This document shows positions 1 to 42,771 of a stretch of 42,771 nucleotides of DNA, piece after piece. Source of the DNA: Lawsonibacter sp. (GTDB lineage Bacteria > Bacillota > Clostridia > Oscillospirales > Oscillospiraceae). The notes beneath the pieces were generated by a model. That model searched no databases and was not told the origin of the DNA. It saw only the letters and a list, made by a program, of their open reading frames with translations. The position numbers and the translations under genes were made by a program. The stretch spans positions 1 through 42,771 of the forward strand of contig JAAWHL010000014.1 in the NCBI GenBank assembly GCA_022795855.1, given 5' to 3'. Numbering within the stretch: position 1 is the first letter of the stretch; each line of letters starts with the position of its first letter.

Positions 1-354
1 CAGGGCCCGGGCGTAGGTGGGGTCCAGGGCGTGCTCGGCGTCGATGAAGGCCACCTCGCCCCCCCGCTTCTGGGCCTCGGCCACGATGTGCAGGGCCAGC
101 GTGGTCTTGCCCGAGGACTCAGGCCCGTAAATCTCAATGATGCGCCCCTTGGGCACCCCGCCGATGCCCAGGGCGATGTCCAGGGACAGCGAGCCGGTGG
201 GAATGGCCTCCACCACCACGCCGGTGTTCTCCCCCAGGCGCATAATGGACCCCTTGCCGTAGGCCCGCTCAATCTGGGCCATGCAGGTCTCCAGCGCTTT
301 TTTCTTATCCGCTGCGGGAGCGGCGGCCTCTACCGTCGTTTTTTTTGATGCCAT
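1..354 (-). CDS. recA: RecA recombinase, N-terminal 118 residues (gene cut by window edge)
   Basis: RecA forms filaments on single-stranded DNA, drives homologous strand exchange and triggers LexA self-cleavage. The visible 118 residues contain the N-terminal oligomerisation helix (around 18-35), the IPTGSLSLD segment and the Walker A loop GPESSGKTT (residues 77-85), followed by [10 protein letters not shown], all diagnostic of RecA. The start is the ATG complementing 352-354, behind a GGAAAGGATG-type ribosome site. The gene continues past position 1. Upstream lies a 162-bp repeat, with prmC beyond it. I see no consensus promoter in the 48 bases between start and repeat, and no Gram-positive SOS box (GAAC-N4-GTTC) in 355-629, so transcription may come from prmC or from a weak site at 565-629. 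Confidence 0.97.
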
Positions 355-402
355 ATCGATTCATCCTTTCCCGCCGGCGAAGCTCCGGCGCCGGCCTCTC
401 TA

Positions 403-564
403 AGAGCCTGTTTAATATCTCGAAGTATGCCGAATGGCAGGGAATTTTGCCGCCAGGCAAGGCAAATTTCCGCAGGAACCCCTGGTGGATTCCAAGAAAA
501 TTTCACGCAGTATGGCGGCAAATGGCCCGCCAGCCGGTGTGCTGAGAGATGTTAAACAGGCTCT
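403..564 (+). repeat. Interspersed palindromic repeat, copy A (full length, 162 bp)
   Basis: Full copy with 19-bp ends, AGAGCCTGTTTAATATCTC at 403-421 and its complement (one mismatch) at 546-564. Inside, GGGAATTTTGCCGCCA near the left is mirrored by TATGGCGGCAAATGGCCC near the right, and a central AAATTTCC/AAAATTTC pair continues the palindrome, so nearly the whole unit could fold as one long hairpin. It has no convincing ORF. It lies between prmC and recA, so any prmC-recA transcript would carry it in the recA leader. Confidence 0.9.
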
Positions 565-629
565 AAGGGCTTGTCTGTCCCTGATATTACACGACCAGGC
601 GTCCGTTAAACCGGACTTTTCTTTTTCGC

Positions 630-1493
630 TCAGCTGTTTATGACCCCTTCCACCACGCGCCACACCCCCCGGGTGTCGGCCACGGTCTGGATCCCCTCAA
701 ATCCGCTGCGGGCCATCAGCTCCTCCACCTGGGGCGCCTGCCCCAGGCCCACCTCAAAAATCAGCGCGCCGCCCAGGCGCAGGGCGCTCTTCCACTTGGC
801 GCACACGGCGCGGTAGAAGTCCAGCCCGTCCTCACCCCCGTCCAGGGCCATGTGGGGCTCGTAGTCCCGCACGGACTTATCCAGTCCGGCAATGTCGCCG
901 GTGGGAATGTAGGGGGGGTTGCAGGCAATCACGTCAAAGTCCCACAGCGAGGACCCGGGGGACTCCAACGCGTTGACGCTGAGGCAGGTGACCCGGGCGT
1001 TGAGCTCGTTGCGGCGGACATTCTGCTTGCACAGGCGCAGGGCCGCCTCGGACAGCTCCCCCAGCACCACCCGGCACTCGGGGACCTGAGCGGCCACCGC
1101 CAGGCCCACGCAGCCGCTGCCGGCGCACAGGTCCAGCACCCGTGCGCCCTCGCCCGCCTCTTTGGTCCGCTGGATGGCCCGTTCGGCCAGCACCTCGGTG
1201 TCGGCCCGGGGAATCAGCACGTCGGAGGAGATGTCCAGGGGCAGTCCGTAAAACTCCCACTCGCCCACGATATAGGCCACCGGTTCCCCGGTCAGCCGGC
1301 GCTGAATCAGCTCCTCCACCCGGCGCTCCAGCTCCCCGGAGACGTACAGGGACATGTCCCGGTACAGCTGCTCCCGGCTCTTGTCGGCAGCGTAGCACAG
1401 AATCTCCCGGGCCTCCAGCTGGGCCGCGTCCACGCCCGCCCGCCGCAGACGGGCGCGGGTGTCCAAATACAGGTTGTTGTAGGTGGTGGCCAT
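630..1493 (-). CDS. prmC: Peptide chain release factor N5-glutamine methyltransferase PrmC (HemK)
   Basis: PrmC methylates the glutamine of the GGQ motif in release factors RF1 and RF2, using S-adenosylmethionine. The 287-residue protein has the N-terminal helical release-factor-binding region (1-85), the SAM motif DLCAGSGCVG (121-130) and the catalytic NPPY (192-195), which binds the substrate glutamine. An upstream in-frame extension to 1658 exists, but the ATG at 1491-1493 follows GGAAGGTGAAATT, which decides the start. It lies 56 bases downstream of the DUF1385 gene on the same strand, a common Firmicutes pairing. The prfA gene that often follows prmC is not here; a repeat and recA follow instead. 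Confidence 0.95.
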   Translation of the reverse strand: MATTYNNLYLDTRARLRRAGVDAAQLEAREILCYAADKSREQLYRDMSLYVSGELERRVEELIQRRLTGEPVAYIVGEWEFYGLPLDISSDVLIPRADTEVLAERAIQRTKEAGEGARVLDLCAGSGCVGLAVAAQVPECRVVLGELSEAALRLCKQNVRRNELNARVTCLSVNALESPGSSLWDFDVIACNPPYIPTGDIAGLDKSVRDYEPHMALDGGEDGLDFYRAVCAKWKSALRLGGALIFEVGLGQAPQVEELMARSGFEGIQTVADTRGVWRVVEGVINS

Positions 1494-1549
1494 AATTTCA
1501 CCTTCCTGACGGTCTTTTGTTTTCCTGCCGCTCCCGCGCAGGCGTCCCG

Positions 1550-2527
1550 CTACCAGGCGTCCGCGCCCTTCTCCTCGGGCAGGACCAGCTCCAGGGCCCG
1601 GATCCCCACCTCGATCATGGAATCGTCCGGCTCGAAGGTGGTAAAATTCTGAAGCCACAGCCCCGGGGCCACCAGCACCCGGGTCAGCGGGTTCTCGTGG
1701 CGGCCCGCATAGCGGTTGAACTCATAGCTGACCCCCACGATGGCGGGCAGCATCACCAGATGGGCCAGAAAGCGCCAAATCACGTTGTACACCGGCCAGA
1801 CGGAAAACACCGCCGTGGACACCAGAATGGACACAAAGATGACCACAAACAGAAAGCTGGTGCCGCACCGGGGATGGTGCCGGGGCTGGCGGCGCACGTT
1901 TTCCACGGTCAGGGGCAGGCCGGCCTCGTAGCAGAAGATGGTCTTGTGCTCCGCGCCGTGGTAGGAGAACACCCGGCGCATCTCCCCCATCCGGGAGCAC
2001 AGGGCCAGGTATCCGATAAAGATAGCGATTTTCAAAAGGCTCTCCGCCAGGTTGCGGATGAGCATATTGCCGGGGAACGCCAGGCTGACCAGGCCGCCCA
2101 GGGCGGTGGGCAGCAGAAAGAACAGCCCGATGGACATGGCCAGCCCCAGCACCACCGCCAGGGTGGTAATAAAGGAGGCGGCCTTCTCGCCGCCGAGAGT
2201 CTTTTCCAGCCAGAGGTCAAATTTGGAGGGCTCCTCCTCCTCGTCCTCCGGATAGAACTCCGCCGACCACATCAGGGCCTTGACCCCGTCGGCCATGGAG
2301 GAAATAAAGTTCACCACCCCCCGAATCAGGGGCAGTCCGCAGGCAGGGTGCCGCTCCTTCACCAGACGGAGCTCCTTCTCCTGAATCTCCAGCTCCCCGT
2401 CGGGGCGGCGGACCACCACGGCCTGCTTTTTGGGGCCGCGCATCATGATGCCCTCAATAAGCGCCTGCCCGCCGCACATGGTTTTGAAGTTCCTGTTCCC
2501 GCTGTTTTCGTTTTCCTGGGTCTGCAT
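1550..2527 (-). CDS. DUF1385 integral membrane protein
   Basis: This 325-residue DUF1385 family member has no established biochemical function. The N-terminus carries the family signature GGQALIEGIMMRGP (about 19-32). Hydrophobic helices lie near residues 110-140, 160-180, 220-240 and 245-265, with the conserved YHGAEHKTIFCYE block and the RQPRHHPRCGTSF block between them. The ATG at 2525-2527 is preceded by GAGGAGAACC. It heads a transcription unit with prmC, driven by the promoter at 2571-2599. Family assignment is secure; the role is unknown. Confidence 0.92.
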   Translation of the reverse strand: MQTQENENSGNRNFKTMCGGQALIEGIMMRGPKKQAVVVRRPDGELEIQEKELRLVKERHPACGLPLIRGVVNFISSMADGVKALMWSAEFYPEDEEEEPSKFDLWLEKTLGGEKAASFITTLAVVLGLAMSIGLFFLLPTALGGLVSLAFPGNMLIRNLAESLLKIAIFIGYLALCSRMGEMRRVFSYHGAEHKTIFCYEAGLPLTVENVRRQPRHHPRCGTSFLFVVIFVSILVSTAVFSVWPVYNVIWRFLAHLVMLPAIVGVSYEFNRYAGRHENPLTRVLVAPGLWLQNFTTFEPDDSMIEVGIRALELVLPEEKGADAW

Positions 2528-2570
2528 GTGGGTTCTCCTCTTAAAAATATAAAATGGAATCTCGACCTCT

Positions 2571-2599
2571 ATTGTACCAGCTTGCCCGCCGCTTTGCAA
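2571..2599 (-). promoter_or_regulatory. Sigma-A promoter of DUF1385-prmC
   Basis: On the minus strand TTGCAA (2594-2599), a 17-base spacer and TACAAT (2571-2576), with an extended TGG just before the -10. It lies about 45 bases upstream of the DUF1385 start. Confidence 0.75.
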
Positions 2600-2695
2600 G
2601 GGCCGTCCGGCGTTCCGGCGCGGCCGCCCGCCGAAAATTTTTCTGCGGCCCCGCCGGAGGGGGATTTGCCCGGCGGACGGGCCGCCCCTCCCCTT

Positions 2696-3727
2696 TTATC
2701 CCTCCCGGCGGGCCGCCGGGTCGGCGGGCGCGGCTTCCCACTCCCCCGGCCGCTCCGCCTCCAGACGGAACCCGGGAAAGTACTCCTCCGCGAAGTCCAC
2801 CTTCTCCACCTGGAAGGTGCGCCCGTTCAGGGGCTGGAGGACCCCCGCGTCCGTGGTGAAGGAGAAGCGCAGCTTGTAGGAGTACAGGGCCTGCCCGCGG
2901 CGGCCCAGCCGCCGGTTCTCCCGCTCGCTGCCGTACTTGCCGTCCCCCGCCAGGGGATGGCCGGCGGCGGCGAACTGGGCGCGAATCTGGTGGGTGCGGC
3001 CGGTAATCAGCCGGCACTCCACCAGGGACAGCCCGTCCCTGGTGCACAGGGTGCGGTACTCGGTCACCGCCCGGCGGCAGCCCGGCTCCGGCCGGGCGCG
3101 GACGTAGACCTGCTTTTTGCTCTCATCCTTGAACAGATAGTTCTCCAGCGTCCCTGCGGGCCGGTCCATCCTCCCCCGGATGACGCACAGGTAGTATTTC
3201 TCCAGCTCCCGGTCCTTGATTTTCTGATTCATCACCCGCAGGCCCTCGGCGGTCTTGGCGGCGATGACAATCCCGCCCGTATTCCGGTCGATTCGGTTGC
3301 ACAGGGCGGGGGCGAAGGCGTTCTCCTGATAGGGGGACCACTCCTTTTTCTGGTAGAGATAGGCCTGAATGTGGGTAATCAGGGTGTTGAAGCGCTCGTT
3401 CTCGTCCGGGTGCACCACCATGCCGGGGCGCTTGTCCGCCAGCAGAATGTGCCCGTCCTCGTACAAGACCGTCAGCCTGGGCCGGTAGAGGGCCAGGAAG
3501 GCGTTCTCCGGGGCGGGCCGCTGGAAAAACTCGTCGTTGATGTACAGGTGCAGCACGTCCCCCTCGGCCAGCCGCGCGTCCCGCTTGGCCCCCTTTCCGT
3601 TCACCTTCACCCGCTTCAGGCGGATATACTTCTGGGCCAGGGGGGCGGGCAGAAGGGGCAGGGCTTTGGCCAGCCAGCGGTCCAGCCGCTGCCCGGCGTC
3701 GTTCTTTCCGATGGTGAATTCCTTCAT
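2696..3727 (-). CDS. RluA-family 23S rRNA / tRNA pseudouridine synthase
   Basis: The enzyme isomerises uridine to pseudouridine in structured RNA. The 343-residue protein has an N-terminal S4 RNA-binding domain (about 12-65, with QKYIRLKRVKVNG) and the RluA catalytic core, including NRIDRNTGG with the catalytic aspartate at residue 147. The usual HRLD is NRID here, as seen in a clostridial subgroup. A second core motif, GRTHQIRAQFAAAGHPLAGD, lies near 245-265. The C-terminal tail is short and rich in Pro, Ala and Glu. It is transcribed alone from the promoter at 3752-3781. The exact RNA target cannot be told from sequence; RluC/RluD-like is most likely. Confidence 0.92.
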   Translation of the reverse strand: MKEFTIGKNDAGQRLDRWLAKALPLLPAPLAQKYIRLKRVKVNGKGAKRDARLAEGDVLHLYINDEFFQRPAPENAFLALYRPRLTVLYEDGHILLADKRPGMVVHPDENERFNTLITHIQAYLYQKKEWSPYQENAFAPALCNRIDRNTGGIVIAAKTAEGLRVMNQKIKDRELEKYYLCVIRGRMDRPAGTLENYLFKDESKKQVYVRARPEPGCRRAVTEYRTLCTRDGLSLVECRLITGRTHQIRAQFAAAGHPLAGDGKYGSERENRRLGRRGQALYSYKLRFSFTTDAGVLQPLNGRTFQVEKVDFAEEYFPGFRLEAERPGEWEAAPADPAARREG

Positions 3728-3751
3728 GGCCAGTCCTCCTTGTTCAAGAGG

Positions 3752-3781
3752 ATTTTAACACAGGAGCGGGGCGGTTTTCAA
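3752..3781 (-). promoter_or_regulatory. Promoter of the pseudouridine synthase gene
   Basis: Minus strand TTGAAA (3776-3781), 18 bases, TAAAAT (3752-3757), preceded by TGTGT. It lies 25 bases upstream of the start codon. Confidence 0.6.
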
Positions 3782-3860
3782 GCCCGCCGGGCCGGACCGG
3801 GGCAGAAACAGGCCGGTTGGGCCGGGAAAGAAATATTTTGGGCAAAAACGCAGAAAGTAT

Positions 3861-3889
3861 TTGACAAGCGGCGCTTTATTCTTTATAAT
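3861..3889 (+). promoter_or_regulatory. Consensus sigma-A promoter of DUF177-rpmF
   Basis: TTGACA at 3861-3866, exactly 17 bases, TATAAT at 3884-3889: a perfect consensus. This fits the high expression needed for a ribosomal protein operon. The leader to the DUF177 start is about 40 bases. Confidence 0.9.
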
Positions 3890-3935
3890 ACTCGCTGTAC
3901 CGTGAAGGATTGTCTGTAAGAAACGGAGGGGTTCC

Positions 3936-4427
3936 ATGTATCTGGAGCTGCGGGATATCATCCACGTTCCGGATGCGTCGAAGCCGTTCCAATTCCAGAT
4001 GGATTTATCCGAGATGGAGTTTTACGGGCAGCGGCCGGTCTCCCGGCCGGTGTTCATTGAGGGCCGGGTAACCAACCACGCCGGGGCGCTGGTGCTGGAG
4101 GGGAGCGCAGCCTCCCTGCTGGATCTGCGGTGCGACCGGTGCGGGAAGGCCTTCTCCCGGGAGCAGACCGCCCGGCTGGACTGCCTGCTGGCCGACCGGC
4201 TGGAGGACGAGGACCAGGACGGCATCGTTCTCCTGGAGGGCACTCGGGTAGACCTGGACGAGGTGGCCGGGACGGCCTTCATCCTTGGAATGGATACCAA
4301 AAACCTTTGCTCGGAAGACTGCAGGGGGCTGTGCGGCCGGTGCGGAGCCGACCTGAACGACGGCCCCTGCGGGTGCAGACCCGAAGCGGATCCACGATTG
4401 GCGGCGCTTCTGCGGCCGCCTCAATGA
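3936..4427 (+). CDS. DUF177 (YceD-like) protein upstream of rpmF
   Basis: This 163-residue DUF177/YceD family member is nearly always encoded directly before rpmF. In other bacteria and in plastids the family is linked to 23S rRNA accumulation and large-subunit assembly. Visible features are a CDRCGKAF motif near 64-72 and a Cys-rich C-terminus (CSEDCRGLCGRCGADLN), giving a likely metal-binding site. The ATG follows AACGGAGGGGTTCC. It is co-transcribed with rpmF, 60 bases downstream. Confidence 0.92.
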   Translation: MYLELRDIIHVPDASKPFQFQMDLSEMEFYGQRPVSRPVFIEGRVTNHAGALVLEGSAASLLDLRCDRCGKAFSREQTARLDCLLADRLEDEDQDGIVLLEGTRVDLDEVAGTAFILGMDTKNLCSEDCRGLCGRCGADLNDGPCGCRPEADPRLAALLRPPQ

Positions 4428-4487
4428 GGAGAGCCAAGATCCAAAGCGCGCCCCAGACCGGCGCGCAGACCGAAGGAGGTGTCATCA

Positions 4488-4673
4488 ATGGCGGTTCCTA
4501 AGAGAAAAGTGTCCAAGGCCCGGCGGGATAAGCGCCGCAGCTCCGTGTGGAAGCTGGAGACTCCCGGTATCGTAACCTGCCCCAAGTGCGGCGCTTACCG
4601 GCTTCCCCACCGGATGTGCAAAAATTGCCTGACCTACAACGGCCGTACCTTCGGCCAGGTGGAGGCACAATAA
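4488..4673 (+). CDS. rpmF: 50S ribosomal protein L32
   Basis: This 61-residue basic protein begins [18 protein letters not shown], the L32 signature. It has a zinc ribbon with cysteines at 31, 34, 44 and 47 (CPKC...CKNC), so this is the zinc-binding (C+) form. The ATG at 4488-4490 follows CGAAGGAGGTGTCATCA; a GTG-type start nine bases earlier is possible but would not match L32. It is followed directly by a strong terminator. Confidence 0.98.
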
Positions 4674-4680
4674 CTGCCGG

Positions 4681-4712
4681 AAAAAACCGCTGAAGCGTTC
4701 AGCGGTTTTTTT
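4681..4712 (+). terminator. Rho-independent terminator of rpmF
   Basis: AAAACCGCTGAA, loop GCG, TTCAGCGGTTTT, then further T residues. It lies 7 bases after the rpmF stop. Confidence 0.93.
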
Positions 4713-4743
4713 GCGCCCTTCGGCCCTTTCCCACGCCCCTCTC

Positions 4744-4901
4744 AGAGCCTGTTTAATATCTCGATGCCGAATGGCAGGGAATTTTGCCGCCAGGCAAGGC
4801 AAATTTTCGCAGGAATCCTTGGCGGTTTCCAAGAAAATTTCACGCAGTATGGCGGCAAATGGCCCGCCAGCCGGTGTGCGGAGAGATGTTAAGCAGGCGC
4901 T
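4744..4901 (+). repeat. Interspersed palindromic repeat, copy B (158 bp)
   Basis: Near-identical to copy A by eye, with the same ends (left AGAGCCTGTTTAATATCTC, right GAGATGTTAAGCAGGCGCT). It lacks four bases (AAGT) near the left end, shared as a difference with copy D. Its right end reaches the TGA stop of the response regulator gene on the opposite strand. Confidence 0.9.
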
Positions 4902-5599
4902 CAGGGGGCGCTCTTCCGGTTGGACAGGTAGTACCCCACGCCCCATTTGGTGCGGATGTACTCCGGGTTGGCGGGGTCCAGCTCCAGCTTCTCCCGCAGG
5001 CGGCGGATGTGTACGTCCACCGTGCGGAAGTCCCCGATATACTCATAGCCCCACACCACGTTCAGCAGGTTTTCCCGGCTGTACACCCGGCCCGGGTTGC
5101 GCATCAGCAGCTCCATCAGGTCGAACTCCTTGGCGGTCAGCTCCACCGCCTCGCCCCCCTTCCAGGCGGCGCGCTCGCCGGCGTCCAGCAGAATGTGCCC
5201 GGCCTCCAGCCGGCCGCCGGACTGCTTCTGCACCGCCGCACCCGACCGGCGCAGCAGCGCCCGGACCCGGGCCTTCAGCTCCAGAATGTTGAAGGGCTTG
5301 GTGATGTAATCGTCCGCGCCGCACTCAAAGCCCACAATTTTGTCCGCGTCCTCGCTGCGGGCGGTGAGCATAATCACCGGCACGTTGGAAAACTCCCGGA
5401 TGCGCATACAGGCCTGGAGGCCGTCGATTTTCGGCATCATCAGGTCCAGGATAATAAGGTCAAAGCTGCCCTCCCGGGCCAGTTCCACCGCCTCCTCCCC
5501 GTCGTAGCCGGTAAAAACCTGGTAGCCCTCGTTCTCCAGGTTGAACTTGATTCCCTTGACCAGCACCCGCTCGTCGTCTACCACTAAAATTTTTGCCAT
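4901..5599 (-). CDS. OmpR/PhoB-family two-component response regulator
   Basis: This 232-residue DNA-binding response regulator has a receiver domain (1-118) with the acidic pair D8-D9, phospho-acceptor D52 in LIILDLMMP, T79 and K101. The C-terminal winged helix (about 130-225) has RTVDVHIRRLREKLE as recognition helix and TKWGVGYYL as wing. It resembles the WalR/ResD/PhoP group. No sensor kinase gene is adjacent, so the partner lies outside the window or elsewhere. Its Shine-Dalgarno GAGGAG overlaps the TGA of the ComEA-like gene, so the two are probably translationally coupled. Confidence 0.95.
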   Translation of the reverse strand: MAKILVVDDERVLVKGIKFNLENEGYQVFTGYDGEEAVELAREGSFDLIILDLMMPKIDGLQACMRIREFSNVPVIMLTARSEDADKIVGFECGADDYITKPFNILELKARVRALLRRSGAAVQKQSGGRLEAGHILLDAGERAAWKGGEAVELTAKEFDLMELLMRNPGRVYSRENLLNVVWGYEYIGDFRTVDVHIRRLREKLELDPANPEYIRTKWGVGYYLSNRKSAP

Positions 5600-5608
5600 A
5601 AGCGCTCC

Positions 5609-6007
5609 TCAATCCGTGATGTCCACCGTAATGTATGCCTCAATCTCTCCATAAATGCCCGGCCCGATGCCCTTGACCTCCATCACGTCCTCTGGGCGGA
5701 GAAAGGGGCCGTTCGCCTCCCGCCAGTCCACAATGGCCTGGGCCCGGGTCTGCCCAATCCAGGGCAGGCGGGTCAGGTCGGCGGCGGAGGCGCTGTTCAG
5801 GCTCAGCCGCTCCCCGGGCAGCAGGCTGTCCGGCCAGGAGTCCTCCTCCGGAGCGGGCTGGGCGGGGGACGGCTCTTCCGCCCGTGTGGCCGTCACCCGA
5901 ACGGGCGCGCTTTCGGCCCGCCGGGCCAGAAAACAGGCGGCGCACGTCCCCAGGAACAGTGCGGTCAGCACCAGGACCAGCCTTTCATACCGGCTCAGCC
6001 GTCCCAT
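5609..6007 (-). CDS. ComEA-like helix-hairpin-helix protein
   Basis: This 132-residue membrane-anchored protein has one transmembrane segment (about 9-28), a Pro/Glu-rich linker (40-65), and a C-terminal double helix-hairpin-helix of ComEA type (70-125: LNSASAADLTRLPWIGQTRAQAIVDW and VKGIGPGIYGEI). ComEA binds incoming double-stranded DNA during transformation, but similar short proteins occur in many bacteria not known to be competent. The ATG at 6005-6007 follows GGGAGGAGAGAAA, preferred over an ATG 15 bases upstream. It is coupled to the response regulator downstream. Confidence 0.85.
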   Translation of the reverse strand: MGRLSRYERLVLVLTALFLGTCAACFLARRAESAPVRVTATRAEEPSPAQPAPEEDSWPDSLLPGERLSLNSASAADLTRLPWIGQTRAQAIVDWREANGPFLRPEDVMEVKGIGPGIYGEIEAYITVDITD

Positions 6008-6025
6008 TTTCTCTCCTCCCAACAG

Positions 6026-6054
6026 TTGCGAAACCCGCGGCGGTTTGCTATAAT
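6026..6054 (+). promoter_or_regulatory. Promoter of the D,D-carboxypeptidase gene
   Basis: TTGCGA (6026-6031), 17 bases, TATAAT (6049-6054), with TGC giving an extended -10. It lies about 110 bases upstream of the start codon and overlaps the 5' side of the divergent ComEA-like gene. Confidence 0.65.
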
Positions 6055-6141
6055 ATTTCCTGCGGGAACAAAACCCGCCGGGGTCTGTCCCGGGCGCCCC
6101 GGGGCATATACTCTTCCGGGCCCGCCCCTGTGCAGCTTATC

Positions 6142-6152
6142 ATTATACCATA
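6142..6152 (-). promoter_or_regulatory. Possible extended -10 promoter for the ComEA-like / response regulator unit
   Basis: Minus strand TATGGTATAATG: a perfect TATAAT (6142-6147) with the TGn extension but no recognisable -35. It is placed correctly for the divergent operon. Confidence 0.4.
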
Positions 6153-6169
6153 CATACGAGGAATTATCT

Positions 6170-7522
6170 ATGAAAAAATACCGCCTTCTCTCTGTTTTCT
6201 TCGCGCTGGCACTGCTGACCGGCCTTCTGGCCCCCTTCCCTGTCTGCGCCGCTGACGCCCCGGAGATTACCGCCCGCCACGCCATTCTGGTGGACGCAAA
6301 CTATGGCGAGGTGCTCTACGAGAAGGACGCCCGGGCCAAGGCCTACCCCGCCAGCATTACCAAGGTGATGACCGCCCTGCTGGTGTGCGAGGCCATCCAT
6401 CGGGGGGAGCTCAGCCGCCAGCAGATGATTACCGCCAGCGTCACCGCCATGGAAGGCCTGCACCCGGACGGTTCCACCGCCAACATCACGGCCGGCGAGA
6501 CCATGAGCCTGGAGGACCTGCTGTACTGCCTGCTGCTCCGCTCCGCCAACGAGGCGGCCAACATCCTGGCTGAGGCGGTCAGCGGCGACGTGGCCACCTT
6601 CGTGGCGGAGATGAACCGCCGGGCCCTGGAGCTGGGCTGCCTGGGCACCCACTTTGAAAACCCCCACGGCCTCCACTCCGACAGCCACTACACCACCGCC
6701 TACGACATCTACCTCTTCCTGAGCGCGGCCATGGAACAGCCGCTGTTCCGGGAGGTGGTCTACACCTCGGTACACGAGGTTCCGGCGACCAATCTCTCTG
6801 CCGCCCGCACCCTCTACAACAGCAACGGCCTGGTCTCCCAGTGGCAGTACAAGGGCTACCGGTACGACAAGTGCATCGGCGGCAAAACCGGCACCACGGG
6901 GGAGGCCGGCTCCTGCCTGGCCGCCGCCGCCGTGGACGGGGACGAGTACCTGATTTCCGTGATTCTGGGGGCCTCCCCCCTGCTGGACGACAGGGGCTAT
7001 GTCCTGGACCGCCGGCAGTTCTCCGAGAGCTCCGCCCTGCTGAAGTGGGGCTTCAAAAACTTCCGGCGCACCACCATCTCCAAGGGGGACGCCCCCGTGG
7101 CCCAGGTGACGGTCACCCTGTCCCAGGAGGCCGACTGCGTCATGGTCAAGCCGGTGGGGGAGTTCTCCCGCACCCTGCCCGTGGATCTGGATATGGACGA
7201 CATCCAGTCCGACGTGGCCCTGTTCCAGGAGAGCGTCGAGGCCCCGGTGGAGGAGGGGCAGGTGCTGGGCACCATGACCCTGTCCTATGGGGACGAGGTG
7301 TACGGCACCCTGGACCTGGTAGCGGTCAACCGCGTGGAGCGGTCGGAGTTTCTCTACCGCCAGGCCCAGATTGAGGCGTTCTTCCGGCAGTCGGGCACCC
7401 AGGTGGCCATCGCCGCCGGTCTGATTCTGGCGGGGATTGTGCTGCTGCGGCTGGCGGTATTCCGCAAGCGCCGCCGCCCGGTCTCCGCCGGGCACCGCGG
7501 CCGGTACAGCGGAAAGAAATAG
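6170..7522 (+). CDS. Serine-type D-Ala-D-Ala carboxypeptidase (peptidase S11, DacF-like)
   Basis: This penicillin-binding enzyme trims the terminal D-Ala from peptidoglycan stem peptides outside the membrane. The 450-residue protein has a signal peptide (1-27, cleavage after VCA), S62-I-T-K65, S125-A-N127 and K239-T-G241 as the three catalytic motifs, a C-terminal beta-rich PBP5-like domain (about 295-390), and a C-terminal membrane helix (about 410-430) followed by a basic tail. The start at 6170 follows ACGAGGAATTATCT; a long in-frame upstream extension lacks initiation signals. The sporulation paralogues DacB/DacF have the same architecture, so a spore-cortex role is possible but not shown. 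Confidence 0.95.
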   Translation: MKKYRLLSVFFALALLTGLLAPFPVCAADAPEITARHAILVDANYGEVLYEKDARAKAYPASITKVMTALLVCEAIHRGELSRQQMITASVTAMEGLHPDGSTANITAGETMSLEDLLYCLLLRSANEAANILAEAVSGDVATFVAEMNRRALELGCLGTHFENPHGLHSDSHYTTAYDIYLFLSAAMEQPLFREVVYTSVHEVPATNLSAARTLYNSNGLVSQWQYKGYRYDKCIGGKTGTTGEAGSCLAAAAVDGDEYLISVILGASPLLDDRGYVLDRRQFSESSALLKWGFKNFRRTTISKGDAPVAQVTVTLSQEADCVMVKPVGEFSRTLPVDLDMDDIQSDVALFQESVEAPVEEGQVLGTMTLSYGDEVYGTLDLVAVNRVERSEFLYRQAQIEAFFRQSGTQVAIAAGLILAGIVLLRLAVFRKRRRPVSAGHRGRYSGKK

Positions 7523-7684
7523 CCCCCGGCAGCCGGCGTACCGCCGGGGACGCCTTGGGGGCACGGAGCAGCCCGCCGGGTCAGCCGGCAGTACCTGCGC
7601 TCGGAGCGGGGTATGCCTCAGTACCGCACCTTTGCGTGCGGCACGGCAGGGTTCCCCGGAGGGGGCCCAAAAAACAGTCTCAAA

Positions 7685-7733
7685 AACGCCGCTGAGCCGG
7701 TACGTCTTCCGTGCGTACCGGCTCAGCGGCGTT
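7685..7733. terminator. Strong bidirectional hairpin between convergent genes
   Basis: A perfect 20-bp stem (7685-7704 with 7714-7733, AACGCCGCTGAGCC...) with a 9-base loop. It lies between the convergent carboxypeptidase and WYL/zinc-ribbon genes and ends 3 bases before the latter's stop codon. A T run (TTACTTTTT) follows on the plus strand and an A-rich stretch precedes it, so it can stop both transcripts. Confidence 0.85.
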
Positions 7734-7736
7734 CGG

Positions 7737-8984
7737 TTACTTTTTCCAGCGCTTCAGGGTCGGGAACCAGGCGCGCATATTCCGCTCGGCCTCCTCCCGG
7801 GCTCCGAAGGGGAACCCGTTCTCCTCGTTAAACTTCAGGTTAAAGGCAATCATCCCCTCCATGTCGGCGTCCGGGGCGGTAAAGGCCCCGTTCTGGTAGC
7901 AGTAGCGGCAGTAGTCCCGGCTGGGGGCGCCATCCTTCTCAGTGCCGCAGTCCTCCGGCCGGTCCAGGGGCATCCCGCAGCTCTGACAAAATTTCCGTTC
8001 TTCCATGATAGTTCCTCCTTTATTATCGGGGCCTTGGCGGCCCCTTCTGTCAAGAGGATACCCCATCAAACCTGACATGTTCTGTCCGGTTTGATAAACT
8101 CCCACGATTTTTTTCGCCTCCCGCTCCACCTGCGCCCGCCAGCAGCCCGGGGAGAGGACCTCCAGCTGCTCCCCGAAGGAGAGGAGGAACCCCAGCAGCC
8201 AGCCGTCCCCGGGGAAGGCGCACTCCACCAGCAGGCGGCCGTCCTCCAGGGCGGTCACCTGGGCGGGGTGGAAGTAATCCCGCACCCGGTAAGCCGCGCC
8301 CGGCCGGAACAGCAGCTTCAGGGGGACGGGGGAAGCGCCGGAGGGCTCCTCAAGGCTCTGAGGCGGGAGGCGGGGCGGGAAGCGCTCCTGCTCCAGAACC
8401 GGCTCCTCCATCCGCCCCAGCCGGAAGACGCGCCAATCCCGGCGGGTGCGGCAGAAGGCCCGGAGATACCAGCAGCCCCCTTTGAACACCAGCCGGGCCG
8501 GCTCGGCCTGCCGCCGGGTGCGCTGCCCGGAGGAGCTGTAATAGGTGAAGGCCAGCACCCGGCGGTCCAGGATGGCCCGCTTCGCCAGGCGGAAATTCTC
8601 CTTCTCCCGCCCGGCGCTGCCCCAGTCGGTAAAGTCCACCTCCAGCCAGTCCCCGCCCTCCCGGCGGAAGAGGGCGGACAGGCGGGAGAGGGTCTCCTCC
8701 TCCCCCGCGCCCCCGGCGGCCAGCACGGCCTGGAGGGCAAAGAGCACCTCGTCCTGCTGCTCAGGCGAGAGGAGGGCGCGGTCCAGCACGAACTGGTCCA
8801 TCAGGCGGATGCCGCCCCCCTGGCCCGGCTGGGCGTAGACCGGAATTCCGGCGGCGGACAGCGCGTCAATGTCCCGGTAAATGGTGCGCTGGGAGACCTC
8901 AAAGCGTTCGGCCAGCTCCCCGGCAGTCAGGGAGCGCCGCTCCACCAGCAGGTAGAGCATCTGGAACAGGCGGCTGTTTTTCAC
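7737..8984 (-). CDS. WYL-domain transcriptional regulator in frame with a C-terminal zinc-ribbon protein
   Basis: Open frame of 415 codons. Residues 1-60 form a DeoR/HTH_11-type winged helix (LAERFEVSQRTIYRDIDALSAAG), about 140-215 a WYL ligand-sensing domain, then a WCX-like C-terminal part to about 305. From residue 327 a separate 89-residue unit begins with MEERKFCQSCGMPL and contains CQSC and CRYC pairs, matching stand-alone putative zinc-ribbon proteins (family of PF12674). No stop separates the two. The join at 8004-8021 has a perfect internal Shine-Dalgarno and ATG, so the zinc ribbon is probably also made alone. The start overlaps the sirtuin stop by ATGA, which indicates translational coupling. 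The regulator's ligand is unknown. Confidence 0.85.
   Translation of the reverse strand: MKNSRLFQMLYLLVERRSLTAGELAERFEVSQRTIYRDIDALSAAGIPVYAQPGQGGGIRLMDQFVLDRALLSPEQQDEVLFALQAVLAAGGAGEEETLSRLSALFRREGGDWLEVDFTDWGSAGREKENFRLAKRAILDRRVLAFTYYSSSGQRTRRQAEPARLVFKGGCWYLRAFCRTRRDWRVFRLGRMEEPVLEQERFPPRLPPQSLEEPSGASPVPLKLLFRPGAAYRVRDYFHPAQVTALEDGRLLVECAFPGDGWLLGFLLSFGEQLEVLSPGCWRAQVEREAKKIVGVYQTGQNMSGLMGYPLDRRGRQGPDNKGGTIMEERKFCQSCGMPLDRPEDCGTEKDGAPSRDYCRYCYQNGAFTAPDADMEGMIAFNLKFNEENGFPFGAREEAERNMRAWFPTLKRWKK
8004..8021 (-). promoter_or_regulatory. Internal ribosome-binding site and ATG for a separate 89-residue zinc-ribbon protein
   Basis: Reading the minus strand, AAAGGAGG (8014-8021), 7 bases, ATG (8004-8006). 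This is the best Shine-Dalgarno in the neighbourhood, and it lies inside the WYL reading frame. It would yield an 89-residue product ending at 7737. Confidence 0.7.
8065..8095. promoter_or_regulatory. Palindrome, possible operator, inside the 3' part of the WYL frame
   Basis: ATCAAACC (8065-8072) and GGTTTGAT (8088-8095) form perfect 8-bp arms, with a nested TGACA/TGTC pair. It lies about 60 bases upstream of the internal zinc-ribbon start, where an operator for that cistron would be expected. The encoded residues (YQTGQNMSGLMG) do not look like part of the WYL fold. Confidence 0.45.
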
Positions 8985-9712
8985 AGGGGCCTGACCTCAA
9001 TCTGCCCCAGCAGGGCCCCGATGGGGGCGGCGATGAGCAAATCGGCCCGGCTGTCGCAGGAGGTGGGGGACTTGTTAATCAGCACCAGGCGCTTTCCCCG
9101 GTAGTATTGAATCAGGCCGGCCGCCGGATAGACCGACAGGGAGGTGCCGCCGACAATCAGCAAATCCGCCTGGCGGATGTCCGTCAGGGCGTTCTGCATC
9201 ACGTCCTGGTCCAGCGCCTCCTGGTAGAGCACCACATCCGGCTTGATGAGCCCGCCGCAGGGGCACCGGGGCGCCCCGGCACACTCCAAAATCTCCCGGG
9301 CGGTGAAGGGGCGGCGGCAGGACATGCAGAAGTTGCGCAGAACCGACCCGTGGAGCTCCCATACCCGGCGGCTCCCCGCCGCCTGATGCAGCCCGTCGAT
9401 GTTCTGGGTGACCACCGAGCGCAGCCGCCCGGCCTCCTCCAGCCGGGCCAGGGTCCGGTGGGCGGCGTTGGGCTTGGCGTCCAGGCAGAGCATTTTGGCC
9501 CGGTAGAAGCGGAAAAACTCCTCCGGCCGTGCGTCGAAAAAGCTGCGGCTGAGGATTTCCTCCGGGGGGTAGTCGTACTGCTGACGGTACAGGCCGTCCA
9601 CACTGCGGAAATCCGGGATGCCGCTCTCGGTGGACACGCCCGCCCCGCCGAAAAAGACGATGGAACGGCTTTCATCAATCCAGTGCTGCAGGGTGCTGAC
9701 CGCTTTTTCCAT
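8981..9712 (-). CDS. Sirtuin, NAD-dependent protein deacylase
   Basis: The enzyme removes acyl groups from lysines using NAD+. The 243-residue protein shows GAGVSTESGIPDFRS (about 23-37), TQNIDGLHQ (102-110), catalytic His121 in ELHGS, a zinc site with cysteines 129, 132, 150 and 152, and GTSLSVYPA (189-197). The spacing C129-x2-C132...C150-x-C152 has one residue fewer than usual in the second pair. The start follows AAAGGGGACTGTTTTT. It lies first in a two-gene unit with the WYL regulator (4-base ATGA overlap), transcribed from 9749-9777. Confidence 0.95.
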   Translation of the reverse strand: MEKAVSTLQHWIDESRSIVFFGGAGVSTESGIPDFRSVDGLYRQQYDYPPEEILSRSFFDARPEEFFRFYRAKMLCLDAKPNAAHRTLARLEEAGRLRSVVTQNIDGLHQAAGSRRVWELHGSVLRNFCMSCRRPFTAREILECAGAPRCPCGGLIKPDVVLYQEALDQDVMQNALTDIRQADLLIVGGTSLSVYPAAGLIQYYRGKRLVLINKSPTSCDSRADLLIAAPIGALLGQIEVRPL

Positions 9713-9748
9713 AAAAACAGTCCCCTTTCCGTTGTATTTTCCAAAAAA

Positions 9749-9777
9749 ATTATAACATGGGCAGAATAGAGGCGCAA
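9749..9777 (-). promoter_or_regulatory. Promoter of sirtuin-WYL unit
   Basis: Minus strand TTGCGC (9772-9777), 17 bases, TATAAT (9749-9754). It has a perfect -10 and a weak -35. Confidence 0.6.
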
Positions 9778-9869
9778 CGAAAAAAATTCCCCGCCGCCCG
9801 CACCAAGCCCCGGAATTTCCGGTCTATATAGGCAGAAGGGCCCTTTTCCCGACAGACCAGGAGGACGCT

Positions 9870-10430
9870 ATGAGAGACGAAGAGATTATCGCGCTGTATT
9901 TCGCCCGTTCGGAGCGGGCCATCGCGGCGGCACAGGAGCAGTACGGCTCCTACTGCCGCGCCATAGCCCGGAACATCCTAGGCAGCGAGGACGACGCGGA
10001 GGAGTGTGTCAACGATACGCTCCTGCGCGCCTGGAACGCCATTCCGCCCCAGCGCCCGGCGCGGCTGGGTGCGTTTCTGGGGACGATCGCCCGCAATGTG
10101 GCCCTGAACCGGCTGGAGCGGGACCGGGCGGAGAAGCGGGGGCGGGGGCAGGGCGAGCTGGCCCTGTCCGAGCTGGAGGAGTGCCTGCCCGCCCCACGGG
10201 GGGTGGAGGAGGCCCTGGAGGAGCGGGCGGCTGTCCGGGCCGTCGAGGCCTTTCTCCGGGCCCAGCCCCCAAGCCGGCGGCGCATGTTTATCCGGCGCTA
10301 CTGGTACGCCAGTCCCATCCGGGAGATTGCCCGGGACTGGGGATACAGCGAGAGCAAGACCGCCTCGCTGCTGCGGAGGATGCGGGAAGCGCTGAAAAAG
10401 TATTTGGAACAGGAGGGAATCACCCTATGA
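9870..10430 (+). CDS. ECF-type RNA polymerase sigma factor
   Basis: This 186-residue sigma-70 family protein has sigma region 2 (about 10-80: LGSEDDAEECVNDTLLRAWNAIP) and region 4 (about 128-180: SRRRMFIRRYWYASPIREIARDWGYSESKTASLLRRMREAL). There is no sigma region 1 or 3, which is typical of the extracytoplasmic-function group. The ATG follows ACCAGGAGGACGCT. Its stop overlaps the next gene's start (ATGA), pairing it with a membrane protein, as sigma/anti-sigma pairs are. The upstream bases GGAATTTCC and GTCTATATAGG (9812-9832) may be its own promoter; this is a guess from position only. Confidence 0.93.
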   Translation: MRDEEIIALYFARSERAIAAAQEQYGSYCRAIARNILGSEDDAEECVNDTLLRAWNAIPPQRPARLGAFLGTIARNVALNRLERDRAEKRGRGQGELALSELEECLPAPRGVEEALEERAAVRAVEAFLRAQPPSRRRMFIRRYWYASPIREIARDWGYSESKTASLLRRMREALKKYLEQEGITL

Positions 10431-11353
10431 AACGCGAGACATTGTGGAACGCCATCGGCCAGATTGACCCGGAGCTGGTGTGGGACGCAGCCCCCGGGCG
10501 AAAGGGGCGCAGGGGGGCGCCGTGGATGCGGTGGGGGGCGCTGGCCGCCTGCCTGTGCCTGACGGCGGGGCTGTTTGCGCTGCCCCGGGGGAGCGGCCGC
10601 TGGGCGGAGCTGGCCGAAAACTTCCGCCCGGATCTGTCGGAGCTCGCCCCGGTTCCCCGCTGGGAGGAGCTGAGCGACCCCCAGCGGTATCAGTTTTTCT
10701 CCTTCCAGGGGCTGGAGTACACCGGCAGGGGGGCACAGCTTCCGGAGGACCGGCTGGGAGAGCCCCTGGGCGAGGGCGAGGCCCTGGGCTGGGATGAGTA
10801 CGCCCAGGGGGACCGGGAGCGGCGCACTGCCGTCCAGGTCCGGGCGGTCACCCGAATTGACCGGCAGTGCGCCTTGGCCGTGCAGTTTCCCGGCGGGCCG
10901 GAGTGGTACGCCTTTGTCCAGCCGGCTTACCGGCCCGGGACCCTGGGGGAGTTTATCCGGGCCCTGAACCTGGAGGAGGAGCTGACCTTCGGTCCGGCCT
11001 ACTGCGAGCGCCGGGACGGCTCCGGGGAGTATCTCTCCTTCCGCTATGACGGCGTGGAGGCGGACCGGGTCTGGGCGCTGCTCCTGTCCGCTCCGGAGTC
11101 GGAGAACGTCTGGGACGACCTGGCCCAGGCGCCCCTGCAGGACCTGAGCCTTTCGGTGAACCTGCCCCTGCTGGGCTATGAGAACATCAGCATCGGCGTC
11201 AGCGCGGACGGCTGGCTGACAACCAACATCCTGGACACGGGGAAGCAGTTCTTCGTGGGGGAGGAGGCCGCGCAGGCGTTTCTGGACTATGTGCAGAGGG
11301 AGTGCCGGGGACAGGAATTCGTCCCGGAGGGCGGCCCCTCCGTTCCGGAATAA
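10427..11353 (+). CDS. Probable membrane-anchored anti-sigma partner of the ECF sigma factor
   Basis: This 308-residue protein has a short N-terminal cytoplasmic segment (1-33), one transmembrane helix (about 34-53), and a large extracytoplasmic domain rich in Tyr, Trp and acidic residues. The N-terminal MKRETLWNAIGQIDPELV resembles the start of many clostridial proteins encoded after ECF sigma genes. I recognise no zinc-binding anti-sigma motif. The assignment rests on the ATGA overlap with the sigma gene and the topology. The external domain (about 60-308) has no family I can name. Confidence 0.75.
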   Translation: MKRETLWNAIGQIDPELVWDAAPGRKGRRGAPWMRWGALAACLCLTAGLFALPRGSGRWAELAENFRPDLSELAPVPRWEELSDPQRYQFFSFQGLEYTGRGAQLPEDRLGEPLGEGEALGWDEYAQGDRERRTAVQVRAVTRIDRQCALAVQFPGGPEWYAFVQPAYRPGTLGEFIRALNLEEELTFGPAYCERRDGSGEYLSFRYDGVEADRVWALLLSAPESENVWDDLAQAPLQDLSLSVNLPLLGYENISIGVSADGWLTTNILDTGKQFFVGEEAAQAFLDYVQRECRGQEFVPEGGPSVPE

Positions 11354-11411
11354 GGGCCCGTACCCACAGCCCCAAGCTTGCGCCGGCCGGACACAGGAAA
11401 GGCGCCGGCGC

Positions 11412-11440
11412 GCATAAAAGCCCTTTTTGTGGAGATGCTA
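11412..11440 (+). promoter_or_regulatory. Possible sigma-G/sigma-F promoter of spoVAD
   Basis: GCATA (11412-11416), 17 bases, GATGCTA (11434-11440). This fits the forespore pattern GHATR ... CATNNTA at all but one position. It lies 30 bases upstream of the spoVAD start. Confidence 0.4.
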
Positions 11441-11470
11441 GACTTGATTTTGAGATTGAGGTGAGCATCC

Positions 11471-12487
11471 ATGACCACAAAAAAGCTGGGCCGGCAGACA
11501 GCGGCGCTGGCCAATCCCCCCTCCCTTGCCGGCCATGCCAACGTGGTGGGCAAGAAGGAGGGGGAGGGCCCTCTGGCCAACTCCTTTGACTATATCGGCG
11601 CGGACGACTCCTTCGGGGAGGCCAGCTGGGAGAAGGCGGAGAGCGCCATGCAGAAGCAGGCCCTGTCCCTGGCCCTGGAGAAGGCGGGCCAGCCCGCCGC
11701 CGCCATGGACTGGCTGTTTGCCGGCGACCTGCTGAACCAGTGCGTCAGCTCCTCCTTTGCCGCCCGGGGGCAGGACATCCCCTTTTTCGGCCTGTACGGC
11801 GCCTGCTCCACCATGGGAGAGGGGCTGGCCCTGGCCGCCATGACGCTGGACGGCGGCTTTGGGGAGTGGGCGGGGGTGGTGGTCTCCTCCCACTTCTGCT
11901 CGGCGGAGCGGCAGTACCGCACCCCGCTGGAATACGGCGCTCAGCGCACCCCCACCGCCCAGTGGACCGTGACGGGGGCGGGCGCGGCCATTCTGGCCCG
12001 GGAGGGCCCGGGGCCCTATGTGACCCATGTCACGGTGGGAAAGATTGTGGACCGGGGCATCCGGGACACCAACAACATGGGGGCGGCCATGGCCCCCGCC
12101 GCCTACGAGACCCTGAAGGCCCACTTTCAGGACACGGGCCGGTCCCCCGGCTACTACGACCTGATTGTCACCGGCGACCTGGGGCGGCTGGGCAGCGAGC
12201 TGCTGGAGGAGCTGTTCCGTCAGGACGGCGTGGAGCTGGCCGGCCGGCACAACGACTGCGGCCTGCTGATTTACGACCTGGAGGGGCAGGACGTCCACTG
12301 CGGCGGCTCCGGCTGCGGCTGCTGCGCCAGCGTCCTGACCGGCTATCTGCTCAACGGAATGCGCCAGGGGCTTTGGAAAAACCTCCTCTTCTGTCCCACC
12401 GGCGCCCTCCACTCCCCCACCACCGCCTACCAGGGGGAGTCGGTGCCGGGCATCTGCCACGCGGTGGCCATCTCGGCGGAAAAATAA
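11471..12487 (+). CDS. spoVAD: Stage V sporulation protein AD
   Basis: SpoVAD belongs to the SpoVA channel complex that moves dipicolinic acid into the forespore and out at germination; it binds DPA. The 338-residue protein has the thiolase-like fold with GACSTMGEGLALAAM (about 111-125), SSHFCSAERQYRTPLEYG and GDLGRLG, all typical. The ATG follows TTGAGGTGAGCATCC. Two oddities are visible: spoVAC is not upstream (the anti-sigma gene is), and spoVAE is separated by 294 bases holding a repeat element. Confidence 0.96.
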   Translation: MTTKKLGRQTAALANPPSLAGHANVVGKKEGEGPLANSFDYIGADDSFGEASWEKAESAMQKQALSLALEKAGQPAAAMDWLFAGDLLNQCVSSSFAARGQDIPFFGLYGACSTMGEGLALAAMTLDGGFGEWAGVVVSSHFCSAERQYRTPLEYGAQRTPTAQWTVTGAGAAILAREGPGPYVTHVTVGKIVDRGIRDTNNMGAAMAPAAYETLKAHFQDTGRSPGYYDLIVTGDLGRLGSELLEELFRQDGVELAGRHNDCGLLIYDLEGQDVHCGGSGCGCCASVLTGYLLNGMRQGLWKNLLFCPTGALHSPTTAYQGESVPGICHAVAISAEK

Positions 12488-12527
12488 GCGTTTGGGACTC
12501 GTTTCCTTTTGCTGTTCATTTTTTCTC

Positions 12528-12765
12528 AGTGCCTGTTTAACATCTCTTATCCCAAAGGGAAGAGGATCAAACAGTATTTTTCCGCAAAACTTTGTTTTGC
12601 GTCAGGCCGTGTTTGAAAATCGGCCGCAGGGCCAAAGGCGGGGCGCTTTGCCGCCGGACGAAACCGATTTTTTGCGGGAATTCCGGATATATTCCAGGAA
12701 AATCAGGGAATTATAGCGGCAGAGGGCCCGCAGTCCGGGCATACGGACCATTTTCAAACAGACGA
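12528..12765 (+). repeat. Interspersed repeat, copy F: partial left end plus a diverged full-length copy
   Basis: A left end AGTGCCTGTTTAACATCTC sits at 12528-12546. A second, diverged full copy spans about 12604-12765 with ends GTGTTTGAAAATCGG and CCATTTTCAAACAGAC. Its core aligns by eye with copy A (TTTGCCGCC, GCGGGAATTCC, TATTCCAGGAAAATC, TAGCGGCAGAGGGCCCGC). Between the two a small hairpin CGCAAAACTTTGTTTTGCG is visible. The block separates spoVAD from spoVAE, genes normally adjacent. Confidence 0.75.
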
Positions 12766-12781
12766 CAAGGGAGGAAATATC

Positions 12782-13141
12782 ATGCTGGAATACGGCAAGG
12801 CCTTTCTGTGCGGCGGGCTGCTGTGCGTCATCGGGCAGCTGCTCATTGACAAAACGCCCCTTACCCCGGCCAAAATTCTGGTGTCCTATGTCACCGCCGG
12901 AGTGATTCTGGGGGGCGCGGGGCTCTACCAGCCCCTGGCCGACTGGGCCGGAGCGGGGGCCACGGTCCCCCTGACCGGCTTTGGGAACCTGCTGGCCAAG
13001 GGGGTCCGGGAGGCGGTGGCCGAGCGCGGCTTTTTAGGGGCCCTCACCGGCGGGGCCACCGCCGCCGCGGGAGGCATCACCGCCGCGATTTTCTTTGGTT
13101 TTCTGGTGGCGCTGCTCTTCAAATCCAAGCCGAAAAGCTGA
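12782..13141 (+). CDS. spoVAE: Stage V sporulation protein AE
   Basis: This 119-residue polytopic membrane protein of the SpoVA DPA channel has hydrophobic helices near 8-24, 32-50, 60-80 and 92-112. It begins MLEYGKAFLCGGLLCVIGQ and contains IDKTPLTPAKILVSYV, which is diagnostic. The ATG follows AAGGGAGGAAATATC. It is followed within 17 bases by a small ORF on the same strand. Confidence 0.95.
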   Translation: MLEYGKAFLCGGLLCVIGQLLIDKTPLTPAKILVSYVTAGVILGGAGLYQPLADWAGAGATVPLTGFGNLLAKGVREAVAERGFLGALTGGATAAAGGITAAIFFGFLVALLFKSKPKS

Positions 13142-13158
13142 AAATGAGGTGAACTGTT

Positions 13159-13329
13159 GTGAAATACCGTGATTTAGACGCCCTTCTCCGGGGGGACGCC
13201 CAGGCCAGGGAGTATTTTCAGAGCCTGCCCGGCTATGTGCGGGACCAAATCAGTACCCGCCCGGACGGGATCAACTCCATGAAGGGCCTGAAGAACTACG
13301 TGCAGAATCTGACCAGGGGGGACGGATGA
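13159..13329 (+). CDS. Small conserved-looking protein, 56 residues
   Basis: The GTG start (13159-13161) lies behind AATGAGGTGAACTGTT. The product begins VKYRDLDALLRGDAQAREYF and continues with SLPGYVRDQI and LKNYVQNLTRGDG. It is hydrophilic and probably helical, with no signal peptide or membrane segment. It sits 17 bases after spoVAE and its stop is two bases before the next small ORF, so the three are probably one transcript. Similar short SLP-YV-QIS proteins are, as far as I recall, found in related clostridia; the function is unknown. Confidence 0.7.
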   Translation: MKYRDLDALLRGDAQAREYFQSLPGYVRDQISTRPDGINSMKGLKNYVQNLTRGDG

Positions 13330-13330
13330 C

Positions 13331-13462
13331 ATGGGAAAGCAGGGCATGAAGCGCCCGGAGCGCACCCATACCCAGCCAAAAAACAGCCGGCCGCCCGTCC
13401 CGGAGCTCCAGGGCGGAGTCAAAACCGGCAAAAAGAGGGCCGGCCCCGTTCCGGAGGGGTAG
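13331..13462 (+). CDS. Small basic, proline-rich protein, 43 residues
   Basis: ATG at 13331-13333, one base after the preceding TGA, with GGGGGGACGGATGAC as ribosome site. The product starts MGKQGMKRPERTHTQPKN and is rich in Lys, Arg, Pro and Gly. Size, charge and position after spoVAE are compatible with a forespore product, but no family is recognisable. A hairpin follows directly. Confidence 0.55.
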   Translation: MGKQGMKRPERTHTQPKNSRPPVPELQGGVKTGKKRAGPVPEG

Positions 13463-13465
13463 AGG

Positions 13466-13504
13466 AGAGCCCGGATGTCCGCTTTTCCTGGACATCCGGG
13501 CTCT
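13466..13504 (+). terminator. Hairpin ending the spoVAE-small ORF unit
   Basis: A perfect 15-bp stem (AGAGCCCGGATGTCC, 13466-13480, with 13490-13504) and a 9-base loop. No T run follows, so termination strength is uncertain. It begins 3 bases after the last stop. Confidence 0.65.
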
Positions 13505-13534
13505 GCGTGTCAAAAAGGTCCGACCGGGCACATA

Positions 13535-13557
13535 TTTGAGGTTATGAATACAGGTTC
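13535..13557 (+). repeat. Isolated right end of the repeat family (type 2 end), copy G
   Basis: TTTGAGGTTATGAATACAGG and the following TTC match the ends seen at 33710-33737 and, inverted, at 39614-39640. Only the end is recognisable. The rest of 13505-13669 is GC-rich and otherwise featureless. Confidence 0.5.
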
Positions 13558-13669
13558 CCGGCCGTCATCTGAATCCATGACGCCCGGATAGGGCGGATGC
13601 CCTCCGCCCGCGGGATGCGGGGCCCGTCCCGCCGCGCCGGCGCGCGCCGAGGCGGTTGATACTGCGTTT

Positions 13670-13873
13670 TCAGTCCTCTGTAAATTCAAACAGCGTCTCT
13701 ACCGTTACATGAAACACCTTTGCGATATCCATGGCCAGCTTCAGAGACGGGTTGTATCTTCCGTTTTCCAGATGTACAATCGTTTCCCGCCTTGCGTGTA
13801 CCAATTCCGCCAATTCGCTCTGCTTCAATCCCGCTTTTTCCCGATATTCCCTGACCCTCGTTTTTAAGGCCAT
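13670..13873 (-). CDS. XRE/Cro-CI family transcriptional regulator, 67 residues
   Basis: A single helix-turn-helix domain (about 5-60: LKQSELAELVHARRETIVHLENGRYNPSLKLAMDIAKVF) of the short YgzD/YozG type with no further domain. It lies 21 bases downstream of a membrane protein gene in the same direction, a common pairing in which the regulator represses both genes. The likely operators are the GTGATATATTT palindromes at 14315-14407. Confidence 0.92.
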   Translation of the reverse strand: MALKTRVREYREKAGLKQSELAELVHARRETIVHLENGRYNPSLKLAMDIAKVFHVTVETLFEFTED

Positions 13874-13894
13874 ATCAGACCCCCTTACTCTCCC

Positions 13895-14299
13895 TCAGAC
13901 TCCCTTGCTGTCCATCACACAGAACAGGATGAACCGTATCACAGCCAATACGAATATCATTCCCACAAGCGCATAGCCCGCCGTCCTTCCGTCAATGAAC
14001 ACCACCGCGCACGCGAAAGCGATGACAACCGTGGCGGCTGTCATGATTTTCAGTCCGACTGCGTCGATTCTGCGCAGATTCTGAATCGCCAGTTCGTCCT
14101 TTTCTTCCTTGCTGTACTTATGAATGCGGCTTGCCTGAAGCGCAAAAAATATCACGGTAAATGCGGCGACCATATTCTGAATGGCCGTATAGTAGCTGTG
14201 CCAATCCCGCCGCGCCCACATCCAGTAGTAGCAGACCAGGAGCAGCGCATAAATAATTTTGGTTCCTACCATTTCCTTCAGGGTGACCTTTGACTTCAT
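13895..14299 (-). CDS. Four-helix membrane protein paired with the XRE regulator
   Basis: This 134-residue protein has hydrophobic segments near 14-30, 40-58, 85-105 and 110-128 and a charged middle loop (HKYSKEEKDELAIQNLRR). The ATG (14297-14299) follows GGAGGAATGGAAC, preferred over in-frame codons further upstream. It resembles DUF-type membrane proteins encoded with YozG-like regulators. The substrate or role is unknown. Its base composition is noticeably less GC-rich than its neighbours, which hints at recent acquisition. Confidence 0.75.
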   Translation of the reverse strand: MKSKVTLKEMVGTKIIYALLLVCYYWMWARRDWHSYYTAIQNMVAAFTVIFFALQASRIHKYSKEEKDELAIQNLRRIDAVGLKIMTAATVVIAFACAVVFIDGRTAGYALVGMIFVLAVIRFILFCVMDSKGV

Positions 14300-14314
14300 G
14301 TTCCATTCCTCCGT

Positions 14315-14407
14315 GTGATATATTTTTAACTCCCCGGGTGTTGTAAATATATCACTTCCCACACGTGTTGTCAACCGCCGGTGTGAAATATTTATAACTT
14401 ATCACAC
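14315..14407 (-). promoter_or_regulatory. Promoter with repeated operators for the membrane protein/XRE unit
   Basis: Minus strand TTGACA (14369-14374), 17 bases, TATATT (14346-14351), a near-consensus promoter. Its -10 lies inside one arm of an 11-bp inverted repeat: GTGATATATTT at 14315-14325 and its complement at 14345-14355. A third related site, GTGTGA...TCACAC, spans 14381-14407. The arrangement suggests autorepression by the XRE protein. Confidence 0.75.
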
Positions 14408-14480
14408 CGCCGTGCCTCCGCCGGCCGCAGGGGAATCAGGAACGCAGATCGGCCGCCCGCTGTCGGGCAGGTTCGGACAG

Positions 14481-14516
14481 GCCGCAGCCCCTCTCAGGGG
14501 CGGCGGCGGTTTTTTT
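14481..14516 (+). terminator. Rho-independent terminator with no annotated plus-strand gene before it
   Basis: GCCGCAGCCCCT, loop CTC, AGGGGCGGCGGC with one mismatch, then GGTTTTTTT. It is oriented for plus-strand transcripts, yet the nearest plus-strand gene ends over 1 kb away. A weak plus-strand promoter (TTGTCA at 14368-14373, TTTATA 17 bases on) overlaps the XRE operators, so a short transcript of about 110 bases may end here. Confidence 0.6.
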
Positions 14517-14537
14517 GATTTGCCGGGGCCGGTTCTC

Positions 14538-14694
14538 AGAGCCTGTTTAATATCTCGAAGTATGCCGGCAGGGAATTTTGCCGCCAGGCAAGGCAAATTT
14601 CCGCAGGAATCCTTGGCGGCTTCCAAGGAAATTTCACGCAGTATGGCGGCAGAAGGCCCGCCAGCCCTGTGCCGGGAGATGTTAAACAGGCTCT
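14538..14694 (+). repeat. Interspersed palindromic repeat, copy C (157 bp)
   Basis: Near-identical to copies A and B, with ends AGAGCCTGTTTAATATCTC and GAGATGTTAAACAGGCTCT (the latter at 14676-14694). The right end touches the TGA of the glycosyltransferase-CsaB gene on the minus strand. Confidence 0.9.
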
Positions 14695-16910
14695 CAGCGC
14701 TTTGCCTCTCCCCGCTCCAGCAGCTCCAGCAGCAGCCGCTCGTTCTCCCGGGCGGCCTGCGCCAGGGCGGCGGATTTTTCCTGAAGGCGGCGGCGGCACA
14801 GGGAGTATTGGGCCATCAGCCGGTCGGCCTGGCCGATGGCGGCGGCGCTGTCAAAGCTGCATACATCCCCGGCGGAGGGCATATCCAGCTCCCGCAGGTA
14901 GCTGGATACCTTGGGGTCGTAGACCAGCCCCAGGGTGGGCACCGACATCCGTGCGGCGAAAATCAGGGTGTGCAGGCGCATGGCCAGGCACAGCTTGCTC
15001 CGGCCCAGCACGCCCATCAGTTCCTGGGGGGTGCTGGGGACGTCCAGCAGGCTGGAGGGCTCCTCCATGGCCTGCCGGATTTGCCCGGCCGCCTCCCGGT
15101 CCTTGTGGGGCTGCATCAGCAGGAAGAGAATTTCCAGGCCGTAGGTCCGGCGCAGGTGGTCGCACAGCCGGGCCAGACCGGCGGGGAAGTCCCCGGTGCC
15201 CGGCCACTCCCGCACGGAGACGGCGGCAAAGGGGGTGTTCTCCTCCAGCCCGGCCGCCCGGAGCAGACGGGCGCTGCGCCCGGGCGGGGCGCACTCCAGG
15301 CGGAACACCGGGTCGGCGGTGACGTGCAGGTCCTCCCGGGCCACCCCCATCTCCCGCAGCTCCTGCGCGGAGCTGCGGTCCCGCAGCGTAACCACAGCGG
15401 CCCGCTCCACCGCCCGCTTCACCCGGCGGCGGTTGCCCGGCTTGTCCACCGGGCCAATGCCGTTGGCATAGAGCATCACCGGCTTGCCCAGCAGCTGGGC
15501 GCAGCGCATGATGGACAGGTAGTATAGGATGGACCGGGTGGAGGTGCGGTCCTGGAGCAGGCTCCCGCCGCCGGAAATCAGCGCGTCGCAGCCCCAAAGG
15601 GCCCGGAACACCGTGGGGAAGCGGAAGCGGGACAGGGCCTTCATGCCGTAGCACCGGGCGGTCTGCTGGGGGTCGTTGGACAGGACGGTGACCTCCACCT
15701 CGCCGCTGGCCTCCCGGATGGACTGGTGGATGGACTGGAGGATGGCGTCGTCCCCGGCGTTGGAAAAGCCGTAGTACCCGCTCATAACCACATGGTATTT
15801 CCTCCGGCGCACCCGCTCGTACATCTCCAGGCTGTCCTGGGTCATACGCTCCAGGGAGTAGCGCTCCTGCACCACCTCCCGGCCGTACTCCCCCAGCTGC
15901 CGCCGCTGCTCCGGGCTCAGCCGGGCGGCGGCCAGCAGGTCCTCCAGCAGCCGGTCTGGGGTGGCCGGCGGGTCGCTGCGGCAGCAGAAGTTGGTGTCCA
16001 CCGCCTTGTCCAGCAGCCTTGGGACAAACAGCCCGGTGTGGCCCTGCGCCCCCGACAGAACCGCCGGCCGGCCGGCGGACATGGCCTCCAGCGCCGCCCG
16101 GGAGACCCCCGCGAACAGGTCACAGGCGGCCAGCAGCTCACTGATATCGGTGCGCGGTCCGGTCATCACGGCGCACGCGCGGCCCAGCCGGCGGTTGACC
16201 TCCTCCGCCTGAGCGGCCAGCTCCGGAAAATCCTCGCCGCCCCCCACAATCAGCAGCCGCACGCCGGGGAGCTCCCGGTCCAGCCGCGGGGCCAGCTCCA
16301 GCAGCTGGCGGGCGGTCACGCTGGTAGCCGGGGTCAGGCGGCTGACGTGGCCGATGACCAGCCCGTCTCCCAGCCCCAGCTCCTCCCGCACCCCGGCCCC
16401 CGAGACGGCAGGGGAGAATTTTTGGGTGTCGATGCCGTTGATGGTCAGGGTGATGCGCTGGGGCGGAATGCCGTACTTCCGCTCCAGATAGTCCCGGATG
16501 TCCTCGGAGACGGTCAGGGTATGCTCCCCCCAGTTGGACAGCAGCTTCAGCGCGCCGCTGACCTGGTACACCCCGTGGCAGGTGGTGACAAAGGGGAAAT
16601 GCAGCCGTTTTTGCAGCAGTCCGCACAGAAAGGCCGGGATTCGGGCGTGGGCATGGACCACGTCGGGCCGCTCCTCCCGGATGACGCGGCTGAGAATCCG
16701 CAGGGAGCGCAGCATATCCCGGGCGCTGCGGCGGTGCATGGGGGCGGGGAAGTGGCGGATGCCGGCGGCGGCAATCTCCGGCACGTACACCCCGCCGTTG
16801 GAGACCACCACCACCTGATGCCCCCGGAGCCGGAGCTGCTTGGACAGCTCCACAATGTGGGTCTCCGCCCCGCCGATGTCCAGCCCCATGGTGGCCATCA
16901 GAATTTTCAT
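14694..16910 (-). CDS. Fusion of a GT4 glycosyltransferase and a CsaB-type polysaccharide pyruvyl transferase
   Basis: 738 residues. Residues 1-368 are a GT-B glycosyltransferase (MGLDIGGAETHIVELSKQL at 8-26; HVSRLTPATSVTARQLL; SRAALEAMSAGRPAV near 270-284 as the sugar-nucleotide motif). Residues 371-710 are a CsaB/polysaccharide pyruvyl transferase (YYGFSNAGDDAILQSIH; ISGGGSLLQDRTS; MRLHTLIFA), which adds a ketal-pyruvate to a wall polymer. That modification anchors SLH-domain proteins in other Firmicutes. CsaB is normally a separate protein of about 360 residues, so this is a true two-domain fusion with a linker of only a few residues. The start follows GGGGGCGGAAC. It is the last gene of the surface-polymer operon. 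Confidence 0.92.
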   Translation of the reverse strand: MKILMATMGLDIGGAETHIVELSKQLRLRGHQVVVVSNGGVYVPEIAAAGIRHFPAPMHRRSARDMLRSLRILSRVIREERPDVVHAHARIPAFLCGLLQKRLHFPFVTTCHGVYQVSGALKLLSNWGEHTLTVSEDIRDYLERKYGIPPQRITLTINGIDTQKFSPAVSGAGVREELGLGDGLVIGHVSRLTPATSVTARQLLELAPRLDRELPGVRLLIVGGGEDFPELAAQAEEVNRRLGRACAVMTGPRTDISELLAACDLFAGVSRAALEAMSAGRPAVLSGAQGHTGLFVPRLLDKAVDTNFCCRSDPPATPDRLLEDLLAAARLSPEQRRQLGEYGREVVQERYSLERMTQDSLEMYERVRRRKYHVVMSGYYGFSNAGDDAILQSIHQSIREASGEVEVTVLSNDPQQTARCYGMKALSRFRFPTVFRALWGCDALISGGGSLLQDRTSTRSILYYLSIMRCAQLLGKPVMLYANGIGPVDKPGNRRRVKRAVERAAVVTLRDRSSAQELREMGVAREDLHVTADPVFRLECAPPGRSARLLRAAGLEENTPFAAVSVREWPGTGDFPAGLARLCDHLRRTYGLEILFLLMQPHKDREAAGQIRQAMEEPSSLLDVPSTPQELMGVLGRSKLCLAMRLHTLIFAARMSVPTLGLVYDPKVSSYLRELDMPSAGDVCSFDSAAAIGQADRLMAQYSLCRRRLQEKSAALAQAARENERLLLELLERGEAKR

Positions 16911-16971
16911 GTTCCGCCCCCTCTCCCGAAAGCCTGTTCCGCGCATTGAGGGGCGCCCGGCCCCTCCCGCG

Positions 16972-17469
16972 CTAGTGAATCTCCGTCACGCTGCCCACAA
17001 AGCCGGCGTAGGCGGTATAAAAGGTGCGGGCCGCATTGACCCCCAGCTCGTAAATCCGGTTGATGGCGTAGCGGCCGTTGATCACGGATCCGCTGCCCTC
17101 CACCGTAATCAGCAGGTTTTTCCCGTCCGGGTTGGGCAGGCGGACATAGGTGCCGTTTTTCAGCTGCTCGGTCTTCTCCCCGGGCAGCTCCTGGATGGCG
17201 GTAATCTCCCCCAGGGGGCCGCCGCTGGAGCGGTCCTTGTCAAACAGCTTGTCCCCCACCCGGATGGCGTCCACCGTCTGGAAGGACAGGTTCTCCGCCA
17301 GCACGGTGAAGGTGATGGGGGTCCCGGCCTGGGCGGTGGCGGTGGGTTCCAGGGTATTGTTCTTGGTGTAGAACGCGGCGGCCAGCACCAGGACGGCCAG
17401 CACCACCAGCAGGTCAATCACGCTGATTTTGCCGAACAGCCGGCCCTCGCGGTCAATGAGCTTCCCCAT
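16972..17469 (-). CDS. DUF4330 protein, second of a tandem pair
   Basis: 165 residues, with a short cytoplasmic N-terminus (MGKLIDREGRLFGKISVIDL), one membrane helix (about 16-34) and an extracytoplasmic domain of beta character. This matches DUF4330, which has no known function but is often encoded within polysaccharide export and assembly clusters. One base separates its start from the upstream paralogue's stop, so translation is coupled. It shares the GDKLFD...G-ITAI / V-GSGSV-GRYAINRI pattern with the neighbour. Confidence 0.85.
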   Translation of the reverse strand: MGKLIDREGRLFGKISVIDLLVVLAVLVLAAAFYTKNNTLEPTATAQAGTPITFTVLAENLSFQTVDAIRVGDKLFDKDRSSGGPLGEITAIQELPGEKTEQLKNGTYVRLPNPDGKNLLITVEGSGSVINGRYAINRIYELGVNAARTFYTAYAGFVGSVTEIH

Positions 17470-17470
17470 G

Positions 17471-17965
17471 TCACTCCCCCCTCTCAATGGAATAGATTTC
17501 GCCCGAGCCCAGATAGCCGGGCCCGCGGACAAAGACGGCCTCGTTCACCCGCACCGCGTACCCGCCGCCCACCAGCACCTGGCTCTCGCTGACCGTGCCG
17601 CTGGCCTGGACGGTGATATAGATGTCCTCATACCCGGGGATCTCGGCGGTGGTGTAGCACTCCTCCACCTCGTTGATGATGGAGCGGACTGCGGGGGCCG
17701 TCCGGACGGCGGACACCTCCCCCAGGTCGATGTTCTTCACCGCGTCCACCAGGGCGTCTCCGGGGCGGACCCGCTCCCCGGTGCCCGGCAGGGTCTGCCG
17801 CAGGTGGATGGTGTACTCAATCCGGGCCGCGGCCGGGGCGGCGGCGGGGGCCGAGGGCCGCAGGCGCTGCCACAGCAGGAAGGCGGCCGCCGCCAGGGCA
17901 ATCAGGATGACGATTGCGTCAAAAAGGTTCAGCCGCAGCCGGAATCCAGGTCTGTTTTGTTCCAT
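17471..17965 (-). CDS. DUF4330-like protein, first of a tandem pair
   Basis: 164 residues with the same layout as the next gene: basic N-terminus (MEQNRPGFRLRLNLFDAIV), membrane helix (about 14-33), an Ala/Pro linker, and an external domain with GDALVDAVKNIDLGEVSAV and VQASGTVSESQVLVGGGYAVRVNE. It is clearly a diverged duplicate of the following gene. It starts 1 base after the glycosyltransferase stop codon. The role is unknown; the context suggests an accessory or periplasmic adaptor for polymer assembly. Confidence 0.8.
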   Translation of the reverse strand: MEQNRPGFRLRLNLFDAIVILIALAAAAFLLWQRLRPSAPAAAPAAARIEYTIHLRQTLPGTGERVRPGDALVDAVKNIDLGEVSAVRTAPAVRSIINEVEECYTTAEIPGYEDIYITVQASGTVSESQVLVGGGYAVRVNEAVFVRGPGYLGSGEIYSIERGE

Positions 17966-17966
17966 G

Positions 17967-19085
17967 TCAATCTCCTTTCAGGACGTTCCGATAGACGTCC
18001 TCCACATGCCGGGCGAACATCTCGCCGGTAAAGCGCTGCCGGAAAATCTCCCGGGCCCGGCGGGACATGGCCTCCCGCTCCCCGGGGTTCTCCATCAGGC
18101 GGGCCATGCACCCGCTCAGGGCCTGAGCGTCCCGGGCCGGGAAAATCAGGCCGTTTCCCCCGTCCTCCACCAGCCAGGGGTTGCCCCCGTAGTCGCTGAC
18201 AATAGAGGGCAGGCCCAGGCTCATCCCCTCCAGCAGGGCGATGCTGGTGGCCTCGGTGCCGTAGGAGGCGTTGAGCTGCACGTCCAGGATATTCAGCAAC
18301 GCCCCCACGTCCGAGCGGAACCCCAGCAGGCGCACCACATCCTCCGCCCCCCGCTCCCGGACCTCCCGGGCCAGGGCCTCCTCCTGGGGGCCGGTCCCGG
18401 CAATCAGGACGCGGAAGCGGTCCAAGCCCCGCTGCTTCAGCAGGCAGGCCGCCTCAATCAGGTCCCGGTGGCCCTTGTACTCCTCCAGCCGGGCGAAAAT
18501 GCCGAACACCGCCGCGTCCTCCGGCAGGCCCAGCTCCCGGCGCAGGCGCGCCCGCTCCTCCGGGGGCTCCGGGGGCACCGCCTCCACCCCGTTCATCACG
18601 ACGGTAATCTTTTTGGGGGAGATGCCCGCGTCGGTCAGGTTCTCCGCCGCCGCCGGGCTGACGGCGATGATATGGTCGGCGTAATGCTCGTTGACCGCCT
18701 TGTTCACCCAGCGGCCGGGGGGGCAGCGCAGGCGGGCCGGCACAGGGAACACCGAGTGGCGGGTGTAGACCACCGCCCTGCCGCAGCGCCGGGCGGCAAT
18801 CCGCCCGGACAGGGATCCGTGGGTGTGGACGATATCGGGCTCCAGCCGGGCGATCAGCTCCTTCAGGGTCCGCACGTCCTCCCGGTGGTAGGAGCGGTCG
18901 GCCAGGCCCTCCGCCTCGTACACCGGCACGTCCAGGGCCCGCAGCTCGGGAATCAGCAGACTGCCCCGGGGCAGGACCGCCAGGGTCTGGAACTGCTCCC
19001 GGTCGGAAAAGCGCAGATAGTTCAGCAGCACCCGCCCCGCCCCGCCGATGTTGGTATCGCTGAGCACGTTCAGCACACGGGTCAT
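17967..19085 (-). CDS. Glycosyltransferase family 4 protein
   Basis: This 372-residue GT-B enzyme transfers a sugar from an activated donor to a growing glycan. Visible features are the N-terminal NIGGAGRVLLNYL acceptor-side loop (about 12-24), VHTHGSLSG, RHSVFP, FARLEEYKGHRDLIEA (donor domain), and GTEATSIALLEGMSLGLPSIVSDYGG (E-x7-E motif), with a FARHVEDVYRNVL C-terminus. Its start overlaps the upstream polymerase stop (ATGA). The sugar specificity cannot be read from sequence. Confidence 0.93.
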   Translation of the reverse strand: MTRVLNVLSDTNIGGAGRVLLNYLRFSDREQFQTLAVLPRGSLLIPELRALDVPVYEAEGLADRSYHREDVRTLKELIARLEPDIVHTHGSLSGRIAARRCGRAVVYTRHSVFPVPARLRCPPGRWVNKAVNEHYADHIIAVSPAAAENLTDAGISPKKITVVMNGVEAVPPEPPEERARLRRELGLPEDAAVFGIFARLEEYKGHRDLIEAACLLKQRGLDRFRVLIAGTGPQEEALAREVRERGAEDVVRLLGFRSDVGALLNILDVQLNASYGTEATSIALLEGMSLGLPSIVSDYGGNPWLVEDGGNGLIFPARDAQALSGCMARLMENPGEREAMSRRAREIFRQRFTGEMFARHVEDVYRNVLKGD

Positions 19086-20530
19086 ACCAGCAGCCCTCCC
19101 TGAGGGAGCCGGTCCCGCCGGGCGCACAGACTGCCCAGGGCCAGATAGACCCAGAACAGGAACATGACCCGGTAATTATAGAAGGAGTAGTCGGTCATGG
19201 CCTGGACCATGAAGCCGCACACCCCGGACAGGAAGGCAATCTGAAGAATGCGGCTGGCCCAGTCCTTCTCATCCTTCAGGGCCACGCACAGGTTCCGGCA
19301 GTACTGGAAAATCACCATCACAAACACCGCCAGGGCGCACACCCCTACGTCGCAGACAATCTGGAGGAACAGGTTGTGGGCGTGGGGGGCCTCAATGGTG
19401 TGGTAGCTGAAGGCGGGATAGACCCGGTTGAAGGCTGAGCTGCCCGGGCCGATGCCGCACAGCCAGTAGCCGCTGGCCAGCATGTCCAGTACGCCCATCC
19501 AGATAAAGACCCGGTAGGAGGTGGAGTTGTCCGACAGGTTTCCGATGCTGGTAAACCGGCCGATTACCGACTCCGGCAGGACAAAATACAGCGCCGCCAG
19601 CACCACCGGGGCCAGCAGAATCAGCCGCGGGTTAATCAGCATCACGAAAATCAGCCCCGCGAACAGCAGGCCCAGCCAGGCACCCCGGGAGAAGGTGAGA
19701 ATCATGCACAGGCACATGGCCCCGCAGCAGCAGAACCAGAGCAGGCGCGTCCACCAGTCCCGGGCGGACAGCAGCTTGGCGCCCCCCAGGGGAATCATCA
19801 GAATCAGGTACTGCCCCAGCATATTGGGGTTGTCCAGGGTGGATGGGACCCGGAACTGGATGGAGGCGAACATGCTGCTGTCCACCCAGGCCGCCGACTG
19901 GTAGCCCCAGCGGAAAAGATACTGCAAAATGCCGTAGCAGGACACCGCCGCCCCCATCAGCACCAGCAGGGCAATCAGGGCGTCCAGCTGCCGCCGCCCC
20001 GTCACGGCGTTGTACAGCACCACGGAGAACACGGTGAAGGCCGCCGTCAGCGCCCCCGCGGGCAGGCTGCCCCGCAGGTCCGCCGAGAAAAAGGTGCCCG
20101 CCAGATAGAGCGCGGCGTAGAGCAGAATAAAGCGGTTCACCGGGGAGTAGGCCAGCTGCCGCTCCCTGCTGCGCAGCAGGTTCAGGGCCAGGGATCCGTA
20201 TCCAACCATGGCCAGGGCGGCCACGCACATGGTGGGCAGCACGGGAGCCAGGGCCGCGGCGGCGGCACACCACAGCCAGGTCTGAAGGAAGATGCTGCCG
20301 GCAAACAGCCTGTCCAGATGAAGCGCGGCGTACAGCCGGCTCAGCCAGCGCCGCACCCAGGTCCACAGCCGGAAAAACACGCTGCTCCGGCTGCTCTCCT
20401 CCCCCGCCATGGGGGAGAGGAAGCGCCTGATTACCCAGCTCCCCTCCCACTGCCGGCCAAACCACAGGCACACCGCGGCCAGCAGGCGGCCCAGCACGCT
20501 GGCGTTCCAAATATCCAAAACCTGCCGCAT
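19082..20530 (-). CDS. O-antigen ligase / Wzy polymerase-like membrane protein
   Basis: This 482-residue polytopic protein has about a dozen hydrophobic helices and the Wzy_C (O-antigen ligase) core near 230-400: NPNMLGQYL, TFSRGAWLG, GIGPGSSAFN, and APHAHNLFLQ in the large external loop, where the conserved His contacts the lipid-linked substrate. In a Gram-positive cell such proteins polymerise or transfer undecaprenyl-linked glycans to the wall. The first about 95 residues are an unusual amphipathic, Arg/Trp-rich extension before the first clear helix. It starts 3 bases after the flippase stop. Confidence 0.92.
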   Translation of the reverse strand: MRQVLDIWNASVLGRLLAAVCLWFGRQWEGSWVIRRFLSPMAGEESSRSSVFFRLWTWVRRWLSRLYAALHLDRLFAGSIFLQTWLWCAAAAALAPVLPTMCVAALAMVGYGSLALNLLRSRERQLAYSPVNRFILLYAALYLAGTFFSADLRGSLPAGALTAAFTVFSVVLYNAVTGRRQLDALIALLVLMGAAVSCYGILQYLFRWGYQSAAWVDSSMFASIQFRVPSTLDNPNMLGQYLILMIPLGGAKLLSARDWWTRLLWFCCCGAMCLCMILTFSRGAWLGLLFAGLIFVMLINPRLILLAPVVLAALYFVLPESVIGRFTSIGNLSDNSTSYRVFIWMGVLDMLASGYWLCGIGPGSSAFNRVYPAFSYHTIEAPHAHNLFLQIVCDVGVCALAVFVMVIFQYCRNLCVALKDEKDWASRILQIAFLSGVCGFMVQAMTDYSFYNYRVMFLFWVYLALGSLCARRDRLPQGGLLV

Positions 20531-20533
20531 AGC

Positions 20534-22093
20534 TCAACCTCGCTTCAAAAATTGTTTGATTCCGTCCCGGGCGATGCGCGCCTCCTCCAGGCCCAGCGCC
20601 AGGGTCAGCAGGAAGTAGACCGCCCCGCCGGCGGCGGCCGCCGCGCCCAGGGACAGCGCCAGCCCCGCCTTCCCGGCCAGTACCGGCCCGGCCAGCGCCA
20701 GTACGCCCCAGGCCGCCGCCCCCATCCCTAAGGAGGCCAGCAGCATTTTTACATAATCCCCCGCCGCACCGCCGGAGAAGACGCCCTCCCCCCGGCGCTC
20801 CAGGGGCAGGTCCAGCAGCAGGGCGTACACCGTGGAGGAGACCGCCGAGGCAATGGCCAGCCCCGCCACCTTCAGCGGCCCGGCCAGCAGCGCGCACAGC
20901 GCCGCGCTCACCCCGATGGAGGCCAGCCCGGCCGCCAGGGGGGCGCGCCCCTCCTGCCGGGCGAAATAGGCCCGGCTGAGGATGTTCTGCACCGCGTAGC
21001 CCGCCATCCCCAGGGACAGCCAGGCCAGCGCGGCGGATGTGATGTCCGCCGCGAAGCGGTCAAACTCCCCGCCGCCGTAAATCAGCTCAATCAGGGGCCG
21101 GGAGACCACCGCCAGCCCCACCCCCATGGGCAGGACAAAGAACAGGCTGCCGTGCACCGTCTGACGCAGGGTCTGACGGAAGTCCCCCTCCCGCCCGCCG
21201 GCGGTCATACGGGACAGCCTTGGGAAAATCACGTTGGTCACCGACAGAATAAAGGTGCCGGCGATGACCAGATACAGGTTGGTGGAGTACTCCATGGCGG
21301 CCACCCCCGCCCCGCCGTACAGCCGGGAGCCGAACCGGGAGTTGATCGCCAGCGTGATGGGCTGCACCCAGGTGGACACCATGACGGGGGCCATCAGGGC
21401 CACCACCTTTTTCATCCCCGCCGTCCGGAACTCCAGGCTGGGGCGGAAGCGGAACCCCAGGCGGCGGAGCGGCGGGACCTGAATCACCCCCTGGATCAGC
21501 CAGCCCAGCAGATAGGCCGCCGCCAGTCCGTAGATGCCCAGGCGGCTGTTCAGGCCGAGAAAGTAGAGGATAATCACCAGGTTGGACGCCGCCGACATCA
21601 GCGCGGGGGCGGTGAAGTGGTCCTGCGCCTGGAGAATCCCCACCAGGGAGAAGGCCGCCCCGGAAAACAGCACCGTGGGGAACATCACCCGGGTCAGGGA
21701 GACGGCCAGGGCGGTGGTGCCGGGGTCGGAGTAGTCGGCAAAGAGGGCCACAAAGGCCTGGGGGGCCAGCATCCCCGCCGCCGTCAGGCCGGCGGTCAGC
21801 AGGACCATCAGGGTGAGGAAGGCCCCGGCGAAGCGCTCCGCCTCCTCCCTGCTCTTCCGCTCCAGGTACTCGCTGAACACAGGGATGAAGCAGGCCGTGA
21901 TGGCCGAGGCAAACACCGCGTCAAAAAACACCCGGGGGATGCGGCTGGCGGTGAAAAAGGCGCTGGCCTCCACCCCCACGCTGTAGCTGACGGCCAGCAG
22001 GCGGTCCCGGTACAGGCCCAGCGCCTTGCCCGCCAGGGTGAGCAGCATCATCACGCTGATGGTTTTTGTGGCGTTGTCCCGGCTGTGCGGCAT
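20534..22093 (-). CDS. MurJ/MviN-family lipid-linked glycan flippase
   Basis: This 519-residue MOP-superfamily transporter has about 14 membrane helices. The N-terminal KTISVMMLLTLAGKALGLYRDRLLA and ASRIPRVFFDAVFASAITACFIPVFSEYL are the MurJ signature; RVMFPTVLFSGAAFSLVGILQAQ and IFPRLSRM follow. MurJ flips lipid II; paralogues in glycan operons may flip other undecaprenyl-linked units, and the operon here makes that the likelier job. The start follows CAGGGAGGAGACTGCCC. First gene of a six-gene operon transcribed from 22143-22171. Confidence 0.92.
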   Translation of the reverse strand: MPHSRDNATKTISVMMLLTLAGKALGLYRDRLLAVSYSVGVEASAFFTASRIPRVFFDAVFASAITACFIPVFSEYLERKSREEAERFAGAFLTLMVLLTAGLTAAGMLAPQAFVALFADYSDPGTTALAVSLTRVMFPTVLFSGAAFSLVGILQAQDHFTAPALMSAASNLVIILYFLGLNSRLGIYGLAAAYLLGWLIQGVIQVPPLRRLGFRFRPSLEFRTAGMKKVVALMAPVMVSTWVQPITLAINSRFGSRLYGGAGVAAMEYSTNLYLVIAGTFILSVTNVIFPRLSRMTAGGREGDFRQTLRQTVHGSLFFVLPMGVGLAVVSRPLIELIYGGGEFDRFAADITSAALAWLSLGMAGYAVQNILSRAYFARQEGRAPLAAGLASIGVSAALCALLAGPLKVAGLAIASAVSSTVYALLLDLPLERRGEGVFSGGAAGDYVKMLLASLGMGAAAWGVLALAGPVLAGKAGLALSLGAAAAAGGAVYFLLTLALGLEEARIARDGIKQFLKRG

Positions 22094-22142
22094 GGGCAGT
22101 CTCCTCCCTGCGTTGGTCCGGCCCAAAAGCCGGAATCGGTTT

Positions 22143-22171
22143 ATTTTACACCAAGCCCCGGCAATTTTCAA
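22143..22171 (-). promoter_or_regulatory. Promoter of the surface-polymer operon
   Basis: Minus strand TTGAAA (22166-22171), 17 bases, TAAAAT (22143-22148), followed about 50 bases later by the MurJ start. Confidence 0.7.
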
Positions 22172-22220
22172 CTATGCGCCCCGGCCTTTTACAGGAAATT
22201 CATAGTTTTTTAAGAAGTGA

Positions 22221-22248
22221 GGCCCCGAACGGCTTGCCGTCCGGGGCC
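22221..22248 (-). terminator. Hairpin after the dicarboxylate symporter gene
   Basis: GGCCCCG...CGGGGCC arms with a nested ACGGC/GCCGT pair, starting 5 bases after the stop on the minus strand. Only scattered T residues follow. Confidence 0.6.
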
Positions 22249-22253
22249 GGATC

Positions 22254-23474
22254 TCAAAGGACGCTGTTCTCCGGGACCTCCCGGATGCCGTGCTTCTGGG
22301 CATAGCCGTTCAGCATCAGGGTCAGGGCCCCGTCGCCGGTGACATTGCAGGCCGTGCCGAAGCTGTCCTGAAGGGCAAAAATGGTCATCATCAGGCCGGT
22401 GCCCGCATCGTCAAAGCCCAGCACGCTGTACAGCAGCCCCAGCGAGGCCATCACCGTCCCCCCGGGCACGCCGGGGGCGCCCACGGCGAAGATGCCCAGC
22501 AGGAAGCAGAACAGCACCATGGTGCCCAGACCGGGCAGCTTGCCGTACAGCACCATGGAGACGGTCATGACAAAGAACACCTCCGTCAGCACCGAGCCGC
22601 ACAGGTGGATGTTGGCAAACAGGGGGATGCCGAAATTGGTCAGGTCCCGGCGCAGCACCTTGGATTTCCCGGCGCAGCGCAGGGCCACGGCCAGGGTGGC
22701 GGCGGAGGACATGGTGCCCACGGCGGTGATGTAGGCCGGGCCGTAGTGCCGCAGCACCTCCCAGGGGTTTTGGCCGGAGTACAGCCCCGCCAGGCCGTAC
22801 AGCACCGCCAGCCAGATGTAGTGCCCCGCCATGACAATCAGGATCACCGCCAGGAAGACGGGCAGCTGCCGGGTGATCGACCCCTCATAGGCCAGGCCGC
22901 AGAAGGTTCCGCCGATGAAGAAGGGCAGCACGGGGATGACAATGCTGGTGACCACGGCCAGCACAATCTTCTGGAACTCCTCCAGCAGCTGCGTCACGGC
23001 CTTTGCCCCCGTCCAGGCGGCGGCAAGGCCCACCAGCACCGAAAAGACCAGGGCGGACATCACCGACATGATGGGGGCGATTTCCAAATTGAACAGCAGC
23101 TCTGGGGCGGCGCGCAGGTCGTCCACCGCCGTCTGAATGGACAGGTGGGGGATGATGCCGTATCCCGCCGCCATGGACATCAGCGCCGCGCACACCGAGG
23201 ACACATAGGCCAGCGCCAGGGCCAGCAGCAGCATCCGGGACGCGCTGCTGCGCAGGCGGGTAATGGACGGGGCGATGAAGCCGATGACAATCAGCGGCAC
23301 ACAGAAGGAGATCAGCGACCCCAGCAGGCTGCGGAGGGTGAGAATCACCTGCATCACCGTACCGCCCAGATACCAGTCCCCGATGTAGAGGCCGCCGCAC
23401 AGCAGGCCCGCCGCGATGCCCGCCGCCACGCCGACAAGCAGCCGCGCCGGCAGGCTGCCTAACGCTTTTTTCAT
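22254..23474 (-). CDS. Dicarboxylate/amino acid:cation symporter (DAACS family)
   Basis: This 406-residue membrane protein of the GltP/GltT/SstT fold couples uptake of acidic or small neutral amino acids or C4-dicarboxylates to Na+ or H+. Visible are eight or so helices, the serine-rich re-entrant loop TAVGTMSSAATLAVALRCA (about 250-270), and the second hairpin FAVGAPGVPGGTVMAS (about 335-350), which correspond to HP1 and HP2. Substrate not predictable. The ATG follows AAAGGGAGTGTTACC. Single gene with its own promoter. Confidence 0.92.
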   Translation of the reverse strand: MKKALGSLPARLLVGVAAGIAAGLLCGGLYIGDWYLGGTVMQVILTLRSLLGSLISFCVPLIVIGFIAPSITRLRSSASRMLLLALALAYVSSVCAALMSMAAGYGIIPHLSIQTAVDDLRAAPELLFNLEIAPIMSVMSALVFSVLVGLAAAWTGAKAVTQLLEEFQKIVLAVVTSIVIPVLPFFIGGTFCGLAYEGSITRQLPVFLAVILIVMAGHYIWLAVLYGLAGLYSGQNPWEVLRHYGPAYITAVGTMSSAATLAVALRCAGKSKVLRRDLTNFGIPLFANIHLCGSVLTEVFFVMTVSMVLYGKLPGLGTMVLFCFLLGIFAVGAPGVPGGTVMASLGLLYSVLGFDDAGTGLMMTIFALQDSFGTACNVTGDGALTLMLNGYAQKHGIREVPENSVL

Positions 23475-23530
23475 GGTAACACTCCCTTTTTCTTTCCCTC
23501 CGGGGCACACACCGCCCCGGAATGCCTTTT

Positions 23531-23559
23531 ACTATACCACATTATGCCAGCAAACACAA
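23531..23559 (-). promoter_or_regulatory. Promoter of the dicarboxylate symporter gene
   Basis: Minus strand TTGTGT (23554-23559), 17 bases, TATAGT (23531-23536) with an extended TGG. Confidence 0.55.
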
Positions 23560-23592
23560 TACGGGAACTTGGAAGAGGCGCGTCCGTCCCTT

Positions 23593-23673
23593 AGCGCCTG
23601 TTTAATATCTCGATGCCGAATGGCAGGGAATTTTGCCGCCAGCCGGTGTGCTGAGTGATGTTGAACAGGCTCT
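23593..23673 (+). repeat. Interspersed palindromic repeat, copy D with internal deletion (81 bp)
   Basis: Both ends are intact, but the middle is missing: the sequence jumps from GGGAATTTTGCCGCCAG to CCGGTGTGCTGAG. In full copies the two break points share the 7-mer CCGCCAG, so this looks like deletion between short direct repeats. The right end touches the TAA stop of mntP. Confidence 0.85.
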
Positions 23674-24236
23674 TATCCGCCGAGAAGCCCCAGGTGCTCC
23701 AGCAGGATTTTGCTCCCCATCGCAATCAGAACCGCCCCGCCGGCCAGCTGGGCCCGGCTGCCGAAGCGCTCCCCCAGCCGTGCGCCCAGCCCCACCCCGG
23801 CCCAGCACAGCCCGAAGGTGGCGGCGCCGATAAAGGCCACCGCGGGGAGGATGTCCACCTGGAGAAAGGCAAAGGTCACCCCCACCGCCAGCGCGTCGAT
23901 GCTGGTGGCTACGGCCAGCGGAAGCATGGCGCGGGGCTGGAAGGAGCAGTCCAGGCACTCCCCGCCGCCGCCGGCCTCCCGAATCATGTTGGCCCCGATG
24001 ACCCCCAGCAGCACAAAGGCAATCCAGTGGTCCACGCTGGCGATAATCCCCTGAAAGCGCACCCCCAGCAGATAGCCGGCCAGGGGCATCAGCATCTGAA
24101 AGCCGCCGAAATAGACCCCCGCCGTCAGGCAGTGCCCTGCCCTGGCCCGTCCTACCGACAGCCCCTTGCACACCGATACCGCGAAGGCATCCATAGACAG
24201 CCCCACCGCAATGACAAACAGCTCCCACAGACCCAT
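23673..24236 (-). CDS. mntP: Manganese efflux pump MntP
   Basis: MntP exports Mn2+ to protect against manganese overload. The 187-residue protein has six helices in two related halves: GLSMDAFAVSVCKGL (about 11-25) and VATSIDALAVGVTFAFL (about 113-129), carrying the paired Asp motifs characteristic of the family. Between them is a Cys-containing loop (GGGGECLDCSFQ). The ATG at 24234-24236 follows GAAGGAGGAGCGGAAGTT; the upstream in-frame extension lies in the riboswitch leader. A yybP-ykoY riboswitch controls it directly, which supports the function strongly. Confidence 0.96.
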   Translation of the reverse strand: MGLWELFVIAVGLSMDAFAVSVCKGLSVGRARAGHCLTAGVYFGGFQMLMPLAGYLLGVRFQGIIASVDHWIAFVLLGVIGANMIREAGGGGECLDCSFQPRAMLPLAVATSIDALAVGVTFAFLQVDILPAVAFIGAATFGLCWAGVGLGARLGERFGSRAQLAGGAVLIAMGSKILLEHLGLLGG

Positions 24237-24273
24237 AACTTCCGCTCCTCCTTCTCCGGCAGTCCCGCACAGC

Positions 24274-24308
24274 AAAAAAGACCTACCTGTCCCGCCGACA
24301 GGTAAGTC
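24274..24308 (-). terminator. Riboswitch-controlled terminator upstream of mntP
   Basis: Minus strand GACTTACCTGTC, loop GGCGG, GACAGGTAGGTC, then TTTTTT. The 5' arm is also the 3' strand of riboswitch helix P1, so the two structures exclude each other. Confidence 0.9.
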
Positions 24309-24390
24309 TCATCATTTCAGACACAGCCAGCGGACCCCCGCAGTGTGTTGACCGTGCCGCGCCCGCGCGCCGACTACTCCCTTACTTGTC
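24297..24390 (-). ncRNA. yybP-ykoY (manganese) riboswitch aptamer
   Basis: The minus-strand leader reads GACAAGTAAG GGAGTAG, then GGTCAACACACTG, then TGAAATGATGAGACTTACC. These are the conserved yybP-ykoY blocks that form the Mn2+ site. P1 pairs GACAAGTAAG (24381-24390) with CTTACCTGTC (24297-24306), with one mismatch. Mn2+ binding stabilises P1 and should prevent the terminator at 24274-24308, switching mntP on. The predicted transcript start (near 24387) lies at the aptamer's first bases. Confidence 0.9.
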
Positions 24391-24393
24391 GCT

Positions 24394-24422
24394 ACTATAC
24401 CACAGCTGCGGGTTCGTGTCAA
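24394..24422 (-). promoter_or_regulatory. Sigma-A promoter of riboswitch-mntP
   Basis: Minus strand TTGACA (24417-24422), 17 bases, TATAGT (24394-24399), with TGG before the -10. Confidence 0.88.
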
Positions 24423-24521
24423 TCTATGCGCGCCCCTTTTGATTCAGAACCCGAAATGCCGGGCCGCGGCGGAGGGAACCGGCAGAAGCGCGGGCCGAAT
24501 CAGTTAGGCCGGCCGTCACGC

Positions 24522-24550
24522 TTGACAGAACACCCCCCTCAAGCTAAAAT
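24522..24550 (+). promoter_or_regulatory. Sigma-A promoter of the double DUF3870 gene
   Basis: TTGACA (24522-24527), 17 bases, TAAAAT (24545-24550). It lies 55 bases upstream of the start codon. Confidence 0.85.
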
Positions 24551-24604
24551 AGGAAAAAATCTCGGTCCGCACCCCACAGCAGAGTATAGAAGGAGATGGT
24601 ACTT

Positions 24605-25381
24605 ATGCCGTTCACCGCAGAAGACCTTATTTTCGCCGCCGGGCTGTCCTGTCCCGCCGCCGGCTCCCCCACGGCCGTACAGTATGATCTGCTTCTGGTC
24701 GCGTTTCTGTTCCGGCTGGGGGACGGCATGATTCTCGCGGCGGAGGGGAACATGATTGGCGGGGTCAGCAACGCCTACCTGCGCAGCCTGCTGGTGGGGC
24801 GGTGCATTTACACCGGCCTGGAGGAGATTGCGGCGGAGATCCAGCGCACCTATCTGGGCCCGGACCAGCGGGCGCTGACCGTCTGCATCAAGGACGCCTA
24901 CAGCAAAATCTGCGAGCGGGGCGCGCCCCTGCCCAAGGCCCCGCTCAAAAAACTGGCTGTTGACAAATCAGACAAATTCATATATAATAGCGCTACGAAT
25001 TTGGTTGGTTTGGAGGTGGAGCGCATCAAGGAGCTGCCGCCCAGTACGGTCTGCGTCATCGGAACCTCCAAAACCGGCAGCCGGAACCCCATCACCAAGG
25101 TCCATCAGACGCTGTTCGCCACCATCCTGGCCGACGCGCGGACCGGAGAAATCTACGACGCGGAGTTCAACACCGTCTGCCGCCTGACCAATCAGTTTAT
25201 CGTCTCCATGATGGTGGGGAAAAGCCTGCGCACCGATACCGGGGCCATGATTCAGGAGATTCAGGCCCGCTATCTGGGCGACTCCCGAAAGGCAATCGCC
25301 ACGGTGCTGAAGGACGCGCAGAACAAGCTGCTCAACCATCCCCTGGCCCAGGAGGGCGGGGCATCTCTTTTGAATTCCTGA
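24605..25381 (+). CDS. Double DUF3870-domain protein (two genes fused in frame)
   Basis: 258 residues containing two copies of a domain of about 100 residues, each resembling DUF3870. The first is about 8-105 (VSNAYLRSLLVGRCI...GLEEIAAEIQRTYLGPDQRALTVCIKDAYSKI) and the second about 147-245 (LTNQFIVSMMVGKSL...IQEIQARYLGDSRKAIATVLKDAQNKL). DUF3870 proteins are normally single-domain and of unknown function. The linker (110-145) is not domain-like: its DNA contains a consensus promoter and a Shine-Dalgarno, so it reads as a former intergenic region translated after loss of the first stop. The ATG at 24605 follows GAAGGAGATGGTACTT. Confidence 0.8.
   Translation: MPFTAEDLIFAAGLSCPAAGSPTAVQYDLLLVAFLFRLGDGMILAAEGNMIGGVSNAYLRSLLVGRCIYTGLEEIAAEIQRTYLGPDQRALTVCIKDAYSKICERGAPLPKAPLKKLAVDKSDKFIYNSATNLVGLEVERIKELPPSTVCVIGTSKTGSRNPITKVHQTLFATILADARTGEIYDAEFNTVCRLTNQFIVSMMVGKSLRTDTGAMIQEIQARYLGDSRKAIATVLKDAQNKLLNHPLAQEGGASLLNS
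24960..25027 (+). promoter_or_regulatory. Consensus promoter, Shine-Dalgarno and ATC start candidate for the second DUF3870 unit
   Basis: TTGACA (24960-24965), 17 bases, TATAAT (24983-24988) is a perfect promoter inside an open frame. GGAGGTG (25012-25018) follows, then 6 bases and ATC (25025-25027), in frame with the second domain, which would give a protein of 118 residues. A GTG (25016-25018) overlapping the Shine-Dalgarno is the only nearby conventional start. Confidence 0.75.
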
Positions 25382-25492
25382 TTTTATCTGCGGAGGCAGG
25401 CGACCCCTGCCTTCAATCAGATAGGGTCCTGTGTCGGCGCCGCCCAGCTGCGGCGTATCGCATGGGGCCCTTTTGCGTTCCTCAGCCCCCTC

Positions 25493-25654
25493 AGCGCCTG
25501 TTTAACGTCCTCCCGTCACACCGGCCGGCGGTCCTTTTGCCGCCATTCCGGGTGGAATCTCCTTGGAGTCCGCCAAGGGTTCCTGGGAAAATCCGCCTTG
25601 TCCGGCGGAAAAATCCCCTGCGTTCGGCACACTTCGGGCGATTAAACAGGCTCT
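25493..25654 (-). repeat. Interspersed palindromic repeat, copy E, inverted and diverged (162 bp)
   Basis: Ends AGCGCCTGTTTAA and TTAAACAGGCTCT. The interior matches the reverse complement of copy A: CACACCGGC, CCTTTTGCCGCCAT, AGTCCGCCAAGGGTTCCT, GGCGGAAAAATCCCCTGC, TTCGGCA and ACTTCG, with many substitutions. It lies 3' of the plus-strand DUF3870 gene. Confidence 0.8.
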
Positions 25655-26003
25655 TGCATGCACAACACAATATTTTATTCACGGAAACCGGGTTTCCCCC
25701 GGTTTTCAAATGAATAGGGTTCTATGGACACATTGCTGCACAACGGAGAATGTATCCACAGGTCCCTTTTTTGCTTTTTTTGACCCGGGTCATTTCCTTT
25801 TGCTTTTGTCAGAGAAACGCCTCCTCCGGGGACATAGGACGGCCCTTCTCTGCAAAAAATAACGTTCAGGAATTCCGGCGGCCGGCGGCCGGACGGGACC
25901 GGCAGGGAGGTGTCAGCAGAGTACAAAGCAGGCGGGGCGGGCACAGCAGCCGCCCTGCGGAAGGAAGCATTGGAAACGATTTGCGAGAAGAAAGGAGATA
26001 ATT
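25655..26003. other. Intergenic leader region before the permease gene
   Basis: 349 bases without a supportable gene. Visible are a hairpin AAACCGGG/CCCGGTTT (25685-25705, followed by T residues, a possible terminator), a 12-bp palindrome TGACCCGGGTCA (25781-25792) that overlaps a -35-like TTGACC in a T-rich stretch, and AAAGGAGATAATT just before the permease ATG. No -10 at proper spacing is evident, so the promoter is not identified. Confidence 0.45.
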
Positions 26004-27314
26004 ATGATTTTCAACCTGCCGCCTATTTTGGGACTGTTCCCGCTGATTCTCTATATCATCCTAGCCTTCAAGAAGAACATGCACCCGGTGGTCAACGTGG
26101 CCGTCTGCGTGGTAGTGGGCGCGGTGATGACCCGGCAGTCCATCGGCTCGCTGGGCGCGGTCATCTATGAGTCCATGGGTTCGTTCCTGGCTCTGGTGGG
26201 CTTTATCATCATGCTGGGCTCCGGCCTGGGCGTGGTGCTGCGCAAAACCGGAGTGGCCGAAAATATCGTCCATCTGCTGATGCAGAAAATCGGTGTGAAG
26301 ACCCAGAAGCGGGCCATCATTGCCACCATGGTCTGCTCCGTGGTCCTGGTCACCCTGCTGGGCACGCTGGCGGGCGCCAACGCCATCATCGCCCCCATCG
26401 TCATCCCGCTGGTGGCCGCCGTGGGGCTGACGCCCTCCACCCTGGCGGTTATTTTCCAGGGCGCGGGCCAGACCGGACTGTTCCTCAGCCCCTTCAGCCC
26501 CCCCATGGTCACCCTGATGGGCATCACCGGGCTGAGCTACCCCCGCATCCTGCTGTGCGCCGGCCTGCCGGTTGCGGTCGTGATGTGGATTGGCACCTAT
26601 CTGGTGGCCCTCCGGGTCCAGAAGCAGACCGCCGGCACCGAGGACTTCGGCGAGGAGGGCTCCGCCTCTGCGGGCGCTCAGGAGGTCCGGCCCACCAAGG
26701 CCACCGCCGCCGCTACCGCCGCCTTCATCGCCGTCATGCTGGCGATGGTGGTCTGGGGCATTGCCACCAAGGGAGGCGCGTCCTTCGTCATTCTGGTCAT
26801 GGTCATCGCCGCCCTGGTCACCGGCATGGTGGGCGGCCTGTCCGCCGGGCAGGTGTTTGACGCAATTATGGAGGGCTGCGGCCGGCTGTTCTGGCTGTTC
26901 TTCATGTTCCTGCTCTTCGCCCCCTTCCTGAATTTTGTCACCGAGTCGGGCGCCTTCGACGCCCTGGTCACCCTGGTAGAGCCCTATATCACCTCCGGCG
27001 GCAAGCTGGGCTTCTCCCTGATTGTCACCTTGATCGGCGTGTTCGGCATCAACGGCGCCGCAGTGGCCCAGGCCATGATGATTGACACCATGTTCAGCCC
27101 CTTCCTGGCCGACCTGGGGGTCTCTATGGAGCTGTGGGCCATGATTGTGCTGGTGGGCCATCAGATTACCTCCTACGCCTACCCCGGCCTGGACATGATC
27201 GGCCAGATGGGCCTGGCCCACGCCAAGGACATCAAGCCCATGATGAAGCTGGCCTATTGGGCGGTCATCCCCGGCACCGTTCTGGCGGTGGCCATCGCAA
27301 GTTTCGTGCTTTAA
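26004..27314 (+). CDS. Ion-transporter-superfamily permease (NhaC/DcuC/GntP-like)
   Basis: This 436-residue membrane protein has about 11-12 helices. AGANAIIAPIVIPLVAAVGLTPST (about 124-147) and the matching second-half FGINGAAVAQAMMIDTMFSPFL show the inverted-repeat layout with Asn/Gly-rich discontinuous helices typical of the IT superfamily. Exact family is uncertain: Na+/H+ antiporter NhaC-like and short-chain carboxylate/amino-acid exporter-like are both possible. A hydrophilic loop lies at about 210-230. The gene is 18 bases upstream of a cytosolic hydrolase and near alanine dehydrogenase, which favours uptake of a peptide- or amide-like nutrient. Confidence 0.8.
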   Translation: MIFNLPPILGLFPLILYIILAFKKNMHPVVNVAVCVVVGAVMTRQSIGSLGAVIYESMGSFLALVGFIIMLGSGLGVVLRKTGVAENIVHLLMQKIGVKTQKRAIIATMVCSVVLVTLLGTLAGANAIIAPIVIPLVAAVGLTPSTLAVIFQGAGQTGLFLSPFSPPMVTLMGITGLSYPRILLCAGLPVAVVMWIGTYLVALRVQKQTAGTEDFGEEGSASAGAQEVRPTKATAAATAAFIAVMLAMVVWGIATKGGASFVILVMVIAALVTGMVGGLSAGQVFDAIMEGCGRLFWLFFMFLLFAPFLNFVTESGAFDALVTLVEPYITSGGKLGFSLIVTLIGVFGINGAAVAQAMMIDTMFSPFLADLGVSMELWAMIVLVGHQITSYAYPGLDMIGQMGLAHAKDIKPMMKLAYWAVIPGTVLAVAIASFVL

Positions 27315-27332
27315 GCACTGGGAGGTTTTTAT

Positions 27333-28163
27333 ATGAAACAGATTCCGCAGCAAGCCATTTACCAGCTTCTGGCCCAGCTGAAGGGCACCGTCGGCCTGTA
27401 TATCCATGTGCTGGACACCGACGAGGTCTTTCAAATCAACCCCGGGCACGTGTTCCCCTCCGCCAGCGTCATCAAAATTCCCATGCTGGCCCTGCTGCTC
27501 AAGGACGCAGCCGAGGGCCGGGTGGACTGGGAGGCCCGCAGGGCCATCGACCCCAAAAACCGGGTGGGCGGCACCGGCATTCTCTTTGAGCTGGACCAGG
27601 ACTACCAGCCCAGCATCGCCGCGCTGGCCCGGCTGATGATCGTCCTCAGCGACAACACCGCCACCAACGAGATTATGGACATCATCGGCATCGAGCGGAT
27701 GAACCAGTTCTGCCGGGACATGGGCTATGAGAACATCACGCTGATGCGCAAAATGCTGGACTTCGAGGCCATCAAGCAGGGCCGCAACAACTATATGTGC
27801 GCCGGCGAGGCCGGCCGCCTGCTGGTGGAAATCGCCCGGGGCAGCTTTGTCAGCCCGGAAATCTCCCAGCGGATTGTGGACATCATGGAGCACCAGCAGT
27901 GCCGCAACAAGCTGCCCGCCCTGCTGCCCGCCGTGCCCTCCTACGCCCCGGAGGAGGACAAGAAAAACCTCAAGCCGGGCTCCCTTCTGGTGGCCAACAA
28001 GACCGGAGACCTGTTTGGCATCCAGCACGACGTGGGCATTTTCACCCTGCCCGACGGACGGCGCTATGTGATTTCCATGTTCACCGGAGACCTGGAAAGC
28101 GACGCCCAGGGCATCCAGACCGTGGCCCAGGTCAGCCGGCTGGTCTATGACGCGCTGAAATAA
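27333..28163 (+). CDS. Cytosolic class A beta-lactamase-fold serine hydrolase
   Basis: This 276-residue protein carries all three serine penicilloyl-enzyme motifs: S45-V-I-K48, S106-D-N108 and K223-T-G225. It also has a Glu at 145 near the position of the class A omega-loop base. It has no signal peptide and no lipobox, so it works inside the cell, where a beta-lactamase would be of little use; an amidase or peptidase role is more likely. It is co-transcribed with the permease (18-base gap, GGGAGGTTTTTAT ribosome site). Size and motif order match the Beta-lactamase2 family. Confidence 0.88.
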   Translation: MKQIPQQAIYQLLAQLKGTVGLYIHVLDTDEVFQINPGHVFPSASVIKIPMLALLLKDAAEGRVDWEARRAIDPKNRVGGTGILFELDQDYQPSIAALARLMIVLSDNTATNEIMDIIGIERMNQFCRDMGYENITLMRKMLDFEAIKQGRNNYMCAGEAGRLLVEIARGSFVSPEISQRIVDIMEHQQCRNKLPALLPAVPSYAPEEDKKNLKPGSLLVANKTGDLFGIQHDVGIFTLPDGRRYVISMFTGDLESDAQGIQTVAQVSRLVYDALK

Positions 28164-28177
28164 TCCCCCTAAATCCC

Positions 28178-28226
28178 GCGGGACGGAACCCCGCCCTCGG
28201 ATGGGTTTCCGTCCCGCTATTTTTAT
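28178..28226 (+). terminator. Rho-independent terminator or attenuator between hydrolase and alanine dehydrogenase
   Basis: GCGGGACGGAA (28178-28188) pairs with TTCCGTCCCGC (28207-28217), followed by TATTTTTAT. It ends 26 bases before the ald start. I see no promoter after it, so ald must rely on readthrough or on a hidden promoter. Confidence 0.85.
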
Positions 28227-28252
28227 CATGTACTTGAAAAGAGGTGCCGGCA

Positions 28253-29371
28253 ATGAAGATTGGCCTGGTAAAAGAAGTAAAAAACAACGAGTTCCGGGTG
28301 GGAATGACCCCCTCGGACGCGGAAGCCTACCTCCACGCGGGGCATACGGTGGCCGTGGAGCAGGGCGCGGGGCTGGGCTCCGGGTTTTCCGACCGGGAGT
28401 ACGCCGACGCGGGCTGCATCATTCAGGAGCAGGCCGCTCAGGTCTGGGAGAGCGACATGATTGTCAAGGTCAAGGAGCCCGTTGCCAGCGAGTACCGGTT
28501 CTTCCGGGAGGGGCAGATTTTGTACACCTATCTCCATCTGGCGGACAACGAGCCGCTGACCCGGGCCCTGCTGGAGAAAAAGGTGAGCGCCGTGGCCTAT
28601 GAGACCATTGAGGGCCGGAACGGCGGTCTGCCCTGTCTGGCCCCCATGAGCCAAATCGCCGGGCGGCTGGCCATCCAGGAGGGGGCCAAGTACCTGGAAA
28701 AGACCTTCGGCGGCCGGGGCGTGCTGCTGGGCGGCGTGCCCGGCGTGGAGCGGGGCCGGGTGGTCATTCTGGGCGGCGGCAGCGTGGGGACCAACGCCTG
28801 CAAAATGGCGGTGGGCCTGGGGGCCGACGTCACGGTGCTGGATCTGAATCTGGAGCGGCTGTCCTATCTGGACGACATCTTCTCCCGGCAGATTACCACC
28901 CTCTACGCCAGCCGGAGCAACGTGCTCCGGGCTGTCTGCCAGGCCGACCTGGTGGTGGGGGCGGTGCTGGTGCCCGGGGCGGCGGCGCCCAAGCTCATCC
29001 GCAGGACGGACCTGGCCCGGATGAAGCCCGGCGCGGTGATTGTGGACGTGGCGGTGGACCAGGGCGGCAACGCGGAGACCACCCACGCCACCACCCATGA
29101 CGACCCCATCTATACGGTGGACGGCATCGTCCACTACTGTGTGGCCAATATGCCCGGGGCGGTGTCCCGCACCTCCACCCTGGCCCTGAGCAGCGCCACC
29201 CTGCCCTACGGACTCCGCCTGGCCGGGCTGGGGGTGGAGGAGGCCTGCCGGGCGGACCCGGGGCTGAGAGCCGGGCTGAACTGCTACGCCGGAGCGTGCG
29301 TCTATGGCGGCGTAGCCGAGGCCCTCGGCCTGGAGCTCCGCACGCCGGAGCAGCTGGGGCTGGCCCGCTGA
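28253..29371 (+). CDS. ald: Alanine dehydrogenase
   Basis: Catalyses L-alanine + NAD+ + water to pyruvate + ammonium + NADH. The 372-residue protein shows the substrate residues R15, K74 (VKVKEP) and H95 (YLHLA), and the Rossmann motif GGGSVGTNA (174-182). IVDVAVDQGGNAETTHATTHDDP contains the catalytic Asp, and VANMPGAVSRTST follows. The ATG at 28253 follows AAAAGAGGTGCCGGCA; an in-frame GTG 9 bases upstream overlaps the ribosome site and is rejected. It allows alanine released by the preceding hydrolase/permease pair to be used as carbon and nitrogen. Confidence 0.96.
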   Translation: MKIGLVKEVKNNEFRVGMTPSDAEAYLHAGHTVAVEQGAGLGSGFSDREYADAGCIIQEQAAQVWESDMIVKVKEPVASEYRFFREGQILYTYLHLADNEPLTRALLEKKVSAVAYETIEGRNGGLPCLAPMSQIAGRLAIQEGAKYLEKTFGGRGVLLGGVPGVERGRVVILGGGSVGTNACKMAVGLGADVTVLDLNLERLSYLDDIFSRQITTLYASRSNVLRAVCQADLVVGAVLVPGAAAPKLIRRTDLARMKPGAVIVDVAVDQGGNAETTHATTHDDPIYTVDGIVHYCVANMPGAVSRTSTLALSSATLPYGLRLAGLGVEEACRADPGLRAGLNCYAGACVYGGVAEALGLELRTPEQLGLAR

Positions 29372-29403
29372 CCAGGGGGACAGCGCCGTTTTTTGACTGT
29401 ATG

Positions 29404-29430
29404 AGGAGAGGGGCCGCCGGCCCCTCTCCT
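29404..29430. terminator. Symmetric hairpin at the ald/CotH convergent junction
   Basis: AGGAGAGGGGCC, 3-base loop, GGCCCCTCTCCT: a perfect 12-bp stem ending within the CotH stop codon region. It has no T run on either side. Confidence 0.6.
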
Positions 29431-31225
29431 ATCGCTTATAGAGCATCGCCGCGGCCAGCCCCAGCGCCAGCACCGCCAGGGAGGCAGCCAGGAGGGGCAG
29501 ATTTCCCGCTCCGCCTGTCCCCTCCGGGCCGCTCCTGTCCGCCGGGCCGCTCCTGTTTTCCGGGCCGCTTCCGCCCTCCGGCGTCTCCGGCAGGCCGTCT
29601 TGGGGAGGGGGCTGGGTCTGCCCCTCCCCCCGCCTCTGCTCCCGGTCCCCTCCGGGACCGCCGCCCATCCCGCCCGCGTTCATGCTGCCCATACGGGAGA
29701 GCTCCACCTCCGAGGCGTCCACCAGGGCGTCCGGATTTTCCCTCTGGCCCTGACTGTCGGCGGGAATCGTCCCCGCCAGCTGGCCGGAGACGCTCTCCGC
29801 CCGCAGCAGGCAGAACTGCCGCAGCGTTTCCGTCCCCAGCTCAAACTCCTCATCGGTGCAGAACTTGGTGGGATCCCGCCGGACATAGGGGGCAATCAGC
29901 TCCACCGTCTGGTCAAACAGCCGAACAAACCAGCCGCTTTCAAACACCTGAGTCAAAAACTCCTGAAAATACTGGTGGTACAGCCGGGTGTGCTTCTGGC
30001 TGGCGAAAATCCAGGCCAGCATGGGCCGGTCCTCCACGCTCCCTCCGGACACCGGCTCGTCAATGGGGTAGTTGACCAGCGCTCCGGCCTCCGCCCCGGA
30101 CTGGAACCCGCCAAAGGCCAGGTTGTAGTCCCAGGGGATCATGGACAGCACGCCCCCCTCCTCATAGAGGTAGTAATTGTGGATGATGCTCCCGGTGTAG
30201 CTGTCGAAATTGCATACAAAGTTGTGCACCACAAAGTACCGGATGACCGCCTCCACATCCACTGCCTGGGCGGGGTCCTCCCCGGTGTTCAGGGTCTTCA
30301 GGGCGGCAATCAGCCGCTTTTTGTCCTGGCCGGTGGGGTCGGTCTTGGCGTTGTCAAAAATGTTGGGGTAGCTGTCCGGGTCGCTGCCGGAGTAAATCAG
30401 GGACACGTCGTCCCCTCCCATCACCCCGCCGCCCGGGCCTCCGGAGAAGTCCGGCGGTTCGCCTCCGCCGGGCGGCCCCTCCTGCCCCTGCGGACGTTCG
30501 GGGGCCGTCCGGTTCCCCTGGCTATCCGAATCGGGCGGCCGGTTTTCCGCATCCGGGACGGATTCCTCCCAGTCCTCCATGTCAAAGCCGGCGCCGTTCC
30601 CCCGGCCGCCGCCCATGTCCGCGCTGTCCGGTTTGTACAGCTGGCCGCTCAGGCCATAGCGCTGCAGGAAGCTGTCCTCCACCCCCTCCACCGCCAGATA
30701 GAGGCCCCAGTCCTCCCCGTTTACGGTGAGAAACACAAAGCTGCACAGGGGGGCCGCCGCACCGAATTCCCCCATCAGCCGGTAGGCCAGGAAGTCCTTC
30801 AGATAGGTGTTGTCCTGTATGATGTTGTTCAGGCTCAGCTTATCCAGGCCGTGGTAGCTTCGGCCCTGCTCATAGTGGTCAAACTCCACCTTGAAGCTGT
30901 AGCGCTGGCTGCCGTAGGAGCGCACCATGCTCAGAGAGCTGTTGCCCTTGGCCCGCAGGGCCGCGTTGGAGACCGCCTCGCCGTCAATCACCAGGGCGCA
31001 GGCTGCGTACTCCTCGTCCTCGCAGGAGGCGAGAAAATCCTCCCAGCCGTCCATGATAATGTCAATGGTGTGGACCCGTCCGGCGTCAAACAGCCGCTCC
31101 TCATACCCCAGCCGCGTCTGTGCCGCCTGTACGCCCAGCCCTCCGCTGAGAAACAGCAGGGTCACCGCCAGGGCCAGGGCCAGAGCGGCGGCGCAGATGC
31201 GGCCGATTTGTCTGTGGGTTGACAT
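29429..31225 (-). CDS. CotH-family extracellular protein kinase-like protein
   Basis: CotH proteins are atypical kinases first known from spore coats and later found in many surface proteins. The 598-residue protein has an N-terminal signal/anchor (about 10-34), a CotH domain (about 45-430) with RAKGNSSLS, SQRYSFKVEFDHY, GLDKLSLNN, FDSYTGSIIHNYYLY and MIPWDYNLAFGG, a Gly/Pro/Arg/Glu-rich tail (about 520-570), and a C-terminal membrane helix (about 575-595). An acidic, Gly-rich insertion (about 200-260) interrupts the domain. It lies in one operon with DUF4956 and VTC proteins, a set that recurs in Firmicutes. Confidence 0.9.
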   Translation of the reverse strand: MSTHRQIGRICAAALALALAVTLLFLSGGLGVQAAQTRLGYEERLFDAGRVHTIDIIMDGWEDFLASCEDEEYAACALVIDGEAVSNAALRAKGNSSLSMVRSYGSQRYSFKVEFDHYEQGRSYHGLDKLSLNNIIQDNTYLKDFLAYRLMGEFGAAAPLCSFVFLTVNGEDWGLYLAVEGVEDSFLQRYGLSGQLYKPDSADMGGGRGNGAGFDMEDWEESVPDAENRPPDSDSQGNRTAPERPQGQEGPPGGGEPPDFSGGPGGGVMGGDDVSLIYSGSDPDSYPNIFDNAKTDPTGQDKKRLIAALKTLNTGEDPAQAVDVEAVIRYFVVHNFVCNFDSYTGSIIHNYYLYEEGGVLSMIPWDYNLAFGGFQSGAEAGALVNYPIDEPVSGGSVEDRPMLAWIFASQKHTRLYHQYFQEFLTQVFESGWFVRLFDQTVELIAPYVRRDPTKFCTDEEFELGTETLRQFCLLRAESVSGQLAGTIPADSQGQRENPDALVDASEVELSRMGSMNAGGMGGGPGGDREQRRGEGQTQPPPQDGLPETPEGGSGPENRSGPADRSGPEGTGGAGNLPLLAASLAVLALGLAAAMLYKR

Positions 31226-31236
31226 AATCCGCCTCC

Positions 31237-31908
31237 TCAGCCCATATAGTCGCCGCTGTAGCTGACCAGCACCGCGCTGCGCACCCCCTCCATCCGGGCC
31301 AGGGTATTGACAAAGCCGGTGTCGTCCCCCTTCAGGCGGATTTCCAGATTCACCTCCACCGCCCCCTGCTGCACACTCTTGCTCTTCACGGTGCAGCGGC
31401 GGGTATGTTCGCGGAGAAAGGCGCAGGCCGCCTGCTCGCTCTCCTGACTGTCGCAGTTCAGCACCGCGATGTAGGGGTTGAAGTGGGATTTGCGGTTGAC
31501 AAAGACCAGAAGGGTCAGCCCGATGACCACGCTGCCGAACACCGCCAGGGGAATCATCCCCGCCGCCAGCACAATGCCCACCGCAATGGACCAGAAGAGG
31601 AAGGCGATATCCAGCGGCTCCTTGATGGCGGTGCGGAATCGCACAATGGACAGCGCGCCCACCATGCCCAGAGACAGTACCACGTTGGAGGTCACCGCCA
31701 GAATCACCAGAGTGGTAATCATGGTCAGCGCCACCAGGGTCACCCCAAAGCTGGAGGAGTACATCACCCCCGAGAAGGTCTTCTGATAGACCAGGAAAAT
31801 GAACATCCCCAGCCCGAAAGCCAGAAGCAGGGCCAGCACCATGTCAAAAATGCTCACGCTGGTCACGTTTTCCAGAAAGCTGGATTTGAAAATGTCGTTG
31901 AACGTCAT
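31237..31908 (-). CDS. DUF4956 membrane protein
   Basis: 223 residues: an N-terminal region with four hydrophobic helices (about 20-45, 65-85, 110-125, 130-145), the conserved GMVGALSIVRFRTAIKEPLDIAFLFW block (about 87-112), and a soluble C-terminal domain (about 155-220) with a ferredoxin-like look. DUF4956 has no known function but is regularly encoded between VTC-domain and CotH proteins. The ATG (31906-31908) follows AAGGAGCGACAGGAC. The start is set here because the longer in-frame extension crosses the VTC stop region. Confidence 0.88.
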   Translation of the reverse strand: MTFNDIFKSSFLENVTSVSIFDMVLALLLAFGLGMFIFLVYQKTFSGVMYSSSFGVTLVALTMITTLVILAVTSNVVLSLGMVGALSIVRFRTAIKEPLDIAFLFWSIAVGIVLAAGMIPLAVFGSVVIGLTLLVFVNRKSHFNPYIAVLNCDSQESEQAACAFLREHTRRCTVKSKSVQQGAVEVNLEIRLKGDDTGFVNTLARMEGVRSAVLVSYSGDYMG

Positions 31909-31935
31909 GTCCTGTCGCTCCTTGTGTGGTTGTTC

Positions 31936-32000
31936 ATTCTTTTCTTTTTGCCAAAAGAAAAGAATCAAAAGAAAAACCTCTGCGCAAAACCGCGTTTTGC
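31936..32000 (-). terminator. Intra-operonic double hairpin, possible attenuator
   Basis: On the minus strand, GCAAAAC/GTTTTGC (31984-32000) starts right after the VTC stop codon and is followed by a T-rich run. A second perfect stem of 13 bp, ATTCTTTTCTTTT with its complement (31936-31965), follows. It would reduce transcription of DUF4956 and CotH relative to VTC. The pyrimidine-rich palindrome resembles dispersed sequences I recall from related genomes. Confidence 0.6.
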
Positions 32001-32669
32001 TTACCCGTAAATCCGGCAGGCGGCGTATTTGGAGAAGGAGGAGGTGTGCCGCCCGGGCAGCTGCACCGCGTCCCGGATAATCTGGGGCAGAAAGGCGTCC
32101 CACTTGACCTCCAGAATCACCGGCGCGTCCCCCGCGGGGATGGTCACGCAGCACGGGTCCAGAAAGCCCCCGTACCCGATTCCGGTGCGGATGCGGTAAT
32201 CCAGCGTCACCCGCACGTTCCCCGGGCCAAAGACGAAGGGCTCCCGGGTGTAGTCCACCAGCGTCTTGGGACGCAGGCCGCCGCGCATTTTCCGGCGCAG
32301 CTCCCGCACCAGGGGCCGGGGGTCCTCCTCCATCCAGCTGCCGTCCCCCGACAGCAGGGCGGCCGCCTGTCCGGCGGTCACAAGGGCGCTCTCCTTGCCG
32401 CACAGGCCGGCCCGCTTGCTCTTTTTCTCCAGACGAATCAGCGAGGTATCTCCGTTGTAGTACCGCAGGCGGAATTTCTCCCGCACGCTCACCCCGTTCA
32501 GCTTTTCCCGCAGCGCCCGGTCGGTCAGGTCGTCAAAGTACAGGCTCCGGATCCAGTACCGGCCGTTCACCGCGTGGGGGTCCGGCCCGGCCGCTGCGCT
32601 CAGCCGCTGGCGGAGGACCAGAAGGTCGGACCAATCGATTTCATGCTTCCACTCGTGGCGGAATTCCAC
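32001..32669 (-). CDS. VTC-domain (polyphosphate polymerase-like) protein
   Basis: This 222-residue VTC domain is a triphosphate-tunnel fold that in yeast Vtc4 makes polyphosphate from ATP. Tunnel-lining basic residues are visible: RHEWKHEI, IRSLYFDD, REKFRLRYYNG, RLEKKSKRAG, VDYTREPFVF, VRVTLDYRIRTG, and the acidic VILEVKWDAFLP. The start is GTG (32667-32669) behind AAAGGAGCGTGATGGT. First gene of VTC-DUF4956-CotH. In bacteria the product of this domain is not established; polyphosphate or a phosphorylated surface polymer are the main options. Confidence 0.9.
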   Translation of the reverse strand: MEFRHEWKHEIDWSDLLVLRQRLSAAAGPDPHAVNGRYWIRSLYFDDLTDRALREKLNGVSVREKFRLRYYNGDTSLIRLEKKSKRAGLCGKESALVTAGQAAALLSGDGSWMEEDPRPLVRELRRKMRGGLRPKTLVDYTREPFVFGPGNVRVTLDYRIRTGIGYGGFLDPCCVTIPAGDAPVILEVKWDAFLPQIIRDAVQLPGRHTSSFSKYAACRIYG

Positions 32670-32727
32670 ACCATCACGCTCCTTTCGTGCCGGCCCCTAC
32701 TTTACCCCATCAACCTTATCTGAACCT

Positions 32728-32766
32728 TAAAAAATTCCCGGGAGACGGCCAGGTCTCCCGGGAATT
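32728..32766 (-). terminator. Rho-independent terminator after the amidohydrolase gene
   Basis: Minus strand AATTCCCGGGAGAC, loop CTGGCC, GTCTCCCGGGAATT, then TTTT. It separates the amidohydrolase from the VTC operon. Confidence 0.92.
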
Positions 32767-32777
32767 GTGTAAATATT

Positions 32778-33671
32778 TTATGAATTGCGCCGCTCTTCCT
32801 TTCCCGCCGGCGGCCGGAGCTTCAGCAGGCGGGCGGCGTTCCCCCCCAGGATGGCGGCCCGGTCCTCCTCCGGAATGGGCAGGGCCCGCAGGCGGGACAA
32901 ATCGGCGGCGGGGTCGCCCCAGGGGCTGTCGGTTCCGAAGAGGATGCGGCGGGGGCCGAAGGTGCGCACAAAGCGCAGGAACTGCGCCCGGCCCATCATT
33001 TCCCGCTCCTCCGGGGGGAAATCAGCCCCCTCCGCAGGGGTCAGCGGGCCGAAGGAAAAGGCGGTGTCCAGAAGAAAGCCGGTTTCGCCCAGCAGCTCCT
33101 CCGCCCGGTCCCACTGCCGCCAGCCCCCCATATGGGCCAGGACCAGGGGGATACTCCCCAGCTCGCGCCAGACGCGGCAGGCCATTTCCGGCGAGGCGAG
33201 GACCGGCTCAGGCAGACCGATATCCACCCCGCCGTGGGTAACCGTCACCAGCCCCAGCTGGGCCGCCCGGTCCAGAATCCGCAGATAGCGGGGGTCGTCC
33301 AGGGGAACGGCCTGATAGGCCGGATGGATTTTGATCCCCCTCAGCCCCCGCTCCGCAATGCGGTCCAGCTCCTCCCGCCAGCCGTCAAAGTCCGGGTGCA
33401 TACAGCCCAGGGAGAGCAGGCCGGACTCCGGAAAGCATTCGTTCATGCGCAGGGCGCTGTCGTTGATGTGGACCACCTGTCTGGGGCTGGTGGCCACCGG
33501 CAGAACCACCGAGCAGTCCACCCCGCTCCGGTCCATGGAGGCCCGCAGGCCGCCGGCCGTCCCGTCCGAGAAGGCCCGGGTCCGGCAGGCCGCCTGGAGC
33601 CCGGCCACGGCGGAGGCGGCAATGCGGTCCGGGAAGGTGTGGGTGTGCAGGTCGATTATCAAAGGAATCAT
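32778..33671 (-). CDS. Amidohydrolase-2 family metal-dependent hydrolase (TIM barrel)
   Basis: 297 residues with DLHTHTFPD (metal-binding His pair, about 7-15), GIKIHPAYQ (about 134-142), VTHGGVDIG, LAHMGGWRQWD and FGTDSPWGD (about 245-253), the pattern of the ACMSD/gamma-resorcylate decarboxylase-like amidohydrolase_2 group. Substrate unknown. The annotated ATG directly abuts its only Shine-Dalgarno (AGGAG), so a TTG three codons on (33660-33662), at 9-base spacing, may be the true start. It is downstream of a sodium:solute symporter in the same direction, which suggests import and hydrolysis or decarboxylation of an organic acid. Confidence 0.85.
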   Translation of the reverse strand: MIPLIIDLHTHTFPDRIAASAVAGLQAACRTRAFSDGTAGGLRASMDRSGVDCSVVLPVATSPRQVVHINDSALRMNECFPESGLLSLGCMHPDFDGWREELDRIAERGLRGIKIHPAYQAVPLDDPRYLRILDRAAQLGLVTVTHGGVDIGLPEPVLASPEMACRVWRELGSIPLVLAHMGGWRQWDRAEELLGETGFLLDTAFSFGPLTPAEGADFPPEEREMMGRAQFLRFVRTFGPRRILFGTDSPWGDPAADLSRLRALPIPEEDRAAILGGNAARLLKLRPPAGKEERRNS

Positions 33672-33679
33672 CTCCTGAG

Positions 33680-33737
33680 ACGTGCGGCGGCAAAAGGCCC
33701 GCCCAGGCGTGCGTTTGAGGTTGTGAATGCAGGCTCT
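33680..33737 (+). repeat. Right half of the interspersed repeat, copy H (type 2 end)
   Basis: GCGGCGGCAAAAGGCCCGCC matches the right inner block of copy A (GGCGGCAAATGGCCCGCC), followed by GTTTGAGGTTGTGAATGCAGG and CTCT. The outer end touches the TAA stop of the symporter gene; the inner end lies 9 bases before the amidohydrolase ATG. Confidence 0.65.
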
Positions 33738-35311
33738 TAATCCGCCTGCTCCCCCAGGGCCTCGCTCTGGCGGACCGTGACCCTGCGCTCGTAGCAGGAG
33801 AAGGCACCGTCCACCAGCCGCCCGTCCGGCCTGGCGGTGAACAGGCTGACCGCGGGAACAATGACCAGCCCCGCAATCATGCAGAAAGCGCCGCAGTTGA
33901 TGGGGGACTGGATCAGCGCGGGGAAGCTGCTGCGCACAAAGATATTGGCCACCATCACCGCCGTGGAGAACAGGAAGCTGGCCCAGCAGGCGGCTTGGGT
34001 CGTCCTCTTCCAGTACAGGCCGTAGAGGAAGGGGGCCAGGAAAGCGCCTGCCAGCGCGCCCCAGCTTACGCCCATCAGCTGGGCGATGAAGGTGACGTTC
34101 TGCCTGTACTGGACAATGGCCAGCACCACGGAGACGGCGATGAACACCACAATCAGGCCCTGCATGACGCGCACCTGCTTTTTCTCGCCCATGCCCTTGA
34201 GGACGGTATCCTTCAGGAAGTCCAGGGTCAGGGTGGAGCTGGAGGCCAGCACCAGCGAGCTCAGGGTGGACATGGAGGCGGAAAGCACCAGAATCACCAC
34301 AATGGCGATGAGGATATCGGGCAGGCCGGAGAGCATGGTGGGAACCACCGCGTCAAAACCGCCGGCGGGCGTGCCGGTCCCGGAGGGGTCCAGCTGCGCG
34401 GAGAACAGCCGCCCGAAGCCGCCCAGGAAGTAGCAGCCGCCGGATACCACCAGGGCGAAGACGGTGGAAATAATCATGCCCTTGTTGATGGCGCTTTCGC
34501 TTTTGATGGCGTAAAATTTCTGCACCATCTGGGGCAGGCCCCAGGTGCCCAGAGAGGTCAGAATGACCACCCCCAGCAGGTTGACGGGGTCGGGGCCGAA
34601 GAAGGAGGCAAATACGCCCGGCGCGCCGGCCACAGGGCCGGCCCCGGCCTCGGCGGGAATCCGGGCCAGCCCCTCCAGCGCGGCCAGGAACCCGCCCTGG
34701 CTGTGGAGCACTGCGGCGATGACGGCGCAGATGCCGAAAAGCATAATCACGCCCTGAATAAAATCGTTGATGGCGGTGGCCATATACCCCCCGGTGATGA
34801 CGTACACGCCGGTGAGGACGGCCATGACCACCACGCAGACGGTGTAGTCGATGTCAAAGGCCATGCCGAACAGGCGGCTCAGCCCGTTGTAGAGGCTGGC
34901 GGTGTAGGGGATCAGGAAGACGAAGATAATCGCGGAGGCGGCCAGCTTCAAAGACCGGGATCCGAAGCGCTTGCCGAAGAATTCGGGCATGGTGGCGCTG
35001 TTCAGGTGCTGGGTCATGATGCGGGTGCGCCGGCCCAGCACGGCCCAGGCCAGCAGAGAGCCCAGAACGGCGTTCCCGATGCCCGCCCAGGTGGCGGCGA
35101 CGCCGTATTTCCAGCCGAATTGGCCGGCGTAGCCCACAAAGACCACGGCGGAGAAATAGGAGGTGCCGTACGCGAAGGCGGTCAGCCAGGGGCCCACGGA
35201 GCGCCCGCCCAGCACAAAGCCGCTGACGTCTGTGGCGTGGCGGCGGCAGTACAGGCCGATGCCCACCATGACGCTGAAGAAAACCAGCAGCAAGACGACT
35301 TTGATTGCCAT
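33737..35311 (-). CDS. Sodium:solute symporter (SSS family)
   Basis: This 524-residue transporter has about 13 helices. Family motifs are visible: FVLGGRSVGPWLTAFAYGTSYFSAVVFVGYAGQFGWKYG (about 32-70), the RIMTQHLNSATMPEFFGKRF region, ITGGYMATAINDFIQGVIMLFG (about 160-182), and SASMSTLSSLVLASSSTLTLDF (about 365-386, Na+ site serines). Such proteins take up organic acids, amino acids or vitamins with Na+. The start (35309-35311) follows GGAAAGGGATTGGTTTTT. It is expressed from a promoter overlapped by a palindrome (35469-35506) and followed by the amidohydrolase. Confidence 0.93.
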   Translation of the reverse strand: MAIKVVLLLVFFSVMVGIGLYCRRHATDVSGFVLGGRSVGPWLTAFAYGTSYFSAVVFVGYAGQFGWKYGVAATWAGIGNAVLGSLLAWAVLGRRTRIMTQHLNSATMPEFFGKRFGSRSLKLAASAIIFVFLIPYTASLYNGLSRLFGMAFDIDYTVCVVVMAVLTGVYVITGGYMATAINDFIQGVIMLFGICAVIAAVLHSQGGFLAALEGLARIPAEAGAGPVAGAPGVFASFFGPDPVNLLGVVILTSLGTWGLPQMVQKFYAIKSESAINKGMIISTVFALVVSGGCYFLGGFGRLFSAQLDPSGTGTPAGGFDAVVPTMLSGLPDILIAIVVILVLSASMSTLSSLVLASSSTLTLDFLKDTVLKGMGEKKQVRVMQGLIVVFIAVSVVLAIVQYRQNVTFIAQLMGVSWGALAGAFLAPFLYGLYWKRTTQAACWASFLFSTAVMVANIFVRSSFPALIQSPINCGAFCMIAGLVIVPAVSLFTARPDGRLVDGAFSCYERRVTVRQSEALGEQAD

Positions 35312-35341
35312 AAAAACCAATCCCTTTCCTGCCGTTCCTTC

Positions 35342-35443
35342 AGAGCCTGCCCAGCATCCCTCAGCGCACCGGCCCGGCGGGCCTTTTGCCGCCGTACCGC
35401 GTTCCATTTCCCGGAATACGCTCGGTTCCGAATACAGGTTCTT
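35342..35443 (-). repeat. Diverged partial repeat, copy J (hybrid ends)
   Basis: It starts AGAGCCTGCCCAGCATC (type 1 end) and finishes GAATACAGGTTCTT (type 2 end). The interior ACCGGCCCGGCGGGCC and TTTTGCCGCCGTACCGCGTT corresponds to the inverted core. It lies in the leader of the sodium:solute symporter. Confidence 0.55.
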
Positions 35444-35468
35444 AAAACAGGCCCTGCGAACAGCTTCA

Positions 35469-35506
35469 CTGCGTTACACTTTAACGCAGAAAAGCAATAA
35501 AGTCAA
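35469..35506 (-). promoter_or_regulatory. Promoter with overlapping palindromic operator, sodium:solute symporter
   Basis: Minus strand TTGACT (35501-35506), 17 bases, TAAAGT (35478-35483). A perfect palindrome CTGCGTTA-N5-TAACGCAG (35469-35489) covers the -10. A repressor binding here would block transcription of symporter and amidohydrolase; no regulator gene is adjacent. Confidence 0.65.
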
Positions 35507-35545
35507 GAGGAATTTCTGAATTTCTGCAAAAAGTTTTTCCCCAAC

Positions 35546-35584
35546 AGAAAACCGCCTCCGGAACGCACGGCTTTCCGGAGGCGG
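35546..35584 (-). terminator. Rho-independent terminator of coaBC
   Basis: Minus strand CCGCCTCCGGAA, loop, TTCCGGAGGCGG, TTTTCTGTT. A perfect 12-bp stem starts 7 bases after the coaBC stop. Confidence 0.92.
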
Positions 35585-35591
35585 CCGCCCG

Positions 35592-36791
35592 CTATTTTCC
35601 CGAACGGACGGCCAGCGCCTTGTCCAGGATGGCCAGGGCGGCCTCCTCCTTGGACATCAGCGGCAGCTCGGTGATGCCGTCCCCGGTAATCAGGGTGATG
35701 ACGTTGGTGTCCACACCGAAGCCCGCCCCCTCCACCTTCAGGTTGTTGGCGCAAATCATATCCGCGTGTTTTTTCTCCAGCTTGGCCCGGCTGTTCTCCA
35801 CCATGTCCCGGGTCTCCATGGAAAAGCCGCATATCACCTGGTCCGCCCGGCGGTGCTCCCCCAGATAGGCCAGAATATCCCGGGTACGCCGCAGCGGGAC
35901 GGACAGGCCGCCCTCGCTTTTCTTCAGCTTGTCGCCGCTGTAGGAGTCGGGGGTATAGTCCGCCACGGCGGCAGCCTTGAAGATAAAATCGGCCTGGGGG
36001 AATCGCTCCGCCACCGCCCGGAACATGTCCTGTGCGGAGACCACGGGGACCGTCTCCACAAACGGGGGCGGCTGGAGGGCCGTGGGGCCGGAAATCAGGG
36101 TGACCTGGGCCCCCCGGAACGCGGCCATTCTGGCCAGGGCGAAGCCCATCTTCCCCGAGGAGTGGTTGGTCAGATACCGCACCGGGTCCAGGGCCTCCTG
36201 TGTGGGGCCGGCGGTGACCAGCACCCGCTTCCCCTCCAGGTCGTGGGGCAGGGCGATGGCGCGCAGAATGTGCTGCACCAGGGTCTCCGGTTCAGGCAGC
36301 TTGCCCGCCCCCACCGCCCCGCAGGCCAGACGGCCGCTGGCGGAGGCGATTACCTCCCAGCCGTAGCGGCGCAGCAGCTCCAGGTTGTCCTGGGTCACCG
36401 GGTTTTCCAGCATGTTGGTGTTCATGGAGGGGGCAATCAGCTTGGGGCAGCGGCAGGCCAGCACGGTGGTGGTCAGCATATCGTCCGCCAGCCCGTGGGC
36501 CAGCTTGGCGCACACGTTGGCCGTGGCCGGGGCGATGAGCACCGCATCGGTCCGCTGGGCCAGGGAGATGTGCTCCACCTGATGGGAGAAATTGCGGTCG
36601 AAGGTGTCCACCATGGTACGGTTCCCGGTGAGCTCCTCAAAGGTCAGCGGGGTGATGAACCGGGTGGCGTGCCCGGTCATAATCACCTCCACGCAGGCGC
36701 GGAGCTTGACCAGAGCGGAGGCCAGCGCGGCGGCCTTGTAGGCGGCAATGCCGCCGGTAACGCCCAGCAGGACGGTTTTCCCTTTCAGCAT
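35592..36791 (-). CDS. coaBC: Bifunctional phosphopantothenoylcysteine decarboxylase / phosphopantothenate-cysteine ligase
   Basis: Two consecutive steps of coenzyme A synthesis. The 399-residue protein has the FMN-dependent CoaC domain (1-185: GVTGGIAAYKA, catalytic His in SHQVEHISL, SMNTNM at 122-127, ASGRLACGAVG with catalytic Cys157). The CoaB domain follows (about 187-395: VTAGPTQEALDPVRYLTNHSSGKMG, FKAAAVADYTP, KLKKSEG). The ATG (36789-36791) follows GGAGGAGATTTATC. It is divergent from coaX, which performs the preceding step of the same pathway. Confidence 0.97.
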   Translation of the reverse strand: MLKGKTVLLGVTGGIAAYKAAALASALVKLRACVEVIMTGHATRFITPLTFEELTGNRTMVDTFDRNFSHQVEHISLAQRTDAVLIAPATANVCAKLAHGLADDMLTTTVLACRCPKLIAPSMNTNMLENPVTQDNLELLRRYGWEVIASASGRLACGAVGAGKLPEPETLVQHILRAIALPHDLEGKRVLVTAGPTQEALDPVRYLTNHSSGKMGFALARMAAFRGAQVTLISGPTALQPPPFVETVPVVSAQDMFRAVAERFPQADFIFKAAAVADYTPDSYSGDKLKKSEGGLSVPLRRTRDILAYLGEHRRADQVICGFSMETRDMVENSRAKLEKKHADMICANNLKVEGAGFGVDTNVITLITGDGITELPLMSKEEAALAILDKALAVRSGK

Positions 36792-36824
36792 GATAAATCT
36801 CCTCCGGCAGAACTGTTTTTTTCG

Positions 36825-36853
36825 ATTATAACGGTTTTTGGGCCGGTTGTAAA
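36825..36853 (-). promoter_or_regulatory. Promoter of coaBC
   Basis: Minus strand TTTACA (36848-36853), 17 bases, TATAAT (36825-36830). Confidence 0.8.
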
Positions 36854-36922
36854 GAGACGCGGCGCTTTTTGGAGAAACCGGAAAACAGGAGAACATGTGC
36901 AAAGTATGGGTCAATCTCCAGC

Positions 36923-36951
36923 TTGAAAAGCGGGGGGAGTTCCGATATAAT
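36923..36951 (+). promoter_or_regulatory. Promoter of coaX-rsmI
   Basis: TTGAAA (36923-36928), 17 bases, TATAAT (36946-36951). A short palindrome GGCCGGAGCAGCTCCGGCC (36971-36989) sits in the 5' leader and may shield or modulate the transcript. Confidence 0.8.
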
Positions 36952-37009
36952 TTAGCGGAACACAGGAAACGGCCGGAGCAGCTCCGGCCGGAATCACGAG
37001 GTGAAGACC

Positions 37010-37807
37010 ATGCTTTTAGCGATTGACATCGGCAATACCAACATTGTCATCGGCTGCATCCACCGGGACAAGATCATGTTCGAGGCCCGCATCGCCACCG
37101 ACCGCACCCGGACCTCCGACCAGTACGGCGTGGAAATCAAAAACATGCTGGAGGCCTACGGCGCCCGGGTGGGAGACATCTGCGACTGCATCATCTCATC
37201 GGTGGTGCCGCCGGTGTTCAACTCCGTATGTACCGGCGTAATTAAGGTAATCGGCAAGCAGCCCATTGTGGTGGGGCCGGGCCTGAAGACCGGGCTGAAC
37301 ATCCAGATGGAGGTCCCCTCCCAGGTGGGCAGCGACCGTATCGTCATCGCCGTGGCCGCGCTGGCGGAGTACCGCCCCCCTCTGATTCTCATGGACCTGG
37401 GCACCGCCACCACCATCGAGGTGGTGGCGCCGGGCAGCGTCTACCTGGGCGGCGTGATTATCCCCGGCGTGAAGGTGTCGGTAGACGCCCTGACCAGCCG
37501 GGCGGCCCAGCTGCCGGGCATCAGCCTGGACCGGCCCAGGCAGGTCATCGGAAAAAACACGGTGGACTGTATGCGCAGCGGCATCATGTACGGCACCGCC
37601 GCCATGATTGACGGCATGGTGGAGCGCATGGAGGCGGAGCTGGGCCGCAGCTGCACCCTGGTGGCCACCGGCGGAATGGCCCAGTTCATTACCCCGCTGT
37701 GCCGGCGGGAGATTATCCTGGAGAAGGACCTGCTGCTGAAGGGGCTGAACGTGATTTATAAAAAGAACCGGCGGGCGGCAGATCGCCCCTGCGCGGGGCA
37801 GGGGTGA
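37010..37807 (+). CDS. coaX: Type III pantothenate kinase
   Basis: Phosphorylates pantothenate with ATP, the first step of CoA synthesis; type III enzymes are insensitive to CoA feedback. The 265-residue protein begins MLLAIDIGNTNIVIG (phosphate loop), and contains VGSDRIVIAVAAL (about 106-118), LILMDLGTATTIEVV (about 126-140, catalytic Asp), GGVIIPGVKVSVDAL and VATGGMAQFI, all typical. The ATG at 37010 follows GAGGTGAAGACC; a GTG nine bases earlier falls within that ribosome site. Its stop codon overlaps a GTG of the rsmI frame. Confidence 0.96.
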   Translation: MLLAIDIGNTNIVIGCIHRDKIMFEARIATDRTRTSDQYGVEIKNMLEAYGARVGDICDCIISSVVPPVFNSVCTGVIKVIGKQPIVVGPGLKTGLNIQMEVPSQVGSDRIVIAVAALAEYRPPLILMDLGTATTIEVVAPGSVYLGGVIIPGVKVSVDALTSRAAQLPGISLDRPRQVIGKNTVDCMRSGIMYGTAAMIDGMVERMEAELGRSCTLVATGGMAQFITPLCRREIILEKDLLLKGLNVIYKKNRRAADRPCAGQG

Positions 37808-37812
37808 GGGAC

Positions 37813-38646
37813 ATGCCCGGACGGCTGTATCTGGTCCCCACCCCCATCGGAAACCTGGGGGACATCTCCCAGCGGATGGCCCGGACCCTGGCGCAGGCGG
37901 ATTTCATCGCCGCGGAGGACACCCGGGTGACGGTGAAGCTGCTCAACCACCTGGGGCTGAAAAAGAGCATGGTGGCCTACCACCGCCACAACACCCAGGC
38001 AGGCGGCCGGGCGGTGCTGGAGCGTCTGCTGGCGGGGGAGAGCTGCGCCCTGGTCACCGACGCGGGGACGCCCGCCGTCTCCGACCCCGGAGAGGAGCTG
38101 GTGGCCCTGTGCGCCCAAAACGGGGTGACGGTGGAGTGCATTCCAGGCCCCTGCGCCCTGGTCACCGCCCTGGCGGTATCGGGACAGCCCACGGGGCGCT
38201 TCACCTTTGAGGGCTTTTTGGCCATGAACAAGAAAAACCGCCGCGCCCACCTGGAGTCCCTGAAGGGGGAGGAGCGGACCATGATTTTCTACGAGGCGCC
38301 CCATAAGCTGAGCGCCACCCTGGAGGACCTGGCCCGGACCTTCGGCCCGGAGCGGCCGGTCACTCTGTGCCGGGAGCTGACCAAGCTGCATGAGGAAATC
38401 CGGCGCACCACCTTGGGGGAGGCGGCGGAGCGCTGCCGCGCCGAGACGCCCAAGGGGGAGTTTGTGCTGGTGGTCCGGGGCGCCCCGCCCCGGGCGGAGG
38501 CGCCCCCCAGCATGGAGGACGCGCTGGAGCAGGTAGAGCGGCTGCAGAGCGGGGGGGCCTCCCTGAAGGACGCGGTGCGGCAGACGGCAAAGGAGCTGGG
38601 CCTGCCCCGCAGCGAGCTGTACGGCCGGGCCGTCCGCCGGGCGTGA
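37813..38646 (+). CDS. rsmI: 16S rRNA (cytidine(1402)-2'-O)-methyltransferase
   Basis: RsmI methylates the 2'-hydroxyl of C1402 in the 16S rRNA decoding centre, using SAM. The 277-residue tetrapyrrole-methylase-fold protein shows LYLVPTPIGNLGDIS (about 5-19), AAEDTRVTVKLLNH, LVTDAGTPAVSDPG (about 79-92), FEGFL and FYEAPHKL; a short helical C-terminal domain ends the protein. ATG 37813 is chosen (GAGGGAC before it); the GTG at 37804 overlapping the coaX stop would add three residues. Co-transcribed with coaX, tightly spaced. Confidence 0.95.
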   Translation: MPGRLYLVPTPIGNLGDISQRMARTLAQADFIAAEDTRVTVKLLNHLGLKKSMVAYHRHNTQAGGRAVLERLLAGESCALVTDAGTPAVSDPGEELVALCAQNGVTVECIPGPCALVTALAVSGQPTGRFTFEGFLAMNKKNRRAHLESLKGEERTMIFYEAPHKLSATLEDLARTFGPERPVTLCRELTKLHEEIRRTTLGEAAERCRAETPKGEFVLVVRGAPPRAEAPPSMEDALEQVERLQSGGASLKDAVRQTAKELGLPRSELYGRAVRRA

Positions 38647-38676
38647 CGCTCCCTGTTTTCCCCGCGCCGGGAAGTA

Positions 38677-38706
38677 TTGACATCGGGGGGCCGGCTCGTT
38701 TATAAT
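38677..38706 (+). promoter_or_regulatory. Promoter of the PilZ protein gene
   Basis: TTGACA (38677-38682), 18 bases, TATAAT (38701-38706). Confidence 0.82.
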
Positions 38707-38747
38707 AATCTCAAACTGCTGATGAAGCATGAAAAGGCGGGATAGGC

Positions 38748-39461
38748 ATGAGCTTTTTTTCCTCCCTGTTTTCAGGGCGTTCGGATGATTCGGAGGACGA
38801 ATTCGATCTGGCGGAGGAGTTTCCCGAGCTGTATAACGGCATGACACTGGACCTGATCACCAAGGAGGGGGCCCATCTGCTCTCCGGCAGAATCACCTCC
38901 TTCACCGAGACGGCGATGACCCTGGAGCGTCTGCCCGGCTGCCTGTCCTTTCCCGTGTTCAGCATCGGAACACGGGTCTGGATCCGCGGCTATAACCAGG
39001 GGATGGTCCCCTTCAGCATGACGGCCATGGTACAGGAGTCCTCCCGCATTGTGTGCAAGCTGCGGGATCTGAAGGCGATCCCCTTCTCGGAGCAGCGGCT
39101 GAATTTCCGTCTGCCCACCCAGCTCCCGGTCTCCCTGTACTACCAGCACGACGAGCACCTGGAAAACCCGGAGGCCTGTATGCTGGTGGACATCAGCACC
39201 GGCGGCGCCTGCATTGAGTCGGAGTACCTCCACGCCGAGGACGAGGTCCTGCGCCTGAAGGTGAAGCTGGAGGACTACAAGCCCATGGAGTTTTTGGGGC
39301 AGATTATCCGGGTAACAGAACCCAGCCCCGGGCATTTCCGCTACGGCTTCCTCTTTGCCCAGCTGCGGGAGGATGAGCTGACCGAGCTGACCAAAACCCT
39401 GTACAACCTCCAGGTGGGCAACCGCCGGGAGTGGCGGCGGAGCGACGTAGGCCACTGGTGA
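38748..39461 (+). CDS. PilZ-domain (cyclic di-GMP binding) protein, YcgR-like
   Basis: 237 residues. The N-terminal half (about 30-105) resembles the YcgR-N/PilZN flagellar-brake type beta domain. The C-terminal half (about 114-225) is a PilZ domain with both c-di-GMP motifs, R117-L-N-F-R121 and D148-I-S-T-G-G153. Both binding motifs are intact, so the protein should sense c-di-GMP. The N-terminal 25 residues are Ser/Asp-rich and probably disordered. Single gene between its own promoter and a strong terminator; no flagellar gene is nearby to name the output. Confidence 0.9.
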   Translation: MSFFSSLFSGRSDDSEDEFDLAEEFPELYNGMTLDLITKEGAHLLSGRITSFTETAMTLERLPGCLSFPVFSIGTRVWIRGYNQGMVPFSMTAMVQESSRIVCKLRDLKAIPFSEQRLNFRLPTQLPVSLYYQHDEHLENPEACMLVDISTGGACIESEYLHAEDEVLRLKVKLEDYKPMEFLGQIIRVTEPSPGHFRYGFLFAQLREDELTELTKTLYNLQVGNRREWRRSDVGHW

Positions 39462-39505
39462 GCACTGCCGCCTCCGCTCCCGCGCCGCCTGTTTCCCGCC
39501 CCTCC

Positions 39506-39542
39506 CCGGGGGCCGAGCGTTGGCTCGGCCCCCGGTTTTTTA
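39506..39542 (+). terminator. Rho-independent terminator of the PilZ gene
   Basis: CCGGGGGCCGAGC, short loop, GCTCGGCCCCCGG, TTTTTTAT: a perfect 13-bp stem. Confidence 0.95.
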
Positions 39543-39547
39543 TGCCC

Positions 39548-39684
39548 TCAGCGCCTGCTCCAGGGCCTGCTTGAACATTGCCCGTCCGCCCAACCGGCGG
39601 GCCGGGAGGTGTTGGAACCTGTATTCACAGCCTCAAATGCGCACCTGGACGAGGGATTTTTCCGCCGGACAAGGCGCAGGCGCT
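39548..39684 (+). repeat. Diverged repeat material, copy I
   Basis: Two pieces can be read. AGCGCCTGCTCC and GGCCTGCTTGAACATTG at 39548-39581 resemble type 1 left ends. GAACCTGTATTCACAGCC at 39615-39632 (type 2 end) is followed by GAGGGATTTTTCCGCCGGAC and AAGGCG, which match the left core of copy A (AGGGAATTTTGCCGCCAGGC). Its outer right end GCGCAGGCGCT touches the TAA stop of the LysR gene. Confidence 0.55.
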
Positions 39685-40601
39685 TAAATCCTTGCAGACT
39701 TCACCATCTCAATGATTCTGTCGTGGTCTGTGTAGGACATGGCCAGCTGGATGAAGTCCTCCAGCGGCCGGGACAGGTACTTGTTTTTCCGGTAGGCCAG
39801 GACAAAGGGCCGCTGCCAGAAACAGCCCGGACAGCGCACCAGGACGAACTCTCCGGAGAGCAGCTCCTTCTCCGCGCAGCGGGCGGAAATCACGGTGATG
39901 CCCCTGCGGCGCTTTACCTGCTCCTTTACCAGCAGCGTATTGGTACACTCGCAGACGATGTTGGGCAGATATCCCTGCTCCCGCATCCAGGTCTCAAAGG
40001 CGGCCCGGGTCCAGCGGTTGCAGGTCAGCATCACCATGGGCTCCTGGCTGAGCTCCTTCAGGGAGATCCGCTCCCGGGCGGAAAAGGGGTGCTCCCGGTA
40101 GCAGATGCAGACCTGATAGTCGGAAATAATCCTACAGGCCTCAATCTGGTCGTTCTGAATTTCACCGGAAACAATGGCAAAATCCAGCTCATTGTCCTCC
40201 AGAGCCTTCTCCACCTCCGCGGTGTTGCTGATGAGAAACTGCAGCGGGATGTGGGGGTACATCTGCTGGAATTCATCAATCAGGCTGTCCAGAATGCTGG
40301 CCGCCACCGTAACCGAAACCCCGAATTTCACCGGCAGGCGGGACTCCAGCGTCTGCATGGACTCATCCAGGGAGTTCAGCGCCTGGAGTACGTTCCGCGC
40401 CTCCTTGGCCAGGATTTCTCCCGACTGGGTCAGGGTCAGCCTGTGCGGCGCTCGGTCAAACAGCTGGGTTTTGTACTCCTCCTCCAGGCAGGCGACGGCG
40501 TGGCTGACCGTCGGCTGGGTCAGATAGAGGTTCCTGGCGCTCAGACTCATGCTGCCGGAGCGGGCCACGTCAAGGAAAATCTGCAAATTCCGGATTGTCA
40601 T
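39684..40601 (-). CDS. LysR-family transcriptional regulator
   Basis: This 305-residue protein has an N-terminal winged helix-turn-helix (1-60: MTIRNLQIFLDVARSGSMSLSARNLYLTQPTVSHAVACLEEEY), a linker helix, and a periplasmic-binding-protein-like effector domain (about 90-295). The effector is unknown. It is divergent from the HD-protein/permease pair, with a LysR-type palindrome between them, the classic layout for activation of the neighbours. The start follows ACAGGAGGTTTGT. Confidence 0.94.
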   Translation of the reverse strand: MTIRNLQIFLDVARSGSMSLSARNLYLTQPTVSHAVACLEEEYKTQLFDRAPHRLTLTQSGEILAKEARNVLQALNSLDESMQTLESRLPVKFGVSVTVAASILDSLIDEFQQMYPHIPLQFLISNTAEVEKALEDNELDFAIVSGEIQNDQIEACRIISDYQVCICYREHPFSARERISLKELSQEPMVMLTCNRWTRAAFETWMREQGYLPNIVCECTNTLLVKEQVKRRRGITVISARCAEKELLSGEFVLVRCPGCFWQRPFVLAYRKNKYLSRPLEDFIQLAMSYTDHDRIIEMVKSARI

Positions 40602-40630
40602 ACAAACCTCCTGTATGTTTTATGGGGGAT

Positions 40631-40658
40631 AGTATAGCATAAAATTGGAAAAAGTCCA
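40631..40658 (-). promoter_or_regulatory. Promoter of the LysR gene
   Basis: Minus strand TGGACT (40653-40658), 16 bases, TATACT (40631-40636) with an extended TGC. Confidence 0.5.
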
Positions 40659-40686
40659 CTAAACTGGGCATTTTTTTGCACTTACT

Positions 40687-40702
40687 ATAGATTGGTATCT
40701 AT
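40687..40702. promoter_or_regulatory. Putative LysR binding site
   Basis: Palindrome ATAGAT-TGGT-ATCTAT centred between the divergent promoters. It fits the T-N11-A dyad of LysR regulators and lies 23 bases upstream of the plus-strand -35. Confidence 0.6.
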
Positions 40703-40724
40703 GGATATATTTGAAATAATTCAT

Positions 40725-40753
40725 TTTACTTTATACTTGTGCGATATTATAAT
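40725..40753 (+). promoter_or_regulatory. Promoter of the HD-protein/permease unit
   Basis: TTTACT (40725-40730), 17 bases, TATAAT (40748-40753). The weak -35 fits an activator-dependent promoter. Confidence 0.65.
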
Positions 40754-40809
40754 AAAAGCGACTAGTCAAGATGAGGATCCTATCCAATTTACACAAGGAG
40801 GAGTGCAGA

Positions 40810-41379
40810 ATGCTGAACTGCTGGGAGGATTTCATCCCGGAAATTCAATACATCAACGACGCCGGCCTGCGCGCCAAGGTGGAGGACACCTTTGAGGAGG
40901 CACGGGAAATCGCCGGCTGGACGCTGGATGAGCTGGCACAGCTCCCGTTTTCCGTAAACATTCCCGGAGTTACCATTACGCTGCGGGAGCACATGCGTGC
41001 GGTGGCCTATATGACCAGGCAGGCCTATCAGATGTTCCGGGAGCTGTACGGGGAGGCTCACCCGGAGTACCAATGGAACTACGACTTCATGATGGCCGGA
41101 GCGCTGCTCCACGACGTGGGGAAAATCATTGAGTATGGAAAAGACGAGAACGGCCGCCCCTTTATCAACCAGCGGGGAAAGCTGATGCACCACTGCATCT
41201 CAGGATCCTGCCTGGCGGCCAAACACGGCCTGCCCGACGAGGTGGTCCACATGATTGCCGTCCACGTGCAGGACGGAACCAAAAAATACCGCTCGCCCGA
41301 GGCGGCGGTCATCAATAAGATTGACCTGCTGAACTTTGATCCGTTCAAAGCCTTTGCGGGGCTGCCGCAGAATTACTGA
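40810..41379 (+). CDS. HD-domain metal-dependent phosphohydrolase
   Basis: 189 residues. The HD signature is present: H61 (REHMRAV), H101-D102 (ALLHDVGKIIEYG), a His pair at 127-128 (KLMHHCISG), H152 (AVHVQDG) and D172. The family hydrolyses phosphate esters or, in some branches, acts on other substrates; the target here is unknown. It is not of the HD-GYP type. The ATG follows AAGGAGGAGTGCAGA, and a permease gene follows 26 bases later, so the pair probably handles one imported compound. Confidence 0.88.
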   Translation: MLNCWEDFIPEIQYINDAGLRAKVEDTFEEAREIAGWTLDELAQLPFSVNIPGVTITLREHMRAVAYMTRQAYQMFRELYGEAHPEYQWNYDFMMAGALLHDVGKIIEYGKDENGRPFINQRGKLMHHCISGSCLAAKHGLPDEVVHMIAVHVQDGTKKYRSPEAAVINKIDLLNFDPFKAFAGLPQNY

Positions 41380-41405
41380 GTCCACCGTCTTTTAGGAGGG
41401 AGAAC

Positions 41406-42632
41406 ATGACAATCCAACTGCTGTCCATCTGTGCGCTCATCGCCGCAATTGCCATTGGCTTTTTCCGAAAGGTCAACACCGGCCTGATGGGGATTGCCTT
41501 TGCCTTTTTAATCGGCCACTTCCTGGCCGGCATGTCCGCCAAGGACATCATGAACGGCTTTCCCCTTCAGCTGTTCCTGCGCCTGGTGGGCGTATCCCTG
41601 ATGTTTTTTATGGCCAAGACCAACGGCACCATGGACCTGATTGCTACCCTGATTGAGCGGATCTCCCGGGGCAAAAACCGGCTGGTCCCCATCTTTTTCT
41701 TCTTTGCCAACGCGATTCTCACCGCGCTCGGCCCCGGCCCGCTGCCCGCCAACTCCATCATGATCCCCATGGCCATGGCCGTCGCCAAGCGGGAGCACAT
41801 ACCCGACCTGCTGATGGGAACCGTTACGGCCTCCGGCGCCCTGTTCGGCACCCTCTTCCCCCTCTCCTCCACCGGCATCGTGGCCAGTACGCTGGCCGCC
41901 GACGTGGGCGTAACCAACTACTGGCCCATTTTCATGGGCCTCACGCTGGCGTCTCTGCTGGAGGGTGTAATCCTCTATTTCCTGCTGGGCGGCTTCCGCC
42001 TGGAAAACCACCCCGCCGGCCAGAGGGAAAAAATCCAGATGACCCGGGAGCAGGCCATCACCATCATTGTCATTCTTCTGTTTGTCCTCTGCGTTCTGGT
42101 GCTGAAAATCGAGCTGTTCCTGGCCGCCTTCACCGCGGCCGCCCTGTTGACCGTTCTGGGGGTGGTTCAGCAGAACGAGGCCTTCCGGGCTGTCCCCTGG
42201 GGCACCTTCATCATGATCTGCGGCATCAATATGCTCATCACCGTGATCGACTTTGTCGGTGGCATTGACATGCTCTCCAACGCCCTGTCCAGTGTGATGA
42301 CCTCCCTGACCGCCGCACCTGTCATGGCGCTGATCGGCGGGCTGCTGTCCCTGATTTCCAGCGCGGTGGGCGTTGTAATGCCCACCCTGATTCCCACCAC
42401 CGCGGAAATTGCCGCGCAGGTGGGCGGCGTCAGCGTATCGGCGCTGATTTCCGCCATCATCGTCGGCTCTCACCTGTCCGCCTACTCGCCCATGTCCGGA
42501 ATGGGCGGACTGATTATGGCCAACGCCAACGAGGAGACCAACAAAAGCCAGCTCTTCACACAGCAGATTATCATCAGTGTTCTGTCCACTGTGTTCGCCG
42601 GCCTTCTGGGCTTTGTGGGGCTGTACCGCTGA
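41406..42632 (+). CDS. MatC/SLC13-like permease of the ion transporter superfamily
   Basis: This 408-residue membrane protein has about 10-12 helices. The N-terminal half (IGFFRKVNTGLMGIAFAFLIGHFLAG... GPGPLPANSIMIPMAMAVA) matches the MatC_N dicarboxylate-carrier pattern. The second half has SSAVGVVMPTLIPTTAEIA and HLSAYSPMSGMGGLIMA at the equivalent substrate-site position. MatC transports malonate or other dicarboxylates; here the substrate is unknown. The ATG follows TTAGGAGGGAGAAC. Under presumed LysR control with the HD protein. Confidence 0.85.
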   Translation: MTIQLLSICALIAAIAIGFFRKVNTGLMGIAFAFLIGHFLAGMSAKDIMNGFPLQLFLRLVGVSLMFFMAKTNGTMDLIATLIERISRGKNRLVPIFFFFANAILTALGPGPLPANSIMIPMAMAVAKREHIPDLLMGTVTASGALFGTLFPLSSTGIVASTLAADVGVTNYWPIFMGLTLASLLEGVILYFLLGGFRLENHPAGQREKIQMTREQAITIIVILLFVLCVLVLKIELFLAAFTAAALLTVLGVVQQNEAFRAVPWGTFIMICGINMLITVIDFVGGIDMLSNALSSVMTSLTAAPVMALIGGLLSLISSAVGVVMPTLIPTTAEIAAQVGGVSVSALISAIIVGSHLSAYSPMSGMGGLIMANANEETNKSQLFTQQIIISVLSTVFAGLLGFVGLYR

Positions 42633-42771
42633 CCGCCTCCCCCGGGCCTCTCCTGAAAATCCCCCCGGCGGCCGGGCCTGTTGCCTGGTTCCTGGGAAGG
42701 CAGATCAGCTCCACCTCCGGGTATCCCTCCCGGATAAGATCCACGCTCCCGTCCGCGGAGCCATTATCCAC
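42574..42771 (-). pseudogene. Truncated glycosyltransferase family 2 remnant (runs off the window)
   Basis: From 42771 down to about 42688 the minus strand encodes VDNGSADGSVDLIREGYPEV and then ELICLPRN, the typical N-terminal nucleotide-sugar loop of GT2 enzymes. After LPRN the expected continuation (TGFAxAxN...) is absent in all frames, and the open frame runs into the antisense of the permease gene to a stop at 42574. The rest of the GT2 domain, some 200 residues, is missing, so this looks like a gene cut by deletion. Its start lies outside the window. Confidence 0.5.

What the first reader, a model, noticed from the sequence alone, without database searches (positions are those of the whole stretch)
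403..39684. Interspersed, near-palindromic ~160-bp repeat family with 19-bp terminal inverted repeats
About ten loci in 42 kb carry the same architecture: ends AGAGCCTGTTTAATATCTC and its complement, with nested inner inverted repeats that let most of the unit fold on itself. Young copies are at 403-564, 4744-4901, 14538-14694 and 23593-23673. Older ones are at 12528-12765, 25493-25654, 33680-33737, 35342-35443, 39548-39684 and 13535-13557. There is no coding capacity. The density and the mixture of ages imply long-term proliferation in this lineage, like a MITE or a REP/BIME-type element, with mobilisation in trans. I do not recognise it as a named family.
Basis: partly seen in the sequence, partly recalled or inferred. 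Interest (0 to 1): 0.72.

Follow-up and report, generated by a model that had tools for sequence, protein, structure and literature searches.

The report
160-bp gene-less jumping DNA hairpins
The repeats are short, gene-less jumping DNA elements, mostly 160 letters long and able to fold into one long hairpin, that seem to borrow the enzyme of a known kind of bacterial transposon; relatives occur in gut bacteria and in a streptococcal phage, and why the whole fold is conserved is unexplained.

Summary
The repeat family is real and mobile. In own-genome stretches fetched there are 92 places. Identical 3-bp flanks occur in 71 of 97 elements (shuffled mean 32, maximum 46); two nested insertions restore exactly 160 bp; 28 of 29 orthologous sites are empty. 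TNA duplication and such ends are IS5-family, IS1031-group traits (PMC12016507, passage). In another genus an IS end identical at 17/17 bases runs into an IS5-type transposase C-terminus; no intact source IS was found in the host. Four 'older' window loci carry a second end type. Unusual: 66 of 98 grouped TSD-matched elements are 158-163 bp, across genera and in a Streptococcus suis phage, and the whole hairpin covaries (203 double-change cells, 59 shuffled), with a modest G.T-over-A.C excess on one strand. Selection on a folded strand is inference. New variant of a known kind.

The parts
404..563 (+). type A element, 160 bp, full length; TSD TAA at 401-403 and 564-566
   Evidence: 171 bits
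4745..4900 (+). type A element, 156 bp; TSD TCA at 4742-4744 and 4901-4903; the right TSD copy is the TGA stop codon of the ORF 4901-5599 (-)
14539..14693 (+). type A element, 155 bp; TSD TCA at 14536-14538 and 14694-14696; the right TSD copy is the TGA stop of the 750-aa ORF 14694-16946 (-); no element-like end within 350 bp after the same gene in 28 of 29 same-genus orthologues
23594..23672 (+). half-length (79-bp) type A element, probably an internal deletion; TSD TTA at 23591-23593 and 23673-23675; the right copy is the TAA stop of the ORF 23673-24275 (-)
25494..25653 (-). older type A element, 160 bp, flanks TCA/TTG no longer identical
   Evidence: 121 bits
12529..12765 (+). composite: type A left end at 12529, followed by a separate hairpin element at about 12609-12763 with TTTGAAAAT-type inner ends
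   Evidence: I7; E 2.7e-8
33680..33736 (-). fragment with a type C end (33719-33736); the outer TTA at 33737-33739 is the stop codon of the ORF 33737-35407 (-)
35343..35441 (-). decayed A/C hybrid, C end at 35424-35441; covariance-model score not significant (E 0.77)
39549..39683 (+). decayed composite with a type C end at 39615-39632; not found by the type A covariance model
   Evidence: (I10, I25)
13540..13557 (-). isolated type C end, exact match to GAACCTGTATTCAYARCC

Best explanation
[quoted passage not shown] A DDE transposase of the IS5 family, IS1031 group, made by an IS with the same ends, is thought to bind the ~17-bp ends, cut the element out or copy it, and insert it at TNA, duplicating those 3 bp. 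Shown: ends, TNA duplications, nested and tandem insertions, empty orthologous sites at one locus, and in a related genus an IS end of the same sequence joined to an IS5-type transposase C-terminus. Inferred: that this transposase moves these elements, and that the host had such an IS and lost it, or it lies in unassembled DNA. Surviving copies sit mostly at gene 3' ends, some exactly on stop codons, where the duplicated TNA supplies the stop codon again.
For: TIR statistics (99 matches with at most 1 mismatch against 4 for the reversed pattern). TSD: 20 of 28 paired own-genome copies have identical 3-bp flanks; over all loci 71 of 97 elements of 150-170 bp, shuffled mean 31.9 and maximum 46 in 2000 shuffles, 180 of 194 flanks of TNA form. 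Two nested insertions give back exactly 160 bp when the inner element and one TSD are removed. 15 tandem junctions share a single TNA. 28 of 29 orthologous gene ends lack an element. Partner IS: in G449 four places have TNA-GAGCCTGTTTAAWATCTT at the 3' end of the same IS type, three of them 17/17 with the left end of copy A; in C128 it runs into a transposase C-terminus about 63% identical to that of Lactiplantibacillus IS5-family transposases. Of three such plasmid IS fetched, two show 849 bp, TSD TAA and ends GAACCTGTTTAAAATCT with at most one change at the other end. An IS of 1657 bp in same-genus genome G053 has perfect 12-bp ends GAGCCTGTTCAA, TSD TAA and an IS5-family transposase. Literature: ISLrh, IS1031 subgroup, ends GAACCTGTCTAGTATCT, TNA, 3-bp repeat (PMC12016507, passage). 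Context: 24 convergent, 37 tandem, 4 divergent of 65 classed places.
Against: No intact IS with these ends was found in the host genome (93% complete, 127 contigs); its one two-ORF PF01609 transposase (C13) has no such ends. In G449 the IS is seen only as one end, at contig ends or apparently truncated. With the four IS sequences compared, the MITEs share essentially the terminal ~17 bp (338 of 421 weak BLAST hits); the 83 other hits are 11-31 bp with best E 0.002, so it is not a simple deletion derivative of one. P0001 found nothing in 291 genomes drawn across the class (no positive control). Only 20 of 64 same-genus genomes match copy A and 12 of 400 family genomes hold the exact end pattern, so distribution is patchy. 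26 of 97 elements lack identical flanks. Transposition was not observed.
Confidence: 0.87

Rival explanations
1. Same MITE, but the ~160-bp hairpin itself is under selection as a folded single strand (RNA or ssDNA) of one orientation, so that length and pairing are kept while sequence drifts; transposition, stability or host tolerance would depend on the fold.
For: 66 of 98 grouped TSD-matched elements are 158-163 bp, in several genera and in a S. suis phage. 42 of 55 pairs show double changes; 203 double-change cells against 58.6 (sd 6.7) shuffled and 48-94 when slid. With a strand-symmetric pairing, parsimony counts 106 Watson-Crick to G.T but 68 to A.C changes (p 0.005); G.T exceeds A.C in 21 against 7 clusters below 80% identity (p 0.013).
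Against: At a 70% cluster cut the asymmetry is 8 to 4 clusters, not significant; singleton types lean the other way (A.C 18, G.T 9 on the RNAalifold structure; 7 to 3 on the shared pairs); split by mutation class only one of two is below 0.05. 119 changes go to other mismatches. Palindromes can be self-correcting in replication (recalled), giving covariation without function. Orientation relative to tandem genes is 24 opposite, 13 same, which does not favour the wobble strand in host transcripts. No Rfam family matches.
Confidence: 0.3
2. REP/BIME-type palindromes spread by a RAYT (tyrosine) transposase.
For: Palindromic, mostly intergenic, many copies.
Against: Terminal inverted repeats, 3-bp TNA duplication and a length of 160 bp are not REP features (definition recalled); the IS with the same end encodes an IS5-type DDE transposase. 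No RAYT search was run.
Confidence: 0.02
3. Conserved cis-regulatory or leader RNA, or terminators, fixed at orthologous genes.
For: Strong fold with covariation; concentration at gene 3' ends.
Against: The copy after the 750-aa gene is missing in 28 of 29 same-genus orthologues; nested and tandem insertions with TSDs.
Confidence: 0.03

Closest known systems
IS1031 group of the IS5 family (e.g. ISLrh; Lactiplantibacillus plasmid IS)
   Same: TNA target, 3-bp duplication; ISLrh ends GAACCTGTCTAGTATCT (PMC12016507, passage) and L703 ends GAACCTGTTTAAAATCT against GAGCCTGTTTAATATCT here
   Different: Those encode a transposase and are about 850 bp; the repeats here encode none and share essentially the terminal ~17 bp
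MITEAba12 (Moraxellaceae)
   Same: Non-autonomous, near-constant length (111-114 bp), TIRs shared with a resident IS (PMC6382973, passages)
   Different: 9-bp duplication, ISAba12 parent; described as highly conserved, whereas length and fold here persist at about 63% mean identity among clusters
BOX and RUP of pneumococcus
   Same: Small, strongly paired, mobile, over-represented between convergent genes (PMC3049150, passages)
   Different: Other lengths (RUP about 107 bp, BOX 67-637 bp); sequences were not compared here
Tourist/PIF-Harbinger-type elements of eukaryotes
   Same: PIF/Harbinger: 3-bp TWA duplication and an IS5-related superfamily (PMC4482050, passages); Tourist recalled
   Different: Eukaryotic; no sequence comparison was made

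Membership tests
MITE | short (<500 bp), no transposase gene | tested here: met
   mostly 160 bp; longest stop-free frame 46-54 codons in elements of 159-164 bp; size criterion from PMC10969869 (passage)
MITE | terminal inverted repeats | tested here: met
MITE | target-site duplication | tested here: met
   71 of 97 identical 3-bp flanks; nested insertions
MITE | ends match an autonomous IS | tested here: met
   17/17 with one end of the G449 IS, in another genus; the other end of that IS was not seen
MITE | autonomous partner resident in the same genome | tested here: inconclusive
   only IS5-type fragments in G000, one with a type B end; genome 93% complete and fragmented
MITE | transposition observed | not testable with these tools
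   none
IS5 family, IS1031 group | TNA target with 3-bp direct repeat | tested here: met
   180 of 194 flanks TNA; group feature from PMC12016507
IS5 family, IS1031 group | encodes an IS5-family transposase | tested here: not met
   no room for such an ORF in 160 bp; hence a dependant of that group, not a member
REP/BIME | short palindromic units without TIR/TSD (recalled) | tested here: not met
REP/BIME | RAYT gene in the genome | not tested
Rfam families | match at or above the gathering score | tested here: not met
   0 matches in the whole window; two chance-level hits, outside the elements, for 300-5000 at E up to 0.5

The most novel reading that the evidence does not exclude
A Bacillota-wide superfamily of ~160-bp elements with at least three exchangeable end types in which the fixed length and the fold of the whole hairpin, as a single strand of one orientation, are the selected features: the element is a structured RNA/ssDNA parasite that uses IS1031-group transposases, not a decayed IS.
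Probability: 0.25. Interest if true: 0.8.

Novelty: new variant of a known kind. Interest (0 to 1): 0.55.

Why it matters
It gives a MITE superfamily with a named candidate enzyme group, exact boundaries and target, and natural nested and empty sites, so trans-mobilisation can be tested directly. The near-constant 160-bp length and full-length covariation across genera make it possible to ask whether a MITE's fold, and not only its ends, is selected. The copies also break short-read assemblies (seven contig ends of this genome inspected stop inside one), and in several cases the duplicated TNA serves as the stop codon of a gene.

Tried and rejected
Deletion-derivative origin from a known IS: not supported by the four IS sequences compared. 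IS427-like IS5 elements common in the family (ends GGCTTGTTTGAAAAAT, CTAG/TA flanks): not the partner; the name IS427 is recalled. Transposase genes near elements: in G046 and G022 the element and the gene look separate; the one in G060 was not followed up. Intact partner IS in viral contigs and across the class: none. Copy A against phages and plasmids by distant blastn: no match; the L431 element: no plasmid match, one phage. Open reading frames: 21 of 30 clusters have a stop-free frame against 12.7 in a hairpin-preserving control, but the open frame differs between elements and TA depletion accounts for most of it; 160+3 is not a multiple of 3. Avoidance of TNA inside the element: largely the same TA depletion, TCA is not clearly depleted. 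RNAalifold-based G.T counts are biased towards G.U by construction, so the strand-symmetric count was used; split by mutation class it gives 49:34 (p 0.12) and 52:32 (p 0.04). Stop-codon targeting: 27 of 122 ends lie on the stop of an open frame of at least 100 codons against 85 of 1296 control TNA sites, but with intergenic TNA sites as control 7 of 18 against 3.3 expected (p 0.015; only 18 of 92 places qualified), so availability explains much of it. The first ortholog listing mis-framed many loci and was replaced. Literature: 8 searches; six papers seen as passages only, none read whole. The search for the end sequences listed 7 papers, judged by title and abstract start, none opened. I saw no description of this family, which says nothing about papers not held.
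Full report
WHAT WAS CHECKED. Reading the flanks shows that the repeated unit starts at G, not A: GAGCCTGTTTAAYATCTC ... GAGATRTTAAACAGGCTC, and that the base outside belongs to a TNA trinucleotide, repeated on both sides in intact copies. Five window copies are this type A element (404-563, 4745-4900, 14539-14693, 23594-23672, 25494-25653; covariance model). The locus at 12529-12765 is an A-type end followed by another hairpin element. The loci at 13540, 33719, 35424 and 39615 carry a second end type, GAACCTGTATTCA (4 matches, none expected).

COPIES IN THE GENOME. The window is the whole of contig C47 of a 2.5-Mb, 127-contig genome. BLAST with copy A scored 40 of 153 first-look candidates and listed 60 matches, some of them the two strands of one place; the 12-base end with up to one mismatch is found 99 times against 4 for the reversed pattern. 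In 221 kb of own-genome stretches taken around these places, 92 distinct element places of all types were found, so the copy number is a lower bound. Seven contigs end 93-98 bp inside an element. Of 64 same-genus genomes, 20 match copy A.

MOBILITY. Of 28 paired copies in the own genome 20 have identical 3-bp flanks (one spurious 1356-bp pairing left out). Over all loci fetched by then, 71 of 97 elements of 150-170 bp have identical flanks (shuffled mean 31.9, maximum 46), and 180 of 194 flanks are TNA. In contig C69 a type B element sits inside a type A element, and in L204 a type C element inside a type A one; removing the inner element and one TSD leaves exactly 160 bp in both. Fifteen junctions consist of two elements sharing one TNA. 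The copy at 14539-14693 sits on the stop codon of a 750-aa gene; loci were made for 29 of the 60 other same-genus genomes with a match, and 28 of these 29 have no element-like end within 350 bp of the stop (in one of the 28 only 263 bp were available), while one has a possible end 112 bp away. So these are insertions, not a conserved leader.

THE ENZYME. A TNA target with a 3-bp repeat is stated for the IS1031 group of the IS5 family in PMC12016507 (passage), whose ISLrh ends read GAACCTGTCTAGTATCT. In the own genome only IS5-type fragments were found, one beginning TTA-GAAGCTGTACCAATGG, the type B end. In genome G053 of the genus a 1657-bp IS has perfect 12-bp ends GAGCCTGTTCAA, TSD TAA and a 459-aa transposase scoring 180 bits to NF033580 (IS5 family, cut-off 110). 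In G449, another genus of the family, four places carry the same IS end after a TNA: three read GAGCCTGTTTAATATCTT and one GAGCCTGTTTAAAATCTT. In C128 it runs directly into the C-terminus of a transposase whose stop codon lies in the inverted repeat, 62.5% identical to a Lactiplantibacillus IS transposase and 52% to the G053 one. Of three Lactiplantibacillus IS regions fetched, two show 849 bp, TSD TAA and ends GAACCTGTTTAAAATCT with at most one change; in the third no ends with a matching TSD were found. The MITEs share essentially the terminal ~17 bp with these IS; 83 of 421 weak hits lie elsewhere, 11-31 bp, best E 0.002. Trans-mobilisation is therefore well motivated but inferred.

BREADTH AND LENGTH. 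In the loci scanned (L163-L245), paired elements with TSD were seen in such Clostridia; end matches in records labelled as other phyla or as archaea were not paired there, and may be chance or mis-binned contigs (the covariance model gave L175, labelled Paceibacterota, E 2.3e-6). A type C element of 160 bp with TAA on both sides lies in a Streptococcus suis phage record. Sorting distinct TSD-matched elements by source, 66 of 98 are 158-163 bp (own 16 of 32, genus 9 of 11, family 10 of 13, genome contigs 26 of 37, viral 4 of 4, phage 1 of 1; 2 of 100 fell in no group; only exact duplicates were removed, and some long pairings are composites). Shorter forms of about 80 bp and composites make up much of the rest.

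FOLD. 28 type A clusters at 85% had a mean pairwise identity of 63%. I aligned 26 of them (two, from L017 and L024, were left out) with copy A and two further elements, 29 in all: 91.3% of cells of the consensus hairpin are paired (76.5% shuffled, 39-48% slid), 42 of 55 pairs have a double change, 203 double-change cells against 58.6 (sd 6.7) shuffled. On 61 type A elements with pairs chosen without regard to G.T or A.C, parsimony gives 106 changes from Watson-Crick to G.T, 68 to A.C, 119 to other mismatches and 117 directly to another Watson-Crick pair. Over elements of all types G.T exceeds A.C in 41 against 9 clusters at 90%, 21 against 7 at 80%, 8 against 4 at 70% identity. This is what selection on a folded single strand would give, but relatedness is only partly removed, the smallest set is not significant, singleton types lean the other way, and replication-based correction of palindromes is not excluded. 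I hold it at about one in four.

WHERE COPIES SIT. With a simple hexamer gene caller of my own, 65 of 92 places could be classed: 37 tandem, 24 convergent, 4 divergent; of the other 27, 22 lacked a called gene on one side within the stretch and 5 lay inside called genes. 18 of 85 neighbouring gene 3' ends lie within about 5 bp of an element, against 1 of 45 5' ends. Of 18 clean insertions with both neighbours, 7 use a gene's stop codon as the TNA, 3.3 expected. Tolerance at gene ends may be enough to explain this.

VERDICT. A real MITE superfamily tied to IS1031-group transposases. The mobility class is known; the near-constant length, exchangeable ends and whole-element covariation are the new part.

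Noticed in passing
window 23594-23672; G000:C125:1588-1669; G000:C56:3414-3494: About 80-bp, half-length versions of the element, each with identical 3-bp flanks.
   Followed up: partly
window 12609-12763; G000:C9:8617-8777: A possible fourth end type, (GG)GCCTGTTTGAAAAT, in hybrids with type A ends.
   Followed up: partly
G000:C10, C14, C20, C25, C56, C117, C123 ends: Contigs stop 93-98 bp inside an element, so the assembly breaks at these repeats and copy number is underestimated.
   Followed up: no
G000:C13:6350-6509; G000:C73:18552-18710: Elements of 159-160 bp with a type A end on one side and type B on the other, as if halves had been exchanged.
   Followed up: partly
L147 1414-2386 (G011:C253): IS-like element of 973 bp with related ends GAGCCTATCCTCAAAT / GAACCTATCCGTAAAT and overlapping ORFs that match IS5-type transposase domains.
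   Followed up: no
L734 301-460 (KX077896.1, Streptococcus suis phage): Unannotated 160-bp type C element between two phage genes, TAA on both sides.
   Followed up: partly
the 30 element clusters examined: Excess of stop-free frames and strong depletion of TA dinucleotides inside the elements, apparently beyond the host's own TA depletion.
   Followed up: partly
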